DNA of 64,000 bases, taken from positions 62,001 to 126,000 of the forward strand of contig NZ_MSXV01000052.1 in the NCBI RefSeq assembly GCF_001945395.1, given 5' to 3'. The DNA is from Pseudomonas sp. PA15(2017). Its GTDB lineage: Bacteria; Pseudomonadota; Gammaproteobacteria; Pseudomonadales; Pseudomonadaceae. This document shows, one piece after another, positions 1 to 64,000 of the stretch; within the stretch, counting starts at the first letter, position 1, and every line of letters starts with the position of its first letter. Below the pieces are notes generated by a model. It was given only the letters and a program-made list of their open reading frames with translations. It searched no databases and was not told the origin of the DNA. A program made the position numbers and the translations under genes.

Positions 1-2
1 TC

Positions 3-1034
3 GTTCGCTGCAGGTTAAACACCAAACTCAGCATCGAGTATGCGGTTGGCCGGCAAAGCGCGATGCTGCAGCTTCACAACCTCTGTCGAACCGGATCGCG
101 AAATCTGCGCCGCACACTCCCGAAAAAAGGACTGTGGGACTGCGAAAAAGATAGCGGCCTGGTCTACCAAAGACCCAAGCCCTCTGTCGTAAAGGAGGCC
201 ATGGCTTTTTCCGGCCACCCTCAATATGAAGCTCTCGAAGCTGACTTCAACCAGTTCTTTGAGGACATCGAGTTTTACACACGATACGGTCAGGCAGGCA
301 TGCGTAAGGTTCTGATGGCAGGCCCGCCTGGAACCGGCAAGACGACTCTGGCTCGTGTGCTGGCAGCCAACCACTGCAATAAGTACGCATTCATTCAAGC
401 TGACGGCTACACGTTCAAGGACGTGTGCTACGAGGCAGCCCGACGCTCAACTCCCACGATTGTTATTGCGGAAGAGGTCGACCATCTCTACAGGGGCAGA
501 GCCGATTCGGGCATCCTCAGCTTCCTAGATGGGATCAAGACGCCCAGGAACGTTGGTGGTACCTACGTCATTTTCTCGACCAACTACCCGAAGGCTATTG
601 ACGAAAGGATCCTCAAGCGGCCAGGGCGTATCGACCGTGTTATCTCAGTAGGCGCCTTCAGGCGTAAAGCCGCTGCTGCCTGTGCTCAGCACTATCTACC
701 AGATGATTGCAGCCTCCCGCTGAAAGAACTTGGTGCTGCACTGGATCGCTGCACCGCGGCAGAGATCAAAGAAATCATTGTTACCGCCTTCGGCGTCACT
801 CGAGTCACCCGCGAAGAACTCTCGGTGAAGACGATCGAGCATGCCAGGGAACTGCTGCAGGGGCGCCTGAAGCGTGCGGCCGAAACCTGCGAGGAAGATA
901 TGGACACCCGGCAGGATGAGTTCAAGGAGAACGGTCCTGGTGTCGACCATGACGAGTTGCTAGCGGAGCTTGAGGACAGAGCTGAGCTATCACCCACTCC
1001 CGCTGTAGATAGCCTGAACAGGGATGTTCAGTAA
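3..1034 (+). CDS. AAA+ ATPase, 5' end beyond window
   Basis: AAA+ ATPase of the single-domain, Bcs1/FtsH-like kind. The Walker A GPPGTGKTT is encoded near base 322, followed by Walker B (TIVIAEEVD), a sensor-1 stretch ending in STNYP and an arginine-finger-like RPGRID. The tail is acidic and looks disordered. The frame stays open to the left edge, and the part before ATG 201 (for example GLVYQRPKPSVVKEA) reads like genuine N-terminal AAA sequence, so the gene probably begins outside the window. An AGGAGG at 193-198 just before ATG 201 offers an internal start. It heads the DNA-processing block. Substrate is unknown; a remodelling role in ICE DNA maintenance is inferred only. Confidence 0.75.
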   Translation, partial: VRCRLNTKLSIEYAVGRQSAMLQLHNLCRTGSRNLRRTLPKKGLWDCEKDSGLVYQRPKPSVVKEAMAFSGHPQYEALEADFNQFFEDIEFYTRYGQAGMRKVLMAGPPGTGKTTLARVLAANHCNKYAFIQADGYTFKDVCYEAARRSTPTIVIAEEVDHLYRGRADSGILSFLDGIKTPRNVGGTYVIFSTNYPKAIDERILKRPGRIDRVISVGAFRRKAAAACAQHYLPDDCSLPLKELGAALDRCTAAEIKEIIVTAFGVTRVTREELSVKTIEHARELLQGRLKRAAETCEEDMDTRQDEFKENGPGVDHDELLAELEDRAELSPTPAVDSLNRDVQ

Positions 1035-1128
1035 TTCCCCCCTTCCCCAATTTCGATTTCCCGTTGAGCAGCTACCCCGGCTGCATCGACCATCGGCGCA
1101 CACCCTCTCGCTACCTTTAGGAGGCCAC

Positions 1129-1908
1129 GTGGCCGATAACTTCGAACTCAACCTTGGAAGCCTGCGCAGTGCGATGAGCATCACCATGCACACTCATCGC
1201 GCAGCCTGGCTCTGGTTCGGGCGCCGGAAGAACCAGGACAACCCCCAAAATAGCCACGCCATCATCGGCATGCCGCGCTTCATCATGATCATGGATCAGA
1301 TGAAGAATGCCTCCGCGCAGAACGATCCCTATGCAGACCACTGGCTCATACGCATGGAAGAGCGGCTGGAGAAAGCACGCGAGACCATCTCATCGCTCCA
1401 AGATCACGTTGACCATCTGCTAAGCCAGGTTCCGCCAGCGATCTCCATCGAAGACAACATCAACATCCAGCCCATCAAGCTCCCGCTTTATATCGGCTGC
1501 CAATTGGGCTTCATTGGCATCTACATGCTGACCGAGTACGACACACTCGCTCGACGTGTCCTGCTGTCACATCACGTCGGGATGATCGGGCGCAAGCAGA
1601 TGGAGCAGTGGCTGGATCAGGGTGCGCATGAGATCCGCAGTTGCTATGGACTGGCACAGCAGTACCGCCATGCCGGAGTCACCCGCGATGATATGGCCGC
1701 AAACAATGCCCGAGCCCGCGAAGCGCTCGAGAAGTTTGGCCCTCTGCCCCAGGGCGTGTTGGACGGCACTTTACGTTCGAACTACGCACCGGCGCTGCCG
1801 CAGCTACGTGATGGGTCGGATGCTGCCGCAGAGCACGTGGCGGTCGATGATTCTGTGCTGGAGCAGAGTGCTGTGATCGATGCTGAGGACACCACCAGTG
1901 GCGCATGA
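1129..1908 (+). CDS. ICE protein, PFL_4669 family (TIGR03761; DUF1845/AcaB-like)
   Basis: 259-residue protein recognised as the PFL_4669 integrating-conjugative-element family, related to DUF1845, whose IncC plasmid member is called AcaB. The start is taken as GTG 1129 because TAGGAGG lies 5 bases upstream; an ATG at 1024 would add an unconvincing proline-rich extension overlapping the ATPase stop. Visible features are a helical region rich in Arg/Glu around residues 75-100, a hydrophobic stretch (LPLYIGCQLGFIGIYML) near the middle and an acidic tail. In PAPI-1-type elements it is found beside DUF3158, ssb and a topoisomerase gene, exactly as here. Function is unproven; a regulatory role has been proposed from the AcaB relationship. 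Confidence 0.82.
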   Translation: MADNFELNLGSLRSAMSITMHTHRAAWLWFGRRKNQDNPQNSHAIIGMPRFIMIMDQMKNASAQNDPYADHWLIRMEERLEKARETISSLQDHVDHLLSQVPPAISIEDNINIQPIKLPLYIGCQLGFIGIYMLTEYDTLARRVLLSHHVGMIGRKQMEQWLDQGAHEIRSCYGLAQQYRHAGVTRDDMAANNARAREALEKFGPLPQGVLDGTLRSNYAPALPQLRDGSDAAAEHVAVDDSVLEQSAVIDAEDTTSGA

Positions 1909-2377
1909 CCTCTCCCCAAATGAGGCGCACGACCTCTATCGACGCATGGCGCACGAGTCCTCCCTAAAAGGCCTTTTAAAACCCTTTAAGGGTAATAGGG
2001 ACTACAGCGAGTTGGAGGAAGGCGCGAGGGGGGCTTTGGATAAGCTGAACTTGATGATGCAGCGTTTGGTGACTCTGACTGAACACCAGCACGTGTCTCA
2101 CAAAAACATAGTGCTCCGGCTGCATAAAGCGAAGTCTGGCCAGGGCTACCTGCGCTGGAGAACCCTCAGACATGCGGTGGATCAGTCCATGGGCTTCATG
2201 CTCTGGAAAGCGGTGGTCAACGATCCTCTGACTGGCCCTCAAACTCGGCAAAACCTACTGATCCTGGAGCAACAGCGGATCGCTCTGAACATGCAGGCAT
2301 CTGTCCTGCAGTACGTCATCCGCCAAGCCTCGGACTGCTCCGGCAAGGTTCAGTTGGCTCAGCAAGCAGTTGGCTAG
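1880..2377 (+). CDS. DUF3158 family ICE protein
   Basis: 165-residue mostly helical basic protein matching DUF3158, the usual partner of PFL_4669 in these ICEs. It overlaps the PFL_4669 gene by 29 bases, indicating translational coupling. ATG 1880 is used, but GTG 1898 has a better-spaced GAGGAC upstream and may be the real start. There is no enzymatic motif; the middle (HVSHKNIVLRLHKAKSGQGY) is basic, and the following WRTLRHAVDQSMG stretch is typical of the family. It probably belongs with Ssb and the topoisomerase in element DNA maintenance (inference). Confidence 0.8.
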   Translation: MLRTPPVAHDLSPNEAHDLYRRMAHESSLKGLLKPFKGNRDYSELEEGARGALDKLNLMMQRLVTLTEHQHVSHKNIVLRLHKAKSGQGYLRWRTLRHAVDQSMGFMLWKAVVNDPLTGPQTRQNLLILEQQRIALNMQASVLQYVIRQASDCSGKVQLAQQAVG

Positions 2378-2397
2378 ATAGCGCAGGAGAAATACCT

Positions 2398-3219
2398 ATG
2401 AACGGCAAAATCCCATCCACTCACACCGTGTCAGCCTCCACTGAAATCTCTGTGGAGATATTCGATGGCAAAACCACAACCACCAGCCTTGATGTCGCTA
2501 CCCACTTCGGCAAACACCACAAAGATGTCCTCAAGCGAATCTCTAACCTAGATTGTTCTCATGAGTTCACACAGCGCAATTTTGCGCCGTGTACTCGGCC
2601 TGGCTCGAACAACAAGCCTGAGCCGTACTACCGCATGACCCGCGATGGCTTCACCTTCCTGTGCATGGGATTCACCGGTAAGGAGGCGGCAAGGTGGAAG
2701 GAGGCGTACATCAATGCCTTTAACCAGATGGAGCAACTGCTGATTGAGCAACCAGCCATCCTGAGCAATCGCCACCTGTTGCAATTCGCACTCAAGACCC
2801 TTGAGCTCATGCGAGACCGCGCGGCTAATCATCCCCCGCGGCCAAGCACCGAGCAGGTGGTGCAGAACTACCTGAACCTCAAGTCGCTGGAGCAAGCCAC
2901 TGCCGAGCAGATGGTACAGGCTATTGCTTTCCTGCAGGGGCAGATCATCGGAGAGGGTGCAGCCGCTAAATCCCTGCCTGGTATAGCTGGCAGCTCCATC
3001 ACCAAGGATCTTCTGTACGGCCTACTGCGCTCCTCGCACGACGCCGAGTTGCTATTCAATTCGCTCTACGACAGCGGCATAGAGAAGTTGGCCAGTGAGG
3101 CATTTAAGAAGCACATGGCCGACAAACTCGCCGAGACATCTCGTCAGGCCCGCGACCTGCTTGGCTATATTGCTAGCCGCGCTGCTCACAGGCCCTACAC
3201 GAACCAATCCACGCACTGA
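2398..3219 (+). CDS. Rha family phage-type regulatory protein
   Basis: 273-residue protein whose first about 110 residues match the Rha domain: SLDVATHFGKHHKDVLKRI early, then YYRMTRDGFTFLCMGFTGKEAARWK and INAFNQME. Rha proteins are phage-borne winged-helix-like regulators that interfere with growth of some phages. The C-terminal half is helical and unlike any domain I recognise. AGGAGAAA about 7 bases before ATG 2398 is a good ribosome site. It sits between DUF3158 and ssb, where PAPI-1-like elements usually have no such gene, so it looks like a phage-derived insertion that kept the operon direction. The role here is unknown. Confidence 0.78.
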   Translation: MNGKIPSTHTVSASTEISVEIFDGKTTTTSLDVATHFGKHHKDVLKRISNLDCSHEFTQRNFAPCTRPGSNNKPEPYYRMTRDGFTFLCMGFTGKEAARWKEAYINAFNQMEQLLIEQPAILSNRHLLQFALKTLELMRDRAANHPPRPSTEQVVQNYLNLKSLEQATAEQMVQAIAFLQGQIIGEGAAAKSLPGIAGSSITKDLLYGLLRSSHDAELLFNSLYDSGIEKLASEAFKKHMADKLAETSRQARDLLGYIASRAAHRPYTNQSTH

Positions 3220-3344
3220 AAATAGCCGGATGGAAAAGATGGGCGCGACGATAGGGAGTGGGCGGCAGATCATGGCCAAGCAACTGACCACCGCAGCATC
3301 AATCAGCACTAGTTCTAAATCAAGCTAAAGCTAAGGAGCACGTT

Positions 3345-3848
3345 ATGGCACGTGGGGTTAACAAAGTCATTTTGGTCGGTACCTGCGGACAGGATCCTGA
3401 TACACGCTACATGCCCAATGGCAACGCGGTCACCAACCTGAGTCTGGCGACCAATGAGCAGTGGACGGATAAGCAAAGCGGTCAGCGCGTCGAGAAGACC
3501 GAGTGGCACCGTGTATCGCTGTTCGGCAAGATCGCGGAAATCGCCGGTGAGTATCTGCGCAAGGGTTCGCAGGTCTACATTGAAGGCAAGCTGCAGACCC
3601 GGGAGTGGGAAAAGGACGGCGTCAAGCGCTACACCACCGAAATCATTGTCGACATGCAAGGCACGATGCAACTGCTTGGCGGCCGTCCGGACAACGCTGG
3701 CGGTGGTGATTCCGCAACGCGCCAATCGCGTCCAGCACCGAAGAGCGAGCCGCAACAACCGGCTCCGCGCCAGTCCGCTCCGCAGCAGCAGAAGCCACAG
3801 CAGCCGGCTCAGGACTACGACAGCTTTGATGACGATATACCGTTCTGA
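3345..3848 (+). CDS. ssb: Single-stranded DNA-binding protein
   Basis: 167-residue Ssb. Residues 4-110 form the OB fold, beginning [18 protein letters not shown], with the expected SLATNE and [10 protein letters not shown] stretches. A Gln/Pro/Ser-rich linker follows, and the acidic tip DDDIPF is the conserved partner-binding tail. AAGGAG lies 7 bases before ATG 3345. It coats single-stranded DNA during replication, repair and conjugation; the plasmid/ICE copy probably protects transferred strands. A strong terminator follows directly. Confidence 0.96.
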
Positions 3849-3870
3849 GGGGCAAATCGCCTCCATCTTG

Positions 3871-3900
3871 AAGTCCCAGTAAAGTCTGGGACTTATTTTT
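3871..3900 (+). terminator. Rho-independent terminator of ssb unit
   Basis: Perfect 9-bp stem AAGTCCCAG / CTGGGACTT (3871-3879 and 3886-3894) with a 6-base loop, followed by ATTTTT. It lies 22 bases after the ssb stop. Confidence 0.9.
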
Positions 3901-3916
3901 CGTGGAGCAGGCATCC

Positions 3917-4108
3917 ATGACGAAATCCAGCACCTGTACCGATGGGCGCAGATTCAACAATCCACATCGGGCAATCTATGATGCCGGCCTGCAGGCAGCC
4001 CTATCAGGGTTACCTGTGCACACTTGTCCGCATCGACATCCGCCATTGAGAAACACCTGGCTCAAAGGCTTCACTGCTGGAAAGCAAATTCCGTTGTTCT
4101 CGGAGTAA
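3917..4108 (+). CDS. Small Rmf-like protein (ribosome modulation factor family)
   Basis: 63-residue basic protein that carries the spacing pattern of ribosome modulation factor: aromatic/Gly repeats (AIYDAGLQAALSG), a Cys-Pro-His where Rmf has Cys-Pro-Tyr, then RNTWLKGFTAGK in place of R..W..GW..G. Rmf dimerises ribosomes in stationary phase. ATG 3917 has GGAG 10 bases upstream. It starts right after the ssb terminator, so it must have its own promoter or read-through. An ICE copy could tune translation in slow-growing donor cells, but this is inference; the family call rests on pattern only. Confidence 0.6.
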   Translation: MTKSSTCTDGRRFNNPHRAIYDAGLQAALSGLPVHTCPHRHPPLRNTWLKGFTAGKQIPLFSE

Positions 4109-4186
4109 GGATTATCTGTGGTTCTAGCTGACGCCCTGGTGAAAGCTCTGCGCAGTAACTCACCCGAGCATGACAGAGAGGCCAAT

Positions 4187-4438
4187 ATGAATCATGACGA
4201 GATCCTAGAAAACCGAGCCGAGTTGTCTTCGGAGCCTGTTCAGGAAACCAGCGGACAGTGCTGCGACAATCACCTGATCTTCGCTCTGCGAGATCGCCAT
4301 CATGACTTTTCGTTGGGTATTTCCACGGTTCTAGAGTGCCTTCGATTTGCCGAAGCCCAAGGAGCGATACCAGCGCTGCCCGAAGACTGGTGGATTGCAG
4401 TACGGGGCAGATATCATCTCAGTAACAACCAGAGGTAG
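4187..4438 (+). CDS. Hypothetical small ICE protein
   Basis: 83-residue protein from ATG 4187 (GAGAGG 5 bases upstream). GTG 4118, also with an AAGGA site overlapping the preceding stop, would extend it to 106 residues. Two adjacent cysteines (GQCCDNH) and a tail LPEDWWIAVRGRYHL are the recognisable marks. I do not know its function; it lies in the same-direction block between the Rmf-like gene and the next ICE protein. Confidence 0.6.
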   Translation: MNHDEILENRAELSSEPVQETSGQCCDNHLIFALRDRHHDFSLGISTVLECLRFAEAQGAIPALPEDWWIAVRGRYHLSNNQR

Positions 4439-4450
4439 AAGGTGTTGCGC

Positions 4451-5359
4451 ATGGATGTCTACAAACTCAGGCCGGAGCATGTTGGTGGCCATCGCATCGA
4501 ACGCGAGAAATTCGAGGCAGACACCCAGCGGCAGAAACCTTGGTATCAGATTGGGGCATCCGGACGTAGTTCTCAGTTCGCGGTTTGCCCTGCCTGCGAC
4601 AACCCTGTTCAGTTGATAGGCTTGTACGAGCTGCCAGCCAATGTCCGTCAGCCATTTGGTAAGCACGCGGTCAAGAGTGTCGAGGGCCTGGGGCTGGTGG
4701 ACTCTGAAGCCCGAGAGAACTGCCCCTATTTCAAGCCGCGTCAGCACGAAAAAGCTGCCCGTAAAGTTCGCTTCGACGGTACACCCAGGAAGATAGTGCA
4801 ACTGCTCATCGAGCAGTTTGATCGCGTGGTGTACCTGCTGCAAAAACAGACCGGGGTGACGCTGTCCCAGAACGCACTGAAAGGAATGCTCCGGCGGTAC
4901 AAGGGGGAGCGCGGCTTCATGTACACCGGGGCGACGCTACGGAATGTGCCGTGGATTTTCGCTTATATGTCAGATGCCACCGATCTGTTCGGCCAACGTC
5001 TGATCGCACCTTTGCAAGAAGTCATTCTGGCTTCGGTTCCTGGAGCGGACATTAGTGCTGATGGGCGGGTGGTTTCCCAATTACTTCCCGATGGAACCAA
5101 AGCCCCATTCTTCGACCTGAAGCATTGTTTCATTCACCATCGGGTCAGCAAGACCGACGATGATGGTGGCTTGTCGGAGACCATGACGATGGTGTTTTCG
5201 CTTCGAGAGAGACAGGACATTCGTGAAATTTACCGGCAGGTGCTCGAATTCGATTACGAGGAGTTCGAGCGGCTTATTCGCATACCGGAGGGTAGAGGGA
5301 CGCGACGGATGGAACTGGTCTCGCTGGCCAACGAGATGCTGGGGGAGCTGCTGCGTTAA
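4451..5359 (+). CDS. Hypothetical ICE protein with possible zinc site
   Basis: 302-residue protein of unknown function. ATG 4451 is preceded by AAGGTG at a suitable distance. The N-terminal third contains FAVCPACDNPVQL and later ARENCPYF, which could form a Cys-based zinc site. The central part (QNALKGMLRRYKGERGF) and the C-terminal half are mixed alpha/beta, with a His pair in CFIHHRVS. It precedes the topoisomerase in the DNA-processing block and is coded in the same direction. No catalytic family is recognised. Confidence 0.7.
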   Translation: MDVYKLRPEHVGGHRIEREKFEADTQRQKPWYQIGASGRSSQFAVCPACDNPVQLIGLYELPANVRQPFGKHAVKSVEGLGLVDSEARENCPYFKPRQHEKAARKVRFDGTPRKIVQLLIEQFDRVVYLLQKQTGVTLSQNALKGMLRRYKGERGFMYTGATLRNVPWIFAYMSDATDLFGQRLIAPLQEVILASVPGADISADGRVVSQLLPDGTKAPFFDLKHCFIHHRVSKTDDDGGLSETMTMVFSLRERQDIREIYRQVLEFDYEEFERLIRIPEGRGTRRMELVSLANEMLGELLR

Positions 5360-5480
5360 CGCCATCGATACCTTCACCTTTTCAGGCAAACAGCATAATT
5401 CCCCTGTGACCAAAAAAGACCTTTCCATTGAACTGGGCCTGACTCGGGCTTGACCATGCATCCAGCACAGATCTGGAAGC

Positions 5481-7322
5481 ATGCGCATGACCGTTCTCGT
5501 TATCGTGGAGTCGCCGATCAAGGCGAAGACCATCCAGAAGTACCTCGGATCGGGGTATGACGTAAGAGCCAGTGTCGGCCACATACGTGACCTTCCTGAG
5601 AAAGAGTTCGGCATCGACCTCGAAACCTTTCAGGCTCGATACGTCACGTTGCCTGGCAAGAAGAAGGTAATCGACGGGCTGAAGCAACGCGCTGCAGCGG
5701 CGTCAGATGTCATCATCGCCACCGACCTTGATCGCGAGGGCGAAGCCATTGCCTGGCACCTGGCAACGGCGCTTAAACTGAAAAACCCACAGAGGATGGT
5801 CTACAGCGAGGTAACGCCCGATGCGCTGCGCGCAGCCGTCAAGGACGTTCGCCAGATCGATATGGCGAGGGTCAATGCACAGCAAGCCAGGCGCCTGATA
5901 GATCGCATCGTCGGGTGGCTGGTCAGCCAACGAATCTCGCAACTGCGTGGACAGAAACTGTCCGCTGGGAGGGTGCAGAGTGTCACGTTGCGACTGATCG
6001 CGGAACTCTGCGACCGCGTTCGGCGGTTCCAACCCATTTCGCACTTCGGCGCCGAGGTCGAGTTCGCAGGCCCCGGAGGGGTGTGGAAAGCCAAGTGGCA
6101 ATCGAAACCGATCCTGCAGCAACGCAACCTTGGCGACTACTGGTTTGACCAGGACTTCGCACACCGAGTCGCCGCCCTATCTCAGTTCAAAGTTCTTACA
6201 TGTGATGACAGGAATCGCAATGAGAATCCGCCTGCAGCACTAACGACCGCAACGATGATGCAGCGGGCCTCCAGCGAACTGAAACTCAAGAGCTCTGCCA
6301 CGATGGCGGCAGCGCAGAAGCTATTTGATGCTGGGCTGATCACCTACCACCGGACAGACAGCCCCAACCTATCAGGCACAGCCTTCGCTGCGATTACGGA
6401 CTATTGCAGGGCGCATAACCTGCCAGTGGTAGACCAACAGCGACTCTGGAACGCAAAGGAGATGGCGCAAGAGGCGCATGAGGCAATTCGTCCGACCGAC
6501 TTCCAACTGCTGGAGGCTGGAGCAGATAGCGCGCAGCAGGCGCTTTACCACTTAATCTGGCGGCATGCGGTCGGCTCACAACTGGAGAGTGCAGTCTGGA
6601 ACGTTCGCACTGCCAGCCTGCAGGCACTTGATGCTCTGGACGGTGAAATGATCCAGTTCTCTGCTACCGGCAAGGTTCTCACCAGGCCCGGGTGGAGAAG
6701 GTTGTTGCAGGTCGGAGTTGAAGACGATGGTCAAGAGCAGGAGGAAATGAAAAACCCCGTTCCGGAGCTCGATGCCGGCCAGCGTCTTCAACCGCTGTCT
6801 GGCCACCTGCTTGAGCTCGAAACGTCACCGCCAAAGCTGTTCACCGAGGCGTCACTAATCAAGGCATTGGAGAACCTCGGGATCGGCCGCCCCAGCACCT
6901 ACTCGGCGATCATCACCAACATCCAGAAGCGCGATTACGTCCAGGTCGACAAGAAAGGATATTTCCACGTAACCGAGTTGGGACTAGTCGTGGTCGCCAG
7001 CCTGGTGAAACAGTTCAGCTTCATGCAGGTGGACTTCACCAAGAAAATGGAGGAATTACTCGACGCTATCTCGACCACAAAAATGGAATACATCCCGGTT
7101 GTGAGGAGCTTCTACAACCGTATTGTCCGCGAGCTCGATGGCGTGCAGATCGCAGCTGCAAAGTCTTTTCCATGTCCCGAATGCGGTCGCCCCATGTACC
7201 TGAACCCGAAAGGCAAGTTCGGCCCGTTCTGGTCGTGCTCGGGCTTCAAGGAAGCGGGGTGCAAAGCATCGTTGCCGGACGTAGAGGGTAAGCCCGGCCA
7301 GAAGCGGCCTACACGTGTGTGA
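5481..7322 (+). CDS. Type IA DNA topoisomerase, TopA-like
   Basis: 613-residue type IA topoisomerase that relaxes negative supercoils by breaking one strand. The TOPRIM domain is at the N terminus (VLVIVESPIKAKTIQKYLG, then TDLDREGEAIAW with the metal-binding Asp/Glu set). Core domains follow with LSAGRVQSVTLRL, and the active-site tyrosine is about residue 289 in LITYHRTDSPNLSG. One C-terminal zinc finger ends the protein (CPECGRPMY..CSG..GCKASLP), fewer than in chromosomal TopA. The N-terminal motif is TopA-like rather than TopB-like, although related ICEs carry TopB here. ATG 5487 is an alternative start. It probably resolves or relaxes element DNA during transfer. Confidence 0.93.
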   Translation: MRMTVLVIVESPIKAKTIQKYLGSGYDVRASVGHIRDLPEKEFGIDLETFQARYVTLPGKKKVIDGLKQRAAAASDVIIATDLDREGEAIAWHLATALKLKNPQRMVYSEVTPDALRAAVKDVRQIDMARVNAQQARRLIDRIVGWLVSQRISQLRGQKLSAGRVQSVTLRLIAELCDRVRRFQPISHFGAEVEFAGPGGVWKAKWQSKPILQQRNLGDYWFDQDFAHRVAALSQFKVLTCDDRNRNENPPAALTTATMMQRASSELKLKSSATMAAAQKLFDAGLITYHRTDSPNLSGTAFAAITDYCRAHNLPVVDQQRLWNAKEMAQEAHEAIRPTDFQLLEAGADSAQQALYHLIWRHAVGSQLESAVWNVRTASLQALDALDGEMIQFSATGKVLTRPGWRRLLQVGVEDDGQEQEEMKNPVPELDAGQRLQPLSGHLLELETSPPKLFTEASLIKALENLGIGRPSTYSAIITNIQKRDYVQVDKKGYFHVTELGLVVVASLVKQFSFMQVDFTKKMEELLDAISTTKMEYIPVVRSFYNRIVRELDGVQIAAAKSFPCPECGRPMYLNPKGKFGPFWSCSGFKEAGCKASLPDVEGKPGQKRPTRV

Positions 7323-7335
7323 GTGAGATCAACGC

Positions 7336-8712
7336 ATGACATACGCATCAGCCGTACTGATTGGTTACGACTACTGGCGCCGCAGGCGCGACCAGGTCGA
7401 AGAGCGCGTGCAGTGGAATCCAGAACGGCTGGCAAATCATCATGTCGGCATCGCTGGAGCACCTGGGGCAGGTAAGACCCATTGGATCCGCAACTTCATC
7501 GAAGGACAGTCCGATGATGTGGAAGTCGACATTTTTGACTACCACGGCGATATCGAGGTTCCAGGCGCCAAGACCGTGCTTTTCAGTGAATCGACGAAGT
7601 ACGGCTTCAATCCGCTGGTGTTGAACCCAGATCCCGATTACGGCGGCGTTAGACGGGCAGTCAATGACGTGATCGCAGCTATCGGCAATACCTCACGCGC
7701 TTTAGGCACCAACCAGGAAAGTGTACTTCGGAACCTTCTAACCGATGCTTATTCGCTCAAGGGGATATCCGCAACCAATCCCTCAACTTGGTACCGGAAC
7801 GAAGCCACCGACGAACAGATACATCGCCTCATCGAGCAACAGGACTGGGCTGGCCTGCGTCAGGTTTACCCAACGCTTCATGATGTCACCACCTTGGCCA
7901 GAAGGAAGCTCAAGGCTCTTTGGATGGGCATCGAGGACAAAGACGAAGGACGCCAGGTGCTGACTGCCTTCGACGAGTTCTGCCGGGTGATGGCTACCTT
8001 GAATCAGCGCAGGATGAAGAACGCCAGCCAAGCATCCGACGACACGGAACTGGCACAGCTCGACAGCAAATTGGGTAGCATCAAGATGCGTGCCCTGGAC
8101 GGTTTCGGGACGTTCCTGGAACGCATGCAGTCAGGCCGTGAGTTCGAAGAGGTGGTGAAATACAACTCGAAGGACGTGCTGCTGAGCGTGATCAACCGTC
8201 TTGAGAACCTGCAGGCCATCGGGATCTTCAACAGCAATCCTCCCCCGTTCGGCAATGCGAGGATTCGTCGCTACAACATCAAGCCATTGGCTCAGTCCGA
8301 GGATGAGCTACGCATGTTTGTCCACTTCCGCCTGCAGGCGATCATTCGCGAAGAAATGCAACGCGGCGAAGCACACGGGCGGATCCGCCGACTGGTTGTT
8401 GTCGACGAGTGTGTATTGTTCAACGACGAGTCTCGGAGCAACCCGATCAACGTCATTGCGACCCAGATGCGCAAGTTCGGTTTGGCACTGCTGCAGGCCG
8501 GACAGTCGCCTACTCACATGAGTGAGGAGTTTCTATCGAGTGCAGGGACATTGCTGCTCTTGAACTTGTCGCCAACCATCTGGGACAGTGCAGCTCGGCG
8601 TCTAAAGATCGATCAGAAAATGCTGCAGTATCTACAACCGCAACACACTGGTGCAGTCAGACTGACCGAGAAAGGACAAATCCCAGCGTTTAAGCAGGTT
8701 TATTTCGCTTGA
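7336..8712 (+). CDS. HerA/VirB4-like AAA ATPase
   Basis: 458-residue P-loop ATPase of the FtsK/HerA group (DUF87-like). Walker A GAPGAGKTHW is near residue 40, followed by a beta strand IFDYHG typical of HerA/VirD4 proteins. Walker B is RRLVVVDECVLF near residue 350, and a Q-rich sensor (LLQAGQSP) follows. No membrane segment is visible, so it is likely cytosolic. The start is 13 bases after the topoisomerase stop, implying one operon. HerA-type motors move DNA; here it could act in ICE replication or transfer preparation, which is inferred from location. Confidence 0.8.
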   Translation: MTYASAVLIGYDYWRRRRDQVEERVQWNPERLANHHVGIAGAPGAGKTHWIRNFIEGQSDDVEVDIFDYHGDIEVPGAKTVLFSESTKYGFNPLVLNPDPDYGGVRRAVNDVIAAIGNTSRALGTNQESVLRNLLTDAYSLKGISATNPSTWYRNEATDEQIHRLIEQQDWAGLRQVYPTLHDVTTLARRKLKALWMGIEDKDEGRQVLTAFDEFCRVMATLNQRRMKNASQASDDTELAQLDSKLGSIKMRALDGFGTFLERMQSGREFEEVVKYNSKDVLLSVINRLENLQAIGIFNSNPPPFGNARIRRYNIKPLAQSEDELRMFVHFRLQAIIREEMQRGEAHGRIRRLVVVDECVLFNDESRSNPINVIATQMRKFGLALLQAGQSPTHMSEEFLSSAGTLLLLNLSPTIWDSAARRLKIDQKMLQYLQPQHTGAVRLTEKGQIPAFKQVYFA

Positions 8713-9254
8713 GCAGTTGAACTGCTGTCAACACGTGACGATAATCCGAATCAACGATTTCACCCGCTGGCAACTGGCGTCTCAGTTGTGCCCTTGGGCA
8801 GACGGCTCCCGACTGACACTCGCCGGCCGTTATGTCCTAACCCAAGCACGCCATCACTCAGGGAAGCGCGTGCGAACCCTGCCTCCGTGCACACGAAGCC
8901 TCCAACTTCCGGGTTCTGAGTTTCCTCTTCTACGGGTCGGTCTGGTGTTCCGCCCCTTCCTTTTTTACACAGCGTCGTGAGTCGGTTGTCGTGGATCACC
9001 TCTTACTGGTGCTCCACGACAACCGCGCTTGCGGCCATACTCATTGCCGGTGCCCGCCGGCGAACACTGGGATCCGTTTGTGTGCGGATGCATGCTTGTA
9101 TTTGCCGGCCTTAGGTCACGACGAGGGTCGGATGTGGGAAACGTGATCTTGCGAGGGGCACAAACCTGCATGGTGACCATTCTGCACTTCGCTGCGCCCT
9201 AAAACGCGCAGCAATCTGTTCGTTATCACCGCCCGCCAGCGGCATAGAGTCTGG
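8713..9254 (+). other. Long non-coding region with a strong hairpin
   Basis: About 540 bases between the ATPase gene and the first RNA element with no convincing coding frame. The main feature is a perfect 12-bp inverted repeat, CGGTTGTCGTGG at 8983-8994 and its complement at 9014-9025, extended inside by CACC/GGTG. It lacks a following T-run, so it is not a standard terminator. A T6 stretch lies at 8971-8976. The region could hold a small RNA, a replication site or promoters; nothing more specific is visible. Confidence 0.5.
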
Positions 9255-9343
9255 CAAGAATTCCAAGCTGCTGTCGTCGACAGCAACTTCCCAAGCCTGT
9301 CACGCATCCGGCAGAACAGGCGGTCGCCGTTGGCGATGGATGC
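9255..9343 (+). promoter_or_regulatory. Pseudoknot RNA element, copy A
   Basis: Core at 9295-9343: stem GCCTGT/ACAGGC, an inner hairpin TCGCC/GGCGA, and loop GCATCC (9304-9309) complementary to GGATGC (9338-9343). This is the same architecture as three other copies with compensatory changes in the first stem. It lies 18 bases before leader 1. Confidence 0.7.
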
Positions 9344-9360
9344 TTCTTAACCTCAACCCT

Positions 9361-9404
9361 AACAGGGCGCTCTCCTGTTGGGGGCGCTCCTATCCTAATA
9401 GGAG
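9361..9404 (+). promoter_or_regulatory. RBS-sequestering leader 1
   Basis: Hairpin AACAGG/CCTGTT (9361-9366, 9374-9379) with loop GCGCTC able to pair with GGGCGC at 9382-9387; alternatively CTCCTAT (9387-9393) pairs with ATAGGAG (9398-9404), which holds the Shine-Dalgarno of the gene at 9412. Confidence 0.7.
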
Positions 9405-9411
9405 ATACGAC

Positions 9412-9879
9412 ATGTTCCTCAACAAAGCCCTATCACTGCCTACCACTGAGCTGCACCTGGTGCAGGATATTCTCGACGAAGCAATCGCCATGCACTCAGA
9501 TCCATCTGCGATCCGCGAGCAAGCGATCGACTTACTACAGCTCAACCTGCAGCAGCCTGAGTCTGCAGTAGTGGACAGGTTTGCAGCCATCGTGGACGAG
9601 CTGTTGGCTCACATGGCTATGCCGACCAATAAACTGATGCTGGCAATCGCACTACTGCGTGAGGCTGGCTTCGAAGAGGAAGCAGATCTGCTTAGACCAG
9701 CCATACCGGATCGCATGCTGCTCATTCGCGCAGCGCCAGGTCTGGAAAGCCGTCTGCGCGATATTTTCAACCACTGCCCAGCCTGCTCGAATTCAGAGCG
9801 GCATAGCCATGATCTAGCCTGGCGGGCTCTTGAACACCTCACCTTTAATGCTCGGTTCGGTTCCTCGAAGGCCTCCTGA
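9412..9879 (+). CDS. Hypothetical ICE protein
   Basis: 155-residue helical protein of unknown function. ATG 9412 is chosen because it has AGGAG 7 bases upstream inside leader 1; the frame extends upstream only through the leader. It is Leu/Ala-rich, with a C-terminal CPACSNSERHSHD stretch that might bind metal. It is the first gene of the leader-controlled cluster and is preceded by pseudoknot RNA copy A. Confidence 0.7.
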   Translation: MFLNKALSLPTTELHLVQDILDEAIAMHSDPSAIREQAIDLLQLNLQQPESAVVDRFAAIVDELLAHMAMPTNKLMLAIALLREAGFEEEADLLRPAIPDRMLLIRAAPGLESRLRDIFNHCPACSNSERHSHDLAWRALEHLTFNARFGSSKAS

Positions 9880-9899
9880 TCGACATGCTTACAAATCAA

Positions 9900-9955
9900 C
9901 CCATGCGGGAAGCTCCTTCCCATGGGAATGGGCTCTCCGCTATCAAAGCTGGAGA
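9900..9955 (+). promoter_or_regulatory. RBS-sequestering leader 2
   Basis: Two-part hairpin CCCAT/ATGGG enclosing GGGAA/TTCCC (9900-9926), loop GCTC complementary to GGGC (9930-9933); TCTCC at 9934-9938 can pair with GGAGA at 9951-9955, the ribosome site of ATG 9962. Confidence 0.65.
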
Positions 9956-9961
9956 ACAACC

Positions 9962-10297
9962 ATGACCCCATATGGCCACCTGTACGACGAACCACTGCTG
10001 GATCTGGCGGATCAGCACAACACCATTCTCGCTTGCATGGCTGAGCTCGGATGGACTGTTAACCTTGACACCAAGAATGGCAGACTTCACATAGGCGGTG
10101 GACGCTGCGGTGGTGCTCTGAACCCTCACGGAAATCGAGTCGTGGTTGCCGCGTTTGATCCGACTGACTTGAGATGGATGACCCTTCAAGTTGGGTTTAC
10201 CGATGCGTACGAACAGCGCATTTCGAACTTTCCAACAGCGCGGTCTTTCGCCCAGGCAATGCACAACGCCGCACAATCTCTTCCAATCGAATACTGA
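9962..10297 (+). CDS. Hypothetical ICE protein
   Basis: 111-residue protein of unknown function starting at ATG 9962, with GGAGA 6 bases upstream in leader 2. A beta-rich middle (GRLHIGGGRCGGALN, then NRVVVAAFDP) and a helical tail (SFAQAMHNAAQSL) can be seen. It is transcribed with its neighbours in the small-gene cluster ahead of DUF3577. No family is recognised. Confidence 0.65.
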   Translation: MTPYGHLYDEPLLDLADQHNTILACMAELGWTVNLDTKNGRLHIGGGRCGGALNPHGNRVVVAAFDPTDLRWMTLQVGFTDAYEQRISNFPTARSFAQAMHNAAQSLPIEY

Positions 10298-10335
10298 CCT
10301 GTTCCATGCCCCCATCAACGGTGGCTAAACAGGGC

Positions 10336-10364
10336 TTGACAACAATCTCGATTGCTCACATATT
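10336..10364 (+). promoter_or_regulatory. Sigma70-type promoter candidate
   Basis: TTGACA at 10336-10341, 17-base spacer, CATATT at 10359-10364. The expected start near 10371 would place pseudoknot RNA copy B at the very 5' end of the DUF3577 transcript. Copy D has a TTGACA at the same distance (47285) but no comparable -10. Confidence 0.5.
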
Positions 10365-10383
10365 TTTAGTCGTATGCCGCTGA

Positions 10384-10504
10384 CGTTGTCAGCAACATGC
10401 CCAGGCAGCGAGGATCTTCAAGCTGCGTCCGCTGTTGCGGTGATCCACCTCCCCAGTCCGTTTCGCATCCGGTAGTACGGACAATCGCCCCCGGCGATGG
10501 ATGC
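10384..10504 (+). promoter_or_regulatory. Pseudoknot RNA element, copy B
   Basis: Core 10456-10504: stem GTCCGT/ACGGAC, inner hairpin ATCGCC/GGCGAT, and loop GCATCC paired to GGATGC. An upstream domain has GGATC/GATCC enclosing a Pu/Py-rich arm. It precedes the DUF3577 gene; a motif called DUF3577 RNA has been described by comparative genomics, and identity with it is possible but unchecked. Confidence 0.72.
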
Positions 10505-10527
10505 CCTCTCTTCCAAACATCTACTCA

Positions 10528-10596
10528 CCCTTGCGGGAAACACACTCCCGCAAGGGATACGTGTTTCTCCGCTTTCCCGTACCTGGAATCTGGAGA
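10528..10596 (+). promoter_or_regulatory. RBS-sequestering leader 3
   Basis: Perfect 10-bp hairpin CCCTTGCGGG/CCCGCAAGGG (10528-10556) whose loop AAACAC is complementary to GTGTTT (10561-10566); TCTCC (10566-10570) can instead pair with GGAGA (10592-10596) before ATG 10603. Confidence 0.75.
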
Positions 10597-10602
10597 ACCA
10601 CC

Positions 10603-11103
10603 ATGACTACTACCAACGCTCAAAAAAGCTACTTCGACCTCCACATCACTGGCTTCGGCTACCTGAATCGCATCCGCGAAGTGCCCATCCGCAAGGGTGA
10701 CCCCTTCCTGGCCTGCGATATCGTCGCCCTCCATGGTGATGCTAGCGCTCCTGAAAAAACCCGGTTCGACTGCAAAGTCTCTGGCGGTGAAGCTGACAAG
10801 CTGATCCGTCGTTGCATGGCAGCCGTAGCAGCCGAAAAGAAAGTCCTCATCGGCTTCCGACTCGGCGACCTGACCCCCGATCTCTTCACCTACCAAGGTG
10901 GCGAGAAGAAAGGTCAACCCGGTGTCAGCCTGAAAGCCCGCCTGCTGTTCGTCAGCTGGATCAAGGTCGACGGCGAAATGGTCTACAAGGCAGAGCCGAA
11001 AGGTGATGCAGAACAACCACAACAAGCTCAGCAGCCCGCTGCAGAGCCGCAACAACCCGCACAAAGCAGCTCCCAGGAAACACCTGAAGCTGCCAGCTTC
11101 TGA
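10603..11103 (+). CDS. DUF3577 family ICE protein (STY4534 family)
   Basis: 166-residue protein of the DUF3577/STY4534 family, often labelled an ICE replication protein. The N-terminal two thirds (SYFDLHITGFGYLNRIREV, then PFLACDIVALHGD and TRFDCKVSGGEADKLIRR) look like an OB-fold-like beta domain; the tail is Gln/Pro/Ala-rich, reminiscent of the Ssb tail. ATG 10603 has GGAGA in leader 3. It has its own promoter candidate, pseudoknot RNA copy B and leader, so its expression appears strongly controlled. Single-stranded DNA or nucleic-acid binding is inferred from the fold pattern. Confidence 0.85.
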   Translation: MTTTNAQKSYFDLHITGFGYLNRIREVPIRKGDPFLACDIVALHGDASAPEKTRFDCKVSGGEADKLIRRCMAAVAAEKKVLIGFRLGDLTPDLFTYQGGEKKGQPGVSLKARLLFVSWIKVDGEMVYKAEPKGDAEQPQQAQQPAAEPQQPAQSSSQETPEAASF

Positions 11104-11149
11104 ACCACCGGCCCTCTCTGAGGGCCACCACTCAACTCAGCTAACCCAT

Positions 11150-11210
11150 CCGGGGGGCACCATCCCCCCGCTGGCGGGCTTGGTGTTCTCCAAAAATCCC
11201 TTTTGGAGAA
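11150..11210 (+). promoter_or_regulatory. RBS-sequestering leader 4
   Basis: Hairpin GGGGGG/CCCCCC (11152-11169) with loop CACCA complementary to TGGTG (11181-11185); TTCTCC (11186-11191) pairs with GGAGAA (11205-11210), the ribosome site of ATG 11216. Confidence 0.75.
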
Positions 11211-11215
11211 TCATC

Positions 11216-11353
11216 ATGAATAACGCCAACATCCAAGCTGTAGAACTGCCTGCTCTGCCGGAAGTCACCGAGATTTCCGAAAGTGACGCCCTCGAGGCCC
11301 TGCTCGATAACGAGCAGTTCTGCGAGTACGCATGGGCCGTCCTGGCCGCTTAA
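11216..11353 (+). CDS. Acidic 45-residue small protein
   Basis: 45-residue strongly acidic protein (VTEISESDALEALLDNEQ) starting at ATG 11216 with GGAGAA 5 bases upstream. It has its own structured leader and a terminator 11 bases after the stop, which argues that this short frame is truly translated. Function unknown; acidic small ICE proteins can be DNA mimics or antagonists, but nothing here proves that. Confidence 0.65.
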   Translation: MNNANIQAVELPALPEVTEISESDALEALLDNEQFCEYAWAVLAA

Positions 11354-11364
11354 TGTCTGACCTC

Positions 11365-11384
11365 AAGGCACCTTCGGGTGCCTT
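11365..11384 (+). terminator. Rho-independent terminator
   Basis: AAGGCACC-TTCG-GGTGCCTT (11365-11384), a tetraloop hairpin followed by TGTCTTCTT. It ends the DUF3577 unit. Confidence 0.75.
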
Positions 11385-11408
11385 TGTCTTCTTCGCTTAG
11401 GAGTCCAT

Positions 11409-11642
11409 ATGGCCACTGTAGCCCTGCTCCAGAAATCTACTCGCAACAAATCCACTGAGGACGCTTTTGACTCTAAGGGCTTCGGCATGACCCTTCGCAC
11501 TGTCTACAAACTCACAGTGCTTGCTGCTAACGGCTGCTATTTCGCGCCTCGTTACGTCAATGTCCGCGCTTTGATGCTCGATGGCGACTCGCAGTGCCTG
11601 TACACACCGATCCGCTGGCTTGCCTATGAGGTGATCGCATGA
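11409..11642 (+). CDS. Hypothetical small ICE protein
   Basis: 77-residue protein; ATG 11409 has AGGAG 6 bases upstream but no structured leader, unlike its neighbours. It is mainly beta-like (TLRTVYKLTVLAANGCYF). The stop overlaps the next start (ATGA), implying coupled translation. Function unknown. Confidence 0.6.
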   Translation: MATVALLQKSTRNKSTEDAFDSKGFGMTLRTVYKLTVLAANGCYFAPRYVNVRALMLDGDSQCLYTPIRWLAYEVIA

Positions 11643-11788
11643 TCCGCAAATTCGATGTGTATCTTGAAGGCGCCTATTGCCTTTCTGTTCGTGCCCAATC
11701 TGAGCAGGAAGCACGCCGCACTGCCTGCGAAGCAACTGGTTGTGACTATGACGATGCCGCTCTTGAGCTTTTCGAGGTGTTCGAATGA
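11639..11788 (+). CDS. Hypothetical 49-residue protein
   Basis: Short frame MIRKFDVYLEGAYCLSV... ending in an acidic LELFEVFE, beginning by ATGA overlap with the preceding gene. It has the beta-strand then helix look of a small real protein (SEQEARRTACEATG). Too short for a family call. Confidence 0.5.
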   Translation: MIRKFDVYLEGAYCLSVRAQSEQEARRTACEATGCDYDDAALELFEVFE

Positions 11789-11893
11789 TCGCCCTACCCT
11801 CTCAATCCACCTTTGAGTGTGGCTGATCTGCACAATGCCCCGAAGTTGCGTCGCGGACAGCGATACATCTGATGGATAGCTAAATCGACAGCC

Positions 11894-11910
11894 GGGCGCC
11901 TCTGGCGCCC
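11894..11910 (+). terminator. Hairpin, probable terminator
   Basis: GGGCGCC-TCT-GGCGCCC (11894-11910) followed by TGACTTTTCC, about 105 bases after the last small gene and just before leader 5. Confidence 0.5.
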
Positions 11911-11922
11911 TGACTTTTCCCA

Positions 11923-11971
11923 CCTGGGGCAATGCCCCTTGGGTAATTGCTCCTGGCTCTACAATGGAGCA
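11923..11971 (+). promoter_or_regulatory. RBS-sequestering leader 5
   Basis: Hairpin GGGGC/GCCCC (11926-11938); GCAAT (11929-11933) is complementary to ATTGC (11946-11950), while TGCTCC (11948-11953) pairs with GGAGCA (11966-11971), the ribosome site of ATG 11976. Confidence 0.65.
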
Positions 11972-11975
11972 GCCC

Positions 11976-12692
11976 ATGTCCCATTTCCCCAACCCATTCC
12001 TCCGCGGCTTTTACAGCTTCACGATCGAACGTCAGCTGCAGATATTTCGGGAAGCCGATCAGCCGACGATCTTCCGCCCACTCCACCCCAGTCAGGGAAA
12101 CCTGACGGATGAGATGGTCAATCGCCACCCCTGTATCTACTCGTGTGACTTCGCGCTTGTAACTGAGGGACAGGAAATTACACCCGAGCTCGAGGAGCAC
12201 TTCCATGGCAGCGGTGTCGCCTGCAGAGTCACCTACTCGTTGTTCGGACACCGGGAATCCACATCGATCTTCCTCGGCGACTACGACAACTTCGCCCTGG
12301 CCATGGCCATCAGCGAGCAGCTGACGTTCAGAACGGGGCACTTCAGCCGCGCCTGGGAAATCAGCAGTCTTCATCTGCCCGAGAAAGCTCTTGAACACGC
12401 CCAACGGTTGGCCGGTTTCGAAATTCCCAGCGGCCAACTTGTAGAGTTCTTCTTATTGCCTGGCTGCGATGGTGTTGGGTGCAAGCTGTTCATGACACCC
12501 TGGAGCGACGAGAATCTTGCCGGTCTTGGGCTAACAGCTGAAAAGCTGCGCCAGGAACATCTGGATAATGGACTCCACCTGAATCTGATCGAGCTGCTCC
12601 ACCAGGCAGCTGCCGCAGACGTGCGCTTCCTGGTCTTTGACCCTGATGCGGATCGGCTGCAGGATCTGCCAATTTACGATCTAAAGGGCTAA
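11976..12692 (+). CDS. Hypothetical ICE protein, possible DUF5983-like C terminus
   Basis: 238-residue acidic soluble protein. ATG 11976 is preferred over ATG 11964 because TGGAGC of leader 5 lies 5 bases before it. The C-terminal end (AAAADVRFLVFDPDADRLQDLPIYD) resembles the tail of DUF5983-type ICE proteins; this is a weak pattern match. No catalytic motif or membrane segment is seen. It is followed by pseudoknot RNA copy C. Confidence 0.65.
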   Translation: MSHFPNPFLRGFYSFTIERQLQIFREADQPTIFRPLHPSQGNLTDEMVNRHPCIYSCDFALVTEGQEITPELEEHFHGSGVACRVTYSLFGHRESTSIFLGDYDNFALAMAISEQLTFRTGHFSRAWEISSLHLPEKALEHAQRLAGFEIPSGQLVEFFLLPGCDGVGCKLFMTPWSDENLAGLGLTAEKLRQEHLDNGLHLNLIELLHQAAAADVRFLVFDPDADRLQDLPIYDLKG

Positions 12693-12711
12693 GATCATTA
12701 ACACAGTGCGC

Positions 12712-12839
12712 CATCGTTGATGGCACCTGCCCAAGCTGCTCGAACCTGTAATGCAGCGCTGCCCCTGGCAGTGGTTCATCCCAAGCCCAAACCTGTTTCG
12801 CATCCGGTAGGACAGGTGATCGCCATTGGCGATGGATGC
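12712..12839 (+). promoter_or_regulatory. Pseudoknot RNA element, copy C
   Basis: Core 12791-12839: stem ACCTGT/ACAGGT, inner hairpin ATCGCC/GGCGAT, loop GCATCC paired with GGATGC. In the upstream domain GAAC/GTTC replaces the GGATC/GATCC pair of copies B and D, a compensatory change. Confidence 0.72.
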
Positions 12840-12855
12840 CCGCTAAACAACCACC

Positions 12856-12903
12856 CCTTCGGGAGCTTCACGAAGGAGGCCTCCCGTTTAATTTCTGGAG
12901 GTC
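12856..12903 (+). promoter_or_regulatory. RBS-sequestering leader 6
   Basis: Hairpin CCTTCG/CGAAGG (12856-12876); GGAG at 12862-12865 is complementary to CTCC at 12881-12884, and GGCCTCC (12878-12884) alternatively pairs with GGAGGTC (12897-12903) before the start. Confidence 0.65.
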
Positions 12904-12907
12904 TATG

Positions 12908-13147
12908 ATGAAAGCAGCAATTACGCTGTATGACGCGCTGGTTTCCGCCAATGTCCCAACCGATAAGGCCAAGGACGTGGTTGAAGCCTGGGAGAAAGAC
13001 ATGGAAAACCTGGCCACCAAGCAAGATCTGCTTGGACTTGGAGAATCGCTGAAAAGTGACTTCAAAGCCTTGCTGTACCAAGCCATGTTGCTTCAAACCT
13101 TAACAATGGCAGGTGTGTTCATAGCGGTCATCAAACTGATCAACTAG
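12908..13147 (+). CDS. Small membrane-anchored coiled-coil protein
   Basis: 79-residue protein: an N-terminal helical region (ALVSANVPTDKAKDVVEAWEKDMENLATKQDL) and a single C-terminal membrane helix (AMLLQTLTMAGVFIAVIKLI). This looks like the short DUF1640-type coiled-coil membrane proteins. ATG 12905 directly adjoins and would add one Met; GGAGG of leader 6 serves either. Function unknown; the next gene is also a coiled-coil membrane protein. Confidence 0.65.
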   Translation: MKAAITLYDALVSANVPTDKAKDVVEAWEKDMENLATKQDLLGLGESLKSDFKALLYQAMLLQTLTMAGVFIAVIKLIN

Positions 13148-13173
13148 AAACACACAGCTCACACTTCCAAGTA

Positions 13174-13232
13174 CCTCGCGGGAATCACTATCCCGCTAGG
13201 GACAAGTGATTCTCCGCTTCCTGGAGAATCAC
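13174..13232 (+). promoter_or_regulatory. RBS-sequestering leader 7 (clearest copy)
   Basis: Hairpin GCGGG/CCCGC (13178-13196) with loop AATCACT (13183-13189) perfectly complementary to AGTGATT (13205-13211). The overlapping GTGATTCTCC (13206-13215) forms a perfect 10-bp pair with GGAGAATCAC (13223-13232), which ends one base before ATG 13234. The two pairings exclude each other. Confidence 0.8.
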
Positions 13233-13233
13233 G

Positions 13234-13848
13234 ATGAAAACTGCAAACCTCGTTGCTTTCCTTGCCGCTGCCCGTTCCGGACAGTTCCTGGAAGTCGATA
13301 GCGCTGTACTCGAGCAATACGACCTTGATGGGTCGGTGCTTCACCTAACAGTCGACGAGCTCGCTGACCACCTGGTTGCACTGCACACGCAGATGCAAGC
13401 AGAGCGTCTGCAGGCCGAGCTGCAGATCCACAACCAATCTCTACTCAAGATCGAGCAGTTGCAGCGCGAAGTGGAAACCCAACGTGCCAAGCTGCAACAC
13501 GAGAAGGACTGGGCGGATAGCCAGATCCAGGCTCTCACTTACAAGTGCGAGCAGTACGAAGCCATCCTGCCGGGTCTTTCCCAAGGGAATACTCGCTGGA
13601 TGTCATTTCGCACCTGGTGGTGGGTGATTGGACTGCTCTTCCTCGCATTGTGGGCTTTCAAGTCCGACTATGCGGTCGACAGTCTGATTTTCAGCATCGG
13701 CTGGATCGGCTCTTACTCGGGAGTGTTCCTGGGCAAGCTATTTCGCTTCCTCGGCCAACCTCTGCGGGAGCTCATTCGTATGCCGGCACTACGTTGCCAC
13801 GCACCTCGGCTTGAACGGAAGGCTCAACAACCGTTTCGAGTCCTATGA
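13234..13848 (+). CDS. Coiled-coil membrane protein
   Basis: 204-residue protein starting at ATG 13234 directly behind leader 7. Residues 45-110 form a long Gln/Glu/Leu-rich coiled coil; two hydrophobic segments follow (WWWVIGLLFLALWAF, then a second around IFSIGWIGSYSGVFLG), and the tail is basic. Location is probably the inner membrane. Function unknown; a terminator with TTCG loop follows, so it closes the small-gene cluster before the pilus operon. Confidence 0.7.
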   Translation: MKTANLVAFLAAARSGQFLEVDSAVLEQYDLDGSVLHLTVDELADHLVALHTQMQAERLQAELQIHNQSLLKIEQLQREVETQRAKLQHEKDWADSQIQALTYKCEQYEAILPGLSQGNTRWMSFRTWWWVIGLLFLALWAFKSDYAVDSLIFSIGWIGSYSGVFLGKLFRFLGQPLRELIRMPALRCHAPRLERKAQQPFRVL

Positions 13849-13863
13849 TTCAACCTCTACCAC

Positions 13864-13886
13864 AGGCGCCTTCGGGTGCCTTTTTT
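13864..13886 (+). terminator. Rho-independent terminator
   Basis: AGGCGCC-TTCG-GGTGCCT (13864-13881) followed by TTTTT. It separates the small-gene cluster from the pilus operon. Confidence 0.85.
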
Positions 13887-13896
13887 ATGACTCGAA

Positions 13897-13928
13897 ATTA
13901 ATTCTCGGCGTTGGGATTTGGATTCTTC
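13897..13928 (+). promoter_or_regulatory. Transfer-operon promoter-like motif, copy 1
   Basis: ATTAATTCTCGG followed after a spacer by TTCTTC, whose last base is 59 bases before ATG 13988. It is the least exact of four copies (others at 31337, 39576, 41826), all at nearly the same distance from a start codon. The 5' leader also contains GTTGC/GCAAC (13932-13955). Confidence 0.5.
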
Positions 13929-13987
13929 ATTGTTGCCAGGGCGTGCGGGAGCAACCCTATGCACCTATCGAAGTTGGAGATCCCCCA

Positions 13988-14989
13988 ATGCGCCATCCCC
14001 TGCTGCTCACGCTTGTCATTGCGACAGCAGGTTGTGCTGTTCAGCGACAACCTGTCCCAGCCGAGGCTGAAGAAGCTCCCGCCAATCCCGTGTTCATCAC
14101 TCCAGACATCTACGCGAACAAAGAGTTAGGGATGAACCGCGAGGGGGATCTGGTCAGGAACGGCCGGTACACGCTGAAGAGCACCACTCCTACTATCGCC
14201 CAGGAAGACCTGATGGCTCAGATCATCGAGGTGACGATTCCTGGGTCGTTGAAACCGACAGTCGGGGATGCCCTCAAACATGCCCTGTCACGCTCGGGAT
14301 ATGCACTCACGGCTCCCAATAACACCACAAAAGTTCTCTTCAGCCGCCCTCTGCCAGCTGCGCACTACAACCTGGGACCAATGAAGCTACGCGACACTCT
14401 CCAAGTGCTCGCAGGGCCGGCATGGAAGGTTCAAGTTGATGAAGTCACACGCCAAGTGGCTTTCAGCTTACGTCCAGGCTATCAGGTACCGGCGCAACAA
14501 CGCCCCCGTTCTCCTGCGGCGGTCGCGGGAACCCCTGTCGTAAGCCCACCGAAGGCTGTAATCATCTCGACGGCACCGCCCAGTACATCCGTCACAGCAA
14601 CTGCCTCGGCTGATCACCTTGATGTCGAAGTTGCCAAAAGTGGCAGCACAGGTGCTACGCCTATTCCGGCTTCTTCAGCCACGGCTGCCATCGTGAGTGT
14701 TCCCCCTCCAGCGCCTGCCTCGAAACCACCTACGCAAATCTGGTCGGCGGAATCGGGCTCAACCCTACGTGACTCAGTCGAGGCCTGGGCGGAGAAAGCT
14801 GGTTGGACATTGATCTGGGAACAAGACGATCTGAACTACCCCATCGTGGCTCCGCTACGGTTTGAAGGGTCATTCCAAGAGGCAATCGATCAGGTTTTCC
14901 CGCTGTACGACAAAGCTCCTCGATCATTCGTCGTCGATGGAAGCTCGTCACAACGATTTGTACACATCGCCGAGAGGAAGAAGAAATGA
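13988..14989 (+). CDS. pilL: Type IVb pilus lipoprotein PilL
   Basis: 333-residue conjugative pilus protein. A lipoprotein signal ends at ATAGC/A-type lipobox (IATAGC), so the mature protein is probably anchored to the outer membrane. An N-terminal PilL-type domain (VGDALKHALSRSGYAL, KLRDTLQVLAGPAWKVQVD) is followed by a Pro/Ala/Ser linker and a C-terminal TcpQ-like domain (LRDSVEAWAEKAGWTLIWE). ATG 13988 with GGAG 8 bases upstream is used; the open frame further upstream crosses the terminator. It is the first gene of the pil operon and overlaps pilN by ATGA. Confidence 0.88.
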   Translation: MRHPLLLTLVIATAGCAVQRQPVPAEAEEAPANPVFITPDIYANKELGMNREGDLVRNGRYTLKSTTPTIAQEDLMAQIIEVTIPGSLKPTVGDALKHALSRSGYALTAPNNTTKVLFSRPLPAAHYNLGPMKLRDTLQVLAGPAWKVQVDEVTRQVAFSLRPGYQVPAQQRPRSPAAVAGTPVVSPPKAVIISTAPPSTSVTATASADHLDVEVAKSGSTGATPIPASSATAAIVSVPPPAPASKPPTQIWSAESGSTLRDSVEAWAEKAGWTLIWEQDDLNYPIVAPLRFEGSFQEAIDQVFPLYDKAPRSFVVDGSSSQRFVHIAERKKK

Positions 14990-16809
14990 CCCTGCTTCGC
15001 GTGATCCTACCTTTCGCTCTGGTGATGATGAGCAGTTGCACGCTACAGCGTGTAGACGAATCGGTCGACCGGGCAGAGCGTGCTGGGGCGACTGCACGAC
15101 AGTACGCCTCTGTTCTTCGAAACCAAAGAGCAGAGACAGCCCGAGAAACTGTCATCTTCAGTGAGAAACCCTGGGTCTCAACTCAGCCCCTGGTAACTAA
15201 GCGAGGCTTGCCACCTGCTCTGAACCAGCACATTGCTTATCGCCCTGCGCGCTCGGTAACTATCACAGAGGTTGCGCAGTACATTACAACCGAAACAGGA
15301 CTACCGGTTGTTGTAGCTCCAGATGCTGTCGATCCAAGCATCCTCAATGCAACGACTGCAGCAGCTGGCAGCAGCATCGCTCCCCCTGCGATCAGCCCGA
15401 TCTCTCCCAATAGCCTGGAGGGGCTGTACCCTGCCAGCGCAACAGGCGCGAGCCCTAATTTCGGCATGAGCCTCAACCTGCCATACAGCGTCAGCGGCAT
15501 AAAATTCTCAGGCGCCGTATCTGGACTCCTTGACCAAGTCACAGGCCGCCTGGGTCTCTCCTGGCAATACGCCCCAGAGATTCGGGGAGTGAAGATCACT
15601 AATTTCGACACCAGAACCTTTGATGTATGGGCATTCGGTGACGACCAGGTTATCGAGAGCACAGTCAAAAGCGGCCTGGTTACGGCGACAGGATCTGGGG
15701 ATAGCTCGACCGGAGGCTCAGGGGGTTCTGGCGCGACAGGCGAGTCGGGGAGCAGCCAGAGCACAACTGTCACTATCAAAACGTCGCTTCTCGGCGATAT
15801 CGAGAACAACGTCAAATCGATGCTGAGCACCCAGCCTGCAGGGCGCATGTTCTTGTCCCGCACCACTGGAACATTGACGGTAAGTGACCGCCCTGACGTA
15901 CTCAACCGAGTCAGCGCCTACCTGAAAAGCATCAATAGCAGCATCACTCGTCAGGTGGTGTTCAACGTAACGGTGTTCGAAGTTAGCCTGACTGATCGTC
16001 ACCAACTCGCCGTTGATTGGTCTGCGGTTTACCAATCTATCTCGAGTGACTGGGGCTTCTCGCTCGCAAACACCGTCGCAGGCATCAGCAACGAGGCCGT
16101 ATCAGGATCATTCGGCATACTTGATACCGCCGATTCGCCTTGGGCCGGCTCGACTGCCGTTATGCAGGCGCTGGCCCAACAAGGCCGGATTTCAAACATC
16201 CGAACCCCCAGCGTCACGACATTGAACTTGCAGCCGGCGCCGATTCAGATCGGTAACGTGCAAAGCTATATCGCCTCCAGTTCAACCACCACGACAGCAT
16301 CGGTTGGATCCAGCACATCGCTCAATCAGGCAACGATTACCAGCGGCTTCAACATGATGTTGCTCCCCAAAGTCATTGATCGCGACAACCTTCTGTTGAT
16401 GATCAACCTAAGCATGAGCAGCAGGCCGACCTTCCAAACGTTCACCAGTAACGACTCCAGTGTTCAAACAGCCGACTACGACACTAAAAACGCAGCTCCC
16501 AAAGTAAAGCTACGCAGCGGGCAGACCCTCGTGTTGACTGGGTTCGAAGAGAATCGTGAAGACGCTTCCAGAACTGGTGTCGGAAGCGCCAGGTTCTTCG
16601 GCCTGGGCGGGGGGCGGGTCAGCTCGTCGGAGCATAGCGTCCTGGTCGTATTGGTCACCCCTGTGGTGGAGCCTGACAACCTGAACACCGGTAGTATCCA
16701 GTTCGTGCCTGACACCTATCACACAGCGGTAGGCATGGCCGCCAACGAAGCTTTTCCCTCTAGTCGCATGACATGCAGACAGCCTCTGCGTGCTTGCTCG
16801 GTCTTCTGA
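14986..16809 (+). CDS. pilN: Type IVb pilus outer-membrane secretin PilN
   Basis: 607-residue secretin lipoprotein. The signal peptide ends in a lipobox (MSSC), the N-terminal half contains the periplasmic N domain (ITEVAQYITTETGLPVVV), a Gly/Ser-rich linker lies around residues 240-260, and the C-terminal secretin domain begins about residue 320 (QVVFNVTVFEVSLTDRHQLAVDW) with the usual VTPVVEPDN end. It forms the outer-membrane ring through which the conjugative pilus passes. Start overlaps pilL by 4 bases. Confidence 0.93.
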   Translation: MTLLRVILPFALVMMSSCTLQRVDESVDRAERAGATARQYASVLRNQRAETARETVIFSEKPWVSTQPLVTKRGLPPALNQHIAYRPARSVTITEVAQYITTETGLPVVVAPDAVDPSILNATTAAAGSSIAPPAISPISPNSLEGLYPASATGASPNFGMSLNLPYSVSGIKFSGAVSGLLDQVTGRLGLSWQYAPEIRGVKITNFDTRTFDVWAFGDDQVIESTVKSGLVTATGSGDSSTGGSGGSGATGESGSSQSTTVTIKTSLLGDIENNVKSMLSTQPAGRMFLSRTTGTLTVSDRPDVLNRVSAYLKSINSSITRQVVFNVTVFEVSLTDRHQLAVDWSAVYQSISSDWGFSLANTVAGISNEAVSGSFGILDTADSPWAGSTAVMQALAQQGRISNIRTPSVTTLNLQPAPIQIGNVQSYIASSSTTTTASVGSSTSLNQATITSGFNMMLLPKVIDRDNLLLMINLSMSSRPTFQTFTSNDSSVQTADYDTKNAAPKVKLRSGQTLVLTGFEENREDASRTGVGSARFFGLGGGRVSSSEHSVLVVLVTPVVEPDNLNTGSIQFVPDTYHTAVGMAANEAFPSSRMTCRQPLRACSVF

Positions 16810-16819
16810 CGGGGGCCGA

Positions 16820-18154
16820 ATGAGCACTGAACAGCTTCAACCACCTCGAACCTCACGCACTCAGATTATCGTCCATCGCGGTCGATCTTTCGTGACCGGC
16901 CTGCGCTGGCACCCGCTGGGAAGCGTGACGAGTTACATGAAGGAGGCCCGCCAGTTCGGCAAGGAAAACAACCTCGATATCGTGGCCATCCGCAGAACAC
17001 CGGGCATCATCCAGGCCGGGTTTGTCTCCCGTAGCGACGGTGTCACGAAGGGGATGTATTCGTTGGCCGCTACTCTGGCGGGCCAGTTGGGTGACTCCTG
17101 GATCGCTGCGTGGCGTGTTGACTTGGTCGAAGATCGATTCGCGGTTGTTGCGGTTCACAAAGGGGGGATCATCCCGGGCTGCGACCTGATAGGCACAGAG
17201 GCCGAGATTCGTCGACGTGTGGCTCAGCAGCGCAGCCGCGGCATTGAGTTTGATGACTGGTATCTGCCACCTGAATTCGGCATGGGCGGCACCGCGGCCG
17301 ACATCGATGAGCTGCTCCACCCTTCGAAGCTGAAGCGCGAGTATAGATTGCGTCCACTGATGTTCGGCTTGTCGAAAGCAGAGCTGGCACAGTTGATAGT
17401 AGTGGGATTGATACTCGCCGCAGGGCTGACTGGATGGATGCAGTGGCAAGCCTACCAGGACAAGATCCAGCTCGAGGCCAGACTTGCCGCAGAGCAGAAG
17501 CGCCTTGAGGAATTGGCCAGACTGAAGGAAGAGAGCGGCGCCGAGCAACCCGAGCAAGCGCTAGAACATCCGTGGGCGAAACGCCCTGGTGTATCTACCT
17601 TTGTGAAAGGCTGTAGCGAAGTCATATACCAGTTGCCGCTCAACATTCACGGTTGGGCCTTCGCTAATGCTCAATGCGACGGCGCTCAGGTTTTGGCCTC
17701 ATACAAACGATCGGGAAGCAATAGCACTGCCGATCAATTGATAGCCGCAACAACCGACTACTTCTCGGATCTACCAGCATTCTTCGACGATGGCAACTCC
17801 GCAACGTTGAAGTTCGATATCTCATTGCCTGCCGCCGGCGACGAGCCGCTGGCCGAGGCAATTGATGCGCTGGCCAGCCTTTCCTCCTGGCTCCATGGCT
17901 TTGCCCAGGAACCCACCTTGAAAGAGGTGCCAGTCGTTGTGCCGCAACAAGCAGCACTACCTGGTGAACCAGCGCCTCCACCACCACCACCGCCACAATG
18001 GAAGCAGTTCGAGCTGAACTACGTCTCCGGCATCCTCCCCTTCGACTCCCTCAACGGCGCCCCGACCCAGGGCCTACGCCTGCGCGAAATAAAGACAGAG
18101 CTCCAGTCCGAGCTCCTCATGTGGTCTGTAACAGGTGATCTCTATGCAAAATAA
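16820..18154 (+). CDS. pilO: Type IVb pilus assembly protein PilO
   Basis: 444-residue PilO2-type protein. ATG 16820 follows GGGGGCC; an upstream in-frame ATG at 16790 would overlap pilN. A cytoplasmic part (about residues 1-190) precedes one membrane helix (LAQLIVVGLILAAGLTGWM), then a coiled-coil (EARLAAEQKRLEELARLKEE) and a periplasmic domain with a Pro-rich spacer near the end. In R64-type systems PilO links inner-membrane assembly proteins. It overlaps pilP by 11 bases. Confidence 0.9.
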   Translation: MSTEQLQPPRTSRTQIIVHRGRSFVTGLRWHPLGSVTSYMKEARQFGKENNLDIVAIRRTPGIIQAGFVSRSDGVTKGMYSLAATLAGQLGDSWIAAWRVDLVEDRFAVVAVHKGGIIPGCDLIGTEAEIRRRVAQQRSRGIEFDDWYLPPEFGMGGTAADIDELLHPSKLKREYRLRPLMFGLSKAELAQLIVVGLILAAGLTGWMQWQAYQDKIQLEARLAAEQKRLEELARLKEESGAEQPEQALEHPWAKRPGVSTFVKGCSEVIYQLPLNIHGWAFANAQCDGAQVLASYKRSGSNSTADQLIAATTDYFSDLPAFFDDGNSATLKFDISLPAAGDEPLAEAIDALASLSSWLHGFAQEPTLKEVPVVVPQQAALPGEPAPPPPPPPQWKQFELNYVSGILPFDSLNGAPTQGLRLREIKTELQSELLMWSVTGDLYAK

Positions 18155-18719
18155 CCCTGAATTGAAAAAGCCCTGGTGCCCTCACCTAGCGTTACTCACC
18201 GCACTGCTGGTGGCCTCATTCATCTCTACGCACGTCGAGGCTGCCCAAGCAGACCTATCCGGTATCAATGTCGGCGAGCTCGGCATCGTGCAGAGCCAAA
18301 CCATCCTCTTCAATGCCCAGGCAGAACGGGCGAAAGCAGAACGGGCGGCCGGTAGCGGCGCCGCCAGTTCGAATCCAGTATCCAGCTACCCCGCCCAAAT
18401 CCCGGCCAGCCCCCCCATGTCGGCCGATCAGCCTCCAAGGCAACAAGACCTACCGGTCATCAAAGCCATTACCGGGTCGTCCAACAAGCTGCGCGCAACG
18501 CTGCTGTACAGCTCGGGGATCGAGGTAGAGGTCACTGCTGGCTCACGCGACCTACCGGGTGACTTCCGTGTTGCCCAAATCACGCTAGAAGCCGTAGTTC
18601 TGGAACGTAGCGGCAAGCGCTTTCTCTTGGGCTTCTCTGAGCGAGCTCCAAGTAGCGTCAGCTATCTCCCAGCCTCAACACCACCGGCAATACCCGGACT
18701 GGCGCCTGCAGAGCATTGA
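18144..18719 (+). CDS. pilP: Type IVb pilus biogenesis protein PilP
   Basis: 191-residue periplasmic protein. A Lys-containing N terminus and hydrophobic core (LALLTALLVASFIS) form a signal peptide, cleaved probably after VEA. A coiled segment with repeated AERAKAERA follows, then a Pro/Ser linker and a beta-rich C-terminal domain (RATLLYSSGIEVEVTAGSRDLPG) typical of PilP. GTG 18135 is an alternative start. PilP bridges the inner-membrane platform and the secretin. Confidence 0.88.
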   Translation: MQNNPELKKPWCPHLALLTALLVASFISTHVEAAQADLSGINVGELGIVQSQTILFNAQAERAKAERAAGSGAASSNPVSSYPAQIPASPPMSADQPPRQQDLPVIKAITGSSNKLRATLLYSSGIEVEVTAGSRDLPGDFRVAQITLEAVVLERSGKRFLLGFSERAPSSVSYLPASTPPAIPGLAPAEH

Positions 18720-18729
18720 GGATACGAGT

Positions 18730-20286
18730 ATGACTTCCATCGTTGAAAACACGCCGAACATCGCAGAAGCATCTGCAGCAGAAACCCTGGTGGAGCTGTT
18801 TCCTCGCCGCTCGGTACTCACAGCACCTGGAGGACGGTTTGAACTCAAGCCGGATCTACGCCAACTCTGCGCCCTGACAGTGGACGGCAAACTCCACGTT
18901 TCTGCTCAACACCGTACCGATCCCTACATCATGGCCTTTATGGATCAGCTCGAGCACGAAGGGGTTGAGTACGAGCTCACGACCTGTTCTATGACCGACA
19001 TCAAAGCGATATACCAGTCCACGGAGCATCTGGTGTTGTCCTCTACCCAGGTAGAAACCGACCGCCAGGCCCAAGCGGTAGCCATCTTGGCCGACGCTCA
19101 CCAGCGTGGCGCCAGTGACGTACACATCGTGGTCGGCCACGAAATCACCCGTATCAAATACCGTGTCCACGGCCTGCTCTGGGAAGCAGGCCAGGAGAAA
19201 AGCGCGGTTGGGCGCGAACTATGCGCAGCGCTTTACAACAGCATGTGCGACGTGACGAAAGACCACTTCCAGCCTCAAATTCCCCAGGATGCTCGGGTGA
19301 GCCGCAAGTTCGTCGAGCAGTTGGGCTTGTTCGGTGCGCGTATCGCTACACGCCCTCTTGTAGAGGGGCCGCTTATGGTCATGCGGCTGCTGTACGACGA
19401 CAAGTCCAAGATGAGCCTGGAGGATCTGGGTTTTCTACCCGAGCAGATCCTGCAGTTCGCCAGGCTGCGTAGCCTGCCCTATGGCGTGAACCTTATCACC
19501 GGGCCTACCGGCTCGGGCAAGTCGAAGACCCTGCAGGTGAACATCGACCTTCAGGATGAAGAATGTCGTAACTCCAAGCACATCCTTACCGTTGAGGATC
19601 CACCCGAGTATCGCTGTCGCGCCAACCAGTCCCCACTTGGTACCGGCGAGACTTGGGATGAGGCCATCACTAACTCAATGCGCCTCGACCCTGACTCCCT
19701 TATGTATGGGGAAATCCGTGACCTGGCCTCAGCTCAGGCAGCATTTCGCGGGGGTATGACCGGACACTTAGTGTGGTCCACCCTCCATACCAACAATGCT
19801 GTTGCTTCGCTGCAGCGCCTGGGCGATATGGGTGTTGATCAGTACCTGATCACCGACCCAGCATTGATGACCGGCATCATCAATCAATCCCTGCTCCCCG
19901 TATTGTGCCCTGAGTGTCGGGTACCGGCGGGAGATCATCTTGACCAGTTGGACGCGGGGCTGCATGCCAGGTTGGAGCAGTTGCAGATCCTGGACAAAAC
20001 CAACCTGCGGGGCGATGGCTGCCAGCACTGCAAGGGACTTGGTGTAATTGGTCGAACCGTGGTCGCAGAGGTGCTACTGACTGACCTTATGTTCATGAAG
20101 GTGTTCGCCGAACAAGGTGCCAGCGCTGCACGCCGGCACTGGGTAAAGGAAATGGGCGGGATCACCAAGATCGCCCACGCCATCACAAAAATCGGAAACG
20201 GCGACATCGATCCTCGGCATGCCGAAACCGTCATCGGCCCACTGGACTTCGACCGGCAGATCCTGGAGCTCACTCATGCTTGCTGA
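18730..20286 (+). CDS. pilQ: Type IVb pilus assembly ATPase PilQ (GspE family)
   Basis: 518-residue secretion ATPase that powers pilus extension. Walker A GPTGSGKSKT lies near residue 257, the Asp box contains ILTVEDPPEYRC, Walker B is MYGEIRDLASA, and the His box contains HLVWSTLHTNNA. A zinc-type CPEC and C..CKG pair lies in the last quarter. The N domain carries QRGASDVHIVVG. It is encoded 11 bases after pilP and overlaps the start of pilR, as in other pil operons. Confidence 0.93.
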   Translation: MTSIVENTPNIAEASAAETLVELFPRRSVLTAPGGRFELKPDLRQLCALTVDGKLHVSAQHRTDPYIMAFMDQLEHEGVEYELTTCSMTDIKAIYQSTEHLVLSSTQVETDRQAQAVAILADAHQRGASDVHIVVGHEITRIKYRVHGLLWEAGQEKSAVGRELCAALYNSMCDVTKDHFQPQIPQDARVSRKFVEQLGLFGARIATRPLVEGPLMVMRLLYDDKSKMSLEDLGFLPEQILQFARLRSLPYGVNLITGPTGSGKSKTLQVNIDLQDEECRNSKHILTVEDPPEYRCRANQSPLGTGETWDEAITNSMRLDPDSLMYGEIRDLASAQAAFRGGMTGHLVWSTLHTNNAVASLQRLGDMGVDQYLITDPALMTGIINQSLLPVLCPECRVPAGDHLDQLDAGLHARLEQLQILDKTNLRGDGCQHCKGLGVIGRTVVAEVLLTDLMFMKVFAEQGASAARRHWVKEMGGITKIAHAITKIGNGDIDPRHAETVIGPLDFDRQILELTHAC

Positions 20287-21442
20287 GGTTCAGGACTTCT
20301 ATGATGGACTGCGTGAGGCGTGGCGCGCAAAGGTAGAGGGTTTCTATGCTGCCCAGTTTGGAAAGATGGAGCGCATACAGTTCTACGAGAGCCTCATGGG
20401 TGTCCTCGAGGACGGTATTCCCATCGAGGAAGCACTTGAGACAGTCGAGAAAGCTTTCAGTAACGGTGGACGCGACCTCCACCCGGTGTCAATTGTCTGC
20501 GCTGAAGTCGCCATGGGTGTTCGCGGCGGTAAGACGCTGGCTGACGCTTGCCGGGCGAGATTCCCGTACGACGAGACGTCACTGATCGAGACGGGGGAGG
20601 AAACCGGTGGCCTGGTGCAAGCATTTCGCGATTGCGTCCGCATTATCGAAGTTCGCCAGCAAGTATCACGCTTGGTTCTTTCAGTTGTCGCGCTGCCATC
20701 GCTCACATGGAGTCTCATGTGGGTACTGCTGTACGTGATCGCCCTGTGGCTGGTTCCTTCGATGTCTCGGCGTAGCGACCCTGATAGCTGGACTGGCATC
20801 CCAGCATTCCTGTACTTGCTGTCAAATGTGGTCACCCACTACGGAGTGTTCATCGTAGTCGCGGCCGTGGCACTGATTGTCACCTCGATACTTACATTGC
20901 CCTACTTCTGCGGACTCAAGGTCACGCCAACAAGCCCCAGTTGGAAGATCCAACTGAGCAAGATCCTTCAAACGGCGAGGCTACGCCTTGAAGGCATTCC
21001 GCCATGGTCAATCTACAAGACTCTTCAGGGGTCGATCTTCCTGCTCAACATGTCGGTGATGCTTCGCACCGGCATCAACCAGCTCGATGCGCTCGACACC
21101 CTTAAACGAAGCGCAACACCCTGGTTGCGTGAGCGGCTGGATGCCATCCACTACGGCGTCAGCTCCGGCAAGAACTTCGGCCAGGCGCTGAAGCTCTCCA
21201 ACCATCAATTCCCCGACACGATGGCCATCCACTTCCTGGAGGTTCTCGCCCCGCGCAAAGGCTTCGCCGAGTCAATGGAGCGATTCGCCAACCGCTGGCT
21301 GAAGCAAATGCTGGAGCACGTAAATGCCATATCCAAGTCACTGATCGCTCTGTCCTCAGTCTGCATGGGTGCCCTCATGATCCTGGTCGTCATCGGGGTC
21401 TTCATGTTGGCCGGCAATGCCACCGAATCCGCAAATTTTTAA
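20276..21442 (+). CDS. pilR: Type IVb pilus inner-membrane platform protein PilR (GspF family)
   Basis: 388-residue polytopic protein. ATG 20276 has CTGGAG upstream and overlaps pilQ by 11 bases. The GspF domain begins with MERIQFYESLMGVLEDGIPIEEAL, and the motif GEETGGLVQAF is clear. Membrane segments include SLMWVLLYVIALWLV, YGVFIVVAAVALIVTSIL and a C-terminal SVCMGALMILVVIGVFML. It is the platform on which the assembly ATPase acts. Confidence 0.92.
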   Translation: MLAEVQDFYDGLREAWRAKVEGFYAAQFGKMERIQFYESLMGVLEDGIPIEEALETVEKAFSNGGRDLHPVSIVCAEVAMGVRGGKTLADACRARFPYDETSLIETGEETGGLVQAFRDCVRIIEVRQQVSRLVLSVVALPSLTWSLMWVLLYVIALWLVPSMSRRSDPDSWTGIPAFLYLLSNVVTHYGVFIVVAAVALIVTSILTLPYFCGLKVTPTSPSWKIQLSKILQTARLRLEGIPPWSIYKTLQGSIFLLNMSVMLRTGINQLDALDTLKRSATPWLRERLDAIHYGVSSGKNFGQALKLSNHQFPDTMAIHFLEVLAPRKGFAESMERFANRWLKQMLEHVNAISKSLIALSSVCMGALMILVVIGVFMLAGNATESANF

Positions 21443-21467
21443 ACACCACACTAAAGGGGTAAGGGGC

Positions 21468-21986
21468 ATGAAAGTCTCTGGCAGCAACTCGCAACAACGC
21501 GGTTTCTTATCAATCGACGGACTGTTCTGGCTCATGCTGGTGGTAGTCGCTCTCGGGTTCATTCTCTGGATGAGTTGGAGAATGCTTGGCAGCTCCGACG
21601 TGGCGATCGAGCAGAGCAACATCAGTACGCTGATCGCCAACACCAAAAAACTCAAGGGGTCGACTGGCTACGGGGCATCGGGACAGAACCTGGTTCCTTC
21701 ACTCATTGCCATTGAAGGCACGGGATCCATGGGCGTTTCTGGTACCACCCTGCTCAACCAGTGGAACGGCGGAGTGACTATCGCCAGCAATGGAATGACT
21801 TTTACCATCACAGAGAGGGCCATTCCTAAAAGCGCATGCATCACCCTAGCCACGAAAGTTGCGAAAGATCGTCAGACAACGACAGCCATCAACGGCGGTT
21901 CCGCCACAACTGGTGAAGTTCAAGCAGCAGCCGCCACCACGAGTTGCTCTTCTGATTCGAACACAATCGCCTGGACCACCTACTGA
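21468..21986 (+). CDS. pilS: Type IVb pilus major pilin PilS
   Basis: 172-residue prepilin. ATG 21468 follows AAGGGG. The leader ends QQRG, with predicted cleavage before FLSIDGLFW; the hydrophobic helix LMLVVVALGFILWMSWRML follows. The mature residue 5 is Asp where most type IV pilins have Glu. Two cysteines (SAC and TTSCSS) near the C terminus probably form the disulfide of the D-region. No prepilin peptidase gene is present in this operon, so host PilD or a distant enzyme must process it. Confidence 0.9.
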   Translation: MKVSGSNSQQRGFLSIDGLFWLMLVVVALGFILWMSWRMLGSSDVAIEQSNISTLIANTKKLKGSTGYGASGQNLVPSLIAIEGTGSMGVSGTTLLNQWNGGVTIASNGMTFTITERAIPKSACITLATKVAKDRQTTTAINGGSATTGEVQAAAATTSCSSDSNTIAWTTY

Positions 21987-21997
21987 AGGATCCTCCA

Positions 21998-22939
21998 GTG
22001 AGTGTCATCGCCGAAGCTGAATTCGTGGATCTTTACCTTGGGGACGGCTTTGCTGACGTAAAGGGGCTGCCTGGGCAGCCTCGTCGCGTACGAGCACCTG
22101 ATGATTGGGAAAACGACCTGCAGGATCTGCTGCAGCGTTGCAACGACCACTTCAGCGCAACTCAAGAGCCCGAGTTCTCATTGATCGTCAACGGTATGGT
22201 TCTTCGCGTCACGCAGCTCCAGGACGTGAATGCCAAGCAAGTCTTCGTGCTCAATAAATCCTCGGTGCAGATCCTTCCTCTGGATAACCTGGGGCTGCCT
22301 GAAGAACTGCATACCTCGCTGATGTACGAGTCCATCCGCGGGCTCGTGTTCATCTGCGGCGAGATGGGTTCAGGCAAGACCTCCAGTGCCGCATCAATAA
22401 TAAAAGCCAGGCTGGAGGCACACGGCGGTACCGCGTTGACCGTCGAAGACCCACCCGAACCGCTGCTGCATGGCGAACACGGCCCAGGCCGCTGCATACA
22501 GATTCCGGTGTCGCGCCGGCATGGCGGTTACGAAGAAGCGCTGATCCGAGCGCTACGCACCCGCGCAGAGCTGCTGCTCGTGGGCGAGGTACGCGATACC
22601 CCCACTGCAGTCCAGGTCGTCCAGGCGTCTATCAACGGTCACCTGATCATCTGCACCGGGCACTCCGGCAACGTCATTCAGGGTATCGAGCGGCTTGCCG
22701 TCCTGGCCCAGCCCCAGTTACCGAACGCGCGGCACATTCTGGCTCAAGGGCTCATTGCCGTGATCCACCAGACGCTGATCACCAGTCCCTCTGGAATCAA
22801 ACACCTCAAGCTGCAGTGCCTCTCCTTCACCGGCCACGACGGCGCCGGCATCCGGGAAAAACTTCGTTCCGGCCAGATCGCCACGCTCGAGCAAGACATT
22901 GCGCATCAATCCTCAAGGAGCCTCTGGAATGATCAGTAA
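21998..22939 (+). CDS. pilT: PilT-like ATPase of the conjugative pilus
   Basis: 313-residue second P-loop ATPase of the type II/IV secretion family. Walker A GEMGSGKTSS is near residue 120, an Asp-box TVEDPPEP follows, then Walker B LLLVGEVRD and a His-box-like IICTGHSGN. In PAPI-1 the gene at this place is called pilT2, a presumed retraction ATPase; in IncI plasmids pilT names a transglycosylase instead. No ATG is used if the GTG 21998 start (after AGGATCCTCC) is right. The end overlaps pilV by 11 bases. Confidence 0.85.
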   Translation: MSVIAEAEFVDLYLGDGFADVKGLPGQPRRVRAPDDWENDLQDLLQRCNDHFSATQEPEFSLIVNGMVLRVTQLQDVNAKQVFVLNKSSVQILPLDNLGLPEELHTSLMYESIRGLVFICGEMGSGKTSSAASIIKARLEAHGGTALTVEDPPEPLLHGEHGPGRCIQIPVSRRHGGYEEALIRALRTRAELLLVGEVRDTPTAVQVVQASINGHLIICTGHSGNVIQGIERLAVLAQPQLPNARHILAQGLIAVIHQTLITSPSGIKHLKLQCLSFTGHDGAGIREKLRSGQIATLEQDIAHQSSRSLWNDQ

Positions 22940-24215
22940 ACGCAGACAAGCAGGGTTTCTTGGCCTGGATGCAGTCATGGCGCTTATTGTGCTTACCATC
23001 CTCATTGGCCTGGCCACTGCCTGGACTACCAGGATGCTGGATCAGCAGGACTACAGGATCGCTGCAGATCAGCAGCGTACCGTCGCTGAGGCTCTATCAA
23101 AATATTTGAAGGACAACTACAGCACTGTACTTAGCAGCGCTACCGCCAATGCTCCTGCACAGATCAGTGTTTCAATGCTGCGCAATACCAATTACTTGCC
23201 CAGTGGATTCAGTGCAACAAACCTCTTCGGCCAAACGATCACCGGATTGGCCCGAAGGCCGAATCCAAATCAGCTGGAGGCCATTGTTATCACAACAGGG
23301 GGCCAGGCCATCCCCGAGATTGGAATAAGAACGATCGCTGAGAACTTAGGTGGGCCAGGAGGGTTCATCTCGTCAACCGCGCCGAATGTAATTCAGGGGG
23401 TGCGAGGCGGTTGGCAAGTCACACTAAGCAACTACGCCATCAGTCCAGGCGCTGGTCATACTGCCAGCGCCCTATTTCTGATGGATGGCGAGCTGGCGAA
23501 TGACTACCTCTACCGACACGCGGTACCTGGACGCCCAGAACTCAATACCATGTCGACTGAAATCAGAATGGGCGGCAACAATATAAGCAACGTCGGCGAC
23601 ATAACAACTAGCAACCTGACCGCGACCAACACAATCAAGACTGCAACAGCAGATGTGACGGGGGAAACTTACACGGGCGGCTGGTTCAGAACCCGTGGTG
23701 ATACCGGTTGGTACAGCGAGAAGTGGGGCGGAGGGTTCTATCAGTCGGACGCGGAATTTGTGCGGATCTATAACGATAAGGGGCTCGCCACTGGCGGTCG
23801 TATCAGTGCTGGGACAATACAAACCGACGGTAGAGCATCCATCGGTGAATATTTAGATATCGGGAGTGTTGCCAGCGAAGGGGCCGCGTGCCCCAAAATC
23901 GGCCTGCAATCGAAAAATAGTCTAGGTGCTCCCCTGAGCTGTCAGTGCCTCACCTCTTCTTGCCAATCCGGTGTGTGGAAAGGACCCTCTGCAGGCCTCG
24001 AAACGATCCAACTAAGTACAACCTTTTATACTCAATCCGTCCTTACATGCCCGGCCGGCTACAAACGGCTGGGTTGTAGTCATATGTCAATGGATGACAA
24101 ACGCGCTGATCGCTACTTCGGCGCTACCTATGAGGGTAGTGATCAATGCCGGTTTTACAACGGCCAATGGCCCGGAGTACCCGCTTACGGTTACATGGAC
24201 TGCTTTAAGCAGTAA
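22929..24215 (+). CDS. pilV: Minor pilin / adhesin PilV
   Basis: 428-residue pilus-tip protein. A class III-type leader (RRQAG) is followed by FLGLDAVMALIVLTILIGLA; as in PilS, mature residue 5 is Asp. The middle resembles PilV N-terminal domains; the C-terminal 200 residues contain GGWFRTRGDTGWYSEKWGG and a Cys-rich end (SCQCLTSSCQ, then DQCRFYNG and YMDCFKQ), suggesting a receptor-binding tip. In R64 the PilV tail is swapped by a shufflon; no recombinase or inverted segments are evident here, although a possible remnant follows. Confidence 0.88.
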   Translation: MISKRRQAGFLGLDAVMALIVLTILIGLATAWTTRMLDQQDYRIAADQQRTVAEALSKYLKDNYSTVLSSATANAPAQISVSMLRNTNYLPSGFSATNLFGQTITGLARRPNPNQLEAIVITTGGQAIPEIGIRTIAENLGGPGGFISSTAPNVIQGVRGGWQVTLSNYAISPGAGHTASALFLMDGELANDYLYRHAVPGRPELNTMSTEIRMGGNNISNVGDITTSNLTATNTIKTATADVTGETYTGGWFRTRGDTGWYSEKWGGGFYQSDAEFVRIYNDKGLATGGRISAGTIQTDGRASIGEYLDIGSVASEGAACPKIGLQSKNSLGAPLSCQCLTSSCQSGVWKGPSAGLETIQLSTTFYTQSVLTCPAGYKRLGCSHMSMDDKRADRYFGATYEGSDQCRFYNGQWPGVPAYGYMDCFKQ

Positions 24216-24707
24216 TTGAATATTCCTGCGCATCCCATACATACTTGCGGGCAACTGCATCTGTACCGACCAACTCCGTGGTAATTCGCAAGCTAGAAGG
24301 ACACACAAGAATAGTTGGTCTCGCTCATCCTGGAACAAGAGGGTTCGGCGGTAGCTTGACGGGCAGGAGTAGTAAGGATCCTGACCTTCGCAAAGGTGGT
24401 GTTGATGTGCCTTTTGGCCGTATTGAGACCTAAATCCATAGACCTGGCCGCTAACTGACGTGCTCGGGTGGCAAACCTATATACGCCTAAGCAGGCGACA
24501 TTCTCACTTCCGACGGCAGTTATCTGGTAGATTATAAAACAATCGGTTGGAATTTCGTTGTTGCGGAGCTCGCTCAACATACAGCCGAAAGCCTTGTTTC
24601 GGTGCGTCAGCAAATCAGCCGAGCGCTAGAATATGAATTGTTATGGCACTGAATAGTGTCATCAATATACCGTCCGAAGGTCTTCCCCAATAAATCTAGG
24701 CTTTCCA
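24216..24707 (+). other. AT-rich gap between pilV and pilM, possible coding remnant
   Basis: About 490 bases with base composition unlike the neighbours and no start-to-stop gene. Between 24489 and 24652 one plus-strand frame is open and reads like protein (for example DGSYLVDYKTIGWNF, then ESLVSVRQQISRALEYELLW), but it has no start codon after an in-frame stop. It may be the remains of an alternative PilV tail or of an inserted gene. Confidence 0.4.
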
Positions 24708-25145
24708 ATGTATTTCCACTGGATTGTGCTGACCTTCCTGGTCATCTCTGCCGGAATTCTCTCTCATGTTCAGTACCAGGATGTGGTGACATCCGAGCAG
24801 GCCAGCATCGATGCCCTTAGCAGAAGCCTACTCGTCTATCGATCCGCAGCAGCTGAGTATGCTCGACTGAATCCCGCCTTCACCGGCACTCCGAATGATG
24901 CGGCTCTATCCTTCCCCGCCTGGTACCACAAGCCTGCCGGGCTGCATGCCTCGATCCTCGGGGGCGCAACCTATACCTATTACTCCACTCCTACCCCCGG
25001 ACTAGCCGCAGCTCTGCTAGAGCGTACTGAGTCCGTATCAATAGGGGTGAGCAAAGCGGGTGTTCTGGTCTCCCTAAAAGCCGGAACCACCAACATATCC
25101 CTGCCTGCCGTAGTGCCTGAGGGCGCAATTGTGGTCGTCAACTGA
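24708..25145 (+). CDS. pilM: Type IVb pilus protein PilM
   Basis: 145-residue protein with an N-terminal membrane segment (YFHWIVLTFLVISAGILSHV) and a periplasmic domain in which the PilM pattern FPAWYHKPAGLHASILGGATYTYYS is visible. It is the last pil gene, separated from pilV by the AT-rich gap. The role of PilM in assembly of IVb conjugative pili is essential but mechanistically unclear. Confidence 0.82.
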   Translation: MYFHWIVLTFLVISAGILSHVQYQDVVTSEQASIDALSRSLLVYRSAAAEYARLNPAFTGTPNDAALSFPAWYHKPAGLHASILGGATYTYYSTPTPGLAAALLERTESVSIGVSKAGVLVSLKAGTTNISLPAVVPEGAIVVVN

Positions 25146-25273
25146 GCCCTGCCCTTGGCTCACAACCTCGCTCACCATAAATCCTCGCCACCGGAATTTT
25201 GAATTCCCATTGAGCGCTCCTCTCTCCTGCCGCAGCCTATCGATCGCAACCGATTCGATGGGCGGTAAGGGAC

Positions 25274-25948
25274 ATGGCATCACGTAATTTCAAGATTGGC
25301 ATGGGCGTACTGGTTGTACTGCAACTTGGCCAGTTTGCATGGCTTTCAGCGATGCAGTACGCCACTTGGAACAGCACCAAGTCGGCAGACCGAATAATGA
25401 ACCAGGTCGAAGGGTTTTCCAGCAGCATCGATGCATTGGAATCTACACAGGCTGACCTGAAGCAATCCCTCGAGACCGCAAATGCCAACAACGCCCAACT
25501 TGGATCCGTAGAGGCGCGCCTCTCAGAGGTAGAGGCGACAACACGCTCTCTCGGCCGGTCGCAAGCTGACACCTCAGAGCTGCGCGTAGTGATTGCAGCG
25601 CAACTTGAGCAGCTCACCGAGGACTTCATCAGACTGAAGAAGGCCACCTCTCCTTCTCCCAAGCCTGTAGTTCAGCCTCAAAAACGCCCAGTTCCTGCGG
25701 CCTCGGCTCGCGTTGCCAAGCAGCCGTCAAAGCCTATTCCAGCACCACCCCCCTTCGTACTACTCGGCATTGAGACCCGTGCCGGTGAAGCATTCGCGTC
25801 GGTTGCCCGGGAAGGCGCAGCCAGTCTGGACGAGATTCAGCTCCTACGTGCAGGCGAGGCCTATCAGAACTGGAAGTTGATTCGCCTGGATAACAACTCA
25901 GCCGCATTCCTTGCAAGTGGGGAAGAGCGAGTGGTCAGCGTTCGGTAA
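25274..25948 (+). CDS. Membrane-anchored coiled-coil conjugation protein
   Basis: 224-residue protein with an N-terminal membrane helix (MGVLVVLQLGQFAWLSAM), a periplasmic coiled coil (about residues 45-115), a Lys/Pro linker (KPVVQPQKRPVP) and a C-terminal beta domain (VLLGIETRAGEAFASVA) that resembles PilP-like periplasmic domains. GTAAGGGAC precedes ATG 25274. It opens the conjugation genes behind pilM and probably contacts the cell-envelope apparatus. I do not recognise a named family. Confidence 0.7.
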   Translation: MASRNFKIGMGVLVVLQLGQFAWLSAMQYATWNSTKSADRIMNQVEGFSSSIDALESTQADLKQSLETANANNAQLGSVEARLSEVEATTRSLGRSQADTSELRVVIAAQLEQLTEDFIRLKKATSPSPKPVVQPQKRPVPAASARVAKQPSKPIPAPPPFVLLGIETRAGEAFASVAREGAASLDEIQLLRAGEAYQNWKLIRLDNNSAAFLASGEERVVSVR

Positions 25949-25960
25949 CTAGGAATAAAC

Positions 25961-26677
25961 ATGCCCAGAACAGTATTGCGTATTGCACTCATGCTACCGG
26001 CTCTCATAGTCGGCAATGCTATAGCGGACAGCACCAAGCCCGAAGTAACTAAAATTGAATCGACCTCTCAGGAGGCTGCCACGGCCAAAGCCTGGAACCT
26101 GGACGAATCGGAATGGCGCCAATACAAGCAGATCCAGGCCGGCCCCCGCGGCATCTGGTCACCCGGGCTCGATCCAATAACAAGTCTCGGCTTAAACGCT
26201 GAAACCGATGCGCAACGGCGACGATACGCCGAGCTGCTAGTTCGCATTGAGAAGCAGCGAGTTGAACAAGAGCTGGCGTTTCAGCGCGAATACGATGCTG
26301 CCTGGATTCGACTTTATCCGGATCTCCTGCCCATCGCCTCGAGCACGACAAACCTGACCCAGCCGATCCAGCCCGACATGACAACCGGACGGCTTTTGGT
26401 ATTCGTCTCTCCATCCTGTAGCAGCTGTGAAGAAGCGGTGGCCACCTTGCTCACAGCGGGAACCGATTTCGATCTATTCATCGTCGGTACCAGCAACGAT
26501 GACCAGGTGATCCGCCGATGGGCTCAGGATGCAGGTATCCCTCCTGAACAGGTTCGATCCAGACAGATAACTCTCAACCATGACAACGGGCAATGGCTCG
26601 ACCTTGGCGGCCTCACTGGCAGTCTCCCTGCAGCGTTCAAACGAGCTGGTGATAAATGGCTGCCCGTGGATCTGTGA
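25961..26677 (+). CDS. ICE protein, PFL_4693 family (TIGR03759)
   Basis: 238-residue secreted protein. A signal peptide (ALMLPALIVGNAIA) precedes a helical region with WNLDESEWRQYKQIQAGPRG, the family mark, and a thioredoxin-like C-terminal part with VSPSCSSCEEAV. The CSSC pair could be a redox site acting on disulfides of pilus or T4SS proteins. It starts 12 bases after its neighbour and overlaps the transglycosylase gene by 22 bases. Confidence 0.85.
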   Translation: MPRTVLRIALMLPALIVGNAIADSTKPEVTKIESTSQEAATAKAWNLDESEWRQYKQIQAGPRGIWSPGLDPITSLGLNAETDAQRRRYAELLVRIEKQRVEQELAFQREYDAAWIRLYPDLLPIASSTTNLTQPIQPDMTTGRLLVFVSPSCSSCEEAVATLLTAGTDFDLFIVGTSNDDQVIRRWAQDAGIPPEQVRSRQITLNHDNGQWLDLGGLTGSLPAAFKRAGDKWLPVDL

Positions 26678-27225
26678 TAGCTCTGCTGCTTGCGAGCGCG
26701 GCAGCTGAAACGGCCTGGGCACAATGGCCAGAGGTACCACCGCCTGCATACCAGCTCGCCGGCCACACGGCGGGCACGCCATCCGAACTTCTCTATGCCG
26801 TTGCTAAGACCGAGAGCAACGCAAAGTTACGCATCGGCTACTTCCCCTGGCCCTGGACACTCAACGTCAAGGGCAAGGCAATGTACTTCAGTACCCGTGA
26901 AGAAGCCTGCCGGGCTGCCCTGGAAGGTATTCAAAAGCACGGTGAGCGGGGCGTAGACATCGGTTTGACTCAGCAGAACTGGGGATATGTGGGCAAGGAG
27001 TGGTTCTCCCACCCCTGCGATGCGCTGGATCCGTACGCCAACCTGTCAGCCGCATCGAAGCAGTTGCGGCGGTATTTCGACACAACGGGTGACTGGCTAG
27101 ATGCAGCGGGCAAGTATCACCGCCCTGCCGGCGGTACACCGGCCAGGCGCTACCGGGCACAAGTGCGGAGCCGACTGGGCCAGATCTGCGCCCAGTCCTG
27201 CTCCTTTCCCATCTCCCAACATTGA
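26656..27225 (+). CDS. Lytic transglycosylase of the conjugation system
   Basis: 189-residue secreted SLT-type enzyme that opens peptidoglycan for the transfer apparatus. After a short signal (SVIALLLASAAAETAWA), the catalytic glutamate is in LLYAVAKTESNAKL; the later motifs GVDIGLTQQNWGYVG and AAGKYHRP are typical of the fold. The gene overlaps PFL_4693 and is followed by PFL_4695 after 9 bases. Confidence 0.88.
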   Translation: MAARGSVIALLLASAAAETAWAQWPEVPPPAYQLAGHTAGTPSELLYAVAKTESNAKLRIGYFPWPWTLNVKGKAMYFSTREEACRAALEGIQKHGERGVDIGLTQQNWGYVGKEWFSHPCDALDPYANLSAASKQLRRYFDTTGDWLDAAGKYHRPAGGTPARRYRAQVRSRLGQICAQSCSFPISQH

Positions 27226-27234
27226 AGGTCAATC

Positions 27235-27738
27235 ATGAAAGCCATTCAGTACCTCATCGCATGCACTGTCTTGCTTGCGCCAAGCCTCTCCAGTGCAATG
27301 ACAGTTGTGGCGGATCATGGCGGAATACCCGCAGCCCCCTTCTATGACAGCTTGAACCTGGAAACCAAAGCCTTACAGACGCCAGCACCTATGCTGTCTC
27401 ATCCGGTCAGCACCGAACAGATGCTGCCGGTATTGAGCCAGCTCACTCCAGGAAAAGTCGACGCAAAGCCAGTCACTCTCGCGACACTCCCGGCCCCTCT
27501 GTTCGTTGTCGGTGATGACAGCATGTCGCTGAGCTGGCTGCAGCAGCACCAGGACACATTGCGGCGCCTGCAGGCGATTGGGTGGGCGGTAAACGTGCGT
27601 GACCAAGCCTCTCTTGATCGCATACGCCAAGCTGTTCCAGGCCTGGCAGTAAAGCCCATGCACGTCGACGACTTTGCACAGCGCATTGGGCTTCGCCACT
27701 ACCCTGCGCTGATCACCAGAAGCTCGGTCGAGCAGTAA
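27235..27738 (+). CDS. ICE protein, PFL_4695 family (TIGR03765)
   Basis: 167-residue exported protein with a signal peptide (IACTVLLAPSLSSA). The core contains PAPLFVVGDDSMSLSWLQQH and LRRLQAIGWAVNVRD, then a C-terminal QRIGLRHYPALIT that is characteristic of this GI-type T4SS accessory family. It lies immediately upstream of traD as in PFGI-1 and PAPI-1. Confidence 0.87.
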   Translation: MKAIQYLIACTVLLAPSLSSAMTVVADHGGIPAAPFYDSLNLETKALQTPAPMLSHPVSTEQMLPVLSQLTPGKVDAKPVTLATLPAPLFVVGDDSMSLSWLQQHQDTLRRLQAIGWAVNVRDQASLDRIRQAVPGLAVKPMHVDDFAQRIGLRHYPALITRSSVEQ

Positions 27739-27740
27739 CC

Positions 27741-29957
27741 ATGGCGCGACAGCATGTGATCGAGGCCCTGCTTCGCCCAGCAGTTGAGCTCTATACAACG
27801 ACCATCTGCTTGGCCTCTGCCGCACTTTGCCTCTGGGCGCCCTGGATGATCGCGTTGAACCCCAGCATCGGCGCCGGCATGGCGGCGGCGTTTCTGTTGC
27901 TTGCCTGGCATCGAGGCGTCGACGCCTGGACCGTCCTCACGTATCAACGCAATATTCGACGCCTGCCGCGCTATGAGATGTCCAGTGCCGATGTACCGGT
28001 CAGCCCTTCCAATCTGTTCCTGGGCAAGGGCTTCCTTTGGGAGCAGAAGCACACTCAACGCCTGTACAGCAGCCTCAAACCCGAAGTGGCTAAATACGTC
28101 AAACCCAGCAAGCTCTACCGCTCTGCGCGCCGGTTGGAAAAGCGGCTAGACCGGGAAGGGCAGAAGCTCCTGCCCAGCCCGCTGGCACGAGCGGTTCAAC
28201 GTGGGCTGAAATGGGATAGCGCCTTCAACCCTGTTCGCCCGTTACCGCCGGTAGGCGGTTCCCCAATTCTCCACGGTATAGAGCCAAACGAAGAAGAGGC
28301 GTGGCTTCCACTGGGCGAGCGCGTCGGCCACACCCTCGTCACGGGCACTACCCGGGTGGGTAAGACGAGATTGGCCCAGCTGCTGGTGACTCAAGATATT
28401 CGTCGTTTCAAGCGCCGAGCCAGGCAGATCGCAACATCGCTATGGACGCGGCTGTGGAAGCTTTTGACATTCTGGATCGCCGATCGAGACCAGGAAGAAA
28501 AAGACTATGAAGTCGTTGTCGTTTTCGACCCCAAGGGTGATGACGAGATGCTCCGTAGCATGTACGCAGAGGCCAAACGTGCCGGTCGACTCGACAGCTT
28601 CTACGTCTTCCACCTGGGTTGGCCTGAGATTTCTGCCCGCTACAACGCTGTGGGCCGGTTCGGCCGGATCTCCGAAGTAGCCTCTCGTATCTCTGGGCAG
28701 CTCGCCAGTGAGGGCAACAGCGCCGCATTCAAGGAATTCGCTTGGCGCTTTGTGAACATTGTTGCCAGAGCTCGGAACGCCCTCGGCCATCGGCCTGATT
28801 ACCTGATGATCCAACGTGACGTGGTCAACATCGATGCTCTGTTCATCGAGTACGCCCAGTTCATGCTGCCGCAGAAAGATCCCAAGGCCTGGGATGTCAT
28901 CGTGAACATCGAGAATGGCCTGAACGACAAGAACATACCGCGAAACATGCAGGGAAGGGACAAGCGTGTGGTGGCCATTGAGCAATACTTGGCCATCTCC
29001 AAGTTGCACGACCCGGTGATGGATGGTCTGCGGTCGGCCGTGCGCTATGACCGCACCTATTTCGACAAAATCGTAGCCAGCCTCTTGCCGCTACTTGAGA
29101 AGCTCACCACCGGCAAAATCGCCCAATTGCTGGCTCCCAACTACACCGACCTCGAGGATCCTCGTCCGATCTTCGATTGGCAGCAGATCATCCGTAAGCG
29201 TGGGATCGTCTATATCGGCTTGGATGCGTTGTCTGATCCAGAAGTCGCATCCGCGGTGGGGAACTCCATGTTCGCGGATCTCGTATCGGTGGCAGGTCAT
29301 ATCTATAAACATGGCATTGACGATGGCCTGCCTGGGAAGGGGTCAAGCAAGGTAGCCATAAACCTGCACTGCGATGAGTTCAACGAGTTGATGGGTGAGG
29401 AATTCATCCCCTTGATCAACAAGGGCGGTGGCGCCGGCATACAAGTGACGGCCTACACGCAAACAATGAGTGATATCGAAGCGCGGATAGGCAATCGCGC
29501 GAAAGCTGGTCAAGTCGTGGGCAACTTCAACAACCTGATCATGCTGCGCGTACGTGAGACCGCGACAGCCGAGCTGCTGACCAATCAACTGCCCAAGGTC
29601 GACGTCTACACGACGACACTCGTATCAGGTGCAACAGACTCTTCCGACCCGACCAGCAATACCGATTTCACCTCCAATACACAGGATCGTGTCAGCACCA
29701 CCAGCGTACCGATGATCGAACCAGCGTCAATTGTTCGCCTGCCGAAGGGCCAGGCCTTTGCCCTACTTGAAGGTGGGCAACTCTGGAAGATCCGTATGCC
29801 GCTTCCGGCATCCAATGACGACGACCTGATGCCCCCAAACCTCGAAACCTTGGCGAACTACATGCGCAAGAATTACCGCACGAGCAGCCAGTGGTGGTCA
29901 GGGGCCCCAGTGCCAGATGACGACTCGGTACTGGATGACCTACAGGAGATAGCCTGA
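27741..29957 (+). CDS. traD: Conjugative coupling factor TraD (SXT/TOL subfamily)
   Basis: 738-residue T4SS coupling ATPase that brings the relaxase-DNA complex to the channel. Two N-terminal membrane segments (ICLASAALCLWAPWMIAL and GIGAGMAAAFLLLAW-like) are followed by Walker A TGTTRVGKTR near residue 205 and Walker B INLHCDEFNELMG near residue 540, with VVFDPKGDDEM between them. The length and motif order fit the TraD/TIGR03743 group. Its stop overlaps the next start. Confidence 0.94.
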   Translation: MARQHVIEALLRPAVELYTTTICLASAALCLWAPWMIALNPSIGAGMAAAFLLLAWHRGVDAWTVLTYQRNIRRLPRYEMSSADVPVSPSNLFLGKGFLWEQKHTQRLYSSLKPEVAKYVKPSKLYRSARRLEKRLDREGQKLLPSPLARAVQRGLKWDSAFNPVRPLPPVGGSPILHGIEPNEEEAWLPLGERVGHTLVTGTTRVGKTRLAQLLVTQDIRRFKRRARQIATSLWTRLWKLLTFWIADRDQEEKDYEVVVVFDPKGDDEMLRSMYAEAKRAGRLDSFYVFHLGWPEISARYNAVGRFGRISEVASRISGQLASEGNSAAFKEFAWRFVNIVARARNALGHRPDYLMIQRDVVNIDALFIEYAQFMLPQKDPKAWDVIVNIENGLNDKNIPRNMQGRDKRVVAIEQYLAISKLHDPVMDGLRSAVRYDRTYFDKIVASLLPLLEKLTTGKIAQLLAPNYTDLEDPRPIFDWQQIIRKRGIVYIGLDALSDPEVASAVGNSMFADLVSVAGHIYKHGIDDGLPGKGSSKVAINLHCDEFNELMGEEFIPLINKGGGAGIQVTAYTQTMSDIEARIGNRAKAGQVVGNFNNLIMLRVRETATAELLTNQLPKVDVYTTTLVSGATDSSDPTSNTDFTSNTQDRVSTTSVPMIEPASIVRLPKGQAFALLEGGQLWKIRMPLPASNDDDLMPPNLETLANYMRKNYRTSSQWWSGAPVPDDDSVLDDLQEIA

Positions 29958-30268
29958 TGTCACAACACAGCAATACCGACACCTCAATGGCCGGTTCTCA
30001 CGAACGCTTCCAGATCGTCAAGATCACATTGCCCGAGGCAAGTCGGTATCTGGATGCGATCCTTCAGTTGACGACGCGGATCCAGATAGGGCTTGCAGCT
30101 GAAGAACTCTTCGGCCTTCTCCAAGTGCATGGGTTCTCACCACACTGGCTATCACATTGTGCTTCCTCGCCTGGAGCGACGTACGGAGTCGCCACGCTTT
30201 GTGTCGAAATCCCCGAACACGCTCCGCAATTACTGACGTGTCGTACAACCCGCATAACCCTGCACTAG
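29957..30268 (+). CDS. Hypothetical small conjugation-region protein
   Basis: 103-residue soluble protein starting by stop/start overlap with traD. It has helical QIVKITLPEASRYLDAILQL and a region with HGFSPHWLSHC. No family recognised; its place between traD and PFL_4697 suggests an accessory transfer role. Confidence 0.6.
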   Translation: MSQHSNTDTSMAGSHERFQIVKITLPEASRYLDAILQLTTRIQIGLAAEELFGLLQVHGFSPHWLSHCASSPGATYGVATLCVEIPEHAPQLLTCRTTRITLH

Positions 30269-30278
30269 GCGCACGCAC

Positions 30279-31022
30279 ATGGCAGAACCTAGCAAAGTCC
30301 AGACACAACCACGTCCGCAAGAAGCTCCCAAAGGAATATTCGGCGTACTGCACAAAGCAAAGCTGGCAATTGGGGTGCTATTGCTTTCCCTGCTCATGAG
30401 CATCGTCATCGAATGGATAGGGATGGCCATGAAGTGGTGGACCGAGGATGGCTACCTGCACTCGCAAGCCATGTTGCAGGTCGAGCTGGGCTGGATCGCA
30501 AAGGATTTTACTCAATCCTTGCTGATGTCTGATCCGATTCAAACTGCACAGCAGCTGACCCACACCGTCTACGAATGGTTGTTTGTAAAGTCAGGGTTCC
30601 TTGAATGGATTGTGCAAGCGCGGCAGCCGCTTCCTAAAGGGGCATCGGCCCTGCAGGTCTACTCCAACAATCTCGTCACCGCGCTCGAGGACTACCTGCT
30701 AGCGACCCTGTACGTGACGCTCACTTTCATGGTTCGCCTGGTCATACTCGTCCTCACAAGCCCTCTGTTTGCTATGGCCACATTGGTTGGTTTGGTGGAT
30801 GGATTGGTACGTCGGGATATTCGCCGTTTTGGCGCAGGGCGCGAGTCATCGTTCCTTTACCACCACAGCAAACGCTTGATTGCCCCATTGTTTTTCTCAT
30901 CCTGGCTGATCTACCTGTCGCTGCCCTTCTCACTTCATCCCAACTGGATCCTGCTGCCTTGCGCAGCATTACTCGGTCTTGCCGTTTCGATCACGGCAGG
31001 CTCGTTCAAGAAGTATCTCTGA
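30279..31022 (+). CDS. ICE membrane protein, PFL_4697 family (TIGR03747)
   Basis: 247-residue inner-membrane protein with about four helices: LAIGVLLLSLLMSIVIEWIGM, YVTLTFMVRLVILVLTSPLFAMATLVGLV, then LFFSSWLIYLSLPFSL and LLPCAALLGLAVSITAG. The pattern RRDIRRFGAGRESSFLYHHSKR between helices marks the PFL_4697 family, found directly behind traD in these ICEs. Confidence 0.88.
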   Translation: MAEPSKVQTQPRPQEAPKGIFGVLHKAKLAIGVLLLSLLMSIVIEWIGMAMKWWTEDGYLHSQAMLQVELGWIAKDFTQSLLMSDPIQTAQQLTHTVYEWLFVKSGFLEWIVQARQPLPKGASALQVYSNNLVTALEDYLLATLYVTLTFMVRLVILVLTSPLFAMATLVGLVDGLVRRDIRRFGAGRESSFLYHHSKRLIAPLFFSSWLIYLSLPFSLHPNWILLPCAALLGLAVSITAGSFKKYL

Positions 31023-31041
31023 GCAACCTTGGAGCAAGCTT

Positions 31042-31341
31042 ATGGCCGTCTACGAATATCGAACCACCTACGTCTCAATCCGCTATCAGACAGAAAAAGA
31101 GGGGCTTTTTATCAAGCGGGAATTGCCTCAGACCACACCTGATATCTCATCGCTGGACGAGTACCAGAACCAGATGAATGAGTTGGGACGTGCGGGGTGG
31201 GGGCTTGTTAACGTCCAGCCTGTGTTGCGTGGCATCTATGACATTCCGCAGGCGAACCACGCTGGTGGAGGTGCCATCAGCTACTCCCTCACCGATGGCT
31301 TCTACCTGTTCTGGATGCGCCAGAAAGAGGCCGAAAATTAA
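31042..31341 (+). CDS. Small DUF4177-like protein
   Basis: 99-residue protein starting at ATG 31042 (TTGGAGC 9 bases upstream). The pattern VYEYRTTYVSIRYQ followed by MNELGRAGWGLVNVQPV resembles DUF4177-type domains, a small beta-sheet fold of unknown function. It ends the traD unit, and its stop codon lies inside transfer-motif copy 2. Confidence 0.6.
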   Translation: MAVYEYRTTYVSIRYQTEKEGLFIKRELPQTTPDISSLDEYQNQMNELGRAGWGLVNVQPVLRGIYDIPQANHAGGGAISYSLTDGFYLFWMRQKEAEN

Positions 31342-31368
31342 TTCTCGGAAAGCAAAAAAGAGTTATCT
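31337..31368 (+). promoter_or_regulatory. Transfer-operon promoter-like motif, copy 2
   Basis: AATTAATTCTCGG, then AAGCAAAA and TTATCT (31363-31368), 62 bases before ATG 31431. Near-identical copies occur at 39576 and 41826. TTATCT could be a -10; the upstream box is a candidate activator or sigma recognition site. Confidence 0.65.
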
Positions 31369-31393
31369 GTTCATCCGTGCAATCATTTCAGAG

Positions 31394-31428
31394 AGGCTGA
31401 TCCCAGTTCATTCAATCTGGGTCAGCCT
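31394..31428 (+). promoter_or_regulatory. Leader hairpin abutting the RAQPRD start
   Basis: AGGCTGA (31394-31400) pairs with TCAGCCT (31422-31428) and CCCAG (31402-31406) with CTGGG (31417-31421), leaving one bulged base and a 10-base loop. It ends two bases before ATG 31431, which has no evident Shine-Dalgarno outside the stem. Confidence 0.6.
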
Positions 31429-31430
31429 TG

Positions 31431-31787
31431 ATGCCACCACACCCCACTCGCCGGCGCCGCCTGTGCCAGCTGGCAACCATAGTCCTCGCCGTCGGCTCCC
31501 CCGTATCGACCTGGGCGAGTGGTAACCCCCAGGAAACCAACGAACTCACCCTGGCCTTGAAGCAACTGGAGAACGTCCAGGCGATCTTCAAGCGGGCTGA
31601 GATACAAGCCCGAGCCAGCAATCGAGATCTGCGAACCACCCGCTACGAATTTGACTACGAGCTGGTTCGGTCTGACCTCAATCGAATTTCCGAAGGCGTA
31701 CGCGGATACCTGTCTCCCTCTCGAGCTCAGCCCCGGGACATTGGTGACATCGCGGGCGATTACAGCCGCGATCGTGGTGCGCCATGA
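31431..31787 (+). CDS. RAQPRD family ICE protein (TIGR01690)
   Basis: 118-residue periplasmic protein: signal peptide (LCQLATIVLAVGSPVSTWA), a helical body (LALKQLENVQAIFKRAEIQ) and the diagnostic RAQPRDI motif near the C terminus. ATG 31431 is used; a TTG lies just before it. First gene of the main T4SS operon behind transfer-motif copy 2; the stop overlaps the next start. Confidence 0.88.
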   Translation: MPPHPTRRRRLCQLATIVLAVGSPVSTWASGNPQETNELTLALKQLENVQAIFKRAEIQARASNRDLRTTRYEFDYELVRSDLNRISEGVRGYLSPSRAQPRDIGDIAGDYSRDRGAP

Positions 31788-32017
31788 CTCCAGAACAAGA
31801 AGCTGCGTTCACCCTCGGAGCCGGCTACTCGCCCGCTCAAGTGGGGTTACTGATCTCGCTGATTACAGGAGCCGTGCTGTTCCTTTTCTTGGGCTGGGTG
31901 CTGTTCTCGGCATACCAGGGCTGGAGCGACCGGTCTCTTGCGTTCAAAAAGCTGGGCTTCACGATTCTACGCATAGCCCTTCTCGCCTTCGTTGTCCTCG
32001 TCGTAATCGCAATCTAG
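31784..32017 (+). CDS. ICE membrane protein, PFL_4701 family (TIGR03758)
   Basis: 77-residue protein with two membrane helices (VGLLISLITGAVLFLFLGWVLF and ILRIALLAFVVLVVIAI), resembling pilin-like subunits of GI-type T4SS. It overlaps the RAQPRD gene by 4 bases. Confidence 0.87.
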   Translation: MTPEQEAAFTLGAGYSPAQVGLLISLITGAVLFLFLGWVLFSAYQGWSDRSLAFKKLGFTILRIALLAFVVLVVIAI

Positions 32018-32028
32018 GAGCTACACCC

Positions 32029-32376
32029 ATGACACGTCGTTCGAACAATATCGTTGCCCGCCTGGTGCTCGCCCTGCTTGCGGCAGCACCAGCCTGGTCC
32101 TGCGCAGCACTTCCAACGCCAGATGCGCCAAGCCGGGGGCAAGGGAGTGGGTTCCTGCAGTTGCTTCAAAACTATGCATACGACATCGCGGTAGTGGCTG
32201 CCTTAGGGATTTCCGCAGTCGCCTTCATCGTCGTTTCGATGAACGTGGTTCAGAAATTCAACGAAGTCACGACCAAGAAAGCGACCTGGACAGAGTTCTT
32301 TATTTTGGTGCTGATTGGTGGTGGCCTGCTCATCATCGTCATTTGGCTGGCCAACAAGGCCGTCGAGATCCTCTGA
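32029..32376 (+). CDS. ICE membrane protein, PFL_4702 family (TIGR03745)
   Basis: 115-residue protein with a signal-like N terminus ending near WSCAA and two membrane segments (VVAALGISAVAFIVVSM and FFILVLIGGGLLIIVIWLA). The TTKKATWTEF linker is a family mark. Its layout resembles VirB2/TrbC-type pilins. It starts at ATG 32029, 11 bases after the previous stop, with AGGAG upstream. Confidence 0.87.
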   Translation: MTRRSNNIVARLVLALLAAAPAWSCAALPTPDAPSRGQGSGFLQLLQNYAYDIAVVAALGISAVAFIVVSMNVVQKFNEVTTKKATWTEFFILVLIGGGLLIIVIWLANKAVEIL

Positions 32377-32747
32377 TGTCCATCGAATTCCTTCCCGAGC
32401 GCCTGAATCGCTCGCCAGTGGTGTTCAGAGGTTTGACGTCTGGAGAACTGTTTCTGGCGTTCGGCTGTGGGGCGATGATCGGCTTGGTGCTTGGAATCCT
32501 TCTGATCATGGTGACCGGTATCTGGCCGCTCATCCCAACAGCAGTGCTTCTGTGCGGGTTCCTCACCGTTTTCTTCTCCGGTCGGTTGCTAGCCTCTCGC
32601 AAGCGCGGGCGGGCGAGCATGTGGTTTTACAGAGCCCTGCAGATGAGGCTTACCACCTCCCCTTTCATGCCCTTTTTTGAAGCCTTCGGCCTGGCAGATC
32701 GCAGATTGATCCAGCTCGAAAATCACTGGGCCGTCCGCCGGAAATGA
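32376..32747 (+). CDS. Conjugative transfer region protein, TIGR03750 family
   Basis: 123-residue inner-membrane protein with two helices (LAFGCGAMIGLVLGILLIM and IPTAVLLCGFLTVFFSG) bounded by PERLNRSPVVFRGLT and a basic SRKRGRASMWFYR, a TraL/VirB3-like arrangement. It begins at ATG 32376 by one-base overlap with the PFL_4702 stop. Confidence 0.88.
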   Translation: MSIEFLPERLNRSPVVFRGLTSGELFLAFGCGAMIGLVLGILLIMVTGIWPLIPTAVLLCGFLTVFFSGRLLASRKRGRASMWFYRALQMRLTTSPFMPFFEAFGLADRRLIQLENHWAVRRK

Positions 32748-32750
32748 TCC

Positions 32751-33383
32751 ATGAGTAAATACAAACGTGCCCTTGATGACCGAGATGGCCATATCCGGAC
32801 GCTTCGAATCGGAAATGTGGCGTTATTTGGCGCCTGCCTCCTGCTTGGCCTGGGCTGGTACTCGGCCCCGAAGAGCCTAACGATCCATAACCCTCCTGAT
32901 CTGCGATCCGGCAGCACTCGCGCATGGTGGGAGGTCCCACCGAGCACGGTGTACGGATTCGCTTATTACATCTTCCAGCAACTCAATCGCTGGCCTAAAG
33001 ATGGCTCGGTCGAATACGAGCGCAACATCTACAACCTCCAGCATTTTCTGACGTCCTCCTGCCGGACGTTCCTTGAGAACGATTTTGGACAACGCAAGGC
33101 CGCGAACGAGTTGAAAAATCGTGAGCGCTCCGTTTACGAGATCCCCGGACGGGGATTCAAAAATAGCCGCGTCGACGTCGAGAGTAGAGACAGCTGGGTG
33201 GTGTATCTCGACCTGGTCACGGATGAGCACTATCTATCGGAATCTGTCAAAAGCACCTTGGTCCGGTACCCGATTCGAGTCATTCGCAATGATATCGATC
33301 CTGAGCTGAACCCCTGGGGCCTCCAGCTGGATTGCTATGCGCAAGTCCCTCAACGCCTTGGCATCCGGGGAGAACCAGAATGA
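32751..33383 (+). CDS. ICE protein, PFL_4703 family (TIGR03746)
   Basis: 210-residue TraE/VirB8-like protein with one N-terminal membrane helix (NVALFGACLLLGLGWYSA) and a periplasmic domain (AYYIFQQLNRWPKDGSVEYERN). It probably forms part of the inner-membrane core complex. It starts 3 bases after its neighbour and overlaps the next gene. Confidence 0.88.
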   Translation: MSKYKRALDDRDGHIRTLRIGNVALFGACLLLGLGWYSAPKSLTIHNPPDLRSGSTRAWWEVPPSTVYGFAYYIFQQLNRWPKDGSVEYERNIYNLQHFLTSSCRTFLENDFGQRKAANELKNRERSVYEIPGRGFKNSRVDVESRDSWVVYLDLVTDEHYLSESVKSTLVRYPIRVIRNDIDPELNPWGLQLDCYAQVPQRLGIRGEPE

Positions 33384-34216
33384 TCCGTGGACTCCTCCTG
33401 TGCGTGCTCGTTGCGGTCTATTCACAAGCGGTAAATGCGGTCGAGATTTTCAAGTGGAATCGAGTTCCCCTGCCAATCCAGTTAGGGGTTGGGCACGAAC
33501 GCATCGTCTTCGTCGATCGCAACGTCAGCGTGGGTGTACCTCGAACTCTCCAGGGCAAACTGCGCATCCAGAGCGTTGCCGGCGCCGTCTACCTTCTGGC
33601 AAGCGAGCATATTCCACCGAGTCGGCTGCAGCTCAAAGATGGCGAGACCGGAGAAATAATCCTGCTCGATATCGCGACACTCGATGCGGCAGCCGCGCTG
33701 GAACCGGTAAAGATCGTGACGCTGACAAGCGATGGTAGCGACCCTCAAACCGCCGAGGGTGATACCCAATCCGGATCCACCGGTGGGGGCACTAAACCAT
33801 CGGCTCAGTCCAAGACGCCGGCGCCGGTAGCACTTACTCGATATGCCGCCCAGATGATGTACGCCCCACTTCGAACCGTTGAACCTCTCCCCGGTGTACG
33901 TCAGGTACCGCTACGACTATCCGGTAATCTGCCAACGCTTGCCCCCACTCTCGACATGGATGCCATAGCACTTGGTGCGTGGAGCTTGGGTAAGTGGACA
34001 GTGACCGCGATCAGGCTGACCAATCGTCGCGCAGAACGACTATTGCTAGACCCACGCCACTTGCAGGGTGACCTGTACGCGGCCACATTGCAGCACCTGG
34101 AACTAGGCCCAGCAGGAACCTCCGAAGACACTACGACTGCGTACGTTGTCACGCTCGACAAAGCCCTGGAACTCGCCCTGGTGCCTGCTCCTGCAGACGG
34201 GGGTAAGAATGACTAA
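33380..34216 (+). CDS. ICE protein, PFL_4704 family (TIGR03749)
   Basis: 278-residue exported TraK/VirB9-like protein with signal peptide (LLLCVLVAVYSQAVNA) and beta-rich body (VPLPIQLGVGHERIVFVDRNV), a Gly/Thr/Pro linker around residue 145 and a second beta domain. ATG 33380 overlaps the previous stop by 4 bases; the earlier in-frame start lies inside PFL_4703. Expected in the outer-membrane core of the T4SS. Confidence 0.88.
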   Translation: MIRGLLLCVLVAVYSQAVNAVEIFKWNRVPLPIQLGVGHERIVFVDRNVSVGVPRTLQGKLRIQSVAGAVYLLASEHIPPSRLQLKDGETGEIILLDIATLDAAAALEPVKIVTLTSDGSDPQTAEGDTQSGSTGGGTKPSAQSKTPAPVALTRYAAQMMYAPLRTVEPLPGVRQVPLRLSGNLPTLAPTLDMDAIALGAWSLGKWTVTAIRLTNRRAERLLLDPRHLQGDLYAATLQHLELGPAGTSEDTTTAYVVTLDKALELALVPAPADGGKND

Positions 34217-35645
34217 CCCTCTACTTCGATTCATCGCTGTTGCTGTCGTGGCAATCGCTCTGGCCATCATCCTTTGGCCCAGCAATAAACTCCCCGAGAC
34301 CAGCGAAAAGAAGAATGCAGATCTGGATCAAGAACTTACCGTCGAGGAGCTCGAAGCACTCGGTTTGGCCGGTGACACAGCCAAAGACACTGTTGCAACC
34401 CTGATAGGTCAGGTAAAAGCGATGCGTGATGACGTCGAGGGGGTGAAGCAGGAAAACGAGCGGCTCCAGGAGGAAAACAGCAAGCTGCGCAACGAGCGCG
34501 CCAACATTGATGACACCGTTCAGAGAGCGATCAATGAAGCCAGGCAAAAAGGCGAACAGCAGAGCGGGCAGCTTTCATCTGCGATGGAGGCCTTACAGGG
34601 GCAACTGGATCAGTTGAAAAATACTGGCAAGAAGGCCGGCTTTGGCTACGACGACATTCCCGTTGGCCTGGGTTTGGATGGCAATTCTCTCGCAGGCCCC
34701 ACAGGAAACGCCGATGACCTTATCTGGCATGATCCGCTGGACGCGATCACTACCGATCAAAGTGGCAACCGCTCTTCTACGACCAACTTCCCAAGTTCAT
34801 TCAGTAGTTTGAGCGGCTCCCTGGCGAGCCTGGACGACAATCCTATATCGCAGTCCCAAAAAGGTCTCAGGGCAAACCTCAAGGGTGAGCGTGATCTTGA
34901 GGAGGCAACGCCCGTCTTCACCATCCCCGAAAACTCGACCCTGATGGGTTCGGTGGCCATGACCGCCATGATCGGCCGGGTTCCCATTCAGGGGTCTGTG
35001 ACAGATCCATACCCCTTCAAGATCTTGATCGGCGGCGACAATTTGATCGCCAACGGCATCGAACTGCCCGACGTCGAGGCCGCCGTGGTGTCCGGCACCG
35101 CTACCGGCGACTGGACGTTGTCCTGCGTCAGCGGTTCGATCAACAGCCTGACATTCATCTTCCAGGACGGCCGGGTGCGCACCGTTCCGGCACCGCAGCC
35201 GACCGCCAGCGGCCAGTCCAACAGCAACCAACGCAGCAACATCGGCTGGATCTCCGATTCATACGGAGTGCCTTGCATTAGCGGTACGCGAAAAACCAAT
35301 GCCAACCAATTCATCGCCAGCCAGTTCCTGATGGGTGGCCTCGCTGCCGCGGGCGAAGCCTATGCCAGCCGAGAAACTACAACCAGTGCGGATAGCTCGG
35401 GATCGACGTCGGCCGTCACCGGCAACATGGGCAGCTACATCTTGGGCAAAACGGGCGCCGGCGGAATGGAAGAGGTGCGCAAGTGGGCGATGGAACGGTA
35501 CGGCCAGACATTCGACGCTGTCTACGTCCCTCCTGGACAGGAGGTTGCCATCCACATAACCAGCGAAATCCCCATCGACTACGAATTGAACGGACGGAAG
35601 GTGAAGTATGAAAGCAGCCAGACTGCCCTACTGGATCTTGATTAG
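34209..35645 (+). CDS. ICE protein, PFL_4705 family (TIGR03752)
   Basis: 478-residue TraB/VirB10-like protein. It has an N-terminal membrane helix (FIAVAVVAIALAIILW), a long coiled coil (about residues 65-140, AMRDDVEGVKQENERLQEEN), then a beta-rich C domain (PVFTIPENSTLMGSVAMTA) typical of VirB10-like energy-sensing channel proteins. ATG 34209 overlaps PFL_4704 by 8 bases. Confidence 0.88.
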   Translation: MTNPLLRFIAVAVVAIALAIILWPSNKLPETSEKKNADLDQELTVEELEALGLAGDTAKDTVATLIGQVKAMRDDVEGVKQENERLQEENSKLRNERANIDDTVQRAINEARQKGEQQSGQLSSAMEALQGQLDQLKNTGKKAGFGYDDIPVGLGLDGNSLAGPTGNADDLIWHDPLDAITTDQSGNRSSTTNFPSSFSSLSGSLASLDDNPISQSQKGLRANLKGERDLEEATPVFTIPENSTLMGSVAMTAMIGRVPIQGSVTDPYPFKILIGGDNLIANGIELPDVEAAVVSGTATGDWTLSCVSGSINSLTFIFQDGRVRTVPAPQPTASGQSNSNQRSNIGWISDSYGVPCISGTRKTNANQFIASQFLMGGLAAAGEAYASRETTTSADSSGSTSAVTGNMGSYILGKTGAGGMEEVRKWAMERYGQTFDAVYVPPGQEVAIHITSEIPIDYELNGRKVKYESSQTALLDLD

Positions 35646-36021
35646 CCTACTGGCCCTGTCGGGTTGCTCCACCACGTCCGAGGAGATGCTGCCTCGGGGT
35701 GACAAGACCATGATGGATCTGTGGAACAGCAGTGGCAGAGGGACTAAGCAGCAGTTGGCAGACGCACGTGCTTCCCTTCGCCGGCCGCTCACTGAACAGC
35801 AGCTGCAGCAGCATCCTGGAGAACAGACCGCATACACCCGCTCGGCCCAGAACGAGATCTACAACTTGTTCCCGCGGCTGCCGAACCCTGACCTGGTCAT
35901 GTTCGTGTACCCGCACCTGGTTGGAAACGAGCCGGCTCCTATCCCGGGCTATTCGACCGTTTTCCCGTTCTACTCCCGTGTGCAATACGCAATGCCCGGC
36001 GAACGCCTCGAGGACTATTGA
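35608..36021 (+). CDS. Conjugative transfer region lipoprotein, TIGR03751 family
   Basis: 137-residue lipoprotein with lipobox LSGCSTTS. A conserved LFPRLPNPDLVMFVYPHL and an end at LEDY fit the family (TraV/VirB7-like position). It overlaps PFL_4705 by 38 bases and shares the TGATG junction with the ATPase gene. Confidence 0.88.
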   Translation: MKAARLPYWILISLLALSGCSTTSEEMLPRGDKTMMDLWNSSGRGTKQQLADARASLRRPLTEQQLQQHPGEQTAYTRSAQNEIYNLFPRLPNPDLVMFVYPHLVGNEPAPIPGYSTVFPFYSRVQYAMPGERLEDY

Positions 36022-38843
36022 TGCTCAAGAATCTGCTTTCGCAACTCGGGCTGTCACCAAATCCCAGAGCTCAGTACGACGGTAGCGACCGCAGGATAGT
36101 CGCCGAGGCCGGACAGCCAACCCGCCCCCTCCTGCAGTCGGACGTCGACAAGATGTACGAGCCTCTGCCCAGCTTCGCAGCGCGTCTACCGTGGGTCGAG
36201 TACCTGGAGAAAGACCAGGCCATCCTGCTCAGCGATGGCGTATCGGTCGGTGCGGCATTCGACGTAGGAACAATCCCAACGGAAGGCCGCAGCGAGGCGT
36301 GGCTCGATGAAGTTCGTGATGCCATTGAAGACGCCCTGCAGGACTCTTTCGAAGAGAAAGATGTTAGCCCTTGGGTAGTGCAGTTTTTTTGCCAGGACAC
36401 CGATGATTTTCGCGACTACCTGGAGTCGTTGGAAAGCTACATAAAACCGGAGATTCGCAAAACCGAGTTCACCCAGGACTTCCTCGCTCAAACACGTCGA
36501 CACATGCAGTCGATCGCCAAGGAAGGCGGACTTTTCAAGGATGAAATGGTCACGCAGACCCCATGGCGGGGGACTATCCGCAAAGTACGGATCATTATCT
36601 ATCGCTGGATTCCACCCAATGAGAGCCGCGGTCTGTTCGACATGAGCCCGATGGAGGCTCTGAACGAGGCTTGCACGCGTCTATCCTCGGCATTGGCCGG
36701 TGCCGGTATCCCCATTACGCGAATGTCGAAACGCCAATTCCACCGCTGGATGTTGCCATGGTTCAACCCCGCGCCGAGTGCAGACACGCCCCAGCAATTT
36801 TATGACCTGGTCGATCAGTCGTATGCCGAACCGCCGCCTGCTAACGCGCTCCCGCTGCCCGATGACGACTTTGCCGAGTCCCTGCTGTTCTCACAGCCGA
36901 AGTCCCTGCCGGATCTTGGCTGGGTATTCGATGGACAGTTACACCAGATCATTACCGTTGAGCGCCTGCGCAAGCAGCCCAACGCGGGACATTTCACTGG
37001 GGAGGTAAAACGGGGTGATGCTATCAATGCATTGTTCGACCTCATGCCCGATGGTTCCGTGCTGTCCATCACCATGCTGGTCACACCACAGGACGTGCTC
37101 GAGCAGCACCTGGCTCAGCTATCAAAGCAATCAATCGGCGAAAACATCGACTCCGAATTGACGGCTCGTGATTGTGCAACCGCTCGGTCATACCTGGGAG
37201 AGAGACACAAGCTCTATCGCGGTAGTATTTCTGTCTTCATCAAGGGGCATACGAGAGAAGAACTACGTCGCCGGCATCGGACAGTTCTCAATGCCCTACA
37301 ACAGGCTAGCCTGGAGCCTGTTACAGAGGCTGACGAGGTAGCGCCCTGCAACAGTTACCTACGCTGGCTGCCTATGGCATTCAATCCAATGGATGACCGG
37401 CATGACTGGTATTCCAGATTCATGTTCGTCCAGCACATCGCCAGTCTCATCCCCCTATATGGCCGCGCTCGAGGTACGGGCACTCCTGGCCTCACCTTCT
37501 TCAATCGCGGCGGTGAGCCTCTGTGCTTCGACCCAATCAGCAAGCACGATCGTCAGGCTAATGGGCACCTGCTCCTATTAGGCCCCACCGGGGCCGGTAA
37601 GTCGGCAACGATGGTAAAGCTGATGTACGAGGTGATGGCAGTCATTCGCCCGAGAATGTTCGTAATCGAAGCTGGTAATAGCTTCGGCCTGCTGGCTGAC
37701 GACTTCGCTAGGAAAGGCATTTCGGTGAACCGAATCTCCATCAAACCAGGAGGACTGCGTCGAGTAGGCGATACTCAATTCAGTCTCAACCCCTTTCTGG
37801 AAGCCTGGAAGCTGCTCGAGCTCAAGGAAATTAAGCTCGAAGACTTCGACGAAGACGACGAGGATATTGTCGATAACGAAGACGAGCAACGCGACCTCAT
37901 GGGCGAAATGGAAATCGCGGCTCGACTGATGATTACGGGGGGTGAGGCCAAGGAAATTGAAGCGATGACCCGTGCGGATCGCAGCATGATCCGAGAGGCC
38001 ATCTATGACGCGGCGAAGGCAACTCACGCAGAGGTCAAACAGACGCTACCCGAGGATATTCGGGACGCCTTACGACACCAGTCCAATGATGAAGATAGGC
38101 CTGATCGCCGACGTGAACGGGCAGCCGAAATGGCCGAGTCGATGAACCTCTTCTGTCAGGGCTTCGAAGGCGAGTTGTTCAACCGCCCCTCAGACCCATG
38201 GCCGGACGCAGACTTCACCCTCGTCGACCTGGCAACATTTGCTCGAGAAGGCTACGACGGCCAGATGGCCATCACCTATATTTCCTTGCTGAATCGCGCC
38301 AATAACATCGCAGAACGCGAACAGCACTCTGGTCGCCCAGGCATAGTCCTGACTGACGAGGGCCACATCACCACCACCAATCCGCTGGTTGCACCCTATG
38401 CAGTGAAAGTTACGAAAATGTGGCGGAAGTTGGGCTTCTGGTACTGGGTGGCCACCCAGAACATGGCTGACTTCCCAAACGTAGCCGAGAAGCTCCTGAA
38501 CATGATCGAATGGTGGCTGTGCCTGACGATGCCACCGGCAGAGGTAGAGGAAATATCGCGGTTCAGACGGTTGACCGATCCTCAGAAAGAGCTGCTGCTG
38601 TCGGCGACCAAAGAGCCGCGCAAGTACACTGAAGGTGTGGTGCTCTCAAAACGCGTCGAGGCCTTGTTCCGAGTCGTGCCCCCGAGCATTTATCTGGCCC
38701 TGGGCATGACTGAAAACGAGGAGAAAGCCGAGCGCCGCGAGCTGATGCGAGAACATGGAATCTCGGAGGTCGAGGCGGCCTACCTGGTTGCCCAAAAAAT
38801 CGACCTGGCGCGAGGGATCACGCACGAGCATGAAGCGCTATGA
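36021..38843 (+). CDS. Conjugative transfer ATPase, PFL_4706 family (TIGR03744)
   Basis: 940-residue VirB4/TraC-type ATPase that energises T4SS assembly. Walker A GPTGAGKSAT is near residue 518, and Walker B PGIVLTDEGHITTT near residue 773. An acidic insertion (EDFDEDDEDIVDNEDEQ) lies between them. The N-terminal half has no membrane helix. Expected on the cytoplasmic face of the inner membrane. ATG 36021 immediately follows the TIGR03751 gene. Confidence 0.94.
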   Translation: MLKNLLSQLGLSPNPRAQYDGSDRRIVAEAGQPTRPLLQSDVDKMYEPLPSFAARLPWVEYLEKDQAILLSDGVSVGAAFDVGTIPTEGRSEAWLDEVRDAIEDALQDSFEEKDVSPWVVQFFCQDTDDFRDYLESLESYIKPEIRKTEFTQDFLAQTRRHMQSIAKEGGLFKDEMVTQTPWRGTIRKVRIIIYRWIPPNESRGLFDMSPMEALNEACTRLSSALAGAGIPITRMSKRQFHRWMLPWFNPAPSADTPQQFYDLVDQSYAEPPPANALPLPDDDFAESLLFSQPKSLPDLGWVFDGQLHQIITVERLRKQPNAGHFTGEVKRGDAINALFDLMPDGSVLSITMLVTPQDVLEQHLAQLSKQSIGENIDSELTARDCATARSYLGERHKLYRGSISVFIKGHTREELRRRHRTVLNALQQASLEPVTEADEVAPCNSYLRWLPMAFNPMDDRHDWYSRFMFVQHIASLIPLYGRARGTGTPGLTFFNRGGEPLCFDPISKHDRQANGHLLLLGPTGAGKSATMVKLMYEVMAVIRPRMFVIEAGNSFGLLADDFARKGISVNRISIKPGGLRRVGDTQFSLNPFLEAWKLLELKEIKLEDFDEDDEDIVDNEDEQRDLMGEMEIAARLMITGGEAKEIEAMTRADRSMIREAIYDAAKATHAEVKQTLPEDIRDALRHQSNDEDRPDRRRERAAEMAESMNLFCQGFEGELFNRPSDPWPDADFTLVDLATFAREGYDGQMAITYISLLNRANNIAEREQHSGRPGIVLTDEGHITTTNPLVAPYAVKVTKMWRKLGFWYWVATQNMADFPNVAEKLLNMIEWWLCLTMPPAEVEEISRFRRLTDPQKELLLSATKEPRKYTEGVVLSKRVEALFRVVPPSIYLALGMTENEEKAERRELMREHGISEVEAAYLVAQKIDLARGITHEHEAL

Positions 38844-39169
38844 GTGAACTCCACCGCTCCCGGATGTTGAGTCGAACGTTTGATGAGCTTCGCCTGCTCA
38901 GGAATTCAGGCCCACCAAGCGCCTACAGGGCAGCGCTGCATATAGCCGCCCCCGGGATCCTCGAGGCGTTGCTCGAGCGCCACGATAAATTGGATGCAGC
39001 CCCAAGTGAGCAGCTCTGTGAGCTAGTTGCCGACTGGCTCTGGCTGCGCATACTGGGATGGTGCCAACGCAATAACGTGCCTGATTCGCAGCGCGAGGAT
39101 CTCTTCAAGCTTGTGGAAGCAATACGCACGGCCGTGCCTTTAGAAGCCTCAGCTCTCGCCCCATCCTGA
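38840..39169 (+). CDS. Hypothetical conjugation-region protein
   Basis: 109-residue helical protein starting by ATGA overlap with the ATPase gene. The region QLCELVADWLWLRILGWCQRNNV is the most distinctive. Unknown function; a small gene at this place is common in PFL_4706-type ICE operons. Confidence 0.65.
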   Translation: MSELHRSRMLSRTFDELRLLRNSGPPSAYRAALHIAAPGILEALLERHDKLDAAPSEQLCELVADWLWLRILGWCQRNNVPDSQREDLFKLVEAIRTAVPLEASALAPS

Positions 39170-39255
39170 ACGAAAGCAGGCCCTCTATGATGGCTACACC
39201 GGAGTCCACGGGCTGGCCAGGATTCGCTGGAGTCAGGCTGTAAACTTGATCGCAA

Positions 39256-39459
39256 TCATCTGACTGCGGGAATCATGTTTTGCACTACCCATTCTTTCGT
39301 ATAGGTGACATCCGATCCGTCTTCCTTTTCAAACGTGACACTCAGTACAGAGCCGGAATCACCAACGGTTCCGAATGACTGAATTATTACTCTGTGTGGG
39401 TTACCGTTAGGCTCGCTTTTCAGCGTCCATATCGTTCCTATCTCAAGCCCTTCAAACAT
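39256..39459 (-). CDS. Small reverse-oriented hypothetical protein
   Basis: 67-residue beta-rich protein (GLEIGTIWTLKSEPNG, then VLSVTFEKEDGSDVTYTKEW) on the minus strand, with AGAGGAG 7 bases before its ATG at 39459. It is the only gene facing against the T4SS operons between 25 and 45 kb, lying exactly between the ATPase unit and PFL_4709, so it is probably an inserted cargo gene with its own promoter. Function unknown. Confidence 0.6.
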   Translation of the reverse strand: MFEGLEIGTIWTLKSEPNGNPHRVIIQSFGTVGDSGSVLSVTFEKEDGSDVTYTKEWVVQNMIPAVR

Positions 39460-39575
39460 TGCACCACTCCTCTTGGATACCCCTGCAGTTATACCCTATT
39501 TGAGTCAGATTCGAAGCTGACGATCCGGCACCACGCGGTGACAACCGAGCTCCATCATCTCCCGGATCCGCATAA

Positions 39576-39609
39576 AAATAATTCCCCGATGAGCAATTTT
39601 GAATTATCT
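39576..39609 (+). promoter_or_regulatory. Transfer-operon promoter-like motif, copy 3
   Basis: AATAATTCCCCG, then GAGCAA and TTATCT (39604-39609), 59 bases before ATG 39669. Same layout as copies 2 and 4. Confidence 0.6.
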
Positions 39610-39635
39610 GATTCGCCCAACGGTTGACTAACCCA

Positions 39636-39668
39636 GGATGTGGCCAGGTTCCTTACCAGGTGACATCC
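39636..39668 (+). promoter_or_regulatory. Leader hairpin abutting the PFL_4709 start
   Basis: GGATGT (39636-39641) pairs with ACATCC (39663-39668), with GGT/ACC inside; the stem ends directly at ATG 39669. Comparable hairpins lie just before the starts behind motif copies 2 and 4. Confidence 0.55.
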
Positions 39669-40124
39669 ATGTGCGCTCTCAGAAGGTTTTTTACCGTCAT
39701 GTCGTTTCTCACCATGACGGTGTTGTTCCCCGCCTCCCACCCCCATGCTGCCGACCGTTCCTCATCGGGGAGTGATGGAAAGGTAGTGGTCTACACCACT
39801 AGCCAGATTGCTCTCACTCACGTTCCCGCCGGCGTCACGATCATCTCGCTTGACCGCTTGAGGGAGATCGAAGCTCAGATGTCGAAGGGGCTTCCTGCCA
39901 ATGCGCGGCAGGCAACGCTGATCATTCAGCAACGAATGAAGACCCCTGAGTGGCTTCAATTGCAATCACAGCTGCGTGACGCCTCCGACGGTGTAGCCCA
40001 AGCGAAGGTGGCAGGTATTCAAAAGCTGCCGGCCGTGACCGTGGATAACACCTACGTCGTTTACGGTGTCGCGAATGTCACCGCCGCGCTACAGCAGATC
40101 GAGCACGCGAGGGCACGCCAATGA
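39669..40124 (+). CDS. ICE protein, PFL_4709 family (TIGR03757)
   Basis: 151-residue exported protein with signal peptide (VMSFLTMTVLFPASHPHA) and a thioredoxin-like arrangement VVVYTTSQIALTHVP ... LPAVTVDNTYVVYGV, resembling TrbI/TrbC-type conjugation proteins. ATG 39669 is preferred to the ATG at 39624, which lies in the leader. Stop overlaps the next start. Confidence 0.85.
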   Translation: MCALRRFFTVMSFLTMTVLFPASHPHAADRSSSGSDGKVVVYTTSQIALTHVPAGVTIISLDRLREIEAQMSKGLPANARQATLIIQQRMKTPEWLQLQSQLRDASDGVAQAKVAGIQKLPAVTVDNTYVVYGVANVTAALQQIEHARARQ

Positions 40125-41053
40125 AAAGCCCATTGCGTAAAGCAATCGCCGTCGGCCTTACCAGCTTCTGTGGATCGACCGTGGCACTCGATTCTGCGAC
40201 TACTGTCAGCTCAGCGCTATCCATGGATTGCATGGAGTACAAGGTTGTCGGCATCTGCTACTGGCTGTTCTGTACCAACTTCGGGTGCAGCGTGCGCACA
40301 TCGACCAAGGTTCGGCACTTCATCCCCGAATTGGTCGTATCGAGCTACGCCAACACGGGCGCCAACCCCTGGACTGATGTCGCTTCAATGAGCTCACCGA
40401 ATGCGCTTTCGCAGGGCGGCGGCAATGATCACTCCTCCGAGGCCTACAGCTCGCAGCGATTCAAGAACGTGGATGCGATCGGTCATCCAGGTGGATACCT
40501 CCTCACCCAAGCTGCGTCATCGTCGGGTTACATTTGCAAATCCGGCGCGACAGCGTTCATGCCCTATTTCCTCAGCACGCTAGATCCACTTTCCTGGCGC
40601 CACAGCATTCCAGAAAGCCTTTACCCCGAGGCGCTCATCCCAGGCATGCGAGAGATAGGCTCAATCAGTAGCAGTTGGGGACACATCTACCCAAGATCCG
40701 GCTGGGTCAATCAATCCAACGACTACAAGGCTGCCGCAGTCATCGCTCAACGTGCTGGCGACCTCGTCACGCAGTCAGGGCAACCCCACATCTACATCCC
40801 TCTCAGCACTCAGACATCTGACGGCTACTGGCCACCCGGCGAAATAAAGGAAGGCGATATCTCCACTCATAAATGGCAAGCCCTCTGGCCCGTGCTGGAC
40901 GACACCTGCGCGGTATTTCCCAACGGTGGTCTGAACGAAACCTTCGCCGATCGACAGGCCGAGGATGGTGCCTACGCCTGGGCATTCTGGCGCCCCTATG
41001 CGTGCTGCGAACGCAAGGGACAGATATTCCTCGGCAGCACAGACTTTCGATGA
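40121..41053 (+). CDS. ICE protein, PFL_4710 family (TIGR03756)
   Basis: 310-residue exported TraU-like protein. The signal peptide is followed by the hallmark CMEYKVVGICYWLFCTNFGC and many cysteines in the body; the end has WAFWRPYACCERKG. TraU-like proteins act in pilus or mating-pair formation in the periplasm and depend on disulfide formation, which fits the CXXC protein upstream. ATGA overlap with PFL_4709. Confidence 0.88.
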   Translation: MKSPLRKAIAVGLTSFCGSTVALDSATTVSSALSMDCMEYKVVGICYWLFCTNFGCSVRTSTKVRHFIPELVVSSYANTGANPWTDVASMSSPNALSQGGGNDHSSEAYSSQRFKNVDAIGHPGGYLLTQAASSSGYICKSGATAFMPYFLSTLDPLSWRHSIPESLYPEALIPGMREIGSISSSWGHIYPRSGWVNQSNDYKAAAVIAQRAGDLVTQSGQPHIYIPLSTQTSDGYWPPGEIKEGDISTHKWQALWPVLDDTCAVFPNGGLNETFADRQAEDGAYAWAFWRPYACCERKGQIFLGSTDFR

Positions 41054-41063
41054 GGAGGCGGCG

Positions 41064-41831
41064 GTGAAATCACGACGTAGCAGCGGCCAGCGGCAGCAAT
41101 GGACTATTCGCGAGTTGGAGATGGTTGAGCGCTACTACCACAAGATCCCGCTGCGAGAGCTGCAGGCACTTCATTTGCCGAACCGCACGCTTCCTGCCAT
41201 TAGGCTCCAGGCTCGCTTGCTGGGCGTTCAACGCCCCAACAGCCGCCACTGGAGAGAAGATGAATTGGAACTGCTTCGCCAACATTACCCGACGCATACC
41301 AACGAGGAGCTACGCGCTCGGTTCCTTCCCAATCGATCCGACGCCGCCATCACTCATAAAGTGATGAGACTGGGCCTGCAGAAGGCTCCACTTTCCTGGT
41401 CGAATGATGAACTGGAACTCCTGCGCCTTCACCATGGCCGCCTACCGTTACGTGAGCTCCAGCAGCGGTATCTACCAAAACGCACGCTTAGTGCTATCGA
41501 AACCCGAATCGTCTATCTCGGCCTGGGCGACCACTCGGACGACTGGACAGAGCATGAGCGCGCCCTACTGATTCGCAACTACCCCAACATGCGCATAAAA
41601 CAGCTCAGATCAAACTTCCTTCCAGAGCGCAGCCTAAGGTCGATCGCAGCCGCCGCACAACGCCTCGGACTCAAAAGCAATTACCACTGGCCTGACGATG
41701 AGTTGGACAAACTCAAGCGGCTATACGGCACGCTGCCCAGTCGGGAACTACAGCAACGATATTTCCCTGGCCGTACCCCTGCCGCCCTTAGGTCCATGGC
41801 CTATCTGCTCAAGCTGAGTAAGCCTAATTAA
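41064..41831 (+). CDS. Tandem SANT/Myb-like repeat protein
   Basis: 255-residue basic protein made of five tandem repeats of about 47-50 residues, each W(x)EDELELLR..Y....REL..R.LP.RT..AI......LGL. Each repeat looks like a three-helix SANT/Myb or GcrA-like DNA-binding unit. GTG 41064 with GAGGAGG upstream is used; an upstream frame overlaps PFL_4710. It sits between PFL_4710 and PFL_4711, where these ICEs normally have no gene, and its stop lies inside transfer-motif copy 4. A role in DNA binding or in control of the transfer motif is inference. Confidence 0.75.
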   Translation: MKSRRSSGQRQQWTIRELEMVERYYHKIPLRELQALHLPNRTLPAIRLQARLLGVQRPNSRHWREDELELLRQHYPTHTNEELRARFLPNRSDAAITHKVMRLGLQKAPLSWSNDELELLRLHHGRLPLRELQQRYLPKRTLSAIETRIVYLGLGDHSDDWTEHERALLIRNYPNMRIKQLRSNFLPERSLRSIAAAAQRLGLKSNYHWPDDELDKLKRLYGTLPSRELQQRYFPGRTPAALRSMAYLLKLSKPN

Positions 41832-41858
41832 TTCTCGGCAAGCAAAATATGATTATCT
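41826..41858 (+). promoter_or_regulatory. Transfer-operon promoter-like motif, copy 4
   Basis: AATTAATTCTCGG, then AAGCAAAA and TTATCT (41853-41858), 61 bases before ATG 41920; it overlaps the stop of the SANT-like gene. A hairpin AGCTCCG/CGGGGCT (41885-41913) lies before the start. Confidence 0.65.
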
Positions 41859-41919
41859 ACAGATATTCCAATGCCTTTTTCGCAAGCTCCGGCCATCACT
41901 CACACACGGGGCTTTCACC

Positions 41920-43293
41920 ATGACTTATCTCTTACAACTGCGCCGCCTGCTTTACGGGTTAGCCATCCTCCTCGCATTGCCACATCTACCTGCATCGGCT
42001 GCCGGAATCAGCGATCTAGATATCAGTTCTCTCTCGGACAGGATCTATTACCAAATTGGTGGCGCAAATGTCTCGACGCGTTCCTCAAGCGGGGTCAATA
42101 CGCTGGGCTACGGAATTTCCGCGAACTGGTCTGACTTACAGATGTGCGGGAATCTCGACCTGGAGGGCACCGTAAAAAATCAGCTCAACGGTGTTACGGA
42201 CGGTTTTAAAAACATGATGTCTGGTGTGCTCCAGCAAGCCACTGCGGCCGTAACAAGCCTGCCGGCTCTGATCCTGAAGCGTTCCAATCCTGACTTATAC
42301 GATCTGATAAATAACGGGGTGCTCCAAGCACGTGTGGATTTCGACAAGGGCCTGCTCAGCTGCCAGCGCATGACTGAAACGATGGGCGACGTACTCAACG
42401 GAGGTGGCTGGCAGCAGGCAGCCACCGCTACCAGTTGGGCGGATGCAATCAGCAGCACGGGTGGTGATGCAGCGGCCTCTGAACAACGCGTTTCAAAAGA
42501 AGCCGGCAACAGAGGGTTGCTCTGGACTGATGGCCAGTCTCGTGGTGGCCACAATCAGCCAGCTATCGCCGTGACTCGGGACACCGTGATCGCCGGCTAT
42601 AACATCCTCAACGGCCGGGCGAATACGTCTGACACTTCGTCAGTAAGCAGTAGCTCATGCACTGGCGAGCTCTGCCGACAGTGGCCGACGCCGAATGAGG
42701 CTGCACAGTTCATGAAGCGCGTGGTTGGCGAACAGGAGATCCGCACTTGCGACAACTGTGAGCAATCCAGGAACACTCCTGGTGTCGGGCTCATGCCAAT
42801 CATCCAGGAGGAGCAAGAGGAGATCTATACCGCGCTGCAGGATCTGGTCACACAGCGGGTTCCAACGACGGCTGAAAACCTGAACAAAGCTAGCGGCGGC
42901 TCGATGCGTACGTCCAGAAGCGTGATTGAGGCCCTTCAGCGAGATCCTGACAGTGAAGTGCTGATGCAGCGCCTATCTGGCGAGATGGCACTCGTGCGCG
43001 TACTTGAACAAGCCATATCGGCCAGCCGCGCCATGCACGCTGGCATGAAGGAGCCGAACATCGCGAATGTGAACGAAGCAGTGGTCACCAACGATCGCAG
43101 CCTCAGCATGTTGGAGCGCGAGATCAACCTGATTAAAACCGAGCTGGATCTGCGCAACAGCATCTCGAACAACACGGCGATGGCCATCCTCGAACGCCGG
43201 ACCGGCCGGCAGGAGTCAGGCAAGCCTGTCGACATGCATGACCCCGCTATAAACCGTCCTGCTCAAGCTGATAAACCGAGGTCAGGGCAATGA
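41920..43293 (+). CDS. ICE protein, PFL_4711 family (TIGR03755)
   Basis: 457-residue exported protein. The signal peptide ends near LPASAAG; the body contains SDRIYYQIGGANVSTRS, then LQMCGNLDLEGTVKNQLNG, both typical of the PFL_4711/TraH-like family, and a CDNCEQS motif. It probably works with TraG-like protein in mating-pair assembly. Overlaps the next gene by 4 bases. Confidence 0.88.
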   Translation: MTYLLQLRRLLYGLAILLALPHLPASAAGISDLDISSLSDRIYYQIGGANVSTRSSSGVNTLGYGISANWSDLQMCGNLDLEGTVKNQLNGVTDGFKNMMSGVLQQATAAVTSLPALILKRSNPDLYDLINNGVLQARVDFDKGLLSCQRMTETMGDVLNGGGWQQAATATSWADAISSTGGDAAASEQRVSKEAGNRGLLWTDGQSRGGHNQPAIAVTRDTVIAGYNILNGRANTSDTSSVSSSSCTGELCRQWPTPNEAAQFMKRVVGEQEIRTCDNCEQSRNTPGVGLMPIIQEEQEEIYTALQDLVTQRVPTTAENLNKASGGSMRTSRSVIEALQRDPDSEVLMQRLSGEMALVRVLEQAISASRAMHAGMKEPNIANVNEAVVTNDRSLSMLEREINLIKTELDLRNSISNNTAMAILERRTGRQESGKPVDMHDPAINRPAQADKPRSGQ

Positions 43294-43640
43294 AGGAATG
43301 GCTTAAACGTCGCAGCACGACGGCGGTATTTGTATCCTCCACGCTGCTGGTTCTGATCTTGACTGTGCTGATTCAAAGGATCGGCGTTTCAGTCATGGGC
43401 GTGACCGAGTTCGCCCAGCTGGTGGAAAGCAGCAAAGCCTGGTTACTTCCCGTTCGCCTGATCCTGTATGCGGTCGCGGGACATTACTGGTGGGGCTATT
43501 GCAAGCAGTCCATCGAGCAGAGTTCGAACCCGACGCTAGAACGACGGGCGCGCAATCGTATGACTGCCGGCATCTTGCTGTATATGGCAGCACTCGAATT
43601 CGCATGCTGGATGAAAAATGCGGAGGTGACCCTGCCATGA
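43290..43640 (+). CDS. Conjugation-region membrane protein
   Basis: 116-residue protein with two or three hydrophobic segments (FVSSTLLVLILTVLIQRIGV, LPVRLILYAVAGHYWWGY, AGILLYMAALEFACW). It is overlapped on both sides by PFL_4711 and the TraG-like gene, so it is part of the same unit. Commonly found here in these ICEs; no assigned role. Confidence 0.72.
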   Translation: MKEWLKRRSTTAVFVSSTLLVLILTVLIQRIGVSVMGVTEFAQLVESSKAWLLPVRLILYAVAGHYWWGYCKQSIEQSSNPTLERRARNRMTAGILLYMAALEFACWMKNAEVTLP

Positions 43641-45202
43641 TGACTCACAGTTACCTGGAGTATTTCCTGACACTGCTCGGGTGGATACTCAACAACAGCA
43701 TCGCCGATATTGTGATGAGCACCGGGGTGGCCATCCTCCCCTTCCTCGCTGTCATCATCAGTAATTTCCTGAAAGCTCGCGACCAAGGCGCGGATGAAGG
43801 GAACAAGGGCGTCCTCGCACTGACCTGGGTGGAGACCCGTGTTTACACGATGATCTTCATCAGTATGTTCGGCCTCATCCCGTTTGTGCCTATTCAACTC
43901 GGGGTGATCCAGATCGACGAGGGGCGATCGGCACAATGTGGGCGATCAGTCGTTCAACCGGCCGAGACGGGCTGGGGGCAAAGCTTCAGCTCGCTCAATG
44001 GCCAGAGCGCCCGCGTCCCGATTTGGTGGTACCTGGTTCACACCCTCTCGAAAGGGGTGACCGCTGCGTCCGTCGCTAGCCTTCCTTGTGGTACCGAGCT
44101 GCGGCAGGCACAAATCGCAATCGATGAAATGCGGCTGGAGGATCCGTACCTGAGGCAAGAAGTCGGTGACTTTGTACGTGACTGCTACGCCAGCGCCAAG
44201 GTGATCCTCTTCGACGAGCGCCCTTCTCTCACGCAGGAGCAAGTCGTCGACGTGGGCTGGATCGGCAGCAACTATTTCATGACGACTCCAGGCTACTACG
44301 ATCGGGAATATTCGCGTACGCCCCGGGCCAGCTGGCCCTACGACAAAACGCGTGATGCGGGACTGCCTGCCAATAAAGGGGGCGGATTTCCTACCTGCCG
44401 GCAATGGTGGTCGGACTCAGGCGTTGGCCTGCGAGACCGCCTGGTCAATGAGGTGCCGGCGACAACGTGGGAGCGGGTGAGGAACGCCATCACCTTCAGC
44501 TCACAGGCCGAGTCGGAGAATGCTTTACTGCGAGAACTGGTCAGCCCCAAACGACAGCGACTGAGCCAGGGAGGAATATACAACAGCTATAACTCCCTCG
44601 ACCCAAGCCTTGGATACGGTCAAGCCACCGCTGCAGCAGCTACCATTGGCACGGGGGTTTCAGGCATGACTTTTTTCCCAAAAATGCATGCTGTACGGGA
44701 GGTCATACCGGTTATCACAGCGTATGTGATCATGGTGGCGGTGATCGCACTTCCCCTGGTACTCGTTCTCAGCGGCTATGAGTTGAAGGTATTCATCAGC
44801 GTTTCAATCATCATATTCGCACTGCACTTTTTGCACTTCTGGTTCGAGCTCGCTCGCTGGCTGGATAGCCGGTTGCTTGACGCGCTTTACAACAGTGGCG
44901 GGCCAAACTCTGGAGAGGGGTTCTTGGATTTCGGCGCTGATTCAGCCGGAGGCATGTATGTCGACTTCGCAACAAGCTTGATGTTCTTGTTTGTGCCGGC
45001 AATGTGGCTGGGAGTATTGGGGTGGACTGGCATAAAATCTGGAGAGTTCGCGGCCAGCGCTATGGGTAGTGCGGGGGCTGGAAAGGTGGGAGAAAGCCAA
45101 GCAGAAGGGCAACGACAGGTTAAATCCGCCTCAACTAGTCTGGGCAACTCATTTAACGAAGGAGTCAAAGAGGGTCTAGCAGGAAAGAAGAAAAAGGGAT
45201 AA
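43637..45202 (+). CDS. traG: TraG N-terminal-domain conjugal transfer protein
   Basis: 521-residue inner-membrane protein. ATG 43637 overlaps the previous stop (ATGA); an upstream in-frame start lies wholly inside the preceding gene. Hydrophobic segments near the N terminus (IVMSTGVAILPFLAVIISNFL, YTMIFISMFGLIPFVP) and C terminus (VIPVITAYVIMVAVIALPLVLVL and more) flank a periplasmic loop. The TraG-N family acts in mating-pair stabilisation and exclusion; this version is short, without the long C domain of F TraG. Tail is Lys-rich. Confidence 0.88.
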   Translation: MMTHSYLEYFLTLLGWILNNSIADIVMSTGVAILPFLAVIISNFLKARDQGADEGNKGVLALTWVETRVYTMIFISMFGLIPFVPIQLGVIQIDEGRSAQCGRSVVQPAETGWGQSFSSLNGQSARVPIWWYLVHTLSKGVTAASVASLPCGTELRQAQIAIDEMRLEDPYLRQEVGDFVRDCYASAKVILFDERPSLTQEQVVDVGWIGSNYFMTTPGYYDREYSRTPRASWPYDKTRDAGLPANKGGGFPTCRQWWSDSGVGLRDRLVNEVPATTWERVRNAITFSSQAESENALLRELVSPKRQRLSQGGIYNSYNSLDPSLGYGQATAAAATIGTGVSGMTFFPKMHAVREVIPVITAYVIMVAVIALPLVLVLSGYELKVFISVSIIIFALHFLHFWFELARWLDSRLLDALYNSGGPNSGEGFLDFGADSAGGMYVDFATSLMFLFVPAMWLGVLGWTGIKSGEFAASAMGSAGAGKVGESQAEGQRQVKSASTSLGNSFNEGVKEGLAGKKKKG

Positions 45203-45208
45203 CTATAA

Positions 45209-45233
45209 AATCCCCAATTCAACATTGGGGATT
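45209..45233. terminator. Hairpin between convergent genes
   Basis: Perfect 10-bp inverted repeat AATCCCCAAT / ATTGGGGATT (45209-45218, 45224-45233) just after traG, facing the DUF3742 gene; no long T-run. Confidence 0.6.
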
Positions 45234-45327
45234 AACACCATAAAGATAGCGGCCCGTTATCAATCATCACCATCCATTCGAGGTCTTCACCGATCTCAGA
45301 CCATGTTGAGCGCATAGTCGATCTGTC

Positions 45328-45702
45328 TCAATCTTCATCATCCAGCCGACCTACTCTCATTCCGCCCATGTAATAACCGTATCCTGATGGGCCATGCATA
45401 TATCCATCCTCGTCAGAGCCGCCACCGAGCCCCGACAATACCACCACCGCTAGGCCCAGCAGCGGAAGGGCCAGATAGGTCACATACACAACAGCTAGCA
45501 GCAATCCGACCACGAACGCGATCTTGAACAGCAGGAAGCCCAAGGCCATCCAGCGACCATTCTCGCCGGCCTGCCGAACCATGCGCTGCTCGATCATACG
45601 AAAGCGCTTGGGGCCCGACCGCACAAGGCGACCAGCGCCTAAGCCAAAGCGATACCCAAAGCCTTGCTTTACCGAGCTACGAGCGTGATGTGAACTAGCC
45701 AT
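45328..45702 (-). CDS. DUF3742 family ICE membrane protein
   Basis: 124-residue protein on the minus strand: a basic N terminus (GRLVRSGPKRFRMIEQRMVRQ), one hydrophobic region (ALGFLLFKIAFVVGLLLAVVYVTYLALPLLG) and a Gly/Tyr/Asp tail. DUF3742 genes are placed beyond traG in PAPI-1-like ICEs, often convergent as here. ATG 45702 is chosen; ATG 45747 would add 15 residues. Confidence 0.82.
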   Translation of the reverse strand: MASSHHARSSVKQGFGYRFGLGAGRLVRSGPKRFRMIEQRMVRQAGENGRWMALGFLLFKIAFVVGLLLAVVYVTYLALPLLGLAVVVLSGLGGGSDEDGYMHGPSGYGYYMGGMRVGRLDDED

Positions 45703-45747
45703 TTCAGCTTGGCCTCGCAACGAAAATTTCTGATTCCATAGTGCCAC

Positions 45748-46076
45748 ATTTAGGCCAGGCTAGCCAAACAGTCAAGCGCATTTTCGGGGGGACGGCATAG
45801 GAACTGATGCAGTAACCAATACGACGAAATCCTTTACAAAAAATTTCCGACGCACAAACACAAATACGCGCTATCAAAATCACCTCAAGGCCCGGAAACA
45901 CTGGATTCTTGAAGCAGGTATTTATCATTTGCTGATACCAGATAATGAAGATACACACATCATAACGTTACTAAAGCAATTGCAATAGTAAAACACACGC
46001 AAAACTGTAGCTTGCAGTACAACTTCTGACATGCGTGAATAGCCTACCCCGCCCGCCTACAGTACAGGACAGCAGT
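45748..46076. other. AT-rich divergent promoter region
   Basis: About 330 bases rich in A+T between the leftward DUF3742 gene and the rightward membrane-protein gene. Short frames in it are unconvincing. It should hold both promoters; no operator repeat is obvious. Confidence 0.45.
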
Positions 46077-46481
46077 ATGTACGCTCGTAACGTTGACCCT
46101 TTTGCCTTTGTAGTCGCAATCGCCCTCGGCATCTTCGCCCTGATAGCGTTTAAAATCGCGCAACTTCTTGGATCCGACTATATATTAACGCTGGAAGCTT
46201 GCGCGTTAACGATACTTGCTCTCGCAGGCGCGGCATTTATGCCTTTCGTTTTCGGAGTACTGCGCCGAAGGTATACCGTTGGTTTCGCGGTCTGGTGGTC
46301 GTATACATGTTGGTTCGACGTCATCCGTAATATTGGCGAGAAATATGCCGAGGCCTCTGCAGAATATAGTTTTGGCGGTGCAGAGTTACCATTTTGGGCG
46401 ACAGACTCATTCCTATACGGGAGCGCTGCCGTCTTGGCGGTAGTTATCATCGTCGCTCTGAACAAGAGCAGCCGCTATTGA
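46077..46481 (+). CDS. Hypothetical membrane protein
   Basis: 134-residue inner-membrane protein with four hydrophobic segments (FAFVVAIALGIFALIAFKIA, ACALTILALAGAAFMPFVFG, VGFAVWWSYTCWF, FLYGSAAVLAVVIIVALN). ATG 46077 is chosen; GTG 46035 is possible. Base composition is lower in G+C than the ICE backbone, suggesting separate acquisition together with the flanking AT-rich DNA. Function unknown. Confidence 0.65.
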   Translation: MYARNVDPFAFVVAIALGIFALIAFKIAQLLGSDYILTLEACALTILALAGAAFMPFVFGVLRRRYTVGFAVWWSYTCWFDVIRNIGEKYAEASAEYSFGGAELPFWATDSFLYGSAAVLAVVIIVALNKSSRY

Positions 46482-46494
46482 AGTGAATGAAACG

Positions 46495-46511
46495 AGCTCC
46501 GGTTACCGGAG
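46495..46511. terminator. Hairpin between convergent genes
   Basis: GCTCCGG-TTA-CCGGAGC (46495-46511) between the membrane-protein gene and higA; probable bidirectional terminator without a T-run. Confidence 0.5.
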
Positions 46512-46539
46512 CCGTGTCAATGAGGCAATCTGCCAGGCT

Positions 46540-46902
46540 TCAGACCGCCGCAGGGAAAAGGCTTTCATAAGGAATTCTCAACCCGTCGTGAAGCCGCTTT
46601 ATCATGGTAAGACTCAGACCACGCTTGCCGTTTAGCACTTCTGAAACCCGGCCGCTCGAGCCGATGTAAGGCTCCAAGTCCCGAGGGGTCAGCCCCTGCT
46701 GATCCATGCGAAACTTGATCGCCTCAATGGGATCAGACGCCTTCATTGCGAAGTGCTGATCCTCATACTTCTCGATCAGTATCGCCAGGATCTCCAGCTC
46801 ATCACCTTCGGGAGAGCCAAGCTTGGCGCCCCACAGCTCATCTAGACGAGCCATCGATACCGCATAATCCTGCTCTGTACGAACCGGTTTGATATTCATC
46901 AC
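46540..46902 (-). CDS. higA: HigA-type antitoxin (XRE family)
   Basis: 120-residue antitoxin. The C-terminal half is a helix-turn-helix (RMDQQGLTPRDLEPYIGSSGRVSEVLNGKRGLS) typical of HigA; the N-terminal half (AVSMARLDELWGAKLGSPEGDELEIL) is the toxin-binding part. It is translated by overlap from higB and should repress the shared promoter. Confidence 0.9.
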   Translation of the reverse strand: MMNIKPVRTEQDYAVSMARLDELWGAKLGSPEGDELEILAILIEKYEDQHFAMKASDPIEAIKFRMDQQGLTPRDLEPYIGSSGRVSEVLNGKRGLSLTMIKRLHDGLRIPYESLFPAAV

Positions 46903-47201
46903 ACAGTCTCCGCATCAACTTTATCGTACTGGGCATGTGTGCCTACGAAACGCACCTTGGCCAATTGTCGGTCATAGTCAATGGCCAGAATTACCCGGTA
47001 CTTATTTCCAGCGATGTTGAACACAACTCGCCCACCTTTCAGAATGCTGGCCGTCCGCAACTCGGCTTTCAATTCCTGCGGCGTTCTGTATTCAGCCTTC
47101 TCCATGTGCCGGTACCACTCTGTCAGTGGCGCCTCGGCATCTGAATAGGTGGAGCTGCTTTCACCAAAACGCCTTAGCGTTCCACGCGCAATCACAAGCA
47201 T
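46899..47201 (-). CDS. higB: HigB-type toxin (mRNA interferase)
   Basis: 100-residue RelE-fold toxin expected to cleave mRNA on the ribosome. MLVIARGTLRRF is a standard HigB start, with GGGAG upstream; the longer frame back to 47291 has no support. The core GGRVVFNIAGNKYRVILAIDYDRQLAKVRFVGTHAQYDKVD matches the HigB family. Toxin-first order with 4-base overlap to higA is normal. It sits between the conjugation and leader-controlled clusters and may stabilise the element. Confidence 0.9.
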   Translation of the reverse strand: MLVIARGTLRRFGESSSTYSDAEAPLTEWYRHMEKAEYRTPQELKAELRTASILKGGRVVFNIAGNKYRVILAIDYDRQLAKVRFVGTHAQYDKVDAETV

Positions 47202-47330
47202 CCACGCCGCTCCCATTTTGGGAGAAATCAATCCGAACACCAATCCATCGCAAGCAGGCGTCTGCCTGCTCGAGGCAACGAGACTTGACACAAAAGCGCT
47301 GAGTCACGGAAGCTAATGCCGTGGCTCGCT

Positions 47331-47453
47331 GTCGTTGACAGCACCCGCCCAGGCAGCACGGATCTTCAAGCTGCGCCGCTCAGTCGGTGATCCACTCCCC
47401 CTAAGTCCGTTCCGCATCCGGTAGTACGGACGATCGCCATCGGCGATGGATGC
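47331..47453 (+). promoter_or_regulatory. Pseudoknot RNA element, copy D
   Basis: Core 47405-47453: stem GTCCGT/ACGGAC, inner hairpin ATCGCC/GGCGAT, loop GCATCC pairing with GGATGC. The upstream part closely repeats copy B (GCCCAGGCAGC, GGATCTTCAAGCTGCG, GGTGATCCAC) although 37 kb away. Confidence 0.75.
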
Positions 47454-47480
47454 TTCCTAAACCTCTGCTATTTCTACCTA

Positions 47481-47545
47481 CCCTCGCGGGGATTCACTCT
47501 CCCGCCTGGGCGACGTGCGTCTCCGTTTTTCCTATGGAGACTCAC
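47481..47545 (+). promoter_or_regulatory. RBS-sequestering leader 8
   Basis: Hairpin GCGGG/CCCGC (47486-47505) with loop GATTCAC partly complementary to GTGCGTC; GTGCGTCTCC (47515-47524) pairs 9 of 10 with GGAGACTCAC (47536-47545) next to ATG 47547. Closest relative of leader 7. Confidence 0.72.
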
Positions 47546-47546
47546 T

Positions 47547-47894
47547 ATGTCGTCTGCTCAATACGGCCCGCTTGCCCCTGCGGCTGCACGGATTCTGTCC
47601 ATGCCGGTAGTTTTTACCGACGAGGCGTGGCAACAGGCAGTCCAAACCATCCCTGTCGATAACATGACGGCCGACCTCGGCGATCGGCTCTCTTGCGCCT
47701 TGGCTGCAGCCTACAAAGCTGCATTGGTTGACCCTCACAAAACAGTCGTCTCTTTCGGCGTTCATCGAATGCCGCCGGATGGAGACATCAACAAACCGCT
47801 ATGGGTGGATTTGCAGGTCAGTCACCACGATGATCCGTTGCATACCAACCGTTTGCTCATTTCGCTGAAGCAGCCCCTGAGGCTCGAGGCCTAG
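47547..47894 (+). CDS. Hypothetical ICE protein
   Basis: 115-residue soluble protein with no recognised domain. The middle ([21 protein letters not shown]) is helical, and [29 protein letters not shown] beta-rich. It is the first gene of the second leader cluster, preceded by pseudoknot RNA copy D, leader 8 and (on the other strand) higBA. A terminator follows. Confidence 0.68.
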
Positions 47895-47920
47895 GCCCTG
47901 CTCGGCTCCTTTACACAAAC

Positions 47921-47953
47921 AAGCCCTGGCTCTCGCCGGGGCTTTGTTTTTTC
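47921..47953 (+). terminator. Rho-independent terminator
   Basis: AAGCCC.GG / CC.GGGCTT hairpin (47921-47944) followed by TGTTTTTT; it lies just upstream of leader 9. Confidence 0.8.
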
Positions 47954-47963
47954 CAACCACTCT

Positions 47964-48012
47964 CTGGGGAGGCATTCCCCAGGGGATGCCTTGCCCCGCT
48001 ATCCACAGAGGC
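47964..48012 (+). promoter_or_regulatory. RBS-sequestering leader 9 (upstream of radC)
   Basis: Hairpin GGGGA/TCCCC (47966-47980) with loop GGCAT complementary to ATGCC (47986-47990); GCCTT (47988-47992) pairs with GAGGC (48008-48012). Its position suggests the radC RNA motif described earlier by comparative genomics, not verified here. Confidence 0.65.
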
Positions 48013-48019
48013 TTACCTT

Positions 48020-48499
48020 ATGAGCGCTCAACTTAGTCTCGTCGAATCCAGCGAAACGATCAGGGAAAACCAGGTGATCGAGGAGGCGATGCAAATCCTG
48101 GATCGCCGCCTATTCAGTCGAGGCCCAGAACTAACCAGCCCCGACGATGTGGCGAACTACCTCAAGCTGAAACTAGCCCGCCTCGAGCACGAAGTGTTCA
48201 GTGTGTTATTCCTTGATGCCAAACACCGGGTGCTGGACTTCGAGACGCTGTTTTACGGCAGCATTGACGGCGCGTCGGTGTATCCGCGACAGGTGATCAA
48301 TCGAGCTCTGGCTCATAACGCATCTGCGGTCGTACTTGCGCACAACCACCCTTCGGGTTGCTCTGAGCCGAGCCAAGCAGATCGAACCCTTACTCTGACC
48401 CTGAAAAAATCCTTGGCTCTGGTCGAAGTGCGCTTGCTGGATCACATTATCGTCGGAGCAGGAAAACCTACCTCCCTGGCTGAATACGGCTGGTTCTAA
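48020..48499 (+). CDS. radC: RadC family JAB-domain protein
   Basis: 159-residue RadC-type protein with the JAMM metal motif [14 protein letters not shown] near residue 108, preceded by [15 protein letters not shown] and followed by DHIIVG and the standard end SLAEYGWF. It lacks the helix-hairpin-helix N terminus of chromosomal RadC, as usual for element-borne copies. Activity is uncertain in the whole family despite its DNA-repair name. ATG 48020 is behind leader 9. Confidence 0.93.
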
Positions 48500-48517
48500 A
48501 CGCTATCCATACCAGAG

Positions 48518-48568
48518 CCCATGAGGCATAGCCCTCACAGGGCATGCCTTCAAACTTACTATTGGAGG
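48518..48568 (+). promoter_or_regulatory. RBS-sequestering leader 10
   Basis: Hairpin GAGG/CCTC inside CCC/GGG (48518-48542); AGGCAT (48524-48529) is complementary to ATGCCT (48544-48549), while CCTTC (48547-48551) can pair with GGAGG (48564-48568) before ATG 48573. Confidence 0.68.
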
Positions 48569-48572
48569 ACAT

Positions 48573-49217
48573 ATGATCCGTATTGATGGTCAGCTGATCA
48601 TTAAATCTATTCTCGGCCGGTATGGCGCGTTCAACGTCGCTCACCTGATCACCAGTATTGGCGAGTACGCTGTCAAAGAGACCATGCTCGAGCAGTATGC
48701 CGAGGGGAAATACGAAGGTAGCTTCGTGATTTACCATATCGGCCCAGACTTCTATCCAGCCAGAGGCAGAGCGGTCTTCCAGGTGCGAGCCAGGATCGAC
48801 AGCATGACCCTCAACGAGATGGACACTCTGTCGCAGGCCGATACTGAACGGCTCGAACAGAGAGAACCAGACCTTCTGGACGAAGAACGAGGCAGTCCAC
48901 CGGTTACTCCGGCGACTGCTCCCGCCACACTTCCAGCAGCTGCTCCAGCTCCAACTTCGGCGCTCACTGGGCCCACGGTCGACGGCACGGAGCCTTTTGG
49001 CATGTCGGCCGCCGAACTGAACCAAACGCCTCAACCAGTCCATCAACAATCGATCCAGGCAGACGCTGACTTGTTCGGCACCATCTGGCCCCTAGGCGAG
49101 GCGGTGAAACTAGACACTACTGTTGACCGTCAGCGTCTACGCGAGCAATCCAAACGCCTGGATCAGCTCGGTTATACAATGGACTTCAAAGCCCAGCTCT
49201 GGCGCCTCGCCAGCTGA
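48573..49217 (+). CDS. DUF3275 family ICE protein
   Basis: 214-residue protein recognised as DUF3275: the N-terminal domain has IIKSILGRYGAFNVAHLITSIGEYAVKE and YEGSFVIYHIGPDFY; a Pro/Ala/Thr-rich linker covers residues 110-140; the C-terminal helical end contains RQRLREQSKRLDQLGYTMDFK. The family is restricted largely to ICEs beside radC; function unknown. GGAGG of leader 10 serves ATG 48573. Confidence 0.85.
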   Translation: MIRIDGQLIIKSILGRYGAFNVAHLITSIGEYAVKETMLEQYAEGKYEGSFVIYHIGPDFYPARGRAVFQVRARIDSMTLNEMDTLSQADTERLEQREPDLLDEERGSPPVTPATAPATLPAAAPAPTSALTGPTVDGTEPFGMSAAELNQTPQPVHQQSIQADADLFGTIWPLGEAVKLDTTVDRQRLREQSKRLDQLGYTMDFKAQLWRLAS

Positions 49218-49252
49218 TACCTGCCAGGCCACCTACCACAACATTCATCCCA

Positions 49253-49294
49253 GAGGGGCCTCCCCTCGGGGGCGCTCCTCGACTATCAGGAGCG
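49253..49294 (+). promoter_or_regulatory. RBS-sequestering leader 11
   Basis: Hairpin GAGGGG/CCCCTC (49253-49267); GCCTC (49258-49262) can pair with GGGGC (49269-49273), or CGCTCCT (49273-49279) with AGGAGCG (49288-49294), the ribosome site of ATG 49299. Confidence 0.68.
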
Positions 49295-49298
49295 ACAC

Positions 49299-49820
49299 AT
49301 GAATCCACTCTTCAAACATCTGAGCGCCGATACCCTCAGCGCCCTCGAGAATCAGTTGACCATCATCGACGACACCTCAGACGAGGAACTGTTCGACTTC
49401 CTCCTCGAGGAGCTCGACTTATCGGCCGAGCAAGCTGAAGCCGCAATCGCGCTGCGCCCCCAGTACATGGGGCGGCTCTTCCTCAACGGCAACAGCCCGC
49501 TGTACCAGGACACCCCTGTGTACGTCGATCCAGCTGCCGGTTTCATCTTCCACGGCCAGCTTACCGAGTACCAGATCCTGACGATCTACCGCATGCTGCT
49601 GGCCAGCCGCCACGGGACGCGCTTGAAGCTGAACGCTCACGAGTGCGCAGGCCTAAACAATGATGGTCAGCTCTACTGGACCCCCTACAACTCGCTGCAA
49701 CCCGGCACTGTGTACGAGGTATACGGCTTCGAACACCGACAGTTCGAGGACGGACACTGGCAAGGGGAGACCCTTGCGCAAACCACGGCCGCTATTCAGC
49801 ACCCTGAGTTCATCGACTGA
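49299..49820 (+). CDS. Hypothetical ICE protein
   Basis: 173-residue acidic protein of unknown function. The N-terminal third is very acidic (IIDDTSDEELFDFLLEELDL); later NAHECAGLNNDGQLYWTPYN is distinctive. ATG 49299 has AGGAG from leader 11. Same operon direction as DUF3275 and the methylase-like gene; the strong acidity recalls DNA-mimic proteins, without further proof. Confidence 0.68.
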   Translation: MNPLFKHLSADTLSALENQLTIIDDTSDEELFDFLLEELDLSAEQAEAAIALRPQYMGRLFLNGNSPLYQDTPVYVDPAAGFIFHGQLTEYQILTIYRMLLASRHGTRLKLNAHECAGLNNDGQLYWTPYNSLQPGTVYEVYGFEHRQFEDGHWQGETLAQTTAAIQHPEFID

Positions 49821-49834
49821 CACCACAACACCCC

Positions 49835-49884
49835 GAGGGGCTTCTCGCCCCTCAAGGCGGGCGCCCCTCCTCTTGCATTGGAGG
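49835..49884 (+). promoter_or_regulatory. RBS-sequestering leader 12
   Basis: Hairpin GAGGGG/CCCCTC (49835-49853, 7-base loop); CCTCC (49866-49870) pairs with GGAGG (49880-49884) before ATG 49890. The loop pairing is less clear than in other copies. Confidence 0.6.
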
Positions 49885-49889
49885 TTTCT

Positions 49890-50498
49890 ATGCCCAGCCC
49901 AACACAACTCTTCAGGATGGAGGAGTTCCCAGATCTGGCCGTCGACGCGTGCGTCTGCGATGAACAGCGCAACCTGGTCTTTCTATCAGCCTGGGGACGC
50001 GATACCGCGTTGCAGGAGTTCCTGGCCAGGCTGACCCTCGGCAGTGCCGAGAACGGCCTGGAGCAGTTCCACGTTGTCGCCGGTGGCCACAGCCTACCGG
50101 TGTTCCCGAATACTGATCTCCTGGAGAAGCGCACCACGCGCCAATTCAGGGGGACACTCTTCGGAAGCCTGTTGCACTGCTGGTTATTCGACCGGCGCTG
50201 CGCACAGCCGGACAAGGCCAATCACTTCGCCTATGCACTCCTGCAGCGCGAACGCACAGACCCTACCCAGCGGCTTTGGCCACTGGTGATGGAGACCTGC
50301 CCCCTCCCCCTCCTGCAGCACTGGCGTGAGCCGGTGATGGAGATCCTCACCCACCACGAAATGCTCGCCCCGCTTTCTGGGGCAGTTGGCGACGTCAGGG
50401 TTTGGCGCATCGCCCTGCAGCTCGACGTGCTCGAACCAACCCTCGGCGACCTCATTCGCCGCGGCCTTTTGACCACCGAGGCTCAGGCGATCGCCTGA
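49890..50498 (+). CDS. Hypothetical ICE protein
   Basis: 202-residue soluble protein, unknown family. Segments LLHCWLFDRRCAQPDKANHFAY and LRLWPLVMETCPLPLLQHW-like sequence in its middle are Trp/His rich. ATG 49890 is taken, with GGAGG of leader 12 five bases upstream. It is followed after 31 bases by the DUF6094 gene and is probably cotranscribed. Confidence 0.68.
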   Translation: MPSPTQLFRMEEFPDLAVDACVCDEQRNLVFLSAWGRDTALQEFLARLTLGSAENGLEQFHVVAGGHSLPVFPNTDLLEKRTTRQFRGTLFGSLLHCWLFDRRCAQPDKANHFAYALLQRERTDPTQRLWPLVMETCPLPLLQHWREPVMEILTHHEMLAPLSGAVGDVRVWRIALQLDVLEPTLGDLIRRGLLTTEAQAIA

Positions 50499-50529
50499 GC
50501 TGCCTTTCTACCTCACACAAGGAGGCCTC

Positions 50530-51762
50530 ATGGCCCTGATGTTCCCCCGCCTTGCGCGCAACTTCGCCCGCAACGGGTACTACCCCACCGACGAGATCAC
50601 CCTGGAGCGCATTCTGCAGGCGATCACCCCCGCTACCACCGGCCGCATGAGGATCTGCGATCCGTGCGCCGGCGAAGGAGTGGCGCTGGCCGAAGCCGCG
50701 CACGCTCTGGGACGTGACCTGGTCGAGACCTGCGCGGTCGAGTACGACCGTGAGCGGGCAGCACATGCCCGCACACTGCTCGACCGGGTGCTGCACAGCG
50801 ACCTGTTCGACACCATGATCAGTCGGCAGTCCTTCGGGCTGCTCTGGCTCAACCCGCCCTATGGGGATCTGGTGGGCGACCACTCGGGCGCCTCCCAGTA
50901 CCAGGGCAATGGTCGTCGGCGGTTGGAGAAAGCCTTCTACCAGCGCTGCCTACCGCTCCTGCAGTACGGAGGCACCCTGATTTTCATCGTGCCGCACTAC
51001 GTCCTGGACGACGAGCTCTGCGGCTGGCTGTGCAACCACTTCACCCAGCTGCGGATCTACGCTGCAGCAGACCCGACCTTCAAGCAGGTCGTGATCTTCG
51101 GCATCCGGGTACGGCGCCAGGATCTGGCCAGGCCCAGGGACGTTGCCCTTGTGCGTGATCGCCTGCAGGCGATCGGCGCCGGCCAGGAGTTGGCAGAGGT
51201 GCTACCAGAATGCTGGCCGTGGGAGCCGTATGCGGTGCTCTCGGCCAGCAGCGATATGGAGCACTTCTACCAGCTCACGCTTGAGCCGGAACAGTTCGCT
51301 GGCGAGATCCAGCGACTGGGGGGGCTCTGGCCCGACTTCACCCTGCACTTCGGACAGCCGGGTATTCAGCCGCGGCCGCCAGTACGGGAGCTGTCGCGCT
51401 GGCACCTGGCTCTGGCACTCGCCGCCGGCGCAATATCCGGCGTCGTAACTTCGCGCTCCGGTCGCATCCTGGTCTTGAAGGGTGACACCTACAAGGACAA
51501 GGTTCGCAAGACCGAATTCACCGAGGATCAAGATGGCAATGTCAGTGAGGTGCGAATCCTTACCGATCGATTCATCCCGATCATCCGCGCCTGGGAAATG
51601 ACCCCAGGCTCCCCCAACCACGGCAGGGTGCTGACCATCAGCTCTTCGCCGTCTACCAACGACGAGTCCCCAGCTCCGTTGCCGGCAGCCGCATCTACCC
51701 AGGAGAGGGAGACTGGGGGAACCTGTCCGACGCCGACTGGAACGCGAACCAACGAGCGCTGA
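50530..51762 (+). CDS. DUF6094 protein, N6-adenine methyltransferase-like
   Basis: 410-residue class I methyltransferase-like protein. SAM-binding motif I is DPCAGEG near residue 44; the catalytic-type NPPY follows near residue 108 (LLWLNPPYG), and AVEYDRERAAHA matches motif II. The C-terminal 150 residues form a separate domain with KGDTYKDKVRKTEF. AGGAGG precedes ATG 50530; this is the only gene of the cluster without a structured leader. It could methylate element DNA against host restriction; specificity is unknown. Confidence 0.85.
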   Translation: MALMFPRLARNFARNGYYPTDEITLERILQAITPATTGRMRICDPCAGEGVALAEAAHALGRDLVETCAVEYDRERAAHARTLLDRVLHSDLFDTMISRQSFGLLWLNPPYGDLVGDHSGASQYQGNGRRRLEKAFYQRCLPLLQYGGTLIFIVPHYVLDDELCGWLCNHFTQLRIYAAADPTFKQVVIFGIRVRRQDLARPRDVALVRDRLQAIGAGQELAEVLPECWPWEPYAVLSASSDMEHFYQLTLEPEQFAGEIQRLGGLWPDFTLHFGQPGIQPRPPVRELSRWHLALALAAGAISGVVTSRSGRILVLKGDTYKDKVRKTEFTEDQDGNVSEVRILTDRFIPIIRAWEMTPGSPNHGRVLTISSSPSTNDESPAPLPAAASTQERETGGTCPTPTGTRTNER

Positions 51763-51881
51763 GCCACACTGACCGGTTGTTCTCCAGCTACGACGTCGAC
51801 GCTGGCGACGAATCCAGGATCTGGATCATTACCGAGGCTGACCGGAGCGTCACAACACTTTTGCTGCCCAGCGACTACTGA
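51549..51881 (+). pseudogene. Open frame without a start codon (gene remnant or atypical start)
   Basis: In a frame overlapping the end of DUF6094, codons 51549-51881 run open to a TGA at 51879 and read like conserved protein (YPGEGDWGNLSDADWNANQR, then SRIWIITEADRSVTTLLL). No ATG, GTG or TTG occurs in it; only CTG and ATT are possible starts. Either a small ICE gene lost its start, it uses CTG, or it was fused by frameshift to DUF6094. Confidence 0.5.
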
Positions 51882-51912
51882 CCCAACCACCTTCCTTCCA
51901 CACCACCCTGCA

Positions 51913-51968
51913 GGGTATGCCGATCCCCTCTGGGATTCGTGCGTGCCCTGCTTTTCTACGGAGAAGCA
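51913..51968 (+). promoter_or_regulatory. RBS-sequestering leader 13
   Basis: GGGTATGC (51913-51920) is complementary to GCGTGCCC (51941-51948) around a small hairpin ATCCC/GGGAT; TGCTTTTC (51949-51956) can pair with GAGAAGCA (51961-51968), covering the ribosome site of ATG 51971. Confidence 0.65.
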
Positions 51969-51970
51969 TC

Positions 51971-54220
51971 ATGAACGCACTGACCCAGGCCTCGATGGCC
52001 ACCTCTGACCCAGTGACCATCAACCTTACTGACTTCATCGACGAGTTCGGCGATGAGCTGCTGAGTTCCCTCAACCGCTCCAACCCACCTGTCTACACTG
52101 GTGCAGCCAATGGCGCCCGCCAGCAGGTGATGGACAACCTCAAGCGTAAACCCTTCCCTGCTCAGGCCGACGTCGTGCAAGCAATTTCAGCATTGCTCCT
52201 GGATCGCAACGAGCAGGCCGGCATCATCAATGCCGAAATGGGTACCGGAAAAACCATGATGGCCATCGCTGTCGCAGCGGTCATGCACGCTGCCGGCTAC
52301 CGCCGTAGCCTGGTTATCTCACCGCCCCATTTGGTCTACAAATGGCGGCGCGAGATCCTCGAAACCATTCCAGACGCTCGCGTCTGGGTACTGAACGGCC
52401 CCGACACCCTGGTCAAACTTCTGAAGTTGCGCGACCAACTCGGTCTGCTCTATGACGGTCGCCAGGAGTTCTTCATCCTCGGCCGCGTCAGGATGCGGAT
52501 GGGATTCCACTGGAGGCTAGTCTGCTGGAAGAAACGTGCCGCCGGCGGACAACTGTTGGCTGCCTGCCCGGATTGCGGCCAAGTCCTCGAGGATCTGGAA
52601 GGCAACCTGGTCACGGTGGATGAGTTCTACCGTGGCGATCGCCGCCAGAACTGCACGCACTGCCACAGCCCACTCTGGACGTTGATGAGGCCTGGCAAAG
52701 CAGATGGTGGAGACCGCCGCGCAACGATCCTCAAGTCGATGTGTCGCATCCCCACCATCGGGCCAGTTCGGGCCGAACGGCTGCTGAAGGACTTCGGCGA
52801 GGACTTCATAGCCTCGATGCTTGTGGACAACGTCTCGGAGTTCGTGAACCTCATGGACGCCAAGGGCAACTTCGTCTTCAGCGACCGCCAGGCCAAGCGC
52901 ATGGAACGCGCCATGGCCAACATCGAGTTCGGCTTTGGGCAAGGTGGGTATCAGCCTACGGAGTTCATCAAGCGCTACCTGCCTGATGGCTTCTTCGACC
53001 TACTGATCGTGGACGAAGGGCACGAGTACAAGAACAGTGGTTCCGCCCAGGGCCAAGCCATGGGTGTGCTGGCGGCGAAGGCACGGAAAACCGTGCTGCT
53101 GACCGGGACACTTATGGGCGGCTACGCCGATGACCTGTTCTACCTCCTGTTCCGCATCCTCACCCAGCGCATGATCGAGGACGGGTATCGGCCGAATGCA
53201 CGAGGCAGCATGGCGCCCGCCGCCATGTCGTTCATGCGCGATCACGGCGTCCTGAAGGACATCTACACCGAGCGTGACGGCAACTCGCACAAGACAGCCA
53301 AGGGTAAGAAACTCTCGGTACGAACAGTGAAAGCCCCGGGTTTCGGCCCGAAAGGTATCCACCGATTCGTGCTGCCGTTCACCGTGTTCCTGAAGCTTAA
53401 GGACATCGGTGGCAACGTATTGCCCAATTACACCGAGGAGTTCGTCGACGTCCCCATGGCGCCGGAGCAGCTCTCAGCCTACCAGCGCCTGGCGAGCAAG
53501 CTGACGGCAGAGCTTCGCCAGGCATTGGCACAGCGAGATACCACACTTCTGGGCGTGGTACTCAACGTGCTGCTGGCCTGGCCTGACTGCTGCTTTCGGC
53601 CCGAAACGGTGAAACACCCACGCACCCGAGAGTTGCTGGCCTTCGTGCCATCAATCTTCGGGGATGGGGAGCTGATGCCCAAGGAGCAGGCACTGGTCGA
53701 CCTCTGTCTGCAGGAGAAGGCAAACGGACGCAAGGTGCTGGCCTACACCGTCTACAGCGGGACACGTGATACCACCGCAAGGTTGAAGCGAGTCCTCGAG
53801 CAGGCCGGGTTGAAAGTGGCTGTACTTAGAGCATCGGTGGACACGGCCAGGCGCGAGGATTGGATCCTCGACCAGGTCGACCGAGGTATCGACGTACTGA
53901 TCACCAACCCGGAGTTGGTGAAGACTGGGCTGGATCTCCTAGACTTCCCAACTATCGCGTTCCTGCAGACGGGGTACAACGTGTACACCCTGCAGCAGGC
54001 GGCGCGGCGGTCATGGCGGATCGGCCAGAAGCACCCGGTACGGGTAGTGTTCCTGGGCTATGCCGGCAGCTCGCAGATTACTTGTCTGCAACTGATGGCC
54101 AAGAAGATCGCCGTGGCTCAGAGCACGTCGGGCGACGTGCCCGAGTCCGGCCTCGACTCGTTAAACCAGGACGGAGACTCGGTCGAAATGGCCCTGGCCA
54201 GACAACTCATCGCAGCATGA
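51971..54220 (+). CDS. SNF2-type DEAD/DEAH-box helicase
   Basis: 749-residue superfamily 2 ATPase. Motif I INAEMGTGKTMM is near residue 88, motif II VDEGHEY near 346, motif III LLTGTLMGG, and motif VI QAARRSWRIGQKHPVRV near 677, the last being the SNF2/RapA form. A four-cysteine insertion (CPDCGQ ... CTHCHS) around residues 198-235 is probably a zinc ribbon. It could remodel or translocate on double-stranded DNA. In this ICE group it follows DUF6094, so the two may act together. Confidence 0.9.
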   Translation: MNALTQASMATSDPVTINLTDFIDEFGDELLSSLNRSNPPVYTGAANGARQQVMDNLKRKPFPAQADVVQAISALLLDRNEQAGIINAEMGTGKTMMAIAVAAVMHAAGYRRSLVISPPHLVYKWRREILETIPDARVWVLNGPDTLVKLLKLRDQLGLLYDGRQEFFILGRVRMRMGFHWRLVCWKKRAAGGQLLAACPDCGQVLEDLEGNLVTVDEFYRGDRRQNCTHCHSPLWTLMRPGKADGGDRRATILKSMCRIPTIGPVRAERLLKDFGEDFIASMLVDNVSEFVNLMDAKGNFVFSDRQAKRMERAMANIEFGFGQGGYQPTEFIKRYLPDGFFDLLIVDEGHEYKNSGSAQGQAMGVLAAKARKTVLLTGTLMGGYADDLFYLLFRILTQRMIEDGYRPNARGSMAPAAMSFMRDHGVLKDIYTERDGNSHKTAKGKKLSVRTVKAPGFGPKGIHRFVLPFTVFLKLKDIGGNVLPNYTEEFVDVPMAPEQLSAYQRLASKLTAELRQALAQRDTTLLGVVLNVLLAWPDCCFRPETVKHPRTRELLAFVPSIFGDGELMPKEQALVDLCLQEKANGRKVLAYTVYSGTRDTTARLKRVLEQAGLKVAVLRASVDTARREDWILDQVDRGIDVLITNPELVKTGLDLLDFPTIAFLQTGYNVYTLQQAARRSWRIGQKHPVRVVFLGYAGSSQITCLQLMAKKIAVAQSTSGDVPESGLDSLNQDGDSVEMALARQLIAA

Positions 54221-54224
54221 TTTC

Positions 54225-54250
54225 AAGCCACCTTCGGGTGGCTTTTCTTT
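54225..54250 (+). terminator. Rho-independent terminator
   Basis: AAGCCACC-TTCG-GGTGGCTT (54225-54244) followed by TTCTTT, four bases after the helicase stop. Confidence 0.85.
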
Positions 54251-54347
54251 GTATGCCGCTGGCCACATGCACCTGCACTTGGTTGACGCTCTGGTATTGC
54301 CGGCTATCCTCGGCTTATCCATAGCAACAAACCACGGACGGTTAACC

Positions 54348-54557
54348 ATGGGATACCTCGTGCTCACACGCAAAATCGGTGAAAGCCTCAACCTAAGCCT
54401 TCGACCAGGCGCAGATTCAGCCGAGTTACTCGATCAACTTAGGACAGACGGAATCAACATCGACGTGCTTGAGCTTCGCGGCCGACAAGTGCAACTAGCA
54501 GTCGATGCGCCGGACGCGCTACTGGTGCTTCGCGATGAGCTGCTCGACGGTACTTAA
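54348..54557 (+). CDS. Divergent CsrA/RsmA-family protein
   Basis: 69-residue CsrA paralogue: YLVLTRKIGESLNLSL at the start and DVLELRGRQVQLAVDAPDALLVLRDEL at the end align with CsrA strands, but about 9 extra residues (GADSAELLDQLRT) enlarge the middle and the VHREEI helix is altered. CsrA dimers bind GGA in hairpin loops at ribosome sites. Its own terminator-separated position and the many GGAG hairpins nearby make it a candidate regulator. Its stop overlaps the SRAP gene tail. Confidence 0.8.
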   Translation: MGYLVLTRKIGESLNLSLRPGADSAELLDQLRTDGINIDVLELRGRQVQLAVDAPDALLVLRDELLDGT

Positions 54558-55243
54558 ATTAGAGGGTCGCGGATCTCCTTGATCAGCTCAGCCCCCCGAT
54601 TTTTCACACTGCCGACTGCTCTTCCGACCGGGTACCAAGCGAAGGCATCAACCGACGTGTCGTGGTGCCGAGCAAGATCTTCGGCTTGCTCGGGCAGCAA
54701 CCCAGTGTCTAACCACTCACTCGCAACATCTGGACGAAGGACAACTGGTCGCCGATCGTGAATGTCGACCATGCCTTGGTCGCTAGCGGCGGTCACTATC
54801 GCGAACCCGCCGCTCTCGTGTTCATCCGAGGGTAGATCGGCAATGCCGGCGAAGAACATCGGTTCGTTACTGCGGAGCTTGATCAGGTATGGCTGCTTCA
54901 CTGCCGGATTATCTGGATCTTTCTTCCACTCATACCAGCCGTCCGATGGAACCAACACACGGCCCCTCTTCCATATACCGGCCCAGAATTTGCTCGTGCC
55001 CACCGTCTCGATCCGGGCGTTGATAGCAGGCGGCCGCGAGCCATCGGCCCAATGTGGGGTGTATCCCCAGCGGACAGGCGTTGGATGGACGCCCCGGTCA
55101 TCCTGGTGCAGAAGCAGGGCTTTGGACTGAGGGGGAACGTTGAAGCGCCCTAAGGGCTCATTCCAGTTGCCCTCGAGCAGCCCCACCTGCAGGGCTTTGG
55201 CGTACTGTTCTACTGACTTGTACTGTGTGAATCGCCCGCACAT
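54554..55243 (-). CDS. SOS response-associated peptidase (SRAP, YedK/HMCES family)
   Basis: 229-residue SRAP protein. The start MCGRFTQ supplies the catalytic Cys2 after Met removal; ARIETVGTSKFWAGIWKRGRVLVPSDGWYEWK carries the conserved Asn/Arg and Trp-Tyr-Glu-Trp signature, and the C-terminal His is in VDIHDRRPVVL. SRAP proteins crosslink to abasic sites in single-stranded DNA. ATG 55243 is used since catalysis needs Cys at position 2. It is divergent from umuD across a LexA box. Confidence 0.93.
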   Translation of the reverse strand: MCGRFTQYKSVEQYAKALQVGLLEGNWNEPLGRFNVPPQSKALLLHQDDRGVHPTPVRWGYTPHWADGSRPPAINARIETVGTSKFWAGIWKRGRVLVPSDGWYEWKKDPDNPAVKQPYLIKLRSNEPMFFAGIADLPSDEHESGGFAIVTAASDQGMVDIHDRRPVVLRPDVASEWLDTGLLPEQAEDLARHHDTSVDAFAWYPVGRAVGSVKNRGAELIKEIRDPLI

Positions 55244-55306
55244 AGAACTCTCCGGTCGTCGCGTGGATATCCTAATGCTTTGACCGCGATATTCCGGATT
55301 TGGTAT

Positions 55307-55322
55307 CTGTATATGCATACAG
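55307..55322. promoter_or_regulatory. LexA box (SOS operator)
   Basis: CTGTATATGCATACAG, a near-consensus LexA site, 22 bases before umuD and 64 bases from the SRAP start; it may control both directions. Confidence 0.9.
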
Positions 55323-55343
55323 TTATTAGCAGGTTCTTCCGCC

Positions 55344-55780
55344 ATGGGCAACGCCGTCATTCTTGGCCAGTTGGGCAGCTCCGATATCGAGCTGCCCTTT
55401 TTTCTTTCCGCGTGCCGGCTGGGTTCCCGAGCCCTGCGCAAGACCACATTGAGAAAAAGATCTCGCTGGACGAGCTTCTGAATGTATTCGCGCCCCAGTC
55501 ATACTACGTGCGAATCGTGGGTGACAGCATGATCGGCGTCGGCCTTTTCGACGATGACGTGGTCATAGTCGATCGCTCTCTCGATGCAGTTTCCGGTGAC
55601 GTGATCATCGGTGCGATCGACAATGACCCGCTCGTAAAGACCTACACCCGGGAAGGCAACCAAGTGGTTCTTCGGTCAGAGAACCCCGGGTATGCCCCTC
55701 GATACGTACTTGAGGGTGAGCAGTTCGAGGTGTGGGGTGTAGTAAAGGGCGGTCTGCGCATGTTCCGCCGTCATGCTTGA
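55344..55780 (+). pseudogene. umuD: umuD/rulA with frameshift in a T6 run
   Basis: S24-type UmuD/RulA. The N terminus (GNAVILGQLGSSDIELPFF) is read from ATG 55344, whereas the rest (SFRVPAGFPSPAQDHIEKK, then GDSMIG with the catalytic Ser and LVKTY with the Lys) lies in the next frame. One more T in the T6 run at 55398-55403 would join them exactly (ELPFFSFRVPAG). This is a one-base deletion, a slippery/phase-variable site or a sequencing error. Without correction the second frame could be translated only from upstream codons lacking the N terminus. Cleavage is expected at Ala-Gly. Confidence 0.8.
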
Positions 55781-57047
55781 GCCTATCGTCGCGTTGATCG
55801 ACTGCAATTCGTTCTATTGCAGCTGTGAGCGCGTCTTTCGTCCCGACCTTCGGAGGATTCCGCTGGTGGTGCTCAGTAACAACGACGGCTGCGTGATCGC
55901 CAGGTCTGCAGATGCAAAACCCTACGTGCAGATGGGCGCCCCCTACTTTCAGATCAAAAACGACCTCAGGCGTCATGGCATTCAGGCCTTCAGCAGCAAC
56001 TACGCACTCTACGGCGATATGTCGGAACGGGTTATGGCGGTTATTGAGGGTATGGTTCCTGCGGTTGAGGTGTACAGCATCGACGAGGCTTTTGCCGACC
56101 TGACCGGGATGCCGGGAGACATCGAGCAGCTCGGCCGGGATATTCGCTCGCGCGTGCTCAAGTGGACGGGTATCCCAACCGGTATCGGCATCGCCAACAC
56201 GAAAACGCTGGCGAAGCTGGCCAATCACTCTGCCAAGAAGTGGCAGAAGCAAACCGGCGGTGTAGTCGATCTGCGTGAGCCTGATCGGCGCGATAAGGTG
56301 CTGAAGGTTCTGCCGGTGAGTGACGTGTGGGGTGTCGGCCGGCGAATGACCGCACACCTCAACTCGCAAGGCATCAGAACTGCATGGGATCTCGCGCAAG
56401 CCGACGCATGGACACTGCGCAAACAGTTCAGCGTCGTTATCGAGAAGACTGCTCGCGAGCTGCGAGGCACGCCGTGCTTGGCGCTTGAGGAGGCGGCTTC
56501 TCCAAAGAAGGAAATTTGCTCGAGCAGGATGTTCGGCACGCGACTTCGTGATATCGAGTCCATTCGCCAGGCCGTAGCCACTTACACCGCTACAGCGTGC
56601 GAGAAGCTCCGGGCACAGCAGTCAGTGTGCCGGCAGATCCGCGTCGGCGTGCGCACCGGTATGCATAACCCGGATGAAGCCAAGTACGCGAAAGGCGTGG
56701 CGCTGCAATTGCCGTGGGCGACGGATGATACCCGGATGATCACGCACTACGCGATGCTCGCGCTGGAGCAGGCCTATAGAGCAGGTTTCTCGTACAGCAA
56801 GGCTGAAGTCATGCTGCTCGATCTGTGCCAACGCACGGAGATCACCGGCGACCTGTTCGCCCCCCAGCAGTCAGCTGAGTCGACAAAAGTTATGGCCGTG
56901 CTGGACGAGATCAATGCGAAATGGGGCCGAGGAACGCTTCGACCAGGTCGTGTCGAGCTGTCCCCCGAATGGGGGATGCGTCGCGAAATGATGAGTCAGA
57001 GTTACACAACCAGGCTGGATCAACTTTGGTCAGTTGGCTGCCGATAA
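55773..57047 (+). CDS. umuC: DNA polymerase V catalytic subunit UmuC/RulB
   Basis: 424-residue Y-family polymerase for error-prone lesion bypass. IALIDCNSFYCSCERVF holds the first metal Asp, SIDEAFADL the Asp-Glu pair, and IGIANTKTLAKLANHSAKK the finger/thumb region; a C-terminal SPEWGMRREMMSQSYTT end is standard. It is intact and full length, overlapping umuD by 8 bases. Expression depends on the LexA box; its activity would normally need processed UmuD, which is frameshifted here. Confidence 0.93.
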   Translation: MLEPIVALIDCNSFYCSCERVFRPDLRRIPLVVLSNNDGCVIARSADAKPYVQMGAPYFQIKNDLRRHGIQAFSSNYALYGDMSERVMAVIEGMVPAVEVYSIDEAFADLTGMPGDIEQLGRDIRSRVLKWTGIPTGIGIANTKTLAKLANHSAKKWQKQTGGVVDLREPDRRDKVLKVLPVSDVWGVGRRMTAHLNSQGIRTAWDLAQADAWTLRKQFSVVIEKTARELRGTPCLALEEAASPKKEICSSRMFGTRLRDIESIRQAVATYTATACEKLRAQQSVCRQIRVGVRTGMHNPDEAKYAKGVALQLPWATDDTRMITHYAMLALEQAYRAGFSYSKAEVMLLDLCQRTEITGDLFAPQQSAESTKVMAVLDEINAKWGRGTLRPGRVELSPEWGMRREMMSQSYTTRLDQLWSVGCR

Positions 57048-57240
57048 GCTCTGAGTGTCAACGCCTTGGCCTGCGCCGAGGTTCAGACGCGGTGTGGCGT
57101 TGACGGCAATGGGGTTTTCCTTTGTCGATTCAAGACTGGGCGGAAGCCGCCTCAGCAGCCTGCTCGCATGGCAGATTGGAGCCTTTGCCGATCTTCGCCA
57201 GAAGCACATCACGTTGAGCGGCCAGAAGGCAGTCAGTGCA

Positions 57241-57366
57241 TTACAGATCGGTATTCACATCCAGGAATTCGGGAAGGCCTACCATCTTGAGCTTCACCCG
57301 ACTGGGCCGCGATGAATATCGGCAGTGGGTGCGATTGCCACTGCGCCAGTAGTGAACCTTGGCCAT
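57241..57366 (-). CDS. Small phage-like protein
   Basis: 41-residue basic protein (AKVHYWRSGNRTHCRYSSRP) whose minus-strand start follows GGAAAACACCC, the ribosome-site style shared by the other minus-strand small genes in this region. Function unknown. Confidence 0.5.
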   Translation of the reverse strand: MAKVHYWRSGNRTHCRYSSRPSRVKLKMVGLPEFLDVNTDL

Positions 57367-57430
57367 GGGTGTTTTCCGTTGTGTCTGAGACTGTCAGTAA
57401 CCGACCGCTCGAAGCGGTGGCGGTCAGTCC

Positions 57431-58204
57431 TTAAAAGCTGCGGCTCGACACAAATTTGTTGAAGAGTATTCCTTGCCGTTGATGATCATGCTCAGGCACG
57501 ACACTTGTGCGATAGGGCTGAAGCGCGTTGTCTTCAACGAATTTGACAATATCTGATGGGAGAACTAGTAAGCCCAGATCATTCGCCGCGTATAGCAGGG
57601 CTGCGTTGTTGAAAAAGTACTTAGGCTGTTCGCTGAGAATTTTCATTAGCTGCTCGACTGTCTTCTGGATCGGCTTGACAGCGTTGTACCTTCCGCCGCT
57701 GAACTGAACATCGACCGCGAGCGATTGTGAATTTGACTTGATGAAGAAGTTGTTGACCTCTGCGACTGAGGTTCTGATCCCCTTCTCCGGGAGTGGATGC
57801 GAAGCAGATGTAGCGCCGTGTGCCTGTACTTCCATTCCTCCATTGGTGGTATAGGACACTGCATAACAAGAGGATGAAACGGTCAGTTTGGTGAAGTTTT
57901 TTGCTGCAACACCAGTAATCCTTTTAAGACGGGTAATACGCTCTGAATGCTGGTCCTGGCTGCCGGCTGGGACAACTACTGACAGCTTTTTGCAGCGGCC
58001 CATGGTCATGAACAGTGCAGCGATTGCGGGGAGCTGAAGCTGGGCAGAATCATGAACGACCACGAATCCTTTATCGCATTCAACGGCTGCGATCATGCAG
58101 GTCTGGATCGAGTCAGTGAATACGCCAACTACGCTGGGGGTACCATTACCAACTACCGCTGCTGCATCCTGACCAATCTCAACGAATCCTTGAAGTACGT
58201 ACAT
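57431..58204 (-). CDS. Hypothetical protein, 257 residues
   Basis: Protein of unknown family on the minus strand. An N-terminal half rich in beta strands (YVLQGFVEIGQDAAAVVGNG, then GFVVVHDSAQLQLPAIAALFM) is followed by a more helical C half (KTVEQLMKILSEQPKYFF). No signal peptide or catalytic motif is recognised. ATG 58204 is used because GTG 58219 has no better ribosome site. It is the largest unknown gene in the phage-like cargo. Confidence 0.62.
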   Translation of the reverse strand: MYVLQGFVEIGQDAAAVVGNGTPSVVGVFTDSIQTCMIAAVECDKGFVVVHDSAQLQLPAIAALFMTMGRCKKLSVVVPAGSQDQHSERITRLKRITGVAAKNFTKLTVSSSCYAVSYTTNGGMEVQAHGATSASHPLPEKGIRTSVAEVNNFFIKSNSQSLAVDVQFSGGRYNAVKPIQKTVEQLMKILSEQPKYFFNNAALLYAANDLGLLVLPSDIVKFVEDNALQPYRTSVVPEHDHQRQGILFNKFVSSRSF

Positions 58205-58285
58205 TTTGCGAGTTCTCACAATAAGCCGCGGGCTGATACTGCCAAAGCCCGGGACTTGGCGGGCTGGCGATCTACAGCGCTTTCC

Positions 58286-58591
58286 TCAGACCTCAGTAGG
58301 CCAGCTACAGTCTTTATCCTCAATCAGCATGAAACCAAACCCACTGACCAGTTGACGGACAATTCGCCCGGCAATCACCTTCCCGTCGGGTAACTGAAGG
58401 CGGGCCGAGGTCGGCCCTTTGGCGAGATCCAACCGAAGGTCTGAATCAATGCTGACCTCAACCTCTTGACCCAACCCTGGATGGTTGACCTTTAGCTCGA
58501 CTCCAGGCCGGTCGGCAATGCGGGTCAGGCCTGGCACTTCACCGTAGCGCAGCATCAGATCAACGGGCCCTTGATACGAAAACAAATTCAT
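58286..58591 (-). CDS. Small beta-rich phage-like protein
   Basis: 101-residue protein (NLFSYQGPVDLMLRYGEVPG, RLQLPDGKVIAGRIVRQLV) on the minus strand. ATG 58591 has GAAGGA upstream; a longer frame lacks this. Probably a phage-type accessory protein; unknown function. Confidence 0.6.
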   Translation of the reverse strand: MNLFSYQGPVDLMLRYGEVPGLTRIADRPGVELKVNHPGLGQEVEVSIDSDLRLDLAKGPTSARLQLPDGKVIAGRIVRQLVSGFGFMLIEDKDCSWPTEV

Positions 58592-58993
58592 ACAGTCAGT
58601 CCTTCGATGGATTGGACGCCAGTGCGACATCCTTCTACTGCCGCTGCCCAGCTCGATGGCTGGGCTTGGGTGTATCTTGTCGTTTTCCTATCTATGACCA
58701 GTCCGGGTGGTGGTTATGGCCGATCAAAGCTTTTCCGGGGACGCTTCCCTAAGCATCTAGCTCGCCAGAGCCAGGGCTGATGAGTACCAGAATGCCAAGC
58801 CAGTTGAACAAGGCGCAACCTGGAACTGAGAGATCCCAGCGGGGCAAGAGGTAGAATCGCTTGGATGCTCGTATTTCGAAGGTTTTTCTACGAATCTGGC
58901 GGCGCATTATTCTGTCCTGCGGGGTTGATATCTTTCATATGGCCGCCATGTATCGTGTGTCACCAATGTCGGTGATTCTATTGGAGCAAGATC
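58592..58993. other. Non-coding divergent region
   Basis: About 400 bases between a leftward and a rightward gene. Short frames in it (for example around 58571-58780) are not convincing. It should carry both promoters; no clear sigma70 pair or operator was identified. Confidence 0.4.
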
Positions 58994-59167
58994 ATGAAAG
59001 GTGTTGTCTACGATCCGCCTGCCGCTGGCCTTCCGTATCTCGCCGTTGTTTTGCACGACGGAGAGGTGGTGGTATCCAGAGCCGTTTCCTCGGTTGCTGC
59101 TGGAGAGGCTTTGATCGCTAAGGTGTTTCAAGATTTCGCTGCGGCTAAAGCTCGCGGCGAGATCTAA
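58994..59167 (+). CDS. Small phage-like protein
   Basis: 57-residue protein (KGVVYDPPAAGLPYLAVVLH, then VAAGEALIAKVFQDFAAAK) with GGAG 7 bases before ATG 58994. It is the only plus-strand gene in the minus-strand small-gene block and is divergent from 58286-58591. Unknown function. Confidence 0.55.
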   Translation: MKGVVYDPPAAGLPYLAVVLHDGEVVVSRAVSSVAAGEALIAKVFQDFAAAKARGEI

Positions 59168-59265
59168 CGTATCGTCGGGGGACTGATACTGGTCGTCATA
59201 CACCTATCAACCCCGACCTCCTAAGTCTTTGAAATTCCTGTCCACCTTGGTGGACGGGCGATTTC

Positions 59266-59610
59266 CTATACGTTGGTAACGGCCAGCGGGTCAGTGCCCA
59301 CGGGGCGCGTCAGAATCCAAACTTGGAGCCGCCCATCTGGACGATCCGCCCCGGCCAGGTCGATGCCGAAGGGCACCACGATAGCCCACAAGCCAGGCCC
59401 AAATGGAACACACGACCGCTCACCTATTGCGCCTTTAGGCCTCTGCTCCAGAGCCTCGCGCAGGCACTGCAAAACCCACTCGCGGCCCCACTGTTTCGGC
59501 ATGCCTTTCGTCCTCGAAAAGGGCAGGCCCTGAAGGTGAGATAAGGCTACTTGAAGGTCGGGCTCGGAAATAACGATCTCTTGGGATGGCCTTTTCAGAA
59601 TCGACACCAT
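59266..59610 (-). CDS. Hypothetical phage-like protein
   Basis: 114-residue protein with a helical middle (GREWVLQCLREALEQRP) and beta-rich end (GLWAIVVPFGIDLAGADRPDG). Minus-strand ATG 59610 follows AAGGAAAACTGA, in the local ribosome-site style. Unknown function. Confidence 0.6.
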   Translation of the reverse strand: MVSILKRPSQEIVISEPDLQVALSHLQGLPFSRTKGMPKQWGREWVLQCLREALEQRPKGAIGERSCVPFGPGLWAIVVPFGIDLAGADRPDGRLQVWILTRPVGTDPLAVTNV

Positions 59611-59623
59611 TCAGTTTTCCTTC

Positions 59624-59794
59624 CTAACTGGGTTCGTACAACTCGGCCGCGATGCCGCGTGCGACAACGGCCGTTCCGATCCGTAGATGCTCGTGGTTGG
59701 CCAGCGCCGCGATGACGCTCTGCTCGCTGGTATTCGCGGCCTGGGCTGCAAGTGTCAGGGTCCACGTGCCCATGATTTCCCGCAGCAACTCCAT
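59624..59794 (-). CDS. Small hypothetical protein, start uncertain
   Basis: 56-residue frame (ELLREIMGTWTLTLAAQAAN, then EHLRIGTAVVARGIAAELYE) that codes better than the overlapping alternatives. No good ribosome site precedes ATG 59794 or the GTG at 59797; the local GGAAAACGCCC site sits further upstream where AGG stands in place of a start codon, so the start may have been lost. Confidence 0.42.
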   Translation of the reverse strand: MELLREIMGTWTLTLAAQAANTSEQSVIAALANHEHLRIGTAVVARGIAAELYEPS

Positions 59795-59842
59795 CACTGC
59801 ATCGCGGCGATCCGGGTGGTAGTGGCCCTGGGCGTTTTCCTG

Positions 59843-60103
59843 TCACTTGCGAAGCTTGAAGCCGGACGCATCCGCCGCTTCAAGTTCCGCCGTTGAGATA
59901 CCAATTGCGATGTTCCAGAGCGCCGCGACACGGCGGGCAATTTCGGCCTTGGTCGCATCATCCTGGCTGTGGTTATAGGTCGAGGTGCAGAGACCGATTT
60001 TGCCGTCAGCGACCCGCACTGCTGCACCCTTGTAGCCGGCGCTGGCTGCCGCTCGCTGAACGATCAGCTTGTCGGCGGATTGGTTCGGGTCGATGGTGGC
60101 CAT
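59843..60103 (-). CDS. Hypothetical phage-like protein
   Basis: 86-residue protein (ATIDPNQSADKLIVQRAAAS, GAAVRVADGKIGLCTSTYN) starting at minus-strand ATG 60103 behind GGAAAACGACG. Helical C terminus. Unknown function. Confidence 0.6.
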   Translation of the reverse strand: MATIDPNQSADKLIVQRAAASAGYKGAAVRVADGKIGLCTSTYNHSQDDATKAEIARRVAALWNIAIGISTAELEAADASGFKLRK

Positions 60104-60120
60104 CGTCGTTTTCCGTGGAT

Positions 60121-60330
60121 TCAGTGATGGTTGCCCTGGGCTGCTTTCGAGGCATCCCGTTCGATAGCGGCCTGAGTATTGAGGATTGGGTACGAGCCGC
60201 CCGAACCAGGATCGCTCAGGACTGCTTTGCTGCACCTGGTGCATTCGTGAATGCAGTAACCCAGCTTGCCGTCAGGGTGGCCATGGGCGATTTCGAAGTC
60301 GTGTCGCCCTAGCAGGCATAGAATATTCAC
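60121..60330 (-). CDS. DUF1660-like small prophage protein
   Basis: 69-residue protein starting NILCLLGRHDFEIAHGH, with CIHECTRCSK later; this layout resembles DUF1660-type prophage proteins with a Cys-pair zinc site. GTG 60330 has AGGGA 7 bases upstream and is preferred to GTG 60348. Confidence 0.55.
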   Translation of the reverse strand: MNILCLLGRHDFEIAHGHPDGKLGYCIHECTRCSKAVLSDPGSGGSYPILNTQAAIERDASKAAQGNHH

Positions 60331-60344
60331 AGCGTGTTCCCTGA

Positions 60345-60470
60345 TCACTTCAACTTTTGGTAAACGAGGTAAGCACCTGCGGCCATACCAACGATCAGCC
60401 CCGCGAAAAATACGACCGCATAAGGCAGCAGAGCTGCGAGGTTGGGTGCGTGGTTCTCAAACTCAAGCAT
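60345..60470 (-). CDS. Small single-helix membrane protein
   Basis: 41-residue protein with one membrane helix (LLPYAVVFFAGLIVGMAAGAYLVY). The minus-strand ATG at 60470 follows AAGGAAAACACCCG. Unknown; small phage membrane proteins of this size may be holin-like or regulatory. Confidence 0.52.
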   Translation of the reverse strand: MLEFENHAPNLAALLPYAVVFFAGLIVGMAAGAYLVYQKLK

Positions 60471-60482
60471 CGGGTGTTTTCC

Positions 60483-60668
60483 TTAGCGGTTGGTGAGGTT
60501 CGGCCGAGCGCCTTGGATGCGTCGGTAGATTTCCTCACGGTGCACCTCGATGTTCTTCGGCGCGTTTACACCTATGCGGATTTGATTGCCCTGGACACCG
60601 AGCACGGTGACGGTGATTTCATCGCCTATGTTCAGGGTTTCGCCAACGCGGCGGGTGAGTAACAGCAT
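60483..60668 (-). CDS. csrA: Carbon storage regulator CsrA/RsmA
   Basis: 61-residue canonical Csr[51 protein letters not shown]. The RNA-contacting residues at the first and last strands are kept, so it should bind GGA-containing hairpins and affect translation. GAGGAAA precedes the start. It is separate from the divergent paralogue at 54348 and probably phage-derived. Confidence 0.95.
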
Positions 60669-60681
60669 GGTAATTTCCTCG

Positions 60682-60885
60682 CTACTTCATGCGGCGCATG
60701 TTTGGCTCAGGCTTGAGCCAGCGAACCTCAGCGCGCAATTCGTTAATGGTTTCGTTCAGCTTCAGAATCAGCGCTTCAGCAGTAGGCGTTTCGCTTCGAG
60801 CAACAATGCCTGCCATCATCGACAGCTCAGCGGTGTCGAGGCCGCGCAGATGCTTCAGCTTGTCCAGCAGGGCAAAATCGCTCAT
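60682..60885 (-). CDS. Small coiled-coil phage-like protein
   Basis: 67-residue protein with helical heptads ([19 protein letters not shown]) in the minus-strand block upstream of csrA. Unknown function. Confidence 0.55.
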
Positions 60886-60900
60886 GACCCGATTCCTTGA

Positions 60901-61116
60901 TCAGTTCGCGGGCAATTCGCCCAGGGCAACACCAATACGGCGGTGCAGGTCTTCCAGTTCAGCGCGGCCGAGGATCATGCGCAGCTCTGAGCGCGGGTCA
61001 TCCTCTGCGCGAATCGAAATGCTCGCCTGCCGGGCGTGAGGGTTGACCTCCACGCCTTTCAACTTGGCGGCGATTACCTCGGCCTTGCGGATAGCGAACT
61101 TACGAAAAATATCCAT
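60901..61116 (-). CDS. Small hypothetical phage-like protein
   Basis: 71-residue protein (DIFRKFAIRKAEVIAAKLKG, LRMILGRAELEDLHRRIGVAL). Minus-strand ATG 61116 follows AAGGAAAACGCCG. Unknown function. Confidence 0.55.
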   Translation of the reverse strand: MDIFRKFAIRKAEVIAAKLKGVEVNPHARQASISIRAEDDPRSELRMILGRAELEDLHRRIGVALGELPAN

Positions 61117-61128
61117 CGGCGTTTTCCT

Positions 61129-61386
61129 TCATTCAGCAGGATCAACCGGGATTCCTTCCCGTTCACACTCGCCTTCGTCGGGTAGAAAGTCGAAACCGAT
61201 GTCGGAACCATACAGCTCAATACGGTTGACTCCATCGCTAGCCCTGAAACGGCGGGCGCGAACCTGGCGCCCGCCCTCGGTGCAGATGCCCTTACCTGGA
61301 ACATCAATCAGCACCAGTGATCCCTGGTTCAACGAGCCGTCCTGTTCCCGGAAGTGTCCTTTGATCGAGCGAACCTCAATATTCAT
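61129..61386 (-). CDS. Small hypothetical phage-like protein
   Basis: 85-residue beta-rich protein (NIEVRSIKGHFREQDGSL, GGRQVRARRFRASDGVNRIEL) ending in an acidic tail. ATG 61386 follows GGGGGC. It is the first gene of the minus-strand block; unknown function. Confidence 0.55.
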   Translation of the reverse strand: MNIEVRSIKGHFREQDGSLNQGSLVLIDVPGKGICTEGGRQVRARRFRASDGVNRIELYGSDIGFDFLPDEGECEREGIPVDPAE

Positions 61387-61549
61387 AGTGCCCCCATTCT
61401 CTACTAACTTGGCCCCAGGCATTGGGGGGGATGGCCGGCGCTTATCCCCAGCTACTGGCTACCCTCAGGCTACCAAGCGAATCGCGCTACCCGAGGGCCA
61501 CGCTTTCATCCTCTCCAATGCCTACGGCATTGCCATTGCAACCCCAAAG

Positions 61550-62215
61550 TCATGGTCGTTTCTTGATGAGTGCCCGGACGCTCTCAACTTCGTTGAGCCA
61601 AGCGGCAGTGCGAGGGCATCGCCACTTAACCAGCCTGATCATCCGAGCATAGTCGGCTGTAAGGTTTCTCTGAAAAATTGGTTCGTGATGGGCAATGCGG
61701 TTGCGGATGCCCCTTACCTTGTCAAGTTCGTCATAGATCATCTGCCGGCACTGCTGAGCTGTGAGCCCTGGCGGCAAGCCTCGAAACGAAGCGTGCAAGT
61801 GAGGAATCCACAAACGGCTATCGAAACGCTGGGTGAACAGACGAACCCAGAAAGCGAACTTCATCTCAGGGATGACCTTGTTCGTGTTTCCAGCGGGAGC
61901 TTTTGCCCTTCCAGAAGCAAGCTCCTTCCGTAGGCTAAAGCCAAACTTCGGGTCTGGCAGGCTTCTCTCTAAGCCAACCGCCCACGGCCACTGCGGGCCG
62001 TATACGGCCCCCAGCACCTCTGACGCAGCGTTGCGCACAGCAACCTCGCAGATTTGCTGTGGCAGCATGAACGCTCCTGAAACCTCGGCGTTCCAGGCAT
62101 ACAGCTCTAGTACCCGCCTTGAGTTCTGCATGCCCTGCGCCGCCGCGTAGGTGCTGAGCCGCTGCAGTGAAATGACGCCTTCAATGGCCCGAATGTCAGC
62201 AGCAGATGCCAGCAA
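61550..62215 (-). CDS. Abi-like protein with HEPN-type RxxxxH motif
   Basis: 221-residue protein of the Abi-like (Abi_2) group associated with abortive phage infection. SLQRLSTYAAAQGMQNSRR begins the domain, FMLPQQICEVAVRNA and the C-terminal RGIRNRIAHHEPIFQRN follow; the last has the R(x4)H catalytic pattern of HEPN RNases. TTG 62215 with AAGGAG upstream is preferred to TTG 62239. Probably a defence gene carried as cargo; activity is untested. Confidence 0.78.
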   Translation of the reverse strand: MLASAADIRAIEGVISLQRLSTYAAAQGMQNSRRVLELYAWNAEVSGAFMLPQQICEVAVRNAASEVLGAVYGPQWPWAVGLERSLPDPKFGFSLRKELASGRAKAPAGNTNKVIPEMKFAFWVRLFTQRFDSRLWIPHLHASFRGLPPGLTAQQCRQMIYDELDKVRGIRNRIAHHEPIFQRNLTADYARMIRLVKWRCPRTAAWLNEVESVRALIKKRP

Positions 62216-62314
62216 GGTCGATCTCCTTGACGTGATCAAATTTGAGCAATAGGATTACCCCACTAGCTCCGGGACTTGTTGGCGAAAGCCTCCCCCTGGG
62301 GACATGCGAAAAGA

Positions 62315-62338
62315 AAGGCTCACCGCAAGGTGGGCCTT
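62315..62338 (-). terminator. Rho-independent terminator, works both ways
   Basis: AAGGCTCACC-GCAA-GGTGGGCCTT (62315-62338) with T-rich flanks on both sides; on the minus strand it terminates the integrase-like gene. Confidence 0.75.
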
Positions 62339-62350
62339 TTTCGTTTCTGC

Positions 62351-63013
62351 TCACAGGATTCTCCGCACTATGTCGCCCAGGCGGGCAGGATCGCCCGCGC
62401 AGAGCCGCTTAACCGCTTCCAGGCTCTCGATGCCTAGTATCTCGCTGATATGCCGCAGATCGATCCCACGGCGCTTGAGCTTCACCGCCAGCGTGCGCCG
62501 GCCTGACTGGGCGCTCGCGCCCTCTATGCCCGCCTGCTCGAAAAGCCGGGTGAACAACCGGCTGAGCTGTGTCGCGCTGTAATAGGTCTTGCCGTCCCGC
62601 TGTTTGGCGCTGAGCTTGAGCCCTTCGCCAGTGCGGCCAGACACGAACAGCGGCGAGGCCGGGTCAAGGCCGCGATATGCTGCCTTCCGACTCGATACCC
62701 CATGCCCGCGCTCCAGGCGCTCGGCCAAGTGGGAGTCAATGGCATTGGTCAGCTTCTTGTTCGTCCAGCACAGCGGTCGGGGCTTGTGGTTGTAGGCTAT
62801 CTCGGCCCTCACCTGGGAATCGCGCAGAATGCCCCCGGCTTCGTCCAGATAGTCGCTCACGCTTAGCAGGCACAGCTCGGTAACGGTCATTCCCGTACCG
62901 AAGCAGGCGAGCAGCAGAGCGGCGTCCCTGATGCCATTCTCGGCGCTGCTGACTTTGGCTACCTTTACCGCTTGCTCCAGCTGGTCATCCTCGACAACGA
63001 TGGCCTTAGGCAT
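62351..63013 (-). CDS. Tyrosine-recombinase-like protein, degenerate
   Basis: 220-residue protein of the small phage-integrase family found in Pseudomonas and Burkholderia prophages, without an arm-binding N domain. Where catalytic residues are expected it has GMTVTEL instead of an R, GRRTLAVKLKRRGIDLRHISEILG with LGIES in place of LGHxS, and no terminal tyrosine in RLCAGD. It is thus unlikely to recombine DNA as such; a regulatory or accessory role or decay is more likely. Terminator downstream, ATG 63013 behind AGGGTGA. Confidence 0.75.
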   Translation of the reverse strand: MPKAIVVEDDQLEQAVKVAKVSSAENGIRDAALLLACFGTGMTVTELCLLSVSDYLDEAGGILRDSQVRAEIAYNHKPRPLCWTNKKLTNAIDSHLAERLERGHGVSSRKAAYRGLDPASPLFVSGRTGEGLKLSAKQRDGKTYYSATQLSRLFTRLFEQAGIEGASAQSGRRTLAVKLKRRGIDLRHISEILGIESLEAVKRLCAGDPARLGDIVRRIL

Positions 63014-63061
63014 CTATCACCCTAAGCAGTCTATTGCTATCAATCCTGACATAGTAGGACA

Positions 63062-63089
63062 AAGAAAAGGCCGGGGGAATACCCGGCCT
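63062..63089 (-). terminator. Minus-strand Rho-independent terminator
   Basis: GGCCGGG/CCCGGCC (63070-63076, 63083-63089), followed on the minus strand by TTTTCTTTG. There is no obvious minus-strand gene to its right, so it may end an unannotated RNA. Confidence 0.65.
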
Positions 63090-63160
63090 CTGCCTGCTGT
63101 TGGCGTTCACGGAAAATGGGATTCCACCTACTCCGTCCGCAGCGCAGGGCTGCTGCACGC

Positions 63161-63191
63161 GGAATTCATCTTCCGGCAAAAGATGAATTCC
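63161..63191. repeat. 12-bp inverted repeat upstream of the relaxase gene
   Basis: GGAATTCATCTT (63161-63172) and its perfect complement ending at 63191, separated by about 7 bases. No T-run follows. Its place 148 bases before the MobH relaxase gene makes it an oriT-type or operator candidate. Confidence 0.5.
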
Positions 63192-63338
63192 CATTGCCCC
63201 AGCCCCTGGCGATGCGAGGAAATGGCCCAGAAACGGCTGGTAAGGGCATAAGGGAAGGGGGATCAATGGGAAAGGCCCTACCCGTAAAGGGCTCTGGATC
63301 GGTCGATTGGAAAAGCAAAAGGCTGCCGGAGCCCGCCC

Positions 63339-64000
63339 ATGAATGCCATGTCCAAACTGTTGACCTTTTTTTCGCCCAAGGCAGCAGTGGCAGAGCCAAG
63401 GGCTGTCATTCCTGATAGCTACACCCGCCCTGAGTCAGCCGATACTCTACTGGGCACCCCTCTGCGGCAGCGCTTGCTGGAAATCATATGGCAGCGCACA
63501 TCTATGTCGAAGGCTCATTTCGAGCAGCTCTACATGGATCCGATCCGCCGCTACACGGCGTTGGTGCAGCTGCTTCCCGCTTCGGAGATGCACCACCATG
63601 CGTACCCTGGTGGCATGCTCGATCACGGTCTTGAGATCATCGCCTACGCGCTGAAGCTGAGGCAGAGCCATCTACTTCCACCTGGTGCTGCTCCAGAAGA
63701 TCAAGCTGCCCAAGCTGAAGCATGGACGGCCGGAGTGGCATACGCCGCACTGCTCCATGACATCGGCAAGATAGCGGTCGATCAGCGCGTGGAGCTTGCC
63801 AGCGGCAAGATCTGGCGCCCGTGGCACGGCCCGATCACCGAGCAGTACCGCATGATGTTCGTGCGCGGCCGGGACTACCACCAACACCCTGCGGCAGGAA
63901 GCCTATTAGTCAGCCAGATACTCTCATCAGAGGTACTGGACTGGATCGCTGGCGTCCCTATGCTCTTCGGCCAGCTAGCGTTCGTGCTGAGCGGCCACTA
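63339..64000 (+). CDS. traI: MobH family relaxase TraI, 3' end beyond window
   Basis: First 220 residues of the MobH relaxase that nicks oriT and leads the strand into the channel. ATG 63339 has CGGAG 8 bases upstream. After a Pro/Ala N terminus, the TraI_2 domain contains LLGTPLRQRLLEIIWQRTS, HHHAYPGGMLDHGLEI and the HD metal motif ALLHDIGKIA, then YHQHPAAGSLLVSQ. The reading frame runs off the right edge. It is in the ordinary right-end position for this ICE group. Confidence 0.92.
   Translation, partial: MNAMSKLLTFFSPKAAVAEPRAVIPDSYTRPESADTLLGTPLRQRLLEIIWQRTSMSKAHFEQLYMDPIRRYTALVQLLPASEMHHHAYPGGMLDHGLEIIAYALKLRQSHLLPPGAAPEDQAAQAEAWTAGVAYAALLHDIGKIAVDQRVELASGKIWRPWHGPITEQYRMMFVRGRDYHQHPAAGSLLVSQILSSEVLDWIAGVPMLFGQLAFVLSGH

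Follow-up and report, generated by a model that had tools for sequence, protein, structure and literature searches.

Thirteen leaders of one common architecture lie in two gene clusters of an integrative and conjugative element (ICE) of Pseudomonas sp. PA15(2017), within the 64-kb stretch of DNA analysed here (the window). The host element is an ICE of the ICEclc/PAGI/pKLC102 type, with TIGR03748 PilL2, TIGR03754 TraD, TIGR03744, TIGR03755, TIGR03756 and TIGR03761 above cut-off and DUF3577, DUF3275 and RadC proteins as further ICE markers. All 13 leaders claimed in the initial annotation were found, with gene starts from 9412 to 51971; the genes at 11409 and 50530, inside the clusters, have none.

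Each leader can be divided into four segments: the 5' arm and loop of a hairpin (segment 1, xCGGGGA-loop), its 3' arm (segment 2, UCCCC), a strand usually ending in CUCC (segment 3), and the Shine-Dalgarno (SD) sequence with the bases up to the AUG (segment 4, GGAGA..CACC-AUG). A conserved CCC 5' of segment 1 and a GGG 3' of segment 2 complete the hairpin. The core CCC-GGGG...CCCC-GGG is common to the leaders and the loops vary, conservation being limited to the helix blocks and the SD/AUG. Four differing loop pairs described earlier (AAACAC/GTGTTT, CACCA/TGGTG, GGCAT/ATGCC, GCAAT/ATTGC) are correct and legible in the sequences, and leader 7 pairs as quoted, AATCACT with AGTGATT and, over a contiguous 10 bp, GTGATTCTCC with GGAGAATCAC.

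All 13 leaders are on the forward strand. Leader 1 (9357..9414, gene start 9412) has segment 1 at 9360-9373, segment 2 at 9374-9380, the 1:3 partner at 9381-9392 and the SD from 9401; covariance model R1 scores it at 23.5 bits (E 0.02), and its duplex energies are -15.5 kcal/mol for 1:3 and -7.4 for 3:4. In the same order and units, leader 2 (9901..9964, gene start 9962) has 9906-9916, 9917-9921, 9929-9940 and SD 9951, with 32.5 bits, -11.5 and -8.1; leader 3 (10527..10605), before the DUF3577 gene at 10603, has 10531-10545, 10546-10553, 10560-10573 and SD 10592, with 45.4 bits (E 3.6e-6), -17.9 and -12.7; leader 4 (11145..11218, gene start 11216) has 11151-11163, 11164-11170, 11180-11192 and SD 11205, with 44.2 bits, -18.8 and -12.8. 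Leader 5 (11919..11978) precedes the DUF5983 gene at 11976, its parts lying at 11926-11933, 11934-11938, 11945-11954 and SD 11966 (24.0 bits, -11.3, -15.3); leader 6 (12854..12910, gene start 12908) is composed of 12856-12870, 12871-12876, 12877-12887 and SD 12897 (11.7 bits, -12.0, -14.1); and leader 7 (13173..13236, gene start 13234) of 13178-13190, 13191-13196, 13204-13218 and SD 13223 (37.3 bits, -19.4, -17.7). The second cluster begins with leader 8 (47480..47549, gene start 47547), at 47486-47499, 47500-47505, 47514-47527 and SD 47536 (53.4 bits, -15.6, -15.5), and leader 9 (47958..48022), before the RadC-domain gene at 48020, at 47964-47975, 47976-47982, 47985-47999 and SD 48008 (21.5 bits, -16.0, -10.1). 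Leader 10 (48516..48575, its outer start placed by hand 6 nt 5' of segment 1) precedes the DUF3275 gene at 48573, with 48522-48532, 48533-48537, 48541-48551 and SD 48564 (-10.9, -9.1). It is followed by leader 11 (49249..49301, gene start 49299), at 49253-49261, 49262-49267, 49270-49281 and SD 49289 (20.4 bits, -13.9, -12.5); leader 12 (49827..49892, gene start 49890), at 49835-49846, 49847-49853, 49858-49870 and SD 49880 (33.0 bits, -17.2, -9.2); and leader 13 (51905..51973), before the SNF2-type helicase gene at 51971, at 51912-51925, 51926-51931, 51936-51950 and SD 51960 (43.3 bits, -19.1, -11.4).

Model R1 gave 13 matches at E <= 10 in the 64 kb, and its twelve best are 12 of the 13 leaders, six in its training set (leaders 2, 4, 5, 8, 11 and 12) and six outside it (1, 3, 6, 7, 9 and 13); leader 6 is matched only weakly (E 2.1), and leader 10 was missed in this search. 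Within the window, the R1 matches to leaders are confined to the two gene clusters. Model R2, built without any window leader, placed seven of its eight matches at E <= 1 in the 5.5-Mb genome inside this ICE. With our first descriptor and 60 shuffles per leader, eight leaders were never equalled, while the observed score was equalled 4 times at leader 2, 6 at leader 5, 7 at leader 12 and once at leader 10, and no solution was returned for leader 13; individual significance is not reached by every leader. The same architecture occurs in pKLC102 and in plasmids of Vibrio, Enterobacter and Tistrella, and among the genomes searched the design recurs in related elements across Proteobacteria.

The suggestion that the leaders are themselves the radC RNA motif did not hold: the Rfam RF01754 matches are separate elements of 142-146 nt, and leaders 3, 6 and 8 follow them after 14-26 nt. 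All on the forward strand, they lie at 10363..10504 (operon head; cmscan 86.8 bits, cut-off 40), 12694..12839 (60.8 bits) and 47310..47453 (83.1 bits), and a degenerate copy just upstream of leader 1 (9257..9343, 26.9 bits) falls under the cut-off and skips 46 mid-model positions. Outside the window, the radC RNA ends 8-42 nt before a leader match in 28 of 30 cases. The two RNAs thus share the same ICEs and clusters, but the radC RNA is a distinct RNA of 149 model positions, with four copies in the window (one degenerate) against 13 leaders. Across the whole window, matches on the leaders stay under the gathering score for radC RNA and for every other Rfam 15 family; those that touch a leader at E up to 10 are all far under the cut-off, namely mir-9279 at leader 9 (23.2 bits, cut-off 85), ftsZ-DE and sot0042 at leader 12, Histone3 at the edge of leader 4 and D12-methyl on the opposite strand of leader 3. 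A DUF3577 RNA motif had no Rfam match at the leaders, and a literature search found no description of one.

Own and swapped partners were compared by RNAduplex energies; helix 1:3 is absent from every model used. In the 13 window leaders, the 5' arm plus loop pairs with segment 3 at -15.3 kcal/mol, against -10.8 when swapped (z -5.5), and segment 3 with the SD region at -12.0 against -9.0 (z -4.3), with none of 5000 permutations as good in either case. Across 139 non-redundant leaders, selected on their hairpins without regard to either pairing, 1:3 averages -13.7 kcal/mol for own and -9.7 for swapped partners (z -19.0), with z -11.8 for the arm only, -7.0 for the loop only and -12.5 for 3:4. 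The earlier claim that the anti-SD strand pairs with the loop therefore stands as to the loop contact, but its partner was incomplete, the 5' arm being included too. Reversed-strand controls gave z -1.2 (1:3), -2.1 (arm) and -2.6 (loop) for the 139 leaders, and -0.7 (1:3) and -1.8 (3:4) in a 160-leader set. An effect was also found with swaps limited to the same locus (105 leaders: z -10.2 for 1:3, -8.7 for 3:4), in 37 leaders from ten loci that are absent from the training set (-11.9, -6.2), in the 30 of these left after removal of seven more than 80% like an R1 training row (-10.7, -4.6), and in 22 leaders when only the five named plasmids are taken (-8.1, -4.5); an initial swap test with loose filters had given a weak result. 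To judge from these energies, complementarity tracks each leader's own sequence. Since segment 3 pairs with loop and 5' arm alike, helix 1:3 competes both with hairpin 1:2 and with SD sequestration by 3:4, and would be a strand exchange that dismantles the hairpin, the contact with the loop by itself being its weaker component.

Covariation across homologues, which the initial annotation had called for, is seen in the leader families of the SNF2-type helicase gene (leader 13, 42 homologues) and the DUF3577 gene (leader 3, 36 homologues). In the SNF2 family the 1:3 helix is paired in 90.8% of cells, against at most 57.6% when slid, both sides have changed in 24 cells against 6.3 shuffled, and none of 500 shuffles equalled the covariation score. 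The SD helix in the form drawn has only 63% of its cells paired, and two of five measures are not above shuffles (45/500, 54/500). In the DUF3577 family the loop contact and SD helix are paired in 92.3% against at most 55.1%, with both sides changed in 28 cells against 15.1 shuffled; one measure is not above shuffles (500/500). RNAalifold returned only 3 pairs from a 150-leader alignment. Together with the partner swaps, these families bear out the proposal of two helices that exclude each other, with the SD buried in one of them; both recur from gene to gene in the two clusters and are kept by covariation as the sequence changes, the pattern of a two-state switch.

At least one G-U pair occurs in 116 of the 139 1:3 duplexes, which indicates RNA rather than DNA. 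It is thus very improbable that the leaders are inverted repeats acting at the DNA level, as operators bound by a transcription regulator of the ICE (BisDC, for example). In DNA repeats G-U pairs would not be preserved, and the leaders precede cluster-internal genes, overlap the SD and vary from copy to copy. In favour of such operators, 8 of 9 bimodal promoters of ICEclc have a 27-bp motif in common (PMC9286271). The same study suspects transcript processing for some ICEclc regions, as would suit hairpins at which a polycistronic mRNA is cleaved between its genes; this we consider quite unlikely, because it leaves unexplained why the SD region is the competing partner, covarying in 3:4. Least probable of all are transcription attenuators or terminators. 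Terminator-like sites do occur in the clusters (e.g. 11365, 13864, 47921), and leaders are touched by 4 of the 15 (forward strand, 47508 and 49869; reverse strand, 12866 and 9979). These four, however, have stems no longer than 5-6 pairs, and the strand is wrong for two of them; sense-strand sites with longer stems (7-10 pairs) lie between genes and outside leaders, and the leaders end at the AUG.

Folding energies, which ignore pseudoknots, proteins and kinetics, predict 1:3 in 90 of 139 leaders when the transcript ends before the SD, against 22-28 with hairpins swapped, and 3:4 in 116 of the full transcripts (122-127 swapped). The full switch is predicted in 72 of 139 leaders against 16-25 swapped, and in a second set in 29 of 37 against 7-13. 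The predicted full-length optimum is 1:2 plus 3:4 in 104 of 139 leaders; 1:3 is already that optimum in 17, and the hairpin is favoured over 1:3 before the SD in 46, so with 72 full switches the scheme is not uniform. By these models most leaders would be ON until the SD has been transcribed and OFF from then on, with a full switch in about half. Opening the SD costs a median of 7.1 kcal/mol in the 13 leaders, against 3.7 for 17 further genes of the window (one-sided p 3.5e-4). The predicted cost is 6.8 with own and 7.8 kcal/mol with swapped hairpins, and lower in 84 of 139; as this is only modestly below swapped, 1:3 alone may not turn the leaders ON.

The costly SD and the predominance of 1:2 plus 3:4 in full-length folds would also be expected of static translation dampers, acting through the hairpin and the SD-sequestering helix alone; segment 1 would then owe its resemblance to the SD region to descent and not to formation of 1:3. 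This is unlikely: 1:3 covaries more strongly than 3:4, including within one locus and outside the training set, and the direct similarity between segment 1 and the SD region, although it exceeds that of swaps, is slight (longest common word 3.62 against 3.42, z 3.8).

The leaders are instead probably cis-acting, two-state, four-segment translational attenuators, OFF as 1:2 plus 3:4 and ON as 1:3. In the OFF state hairpin 1:2 would form and segment 3 would pair with segment 4, burying the SD; in the ON state segment 3, perhaps using the loop as a toehold, would pair with segment 1 and displace segment 2, which could then pair with the following GGG, leaving the SD free. With segments 1-3 transcribed ahead of the SD, the ON helix could be the first to form, and relaxation to OFF would follow once the SD emerges, unless the ON state is held; candidate factors for deciding the outcome are the ribosome and a host or ICE RNA-binding protein. 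A further possibility, to which we give somewhat less than an even chance and which would extend the attenuator explanation rather than oppose it, is a riboswitch-like regulon in which a dedicated protein or small-molecule ligand reads the hairpin core and sets all leaders at once. A core shared among differing loops, and models whose leader matches keep to the two clusters and, but for one match in the genome, to this ICE, are consistent with it; against it, no aptamer-like conserved pocket was seen beyond the helices.

The architecture of the leaders, its covariation, its occurrence in the genomes searched and the association with radC RNA at operon heads are observed, and control of translation in cells is inferred; most likely the leaders give the ICE core genes a second lock, at the level of translation, which is adjusted for each gene under one rule. 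More speculative, and rather doubtful, is an element-wide "translate while nascent" code, with private strand-displacement switches on nearly all genes of these clusters that are ON only during mRNA synthesis and self-closing after, and the radC RNA marking the operon head. If the switches are ON only while nascent, ICE translation would be tied to fresh transcription, and leaky or old transcripts would be kept silent in cells uncommitted to transfer. How parts of the transfer programme stay silent in uncommitted cells is a question raised for ICEclc, where transcript coverage is reported to disagree with reporter output at two promoters, a sign of post-transcriptional control (PMC9286271). 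If ICEclc has such leaders too, translational switches before almost all genes of these clusters would answer the question directly. The leaders also give the orphan radC RNA a near-constant partner and, as hundreds of natural sequences that each solve the same bistable folding problem, could serve RNA design and tests of co-transcriptional folding theory.

Among known systems, the erm-type translational attenuators likewise have four segments, mutually exclusive helices and the SD in segment 4, but their alternative helix is 2:3, and they use a ribosome stalled on a leader peptide, whereas here the alternative is 1:3. In the repZ/repA pseudoknot switch of IncI-type plasmids such as ColIb-P9, as here, the loop of a hairpin finds its partner in a remote strand close to the SD, in competition with an SD-hiding structure; that switch depends on translation of a leader peptide and on an antisense RNA and acts on a single gene, whereas the present module is repeated before many. 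Leader peptides overlapping the first hairpin give no signal (4 of 139 leaders, 6.3 expected from shuffles), and membership in the erm or repZ type was rejected on this count. Translational riboswitches and toehold riboregulators also trade an anti-SD strand between two partners, and strand displacement from a loop toehold would be a further point in common; they differ in that no aptamer or ligand was found for the leaders, whose copies diverge within one element.

The window, positions 62001-126000 of contig 7 in a 5.5-Mb genome, lies in an ICE (integrative and conjugative element) of the ICEclc/PAGI/pKLC102 type, with PilL2, TraD, a TraC-type ATPase and three "integrating conjugative element" families above cut-off, and DUF3577, DUF3275 and RadC proteins also present. 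In two of its gene clusters, 13 genes (starting at 9412, 9962, 10603, 11216, 11976, 12908, 13234, 47547, 48020, 48573, 49299, 49890 and 51971; leaders 1-13) are each preceded by an RNA leader of about 53-79 nt ending at the AUG; the genes at 11409 and 50530, inside the clusters, have none. The conjugation block between the clusters contains no match to R1, a covariance model of the leaders, at E <= 10, and the sole non-leader match in the window at that threshold is at 63553 (E 4). A DUF6094 gene lacks a leader match both at 50530 and in pKLC102 (locus L155, 11306); DUF6094 homologues with a leader occur in several elements of other genera (L103, L104, L105, L109). An NCBIfam search with ten leader-cluster proteins gave nothing above a cut-off.

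Each leader can be divided into four segments: the hairpin 5' arm and loop (1), the 3' arm (2), a downstream strand (3), and the Shine-Dalgarno (SD) region up to the AUG (4). The majority consensus of 76 leaders reads CCC-nn-CGGGG-loop-UCCCC-nnn-GGGG-nn-GGUG-nnn-C-n-C-linker-GGAGA-nn-CACC-AUG. Among 102 leaders, the stretch linking segment 3 to the SD is rich in U, and a pyrimidine-rich tract is seen 5' of the hairpin; as a guess, these might be candidate sites for ribosomal protein S1 or a chaperone. The hairpin, loop-to-strand and strand-to-SD pairings described in the initial annotation all hold, with the amendment that the loop complementarity extends back into the hairpin 5' arm. Since loop and 5' arm are both complementary to segment 3, the two states are 1:2 with 3:4 ("OFF") and 1:3 ("ON"). 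In leader 7, helix 1:3 joins 13178-13190 to 13204-13218 (12 bp, one bulge, -19.4 kcal/mol), compared with -9.1 for the hairpin and -17.7 kcal/mol for the SD helix; across the 13 window leaders, 1:3 energies range from -10.9 to -19.4 kcal/mol.

Relatives were gathered via DUF3577 and DUF3275 proteins, with a scan of genome contigs for DUF3577 giving only 12 loci. An initial swap test took in 381 gene starts, many of them poorly called, before any hairpin filter was in place, and was weak (median loop-pairing percentile 0.46). Leaders were then picked by a hairpin rule blind to both other pairings (1:3 and 3:4): 363 candidate starts gave 360 sites and 160 non-redundant leaders (80% identity), 139 of which had the required 12 nt or more beyond the full hairpin. 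Nine of the 13 window leaders pass this rule and are included in the 139; for a test of the full 13, segments were set by hand. Compared with partners taken from other leaders, own partners in the 139 pair better by 4.0 kcal/mol for 1:3 (z -19.0) and by 2.5 kcal/mol for 3:4 (z -12.5). Reversed-strand controls gave z of only -0.7 to -2.6, so composition explains little of this advantage. Swaps within one locus, which remove host-composition differences, still gave z -10.2 for 1:3, -8.7 for 3:4 and -3.3 for the loop alone, and the 13 window leaders gave -5.5 (1:3) and -4.3 (3:4), values that no permutation in 5000 equalled. Folding under a constraint that keeps the SD open gave 1:3 in 70 of the 139; in the SD-open structures of the window leaders, segment 2 is often paired with the GGG just after it.

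In 42 homologous SNF2-helicase leaders, 1:3 is paired in 90.8% of cells versus 24-58% when slid, doubly changed cells number 24 versus 6.3 in shuffles, and the covariation score was reached in none of 500 shuffles. The hairpin and short SD helix are jointly 77.8% paired (the SD helix by itself 63%, its register, as read from the alignment, varying among subgroups), and two of the measures for them failed to exceed the shuffles (45 and 54 of 500). In 36 homologous DUF3577 leaders, loop contact and SD helix are 92.3% paired, versus at most 55% in the comparison, with 28 doubly changed cells versus 15.1 in shuffles; the count of additional pair types did not exceed that in shuffles, all 500 of which were as high. 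One DUF3577 match (L136, G122:C1:1980815-1981183) has an internal TGA, and this copy is possibly broken. RNAalifold returned only three pairs from a 150-row alignment.

The consensus profile came from the 102 of 139 leaders with both helices in the optimum, and R1, which contains 1:2 and 3:4 only, from 76 of these. Searched against 37 of 59 loci, R1 gave 271 matches, the best 150 of which were used to build a second model, R2; five of the 271, all with E > 0.6, are on the other strand from the remaining matches in their locus (as read from the table). In ten further loci R1 gave 81 matches at E <= 1, and the best 46 yielded a replication set of 37 non-redundant leaders. Five plasmid loci in this set were selected by DUF3275 protein alone; the loci L150-L154, being taken from genomes with R2 matches, were selected for 1:2 and 3:4, not for 1:3. 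Helix 1:3, present in no model, gave z -11.9 over the 37 leaders and -7.2 within elements. Likeness above 80% to a training row was found in seven of the 37 for R1 and 12 for R2; without the seven R1-like leaders z was -10.7 (30 leaders), and for the five plasmid loci only, -8.1 (22 leaders). All 81 matches gave 78 usable and 69 non-redundant leaders, for which failed duplexes distort the arm and SD energies and only 1:3 and the loop are meaningful. Of the 14 R1 matches in pKLC102, 11 stop precisely at an annotated start codon; one of the remaining three has no annotated gene, and two lie on the opposite strand. The pKLC102 match at L155 6676-6738 is a good leader (34.1 bits) ending at an ATG with no annotated gene on its strand; an annotated hypothetical gene lies on the opposite strand at 6652-6831.

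Within the window's own 5.5-Mb genome, this ICE holds seven of the eight R2 matches at E <= 1 (150 of 911 candidates scored). A sample of 299 genomes from the phylum includes 11 with matches at E <= 0.01, which represent eight genera and two or more classes; this search used stricter filters, which lose weak matches, and scored 16 candidates per genome. Carriers include pKLC102 and plasmids of P. veronii, Vibrio parahaemolyticus, Enterobacter ludwigii and the alphaproteobacterium Tistrella mobilis.

Could the leaders be something already named? The suggestion in the initial annotation that they may be the radC motif is not borne out: radC RNA (Rfam RF01754; listed in a table of PMC2864571) is a distinct element that ends upstream of the leaders, and no Rfam 15 family reaches cut-off on the window leaders. 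The radC RNA is located at cluster or operon heads, with 3' ends 22, 14 and 26 nt upstream of leaders 3, 6 and 8. In addition, leader 1 lies 13 nt downstream of a degenerate copy at 9257-9343 (26.9 bits, 46 model positions skipped). Of 30 copies outside the window (20 + 10), 28 end 8-42 nt upstream of a leader match, one overlaps a leader match and one has none nearby; L103 has leaders and no radC RNA at cut-off. The leaders were also rejected as terminators: terminator-like hairpins (11365-11384, 13864-13881 and 47921-47944; 8, 7 and 10 pairs) lie between the cluster genes, and of the 15 such sites the four that touch a leader have short stems of 5-6 pairs, two of them on the wrong strand. 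Given the intergenic hairpins, one guess is that radC RNA at operon heads might be an antitermination element. An identity as DNA operators was rejected on the G-U pairs.

In growing-transcript folding, the hairpin forms first, 1:3 next, and the SD helix after the SD emerges. Ahead of SD transcription, the optimum contains 1:3 in 90 of the 139 leaders (22-28 with swapped hairpins), and a later change to the SD helix is predicted in 72 (16-25 swapped); corresponding figures for the 37 replication leaders are 29 (7-13) and 22 (6-10). The nine rule-passing window leaders show 1:3 before the SD in eight and the switch in six; leader 3 is predicted to retain its hairpin throughout. The SD is buried in the end state, and its median opening cost is 7.1 kcal/mol for the 13 leaders versus 3.7 for 17 other window genes. 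Because 1:3 is predicted before the SD and a buried SD at the end, the favoured reading is that the leader is a translational attenuator, ON at an early stage or for as long as it is held, and OFF in the resting state. The ON state could be held by a loading ribosome, by a host or ICE protein, or by speed alone. As counter-evidence, a leader's own hairpin makes SD opening just slightly cheaper than a swapped one does (6.8 vs 7.8 kcal/mol). Leader-peptide attenuation was rejected, there being no leader-peptide signal in the leaders.

The leader is a real, widespread RNA element, new as a family. It is apparently undescribed: a search, mostly of open-access literature, found no description of a DUF3577 RNA or of ICE leaders with SD switches. 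The principle of competing helices over the SD is already known, the nearest mechanism being the repZ pseudoknot switch of ColIb-P9; what is unusual here is one leader per gene.
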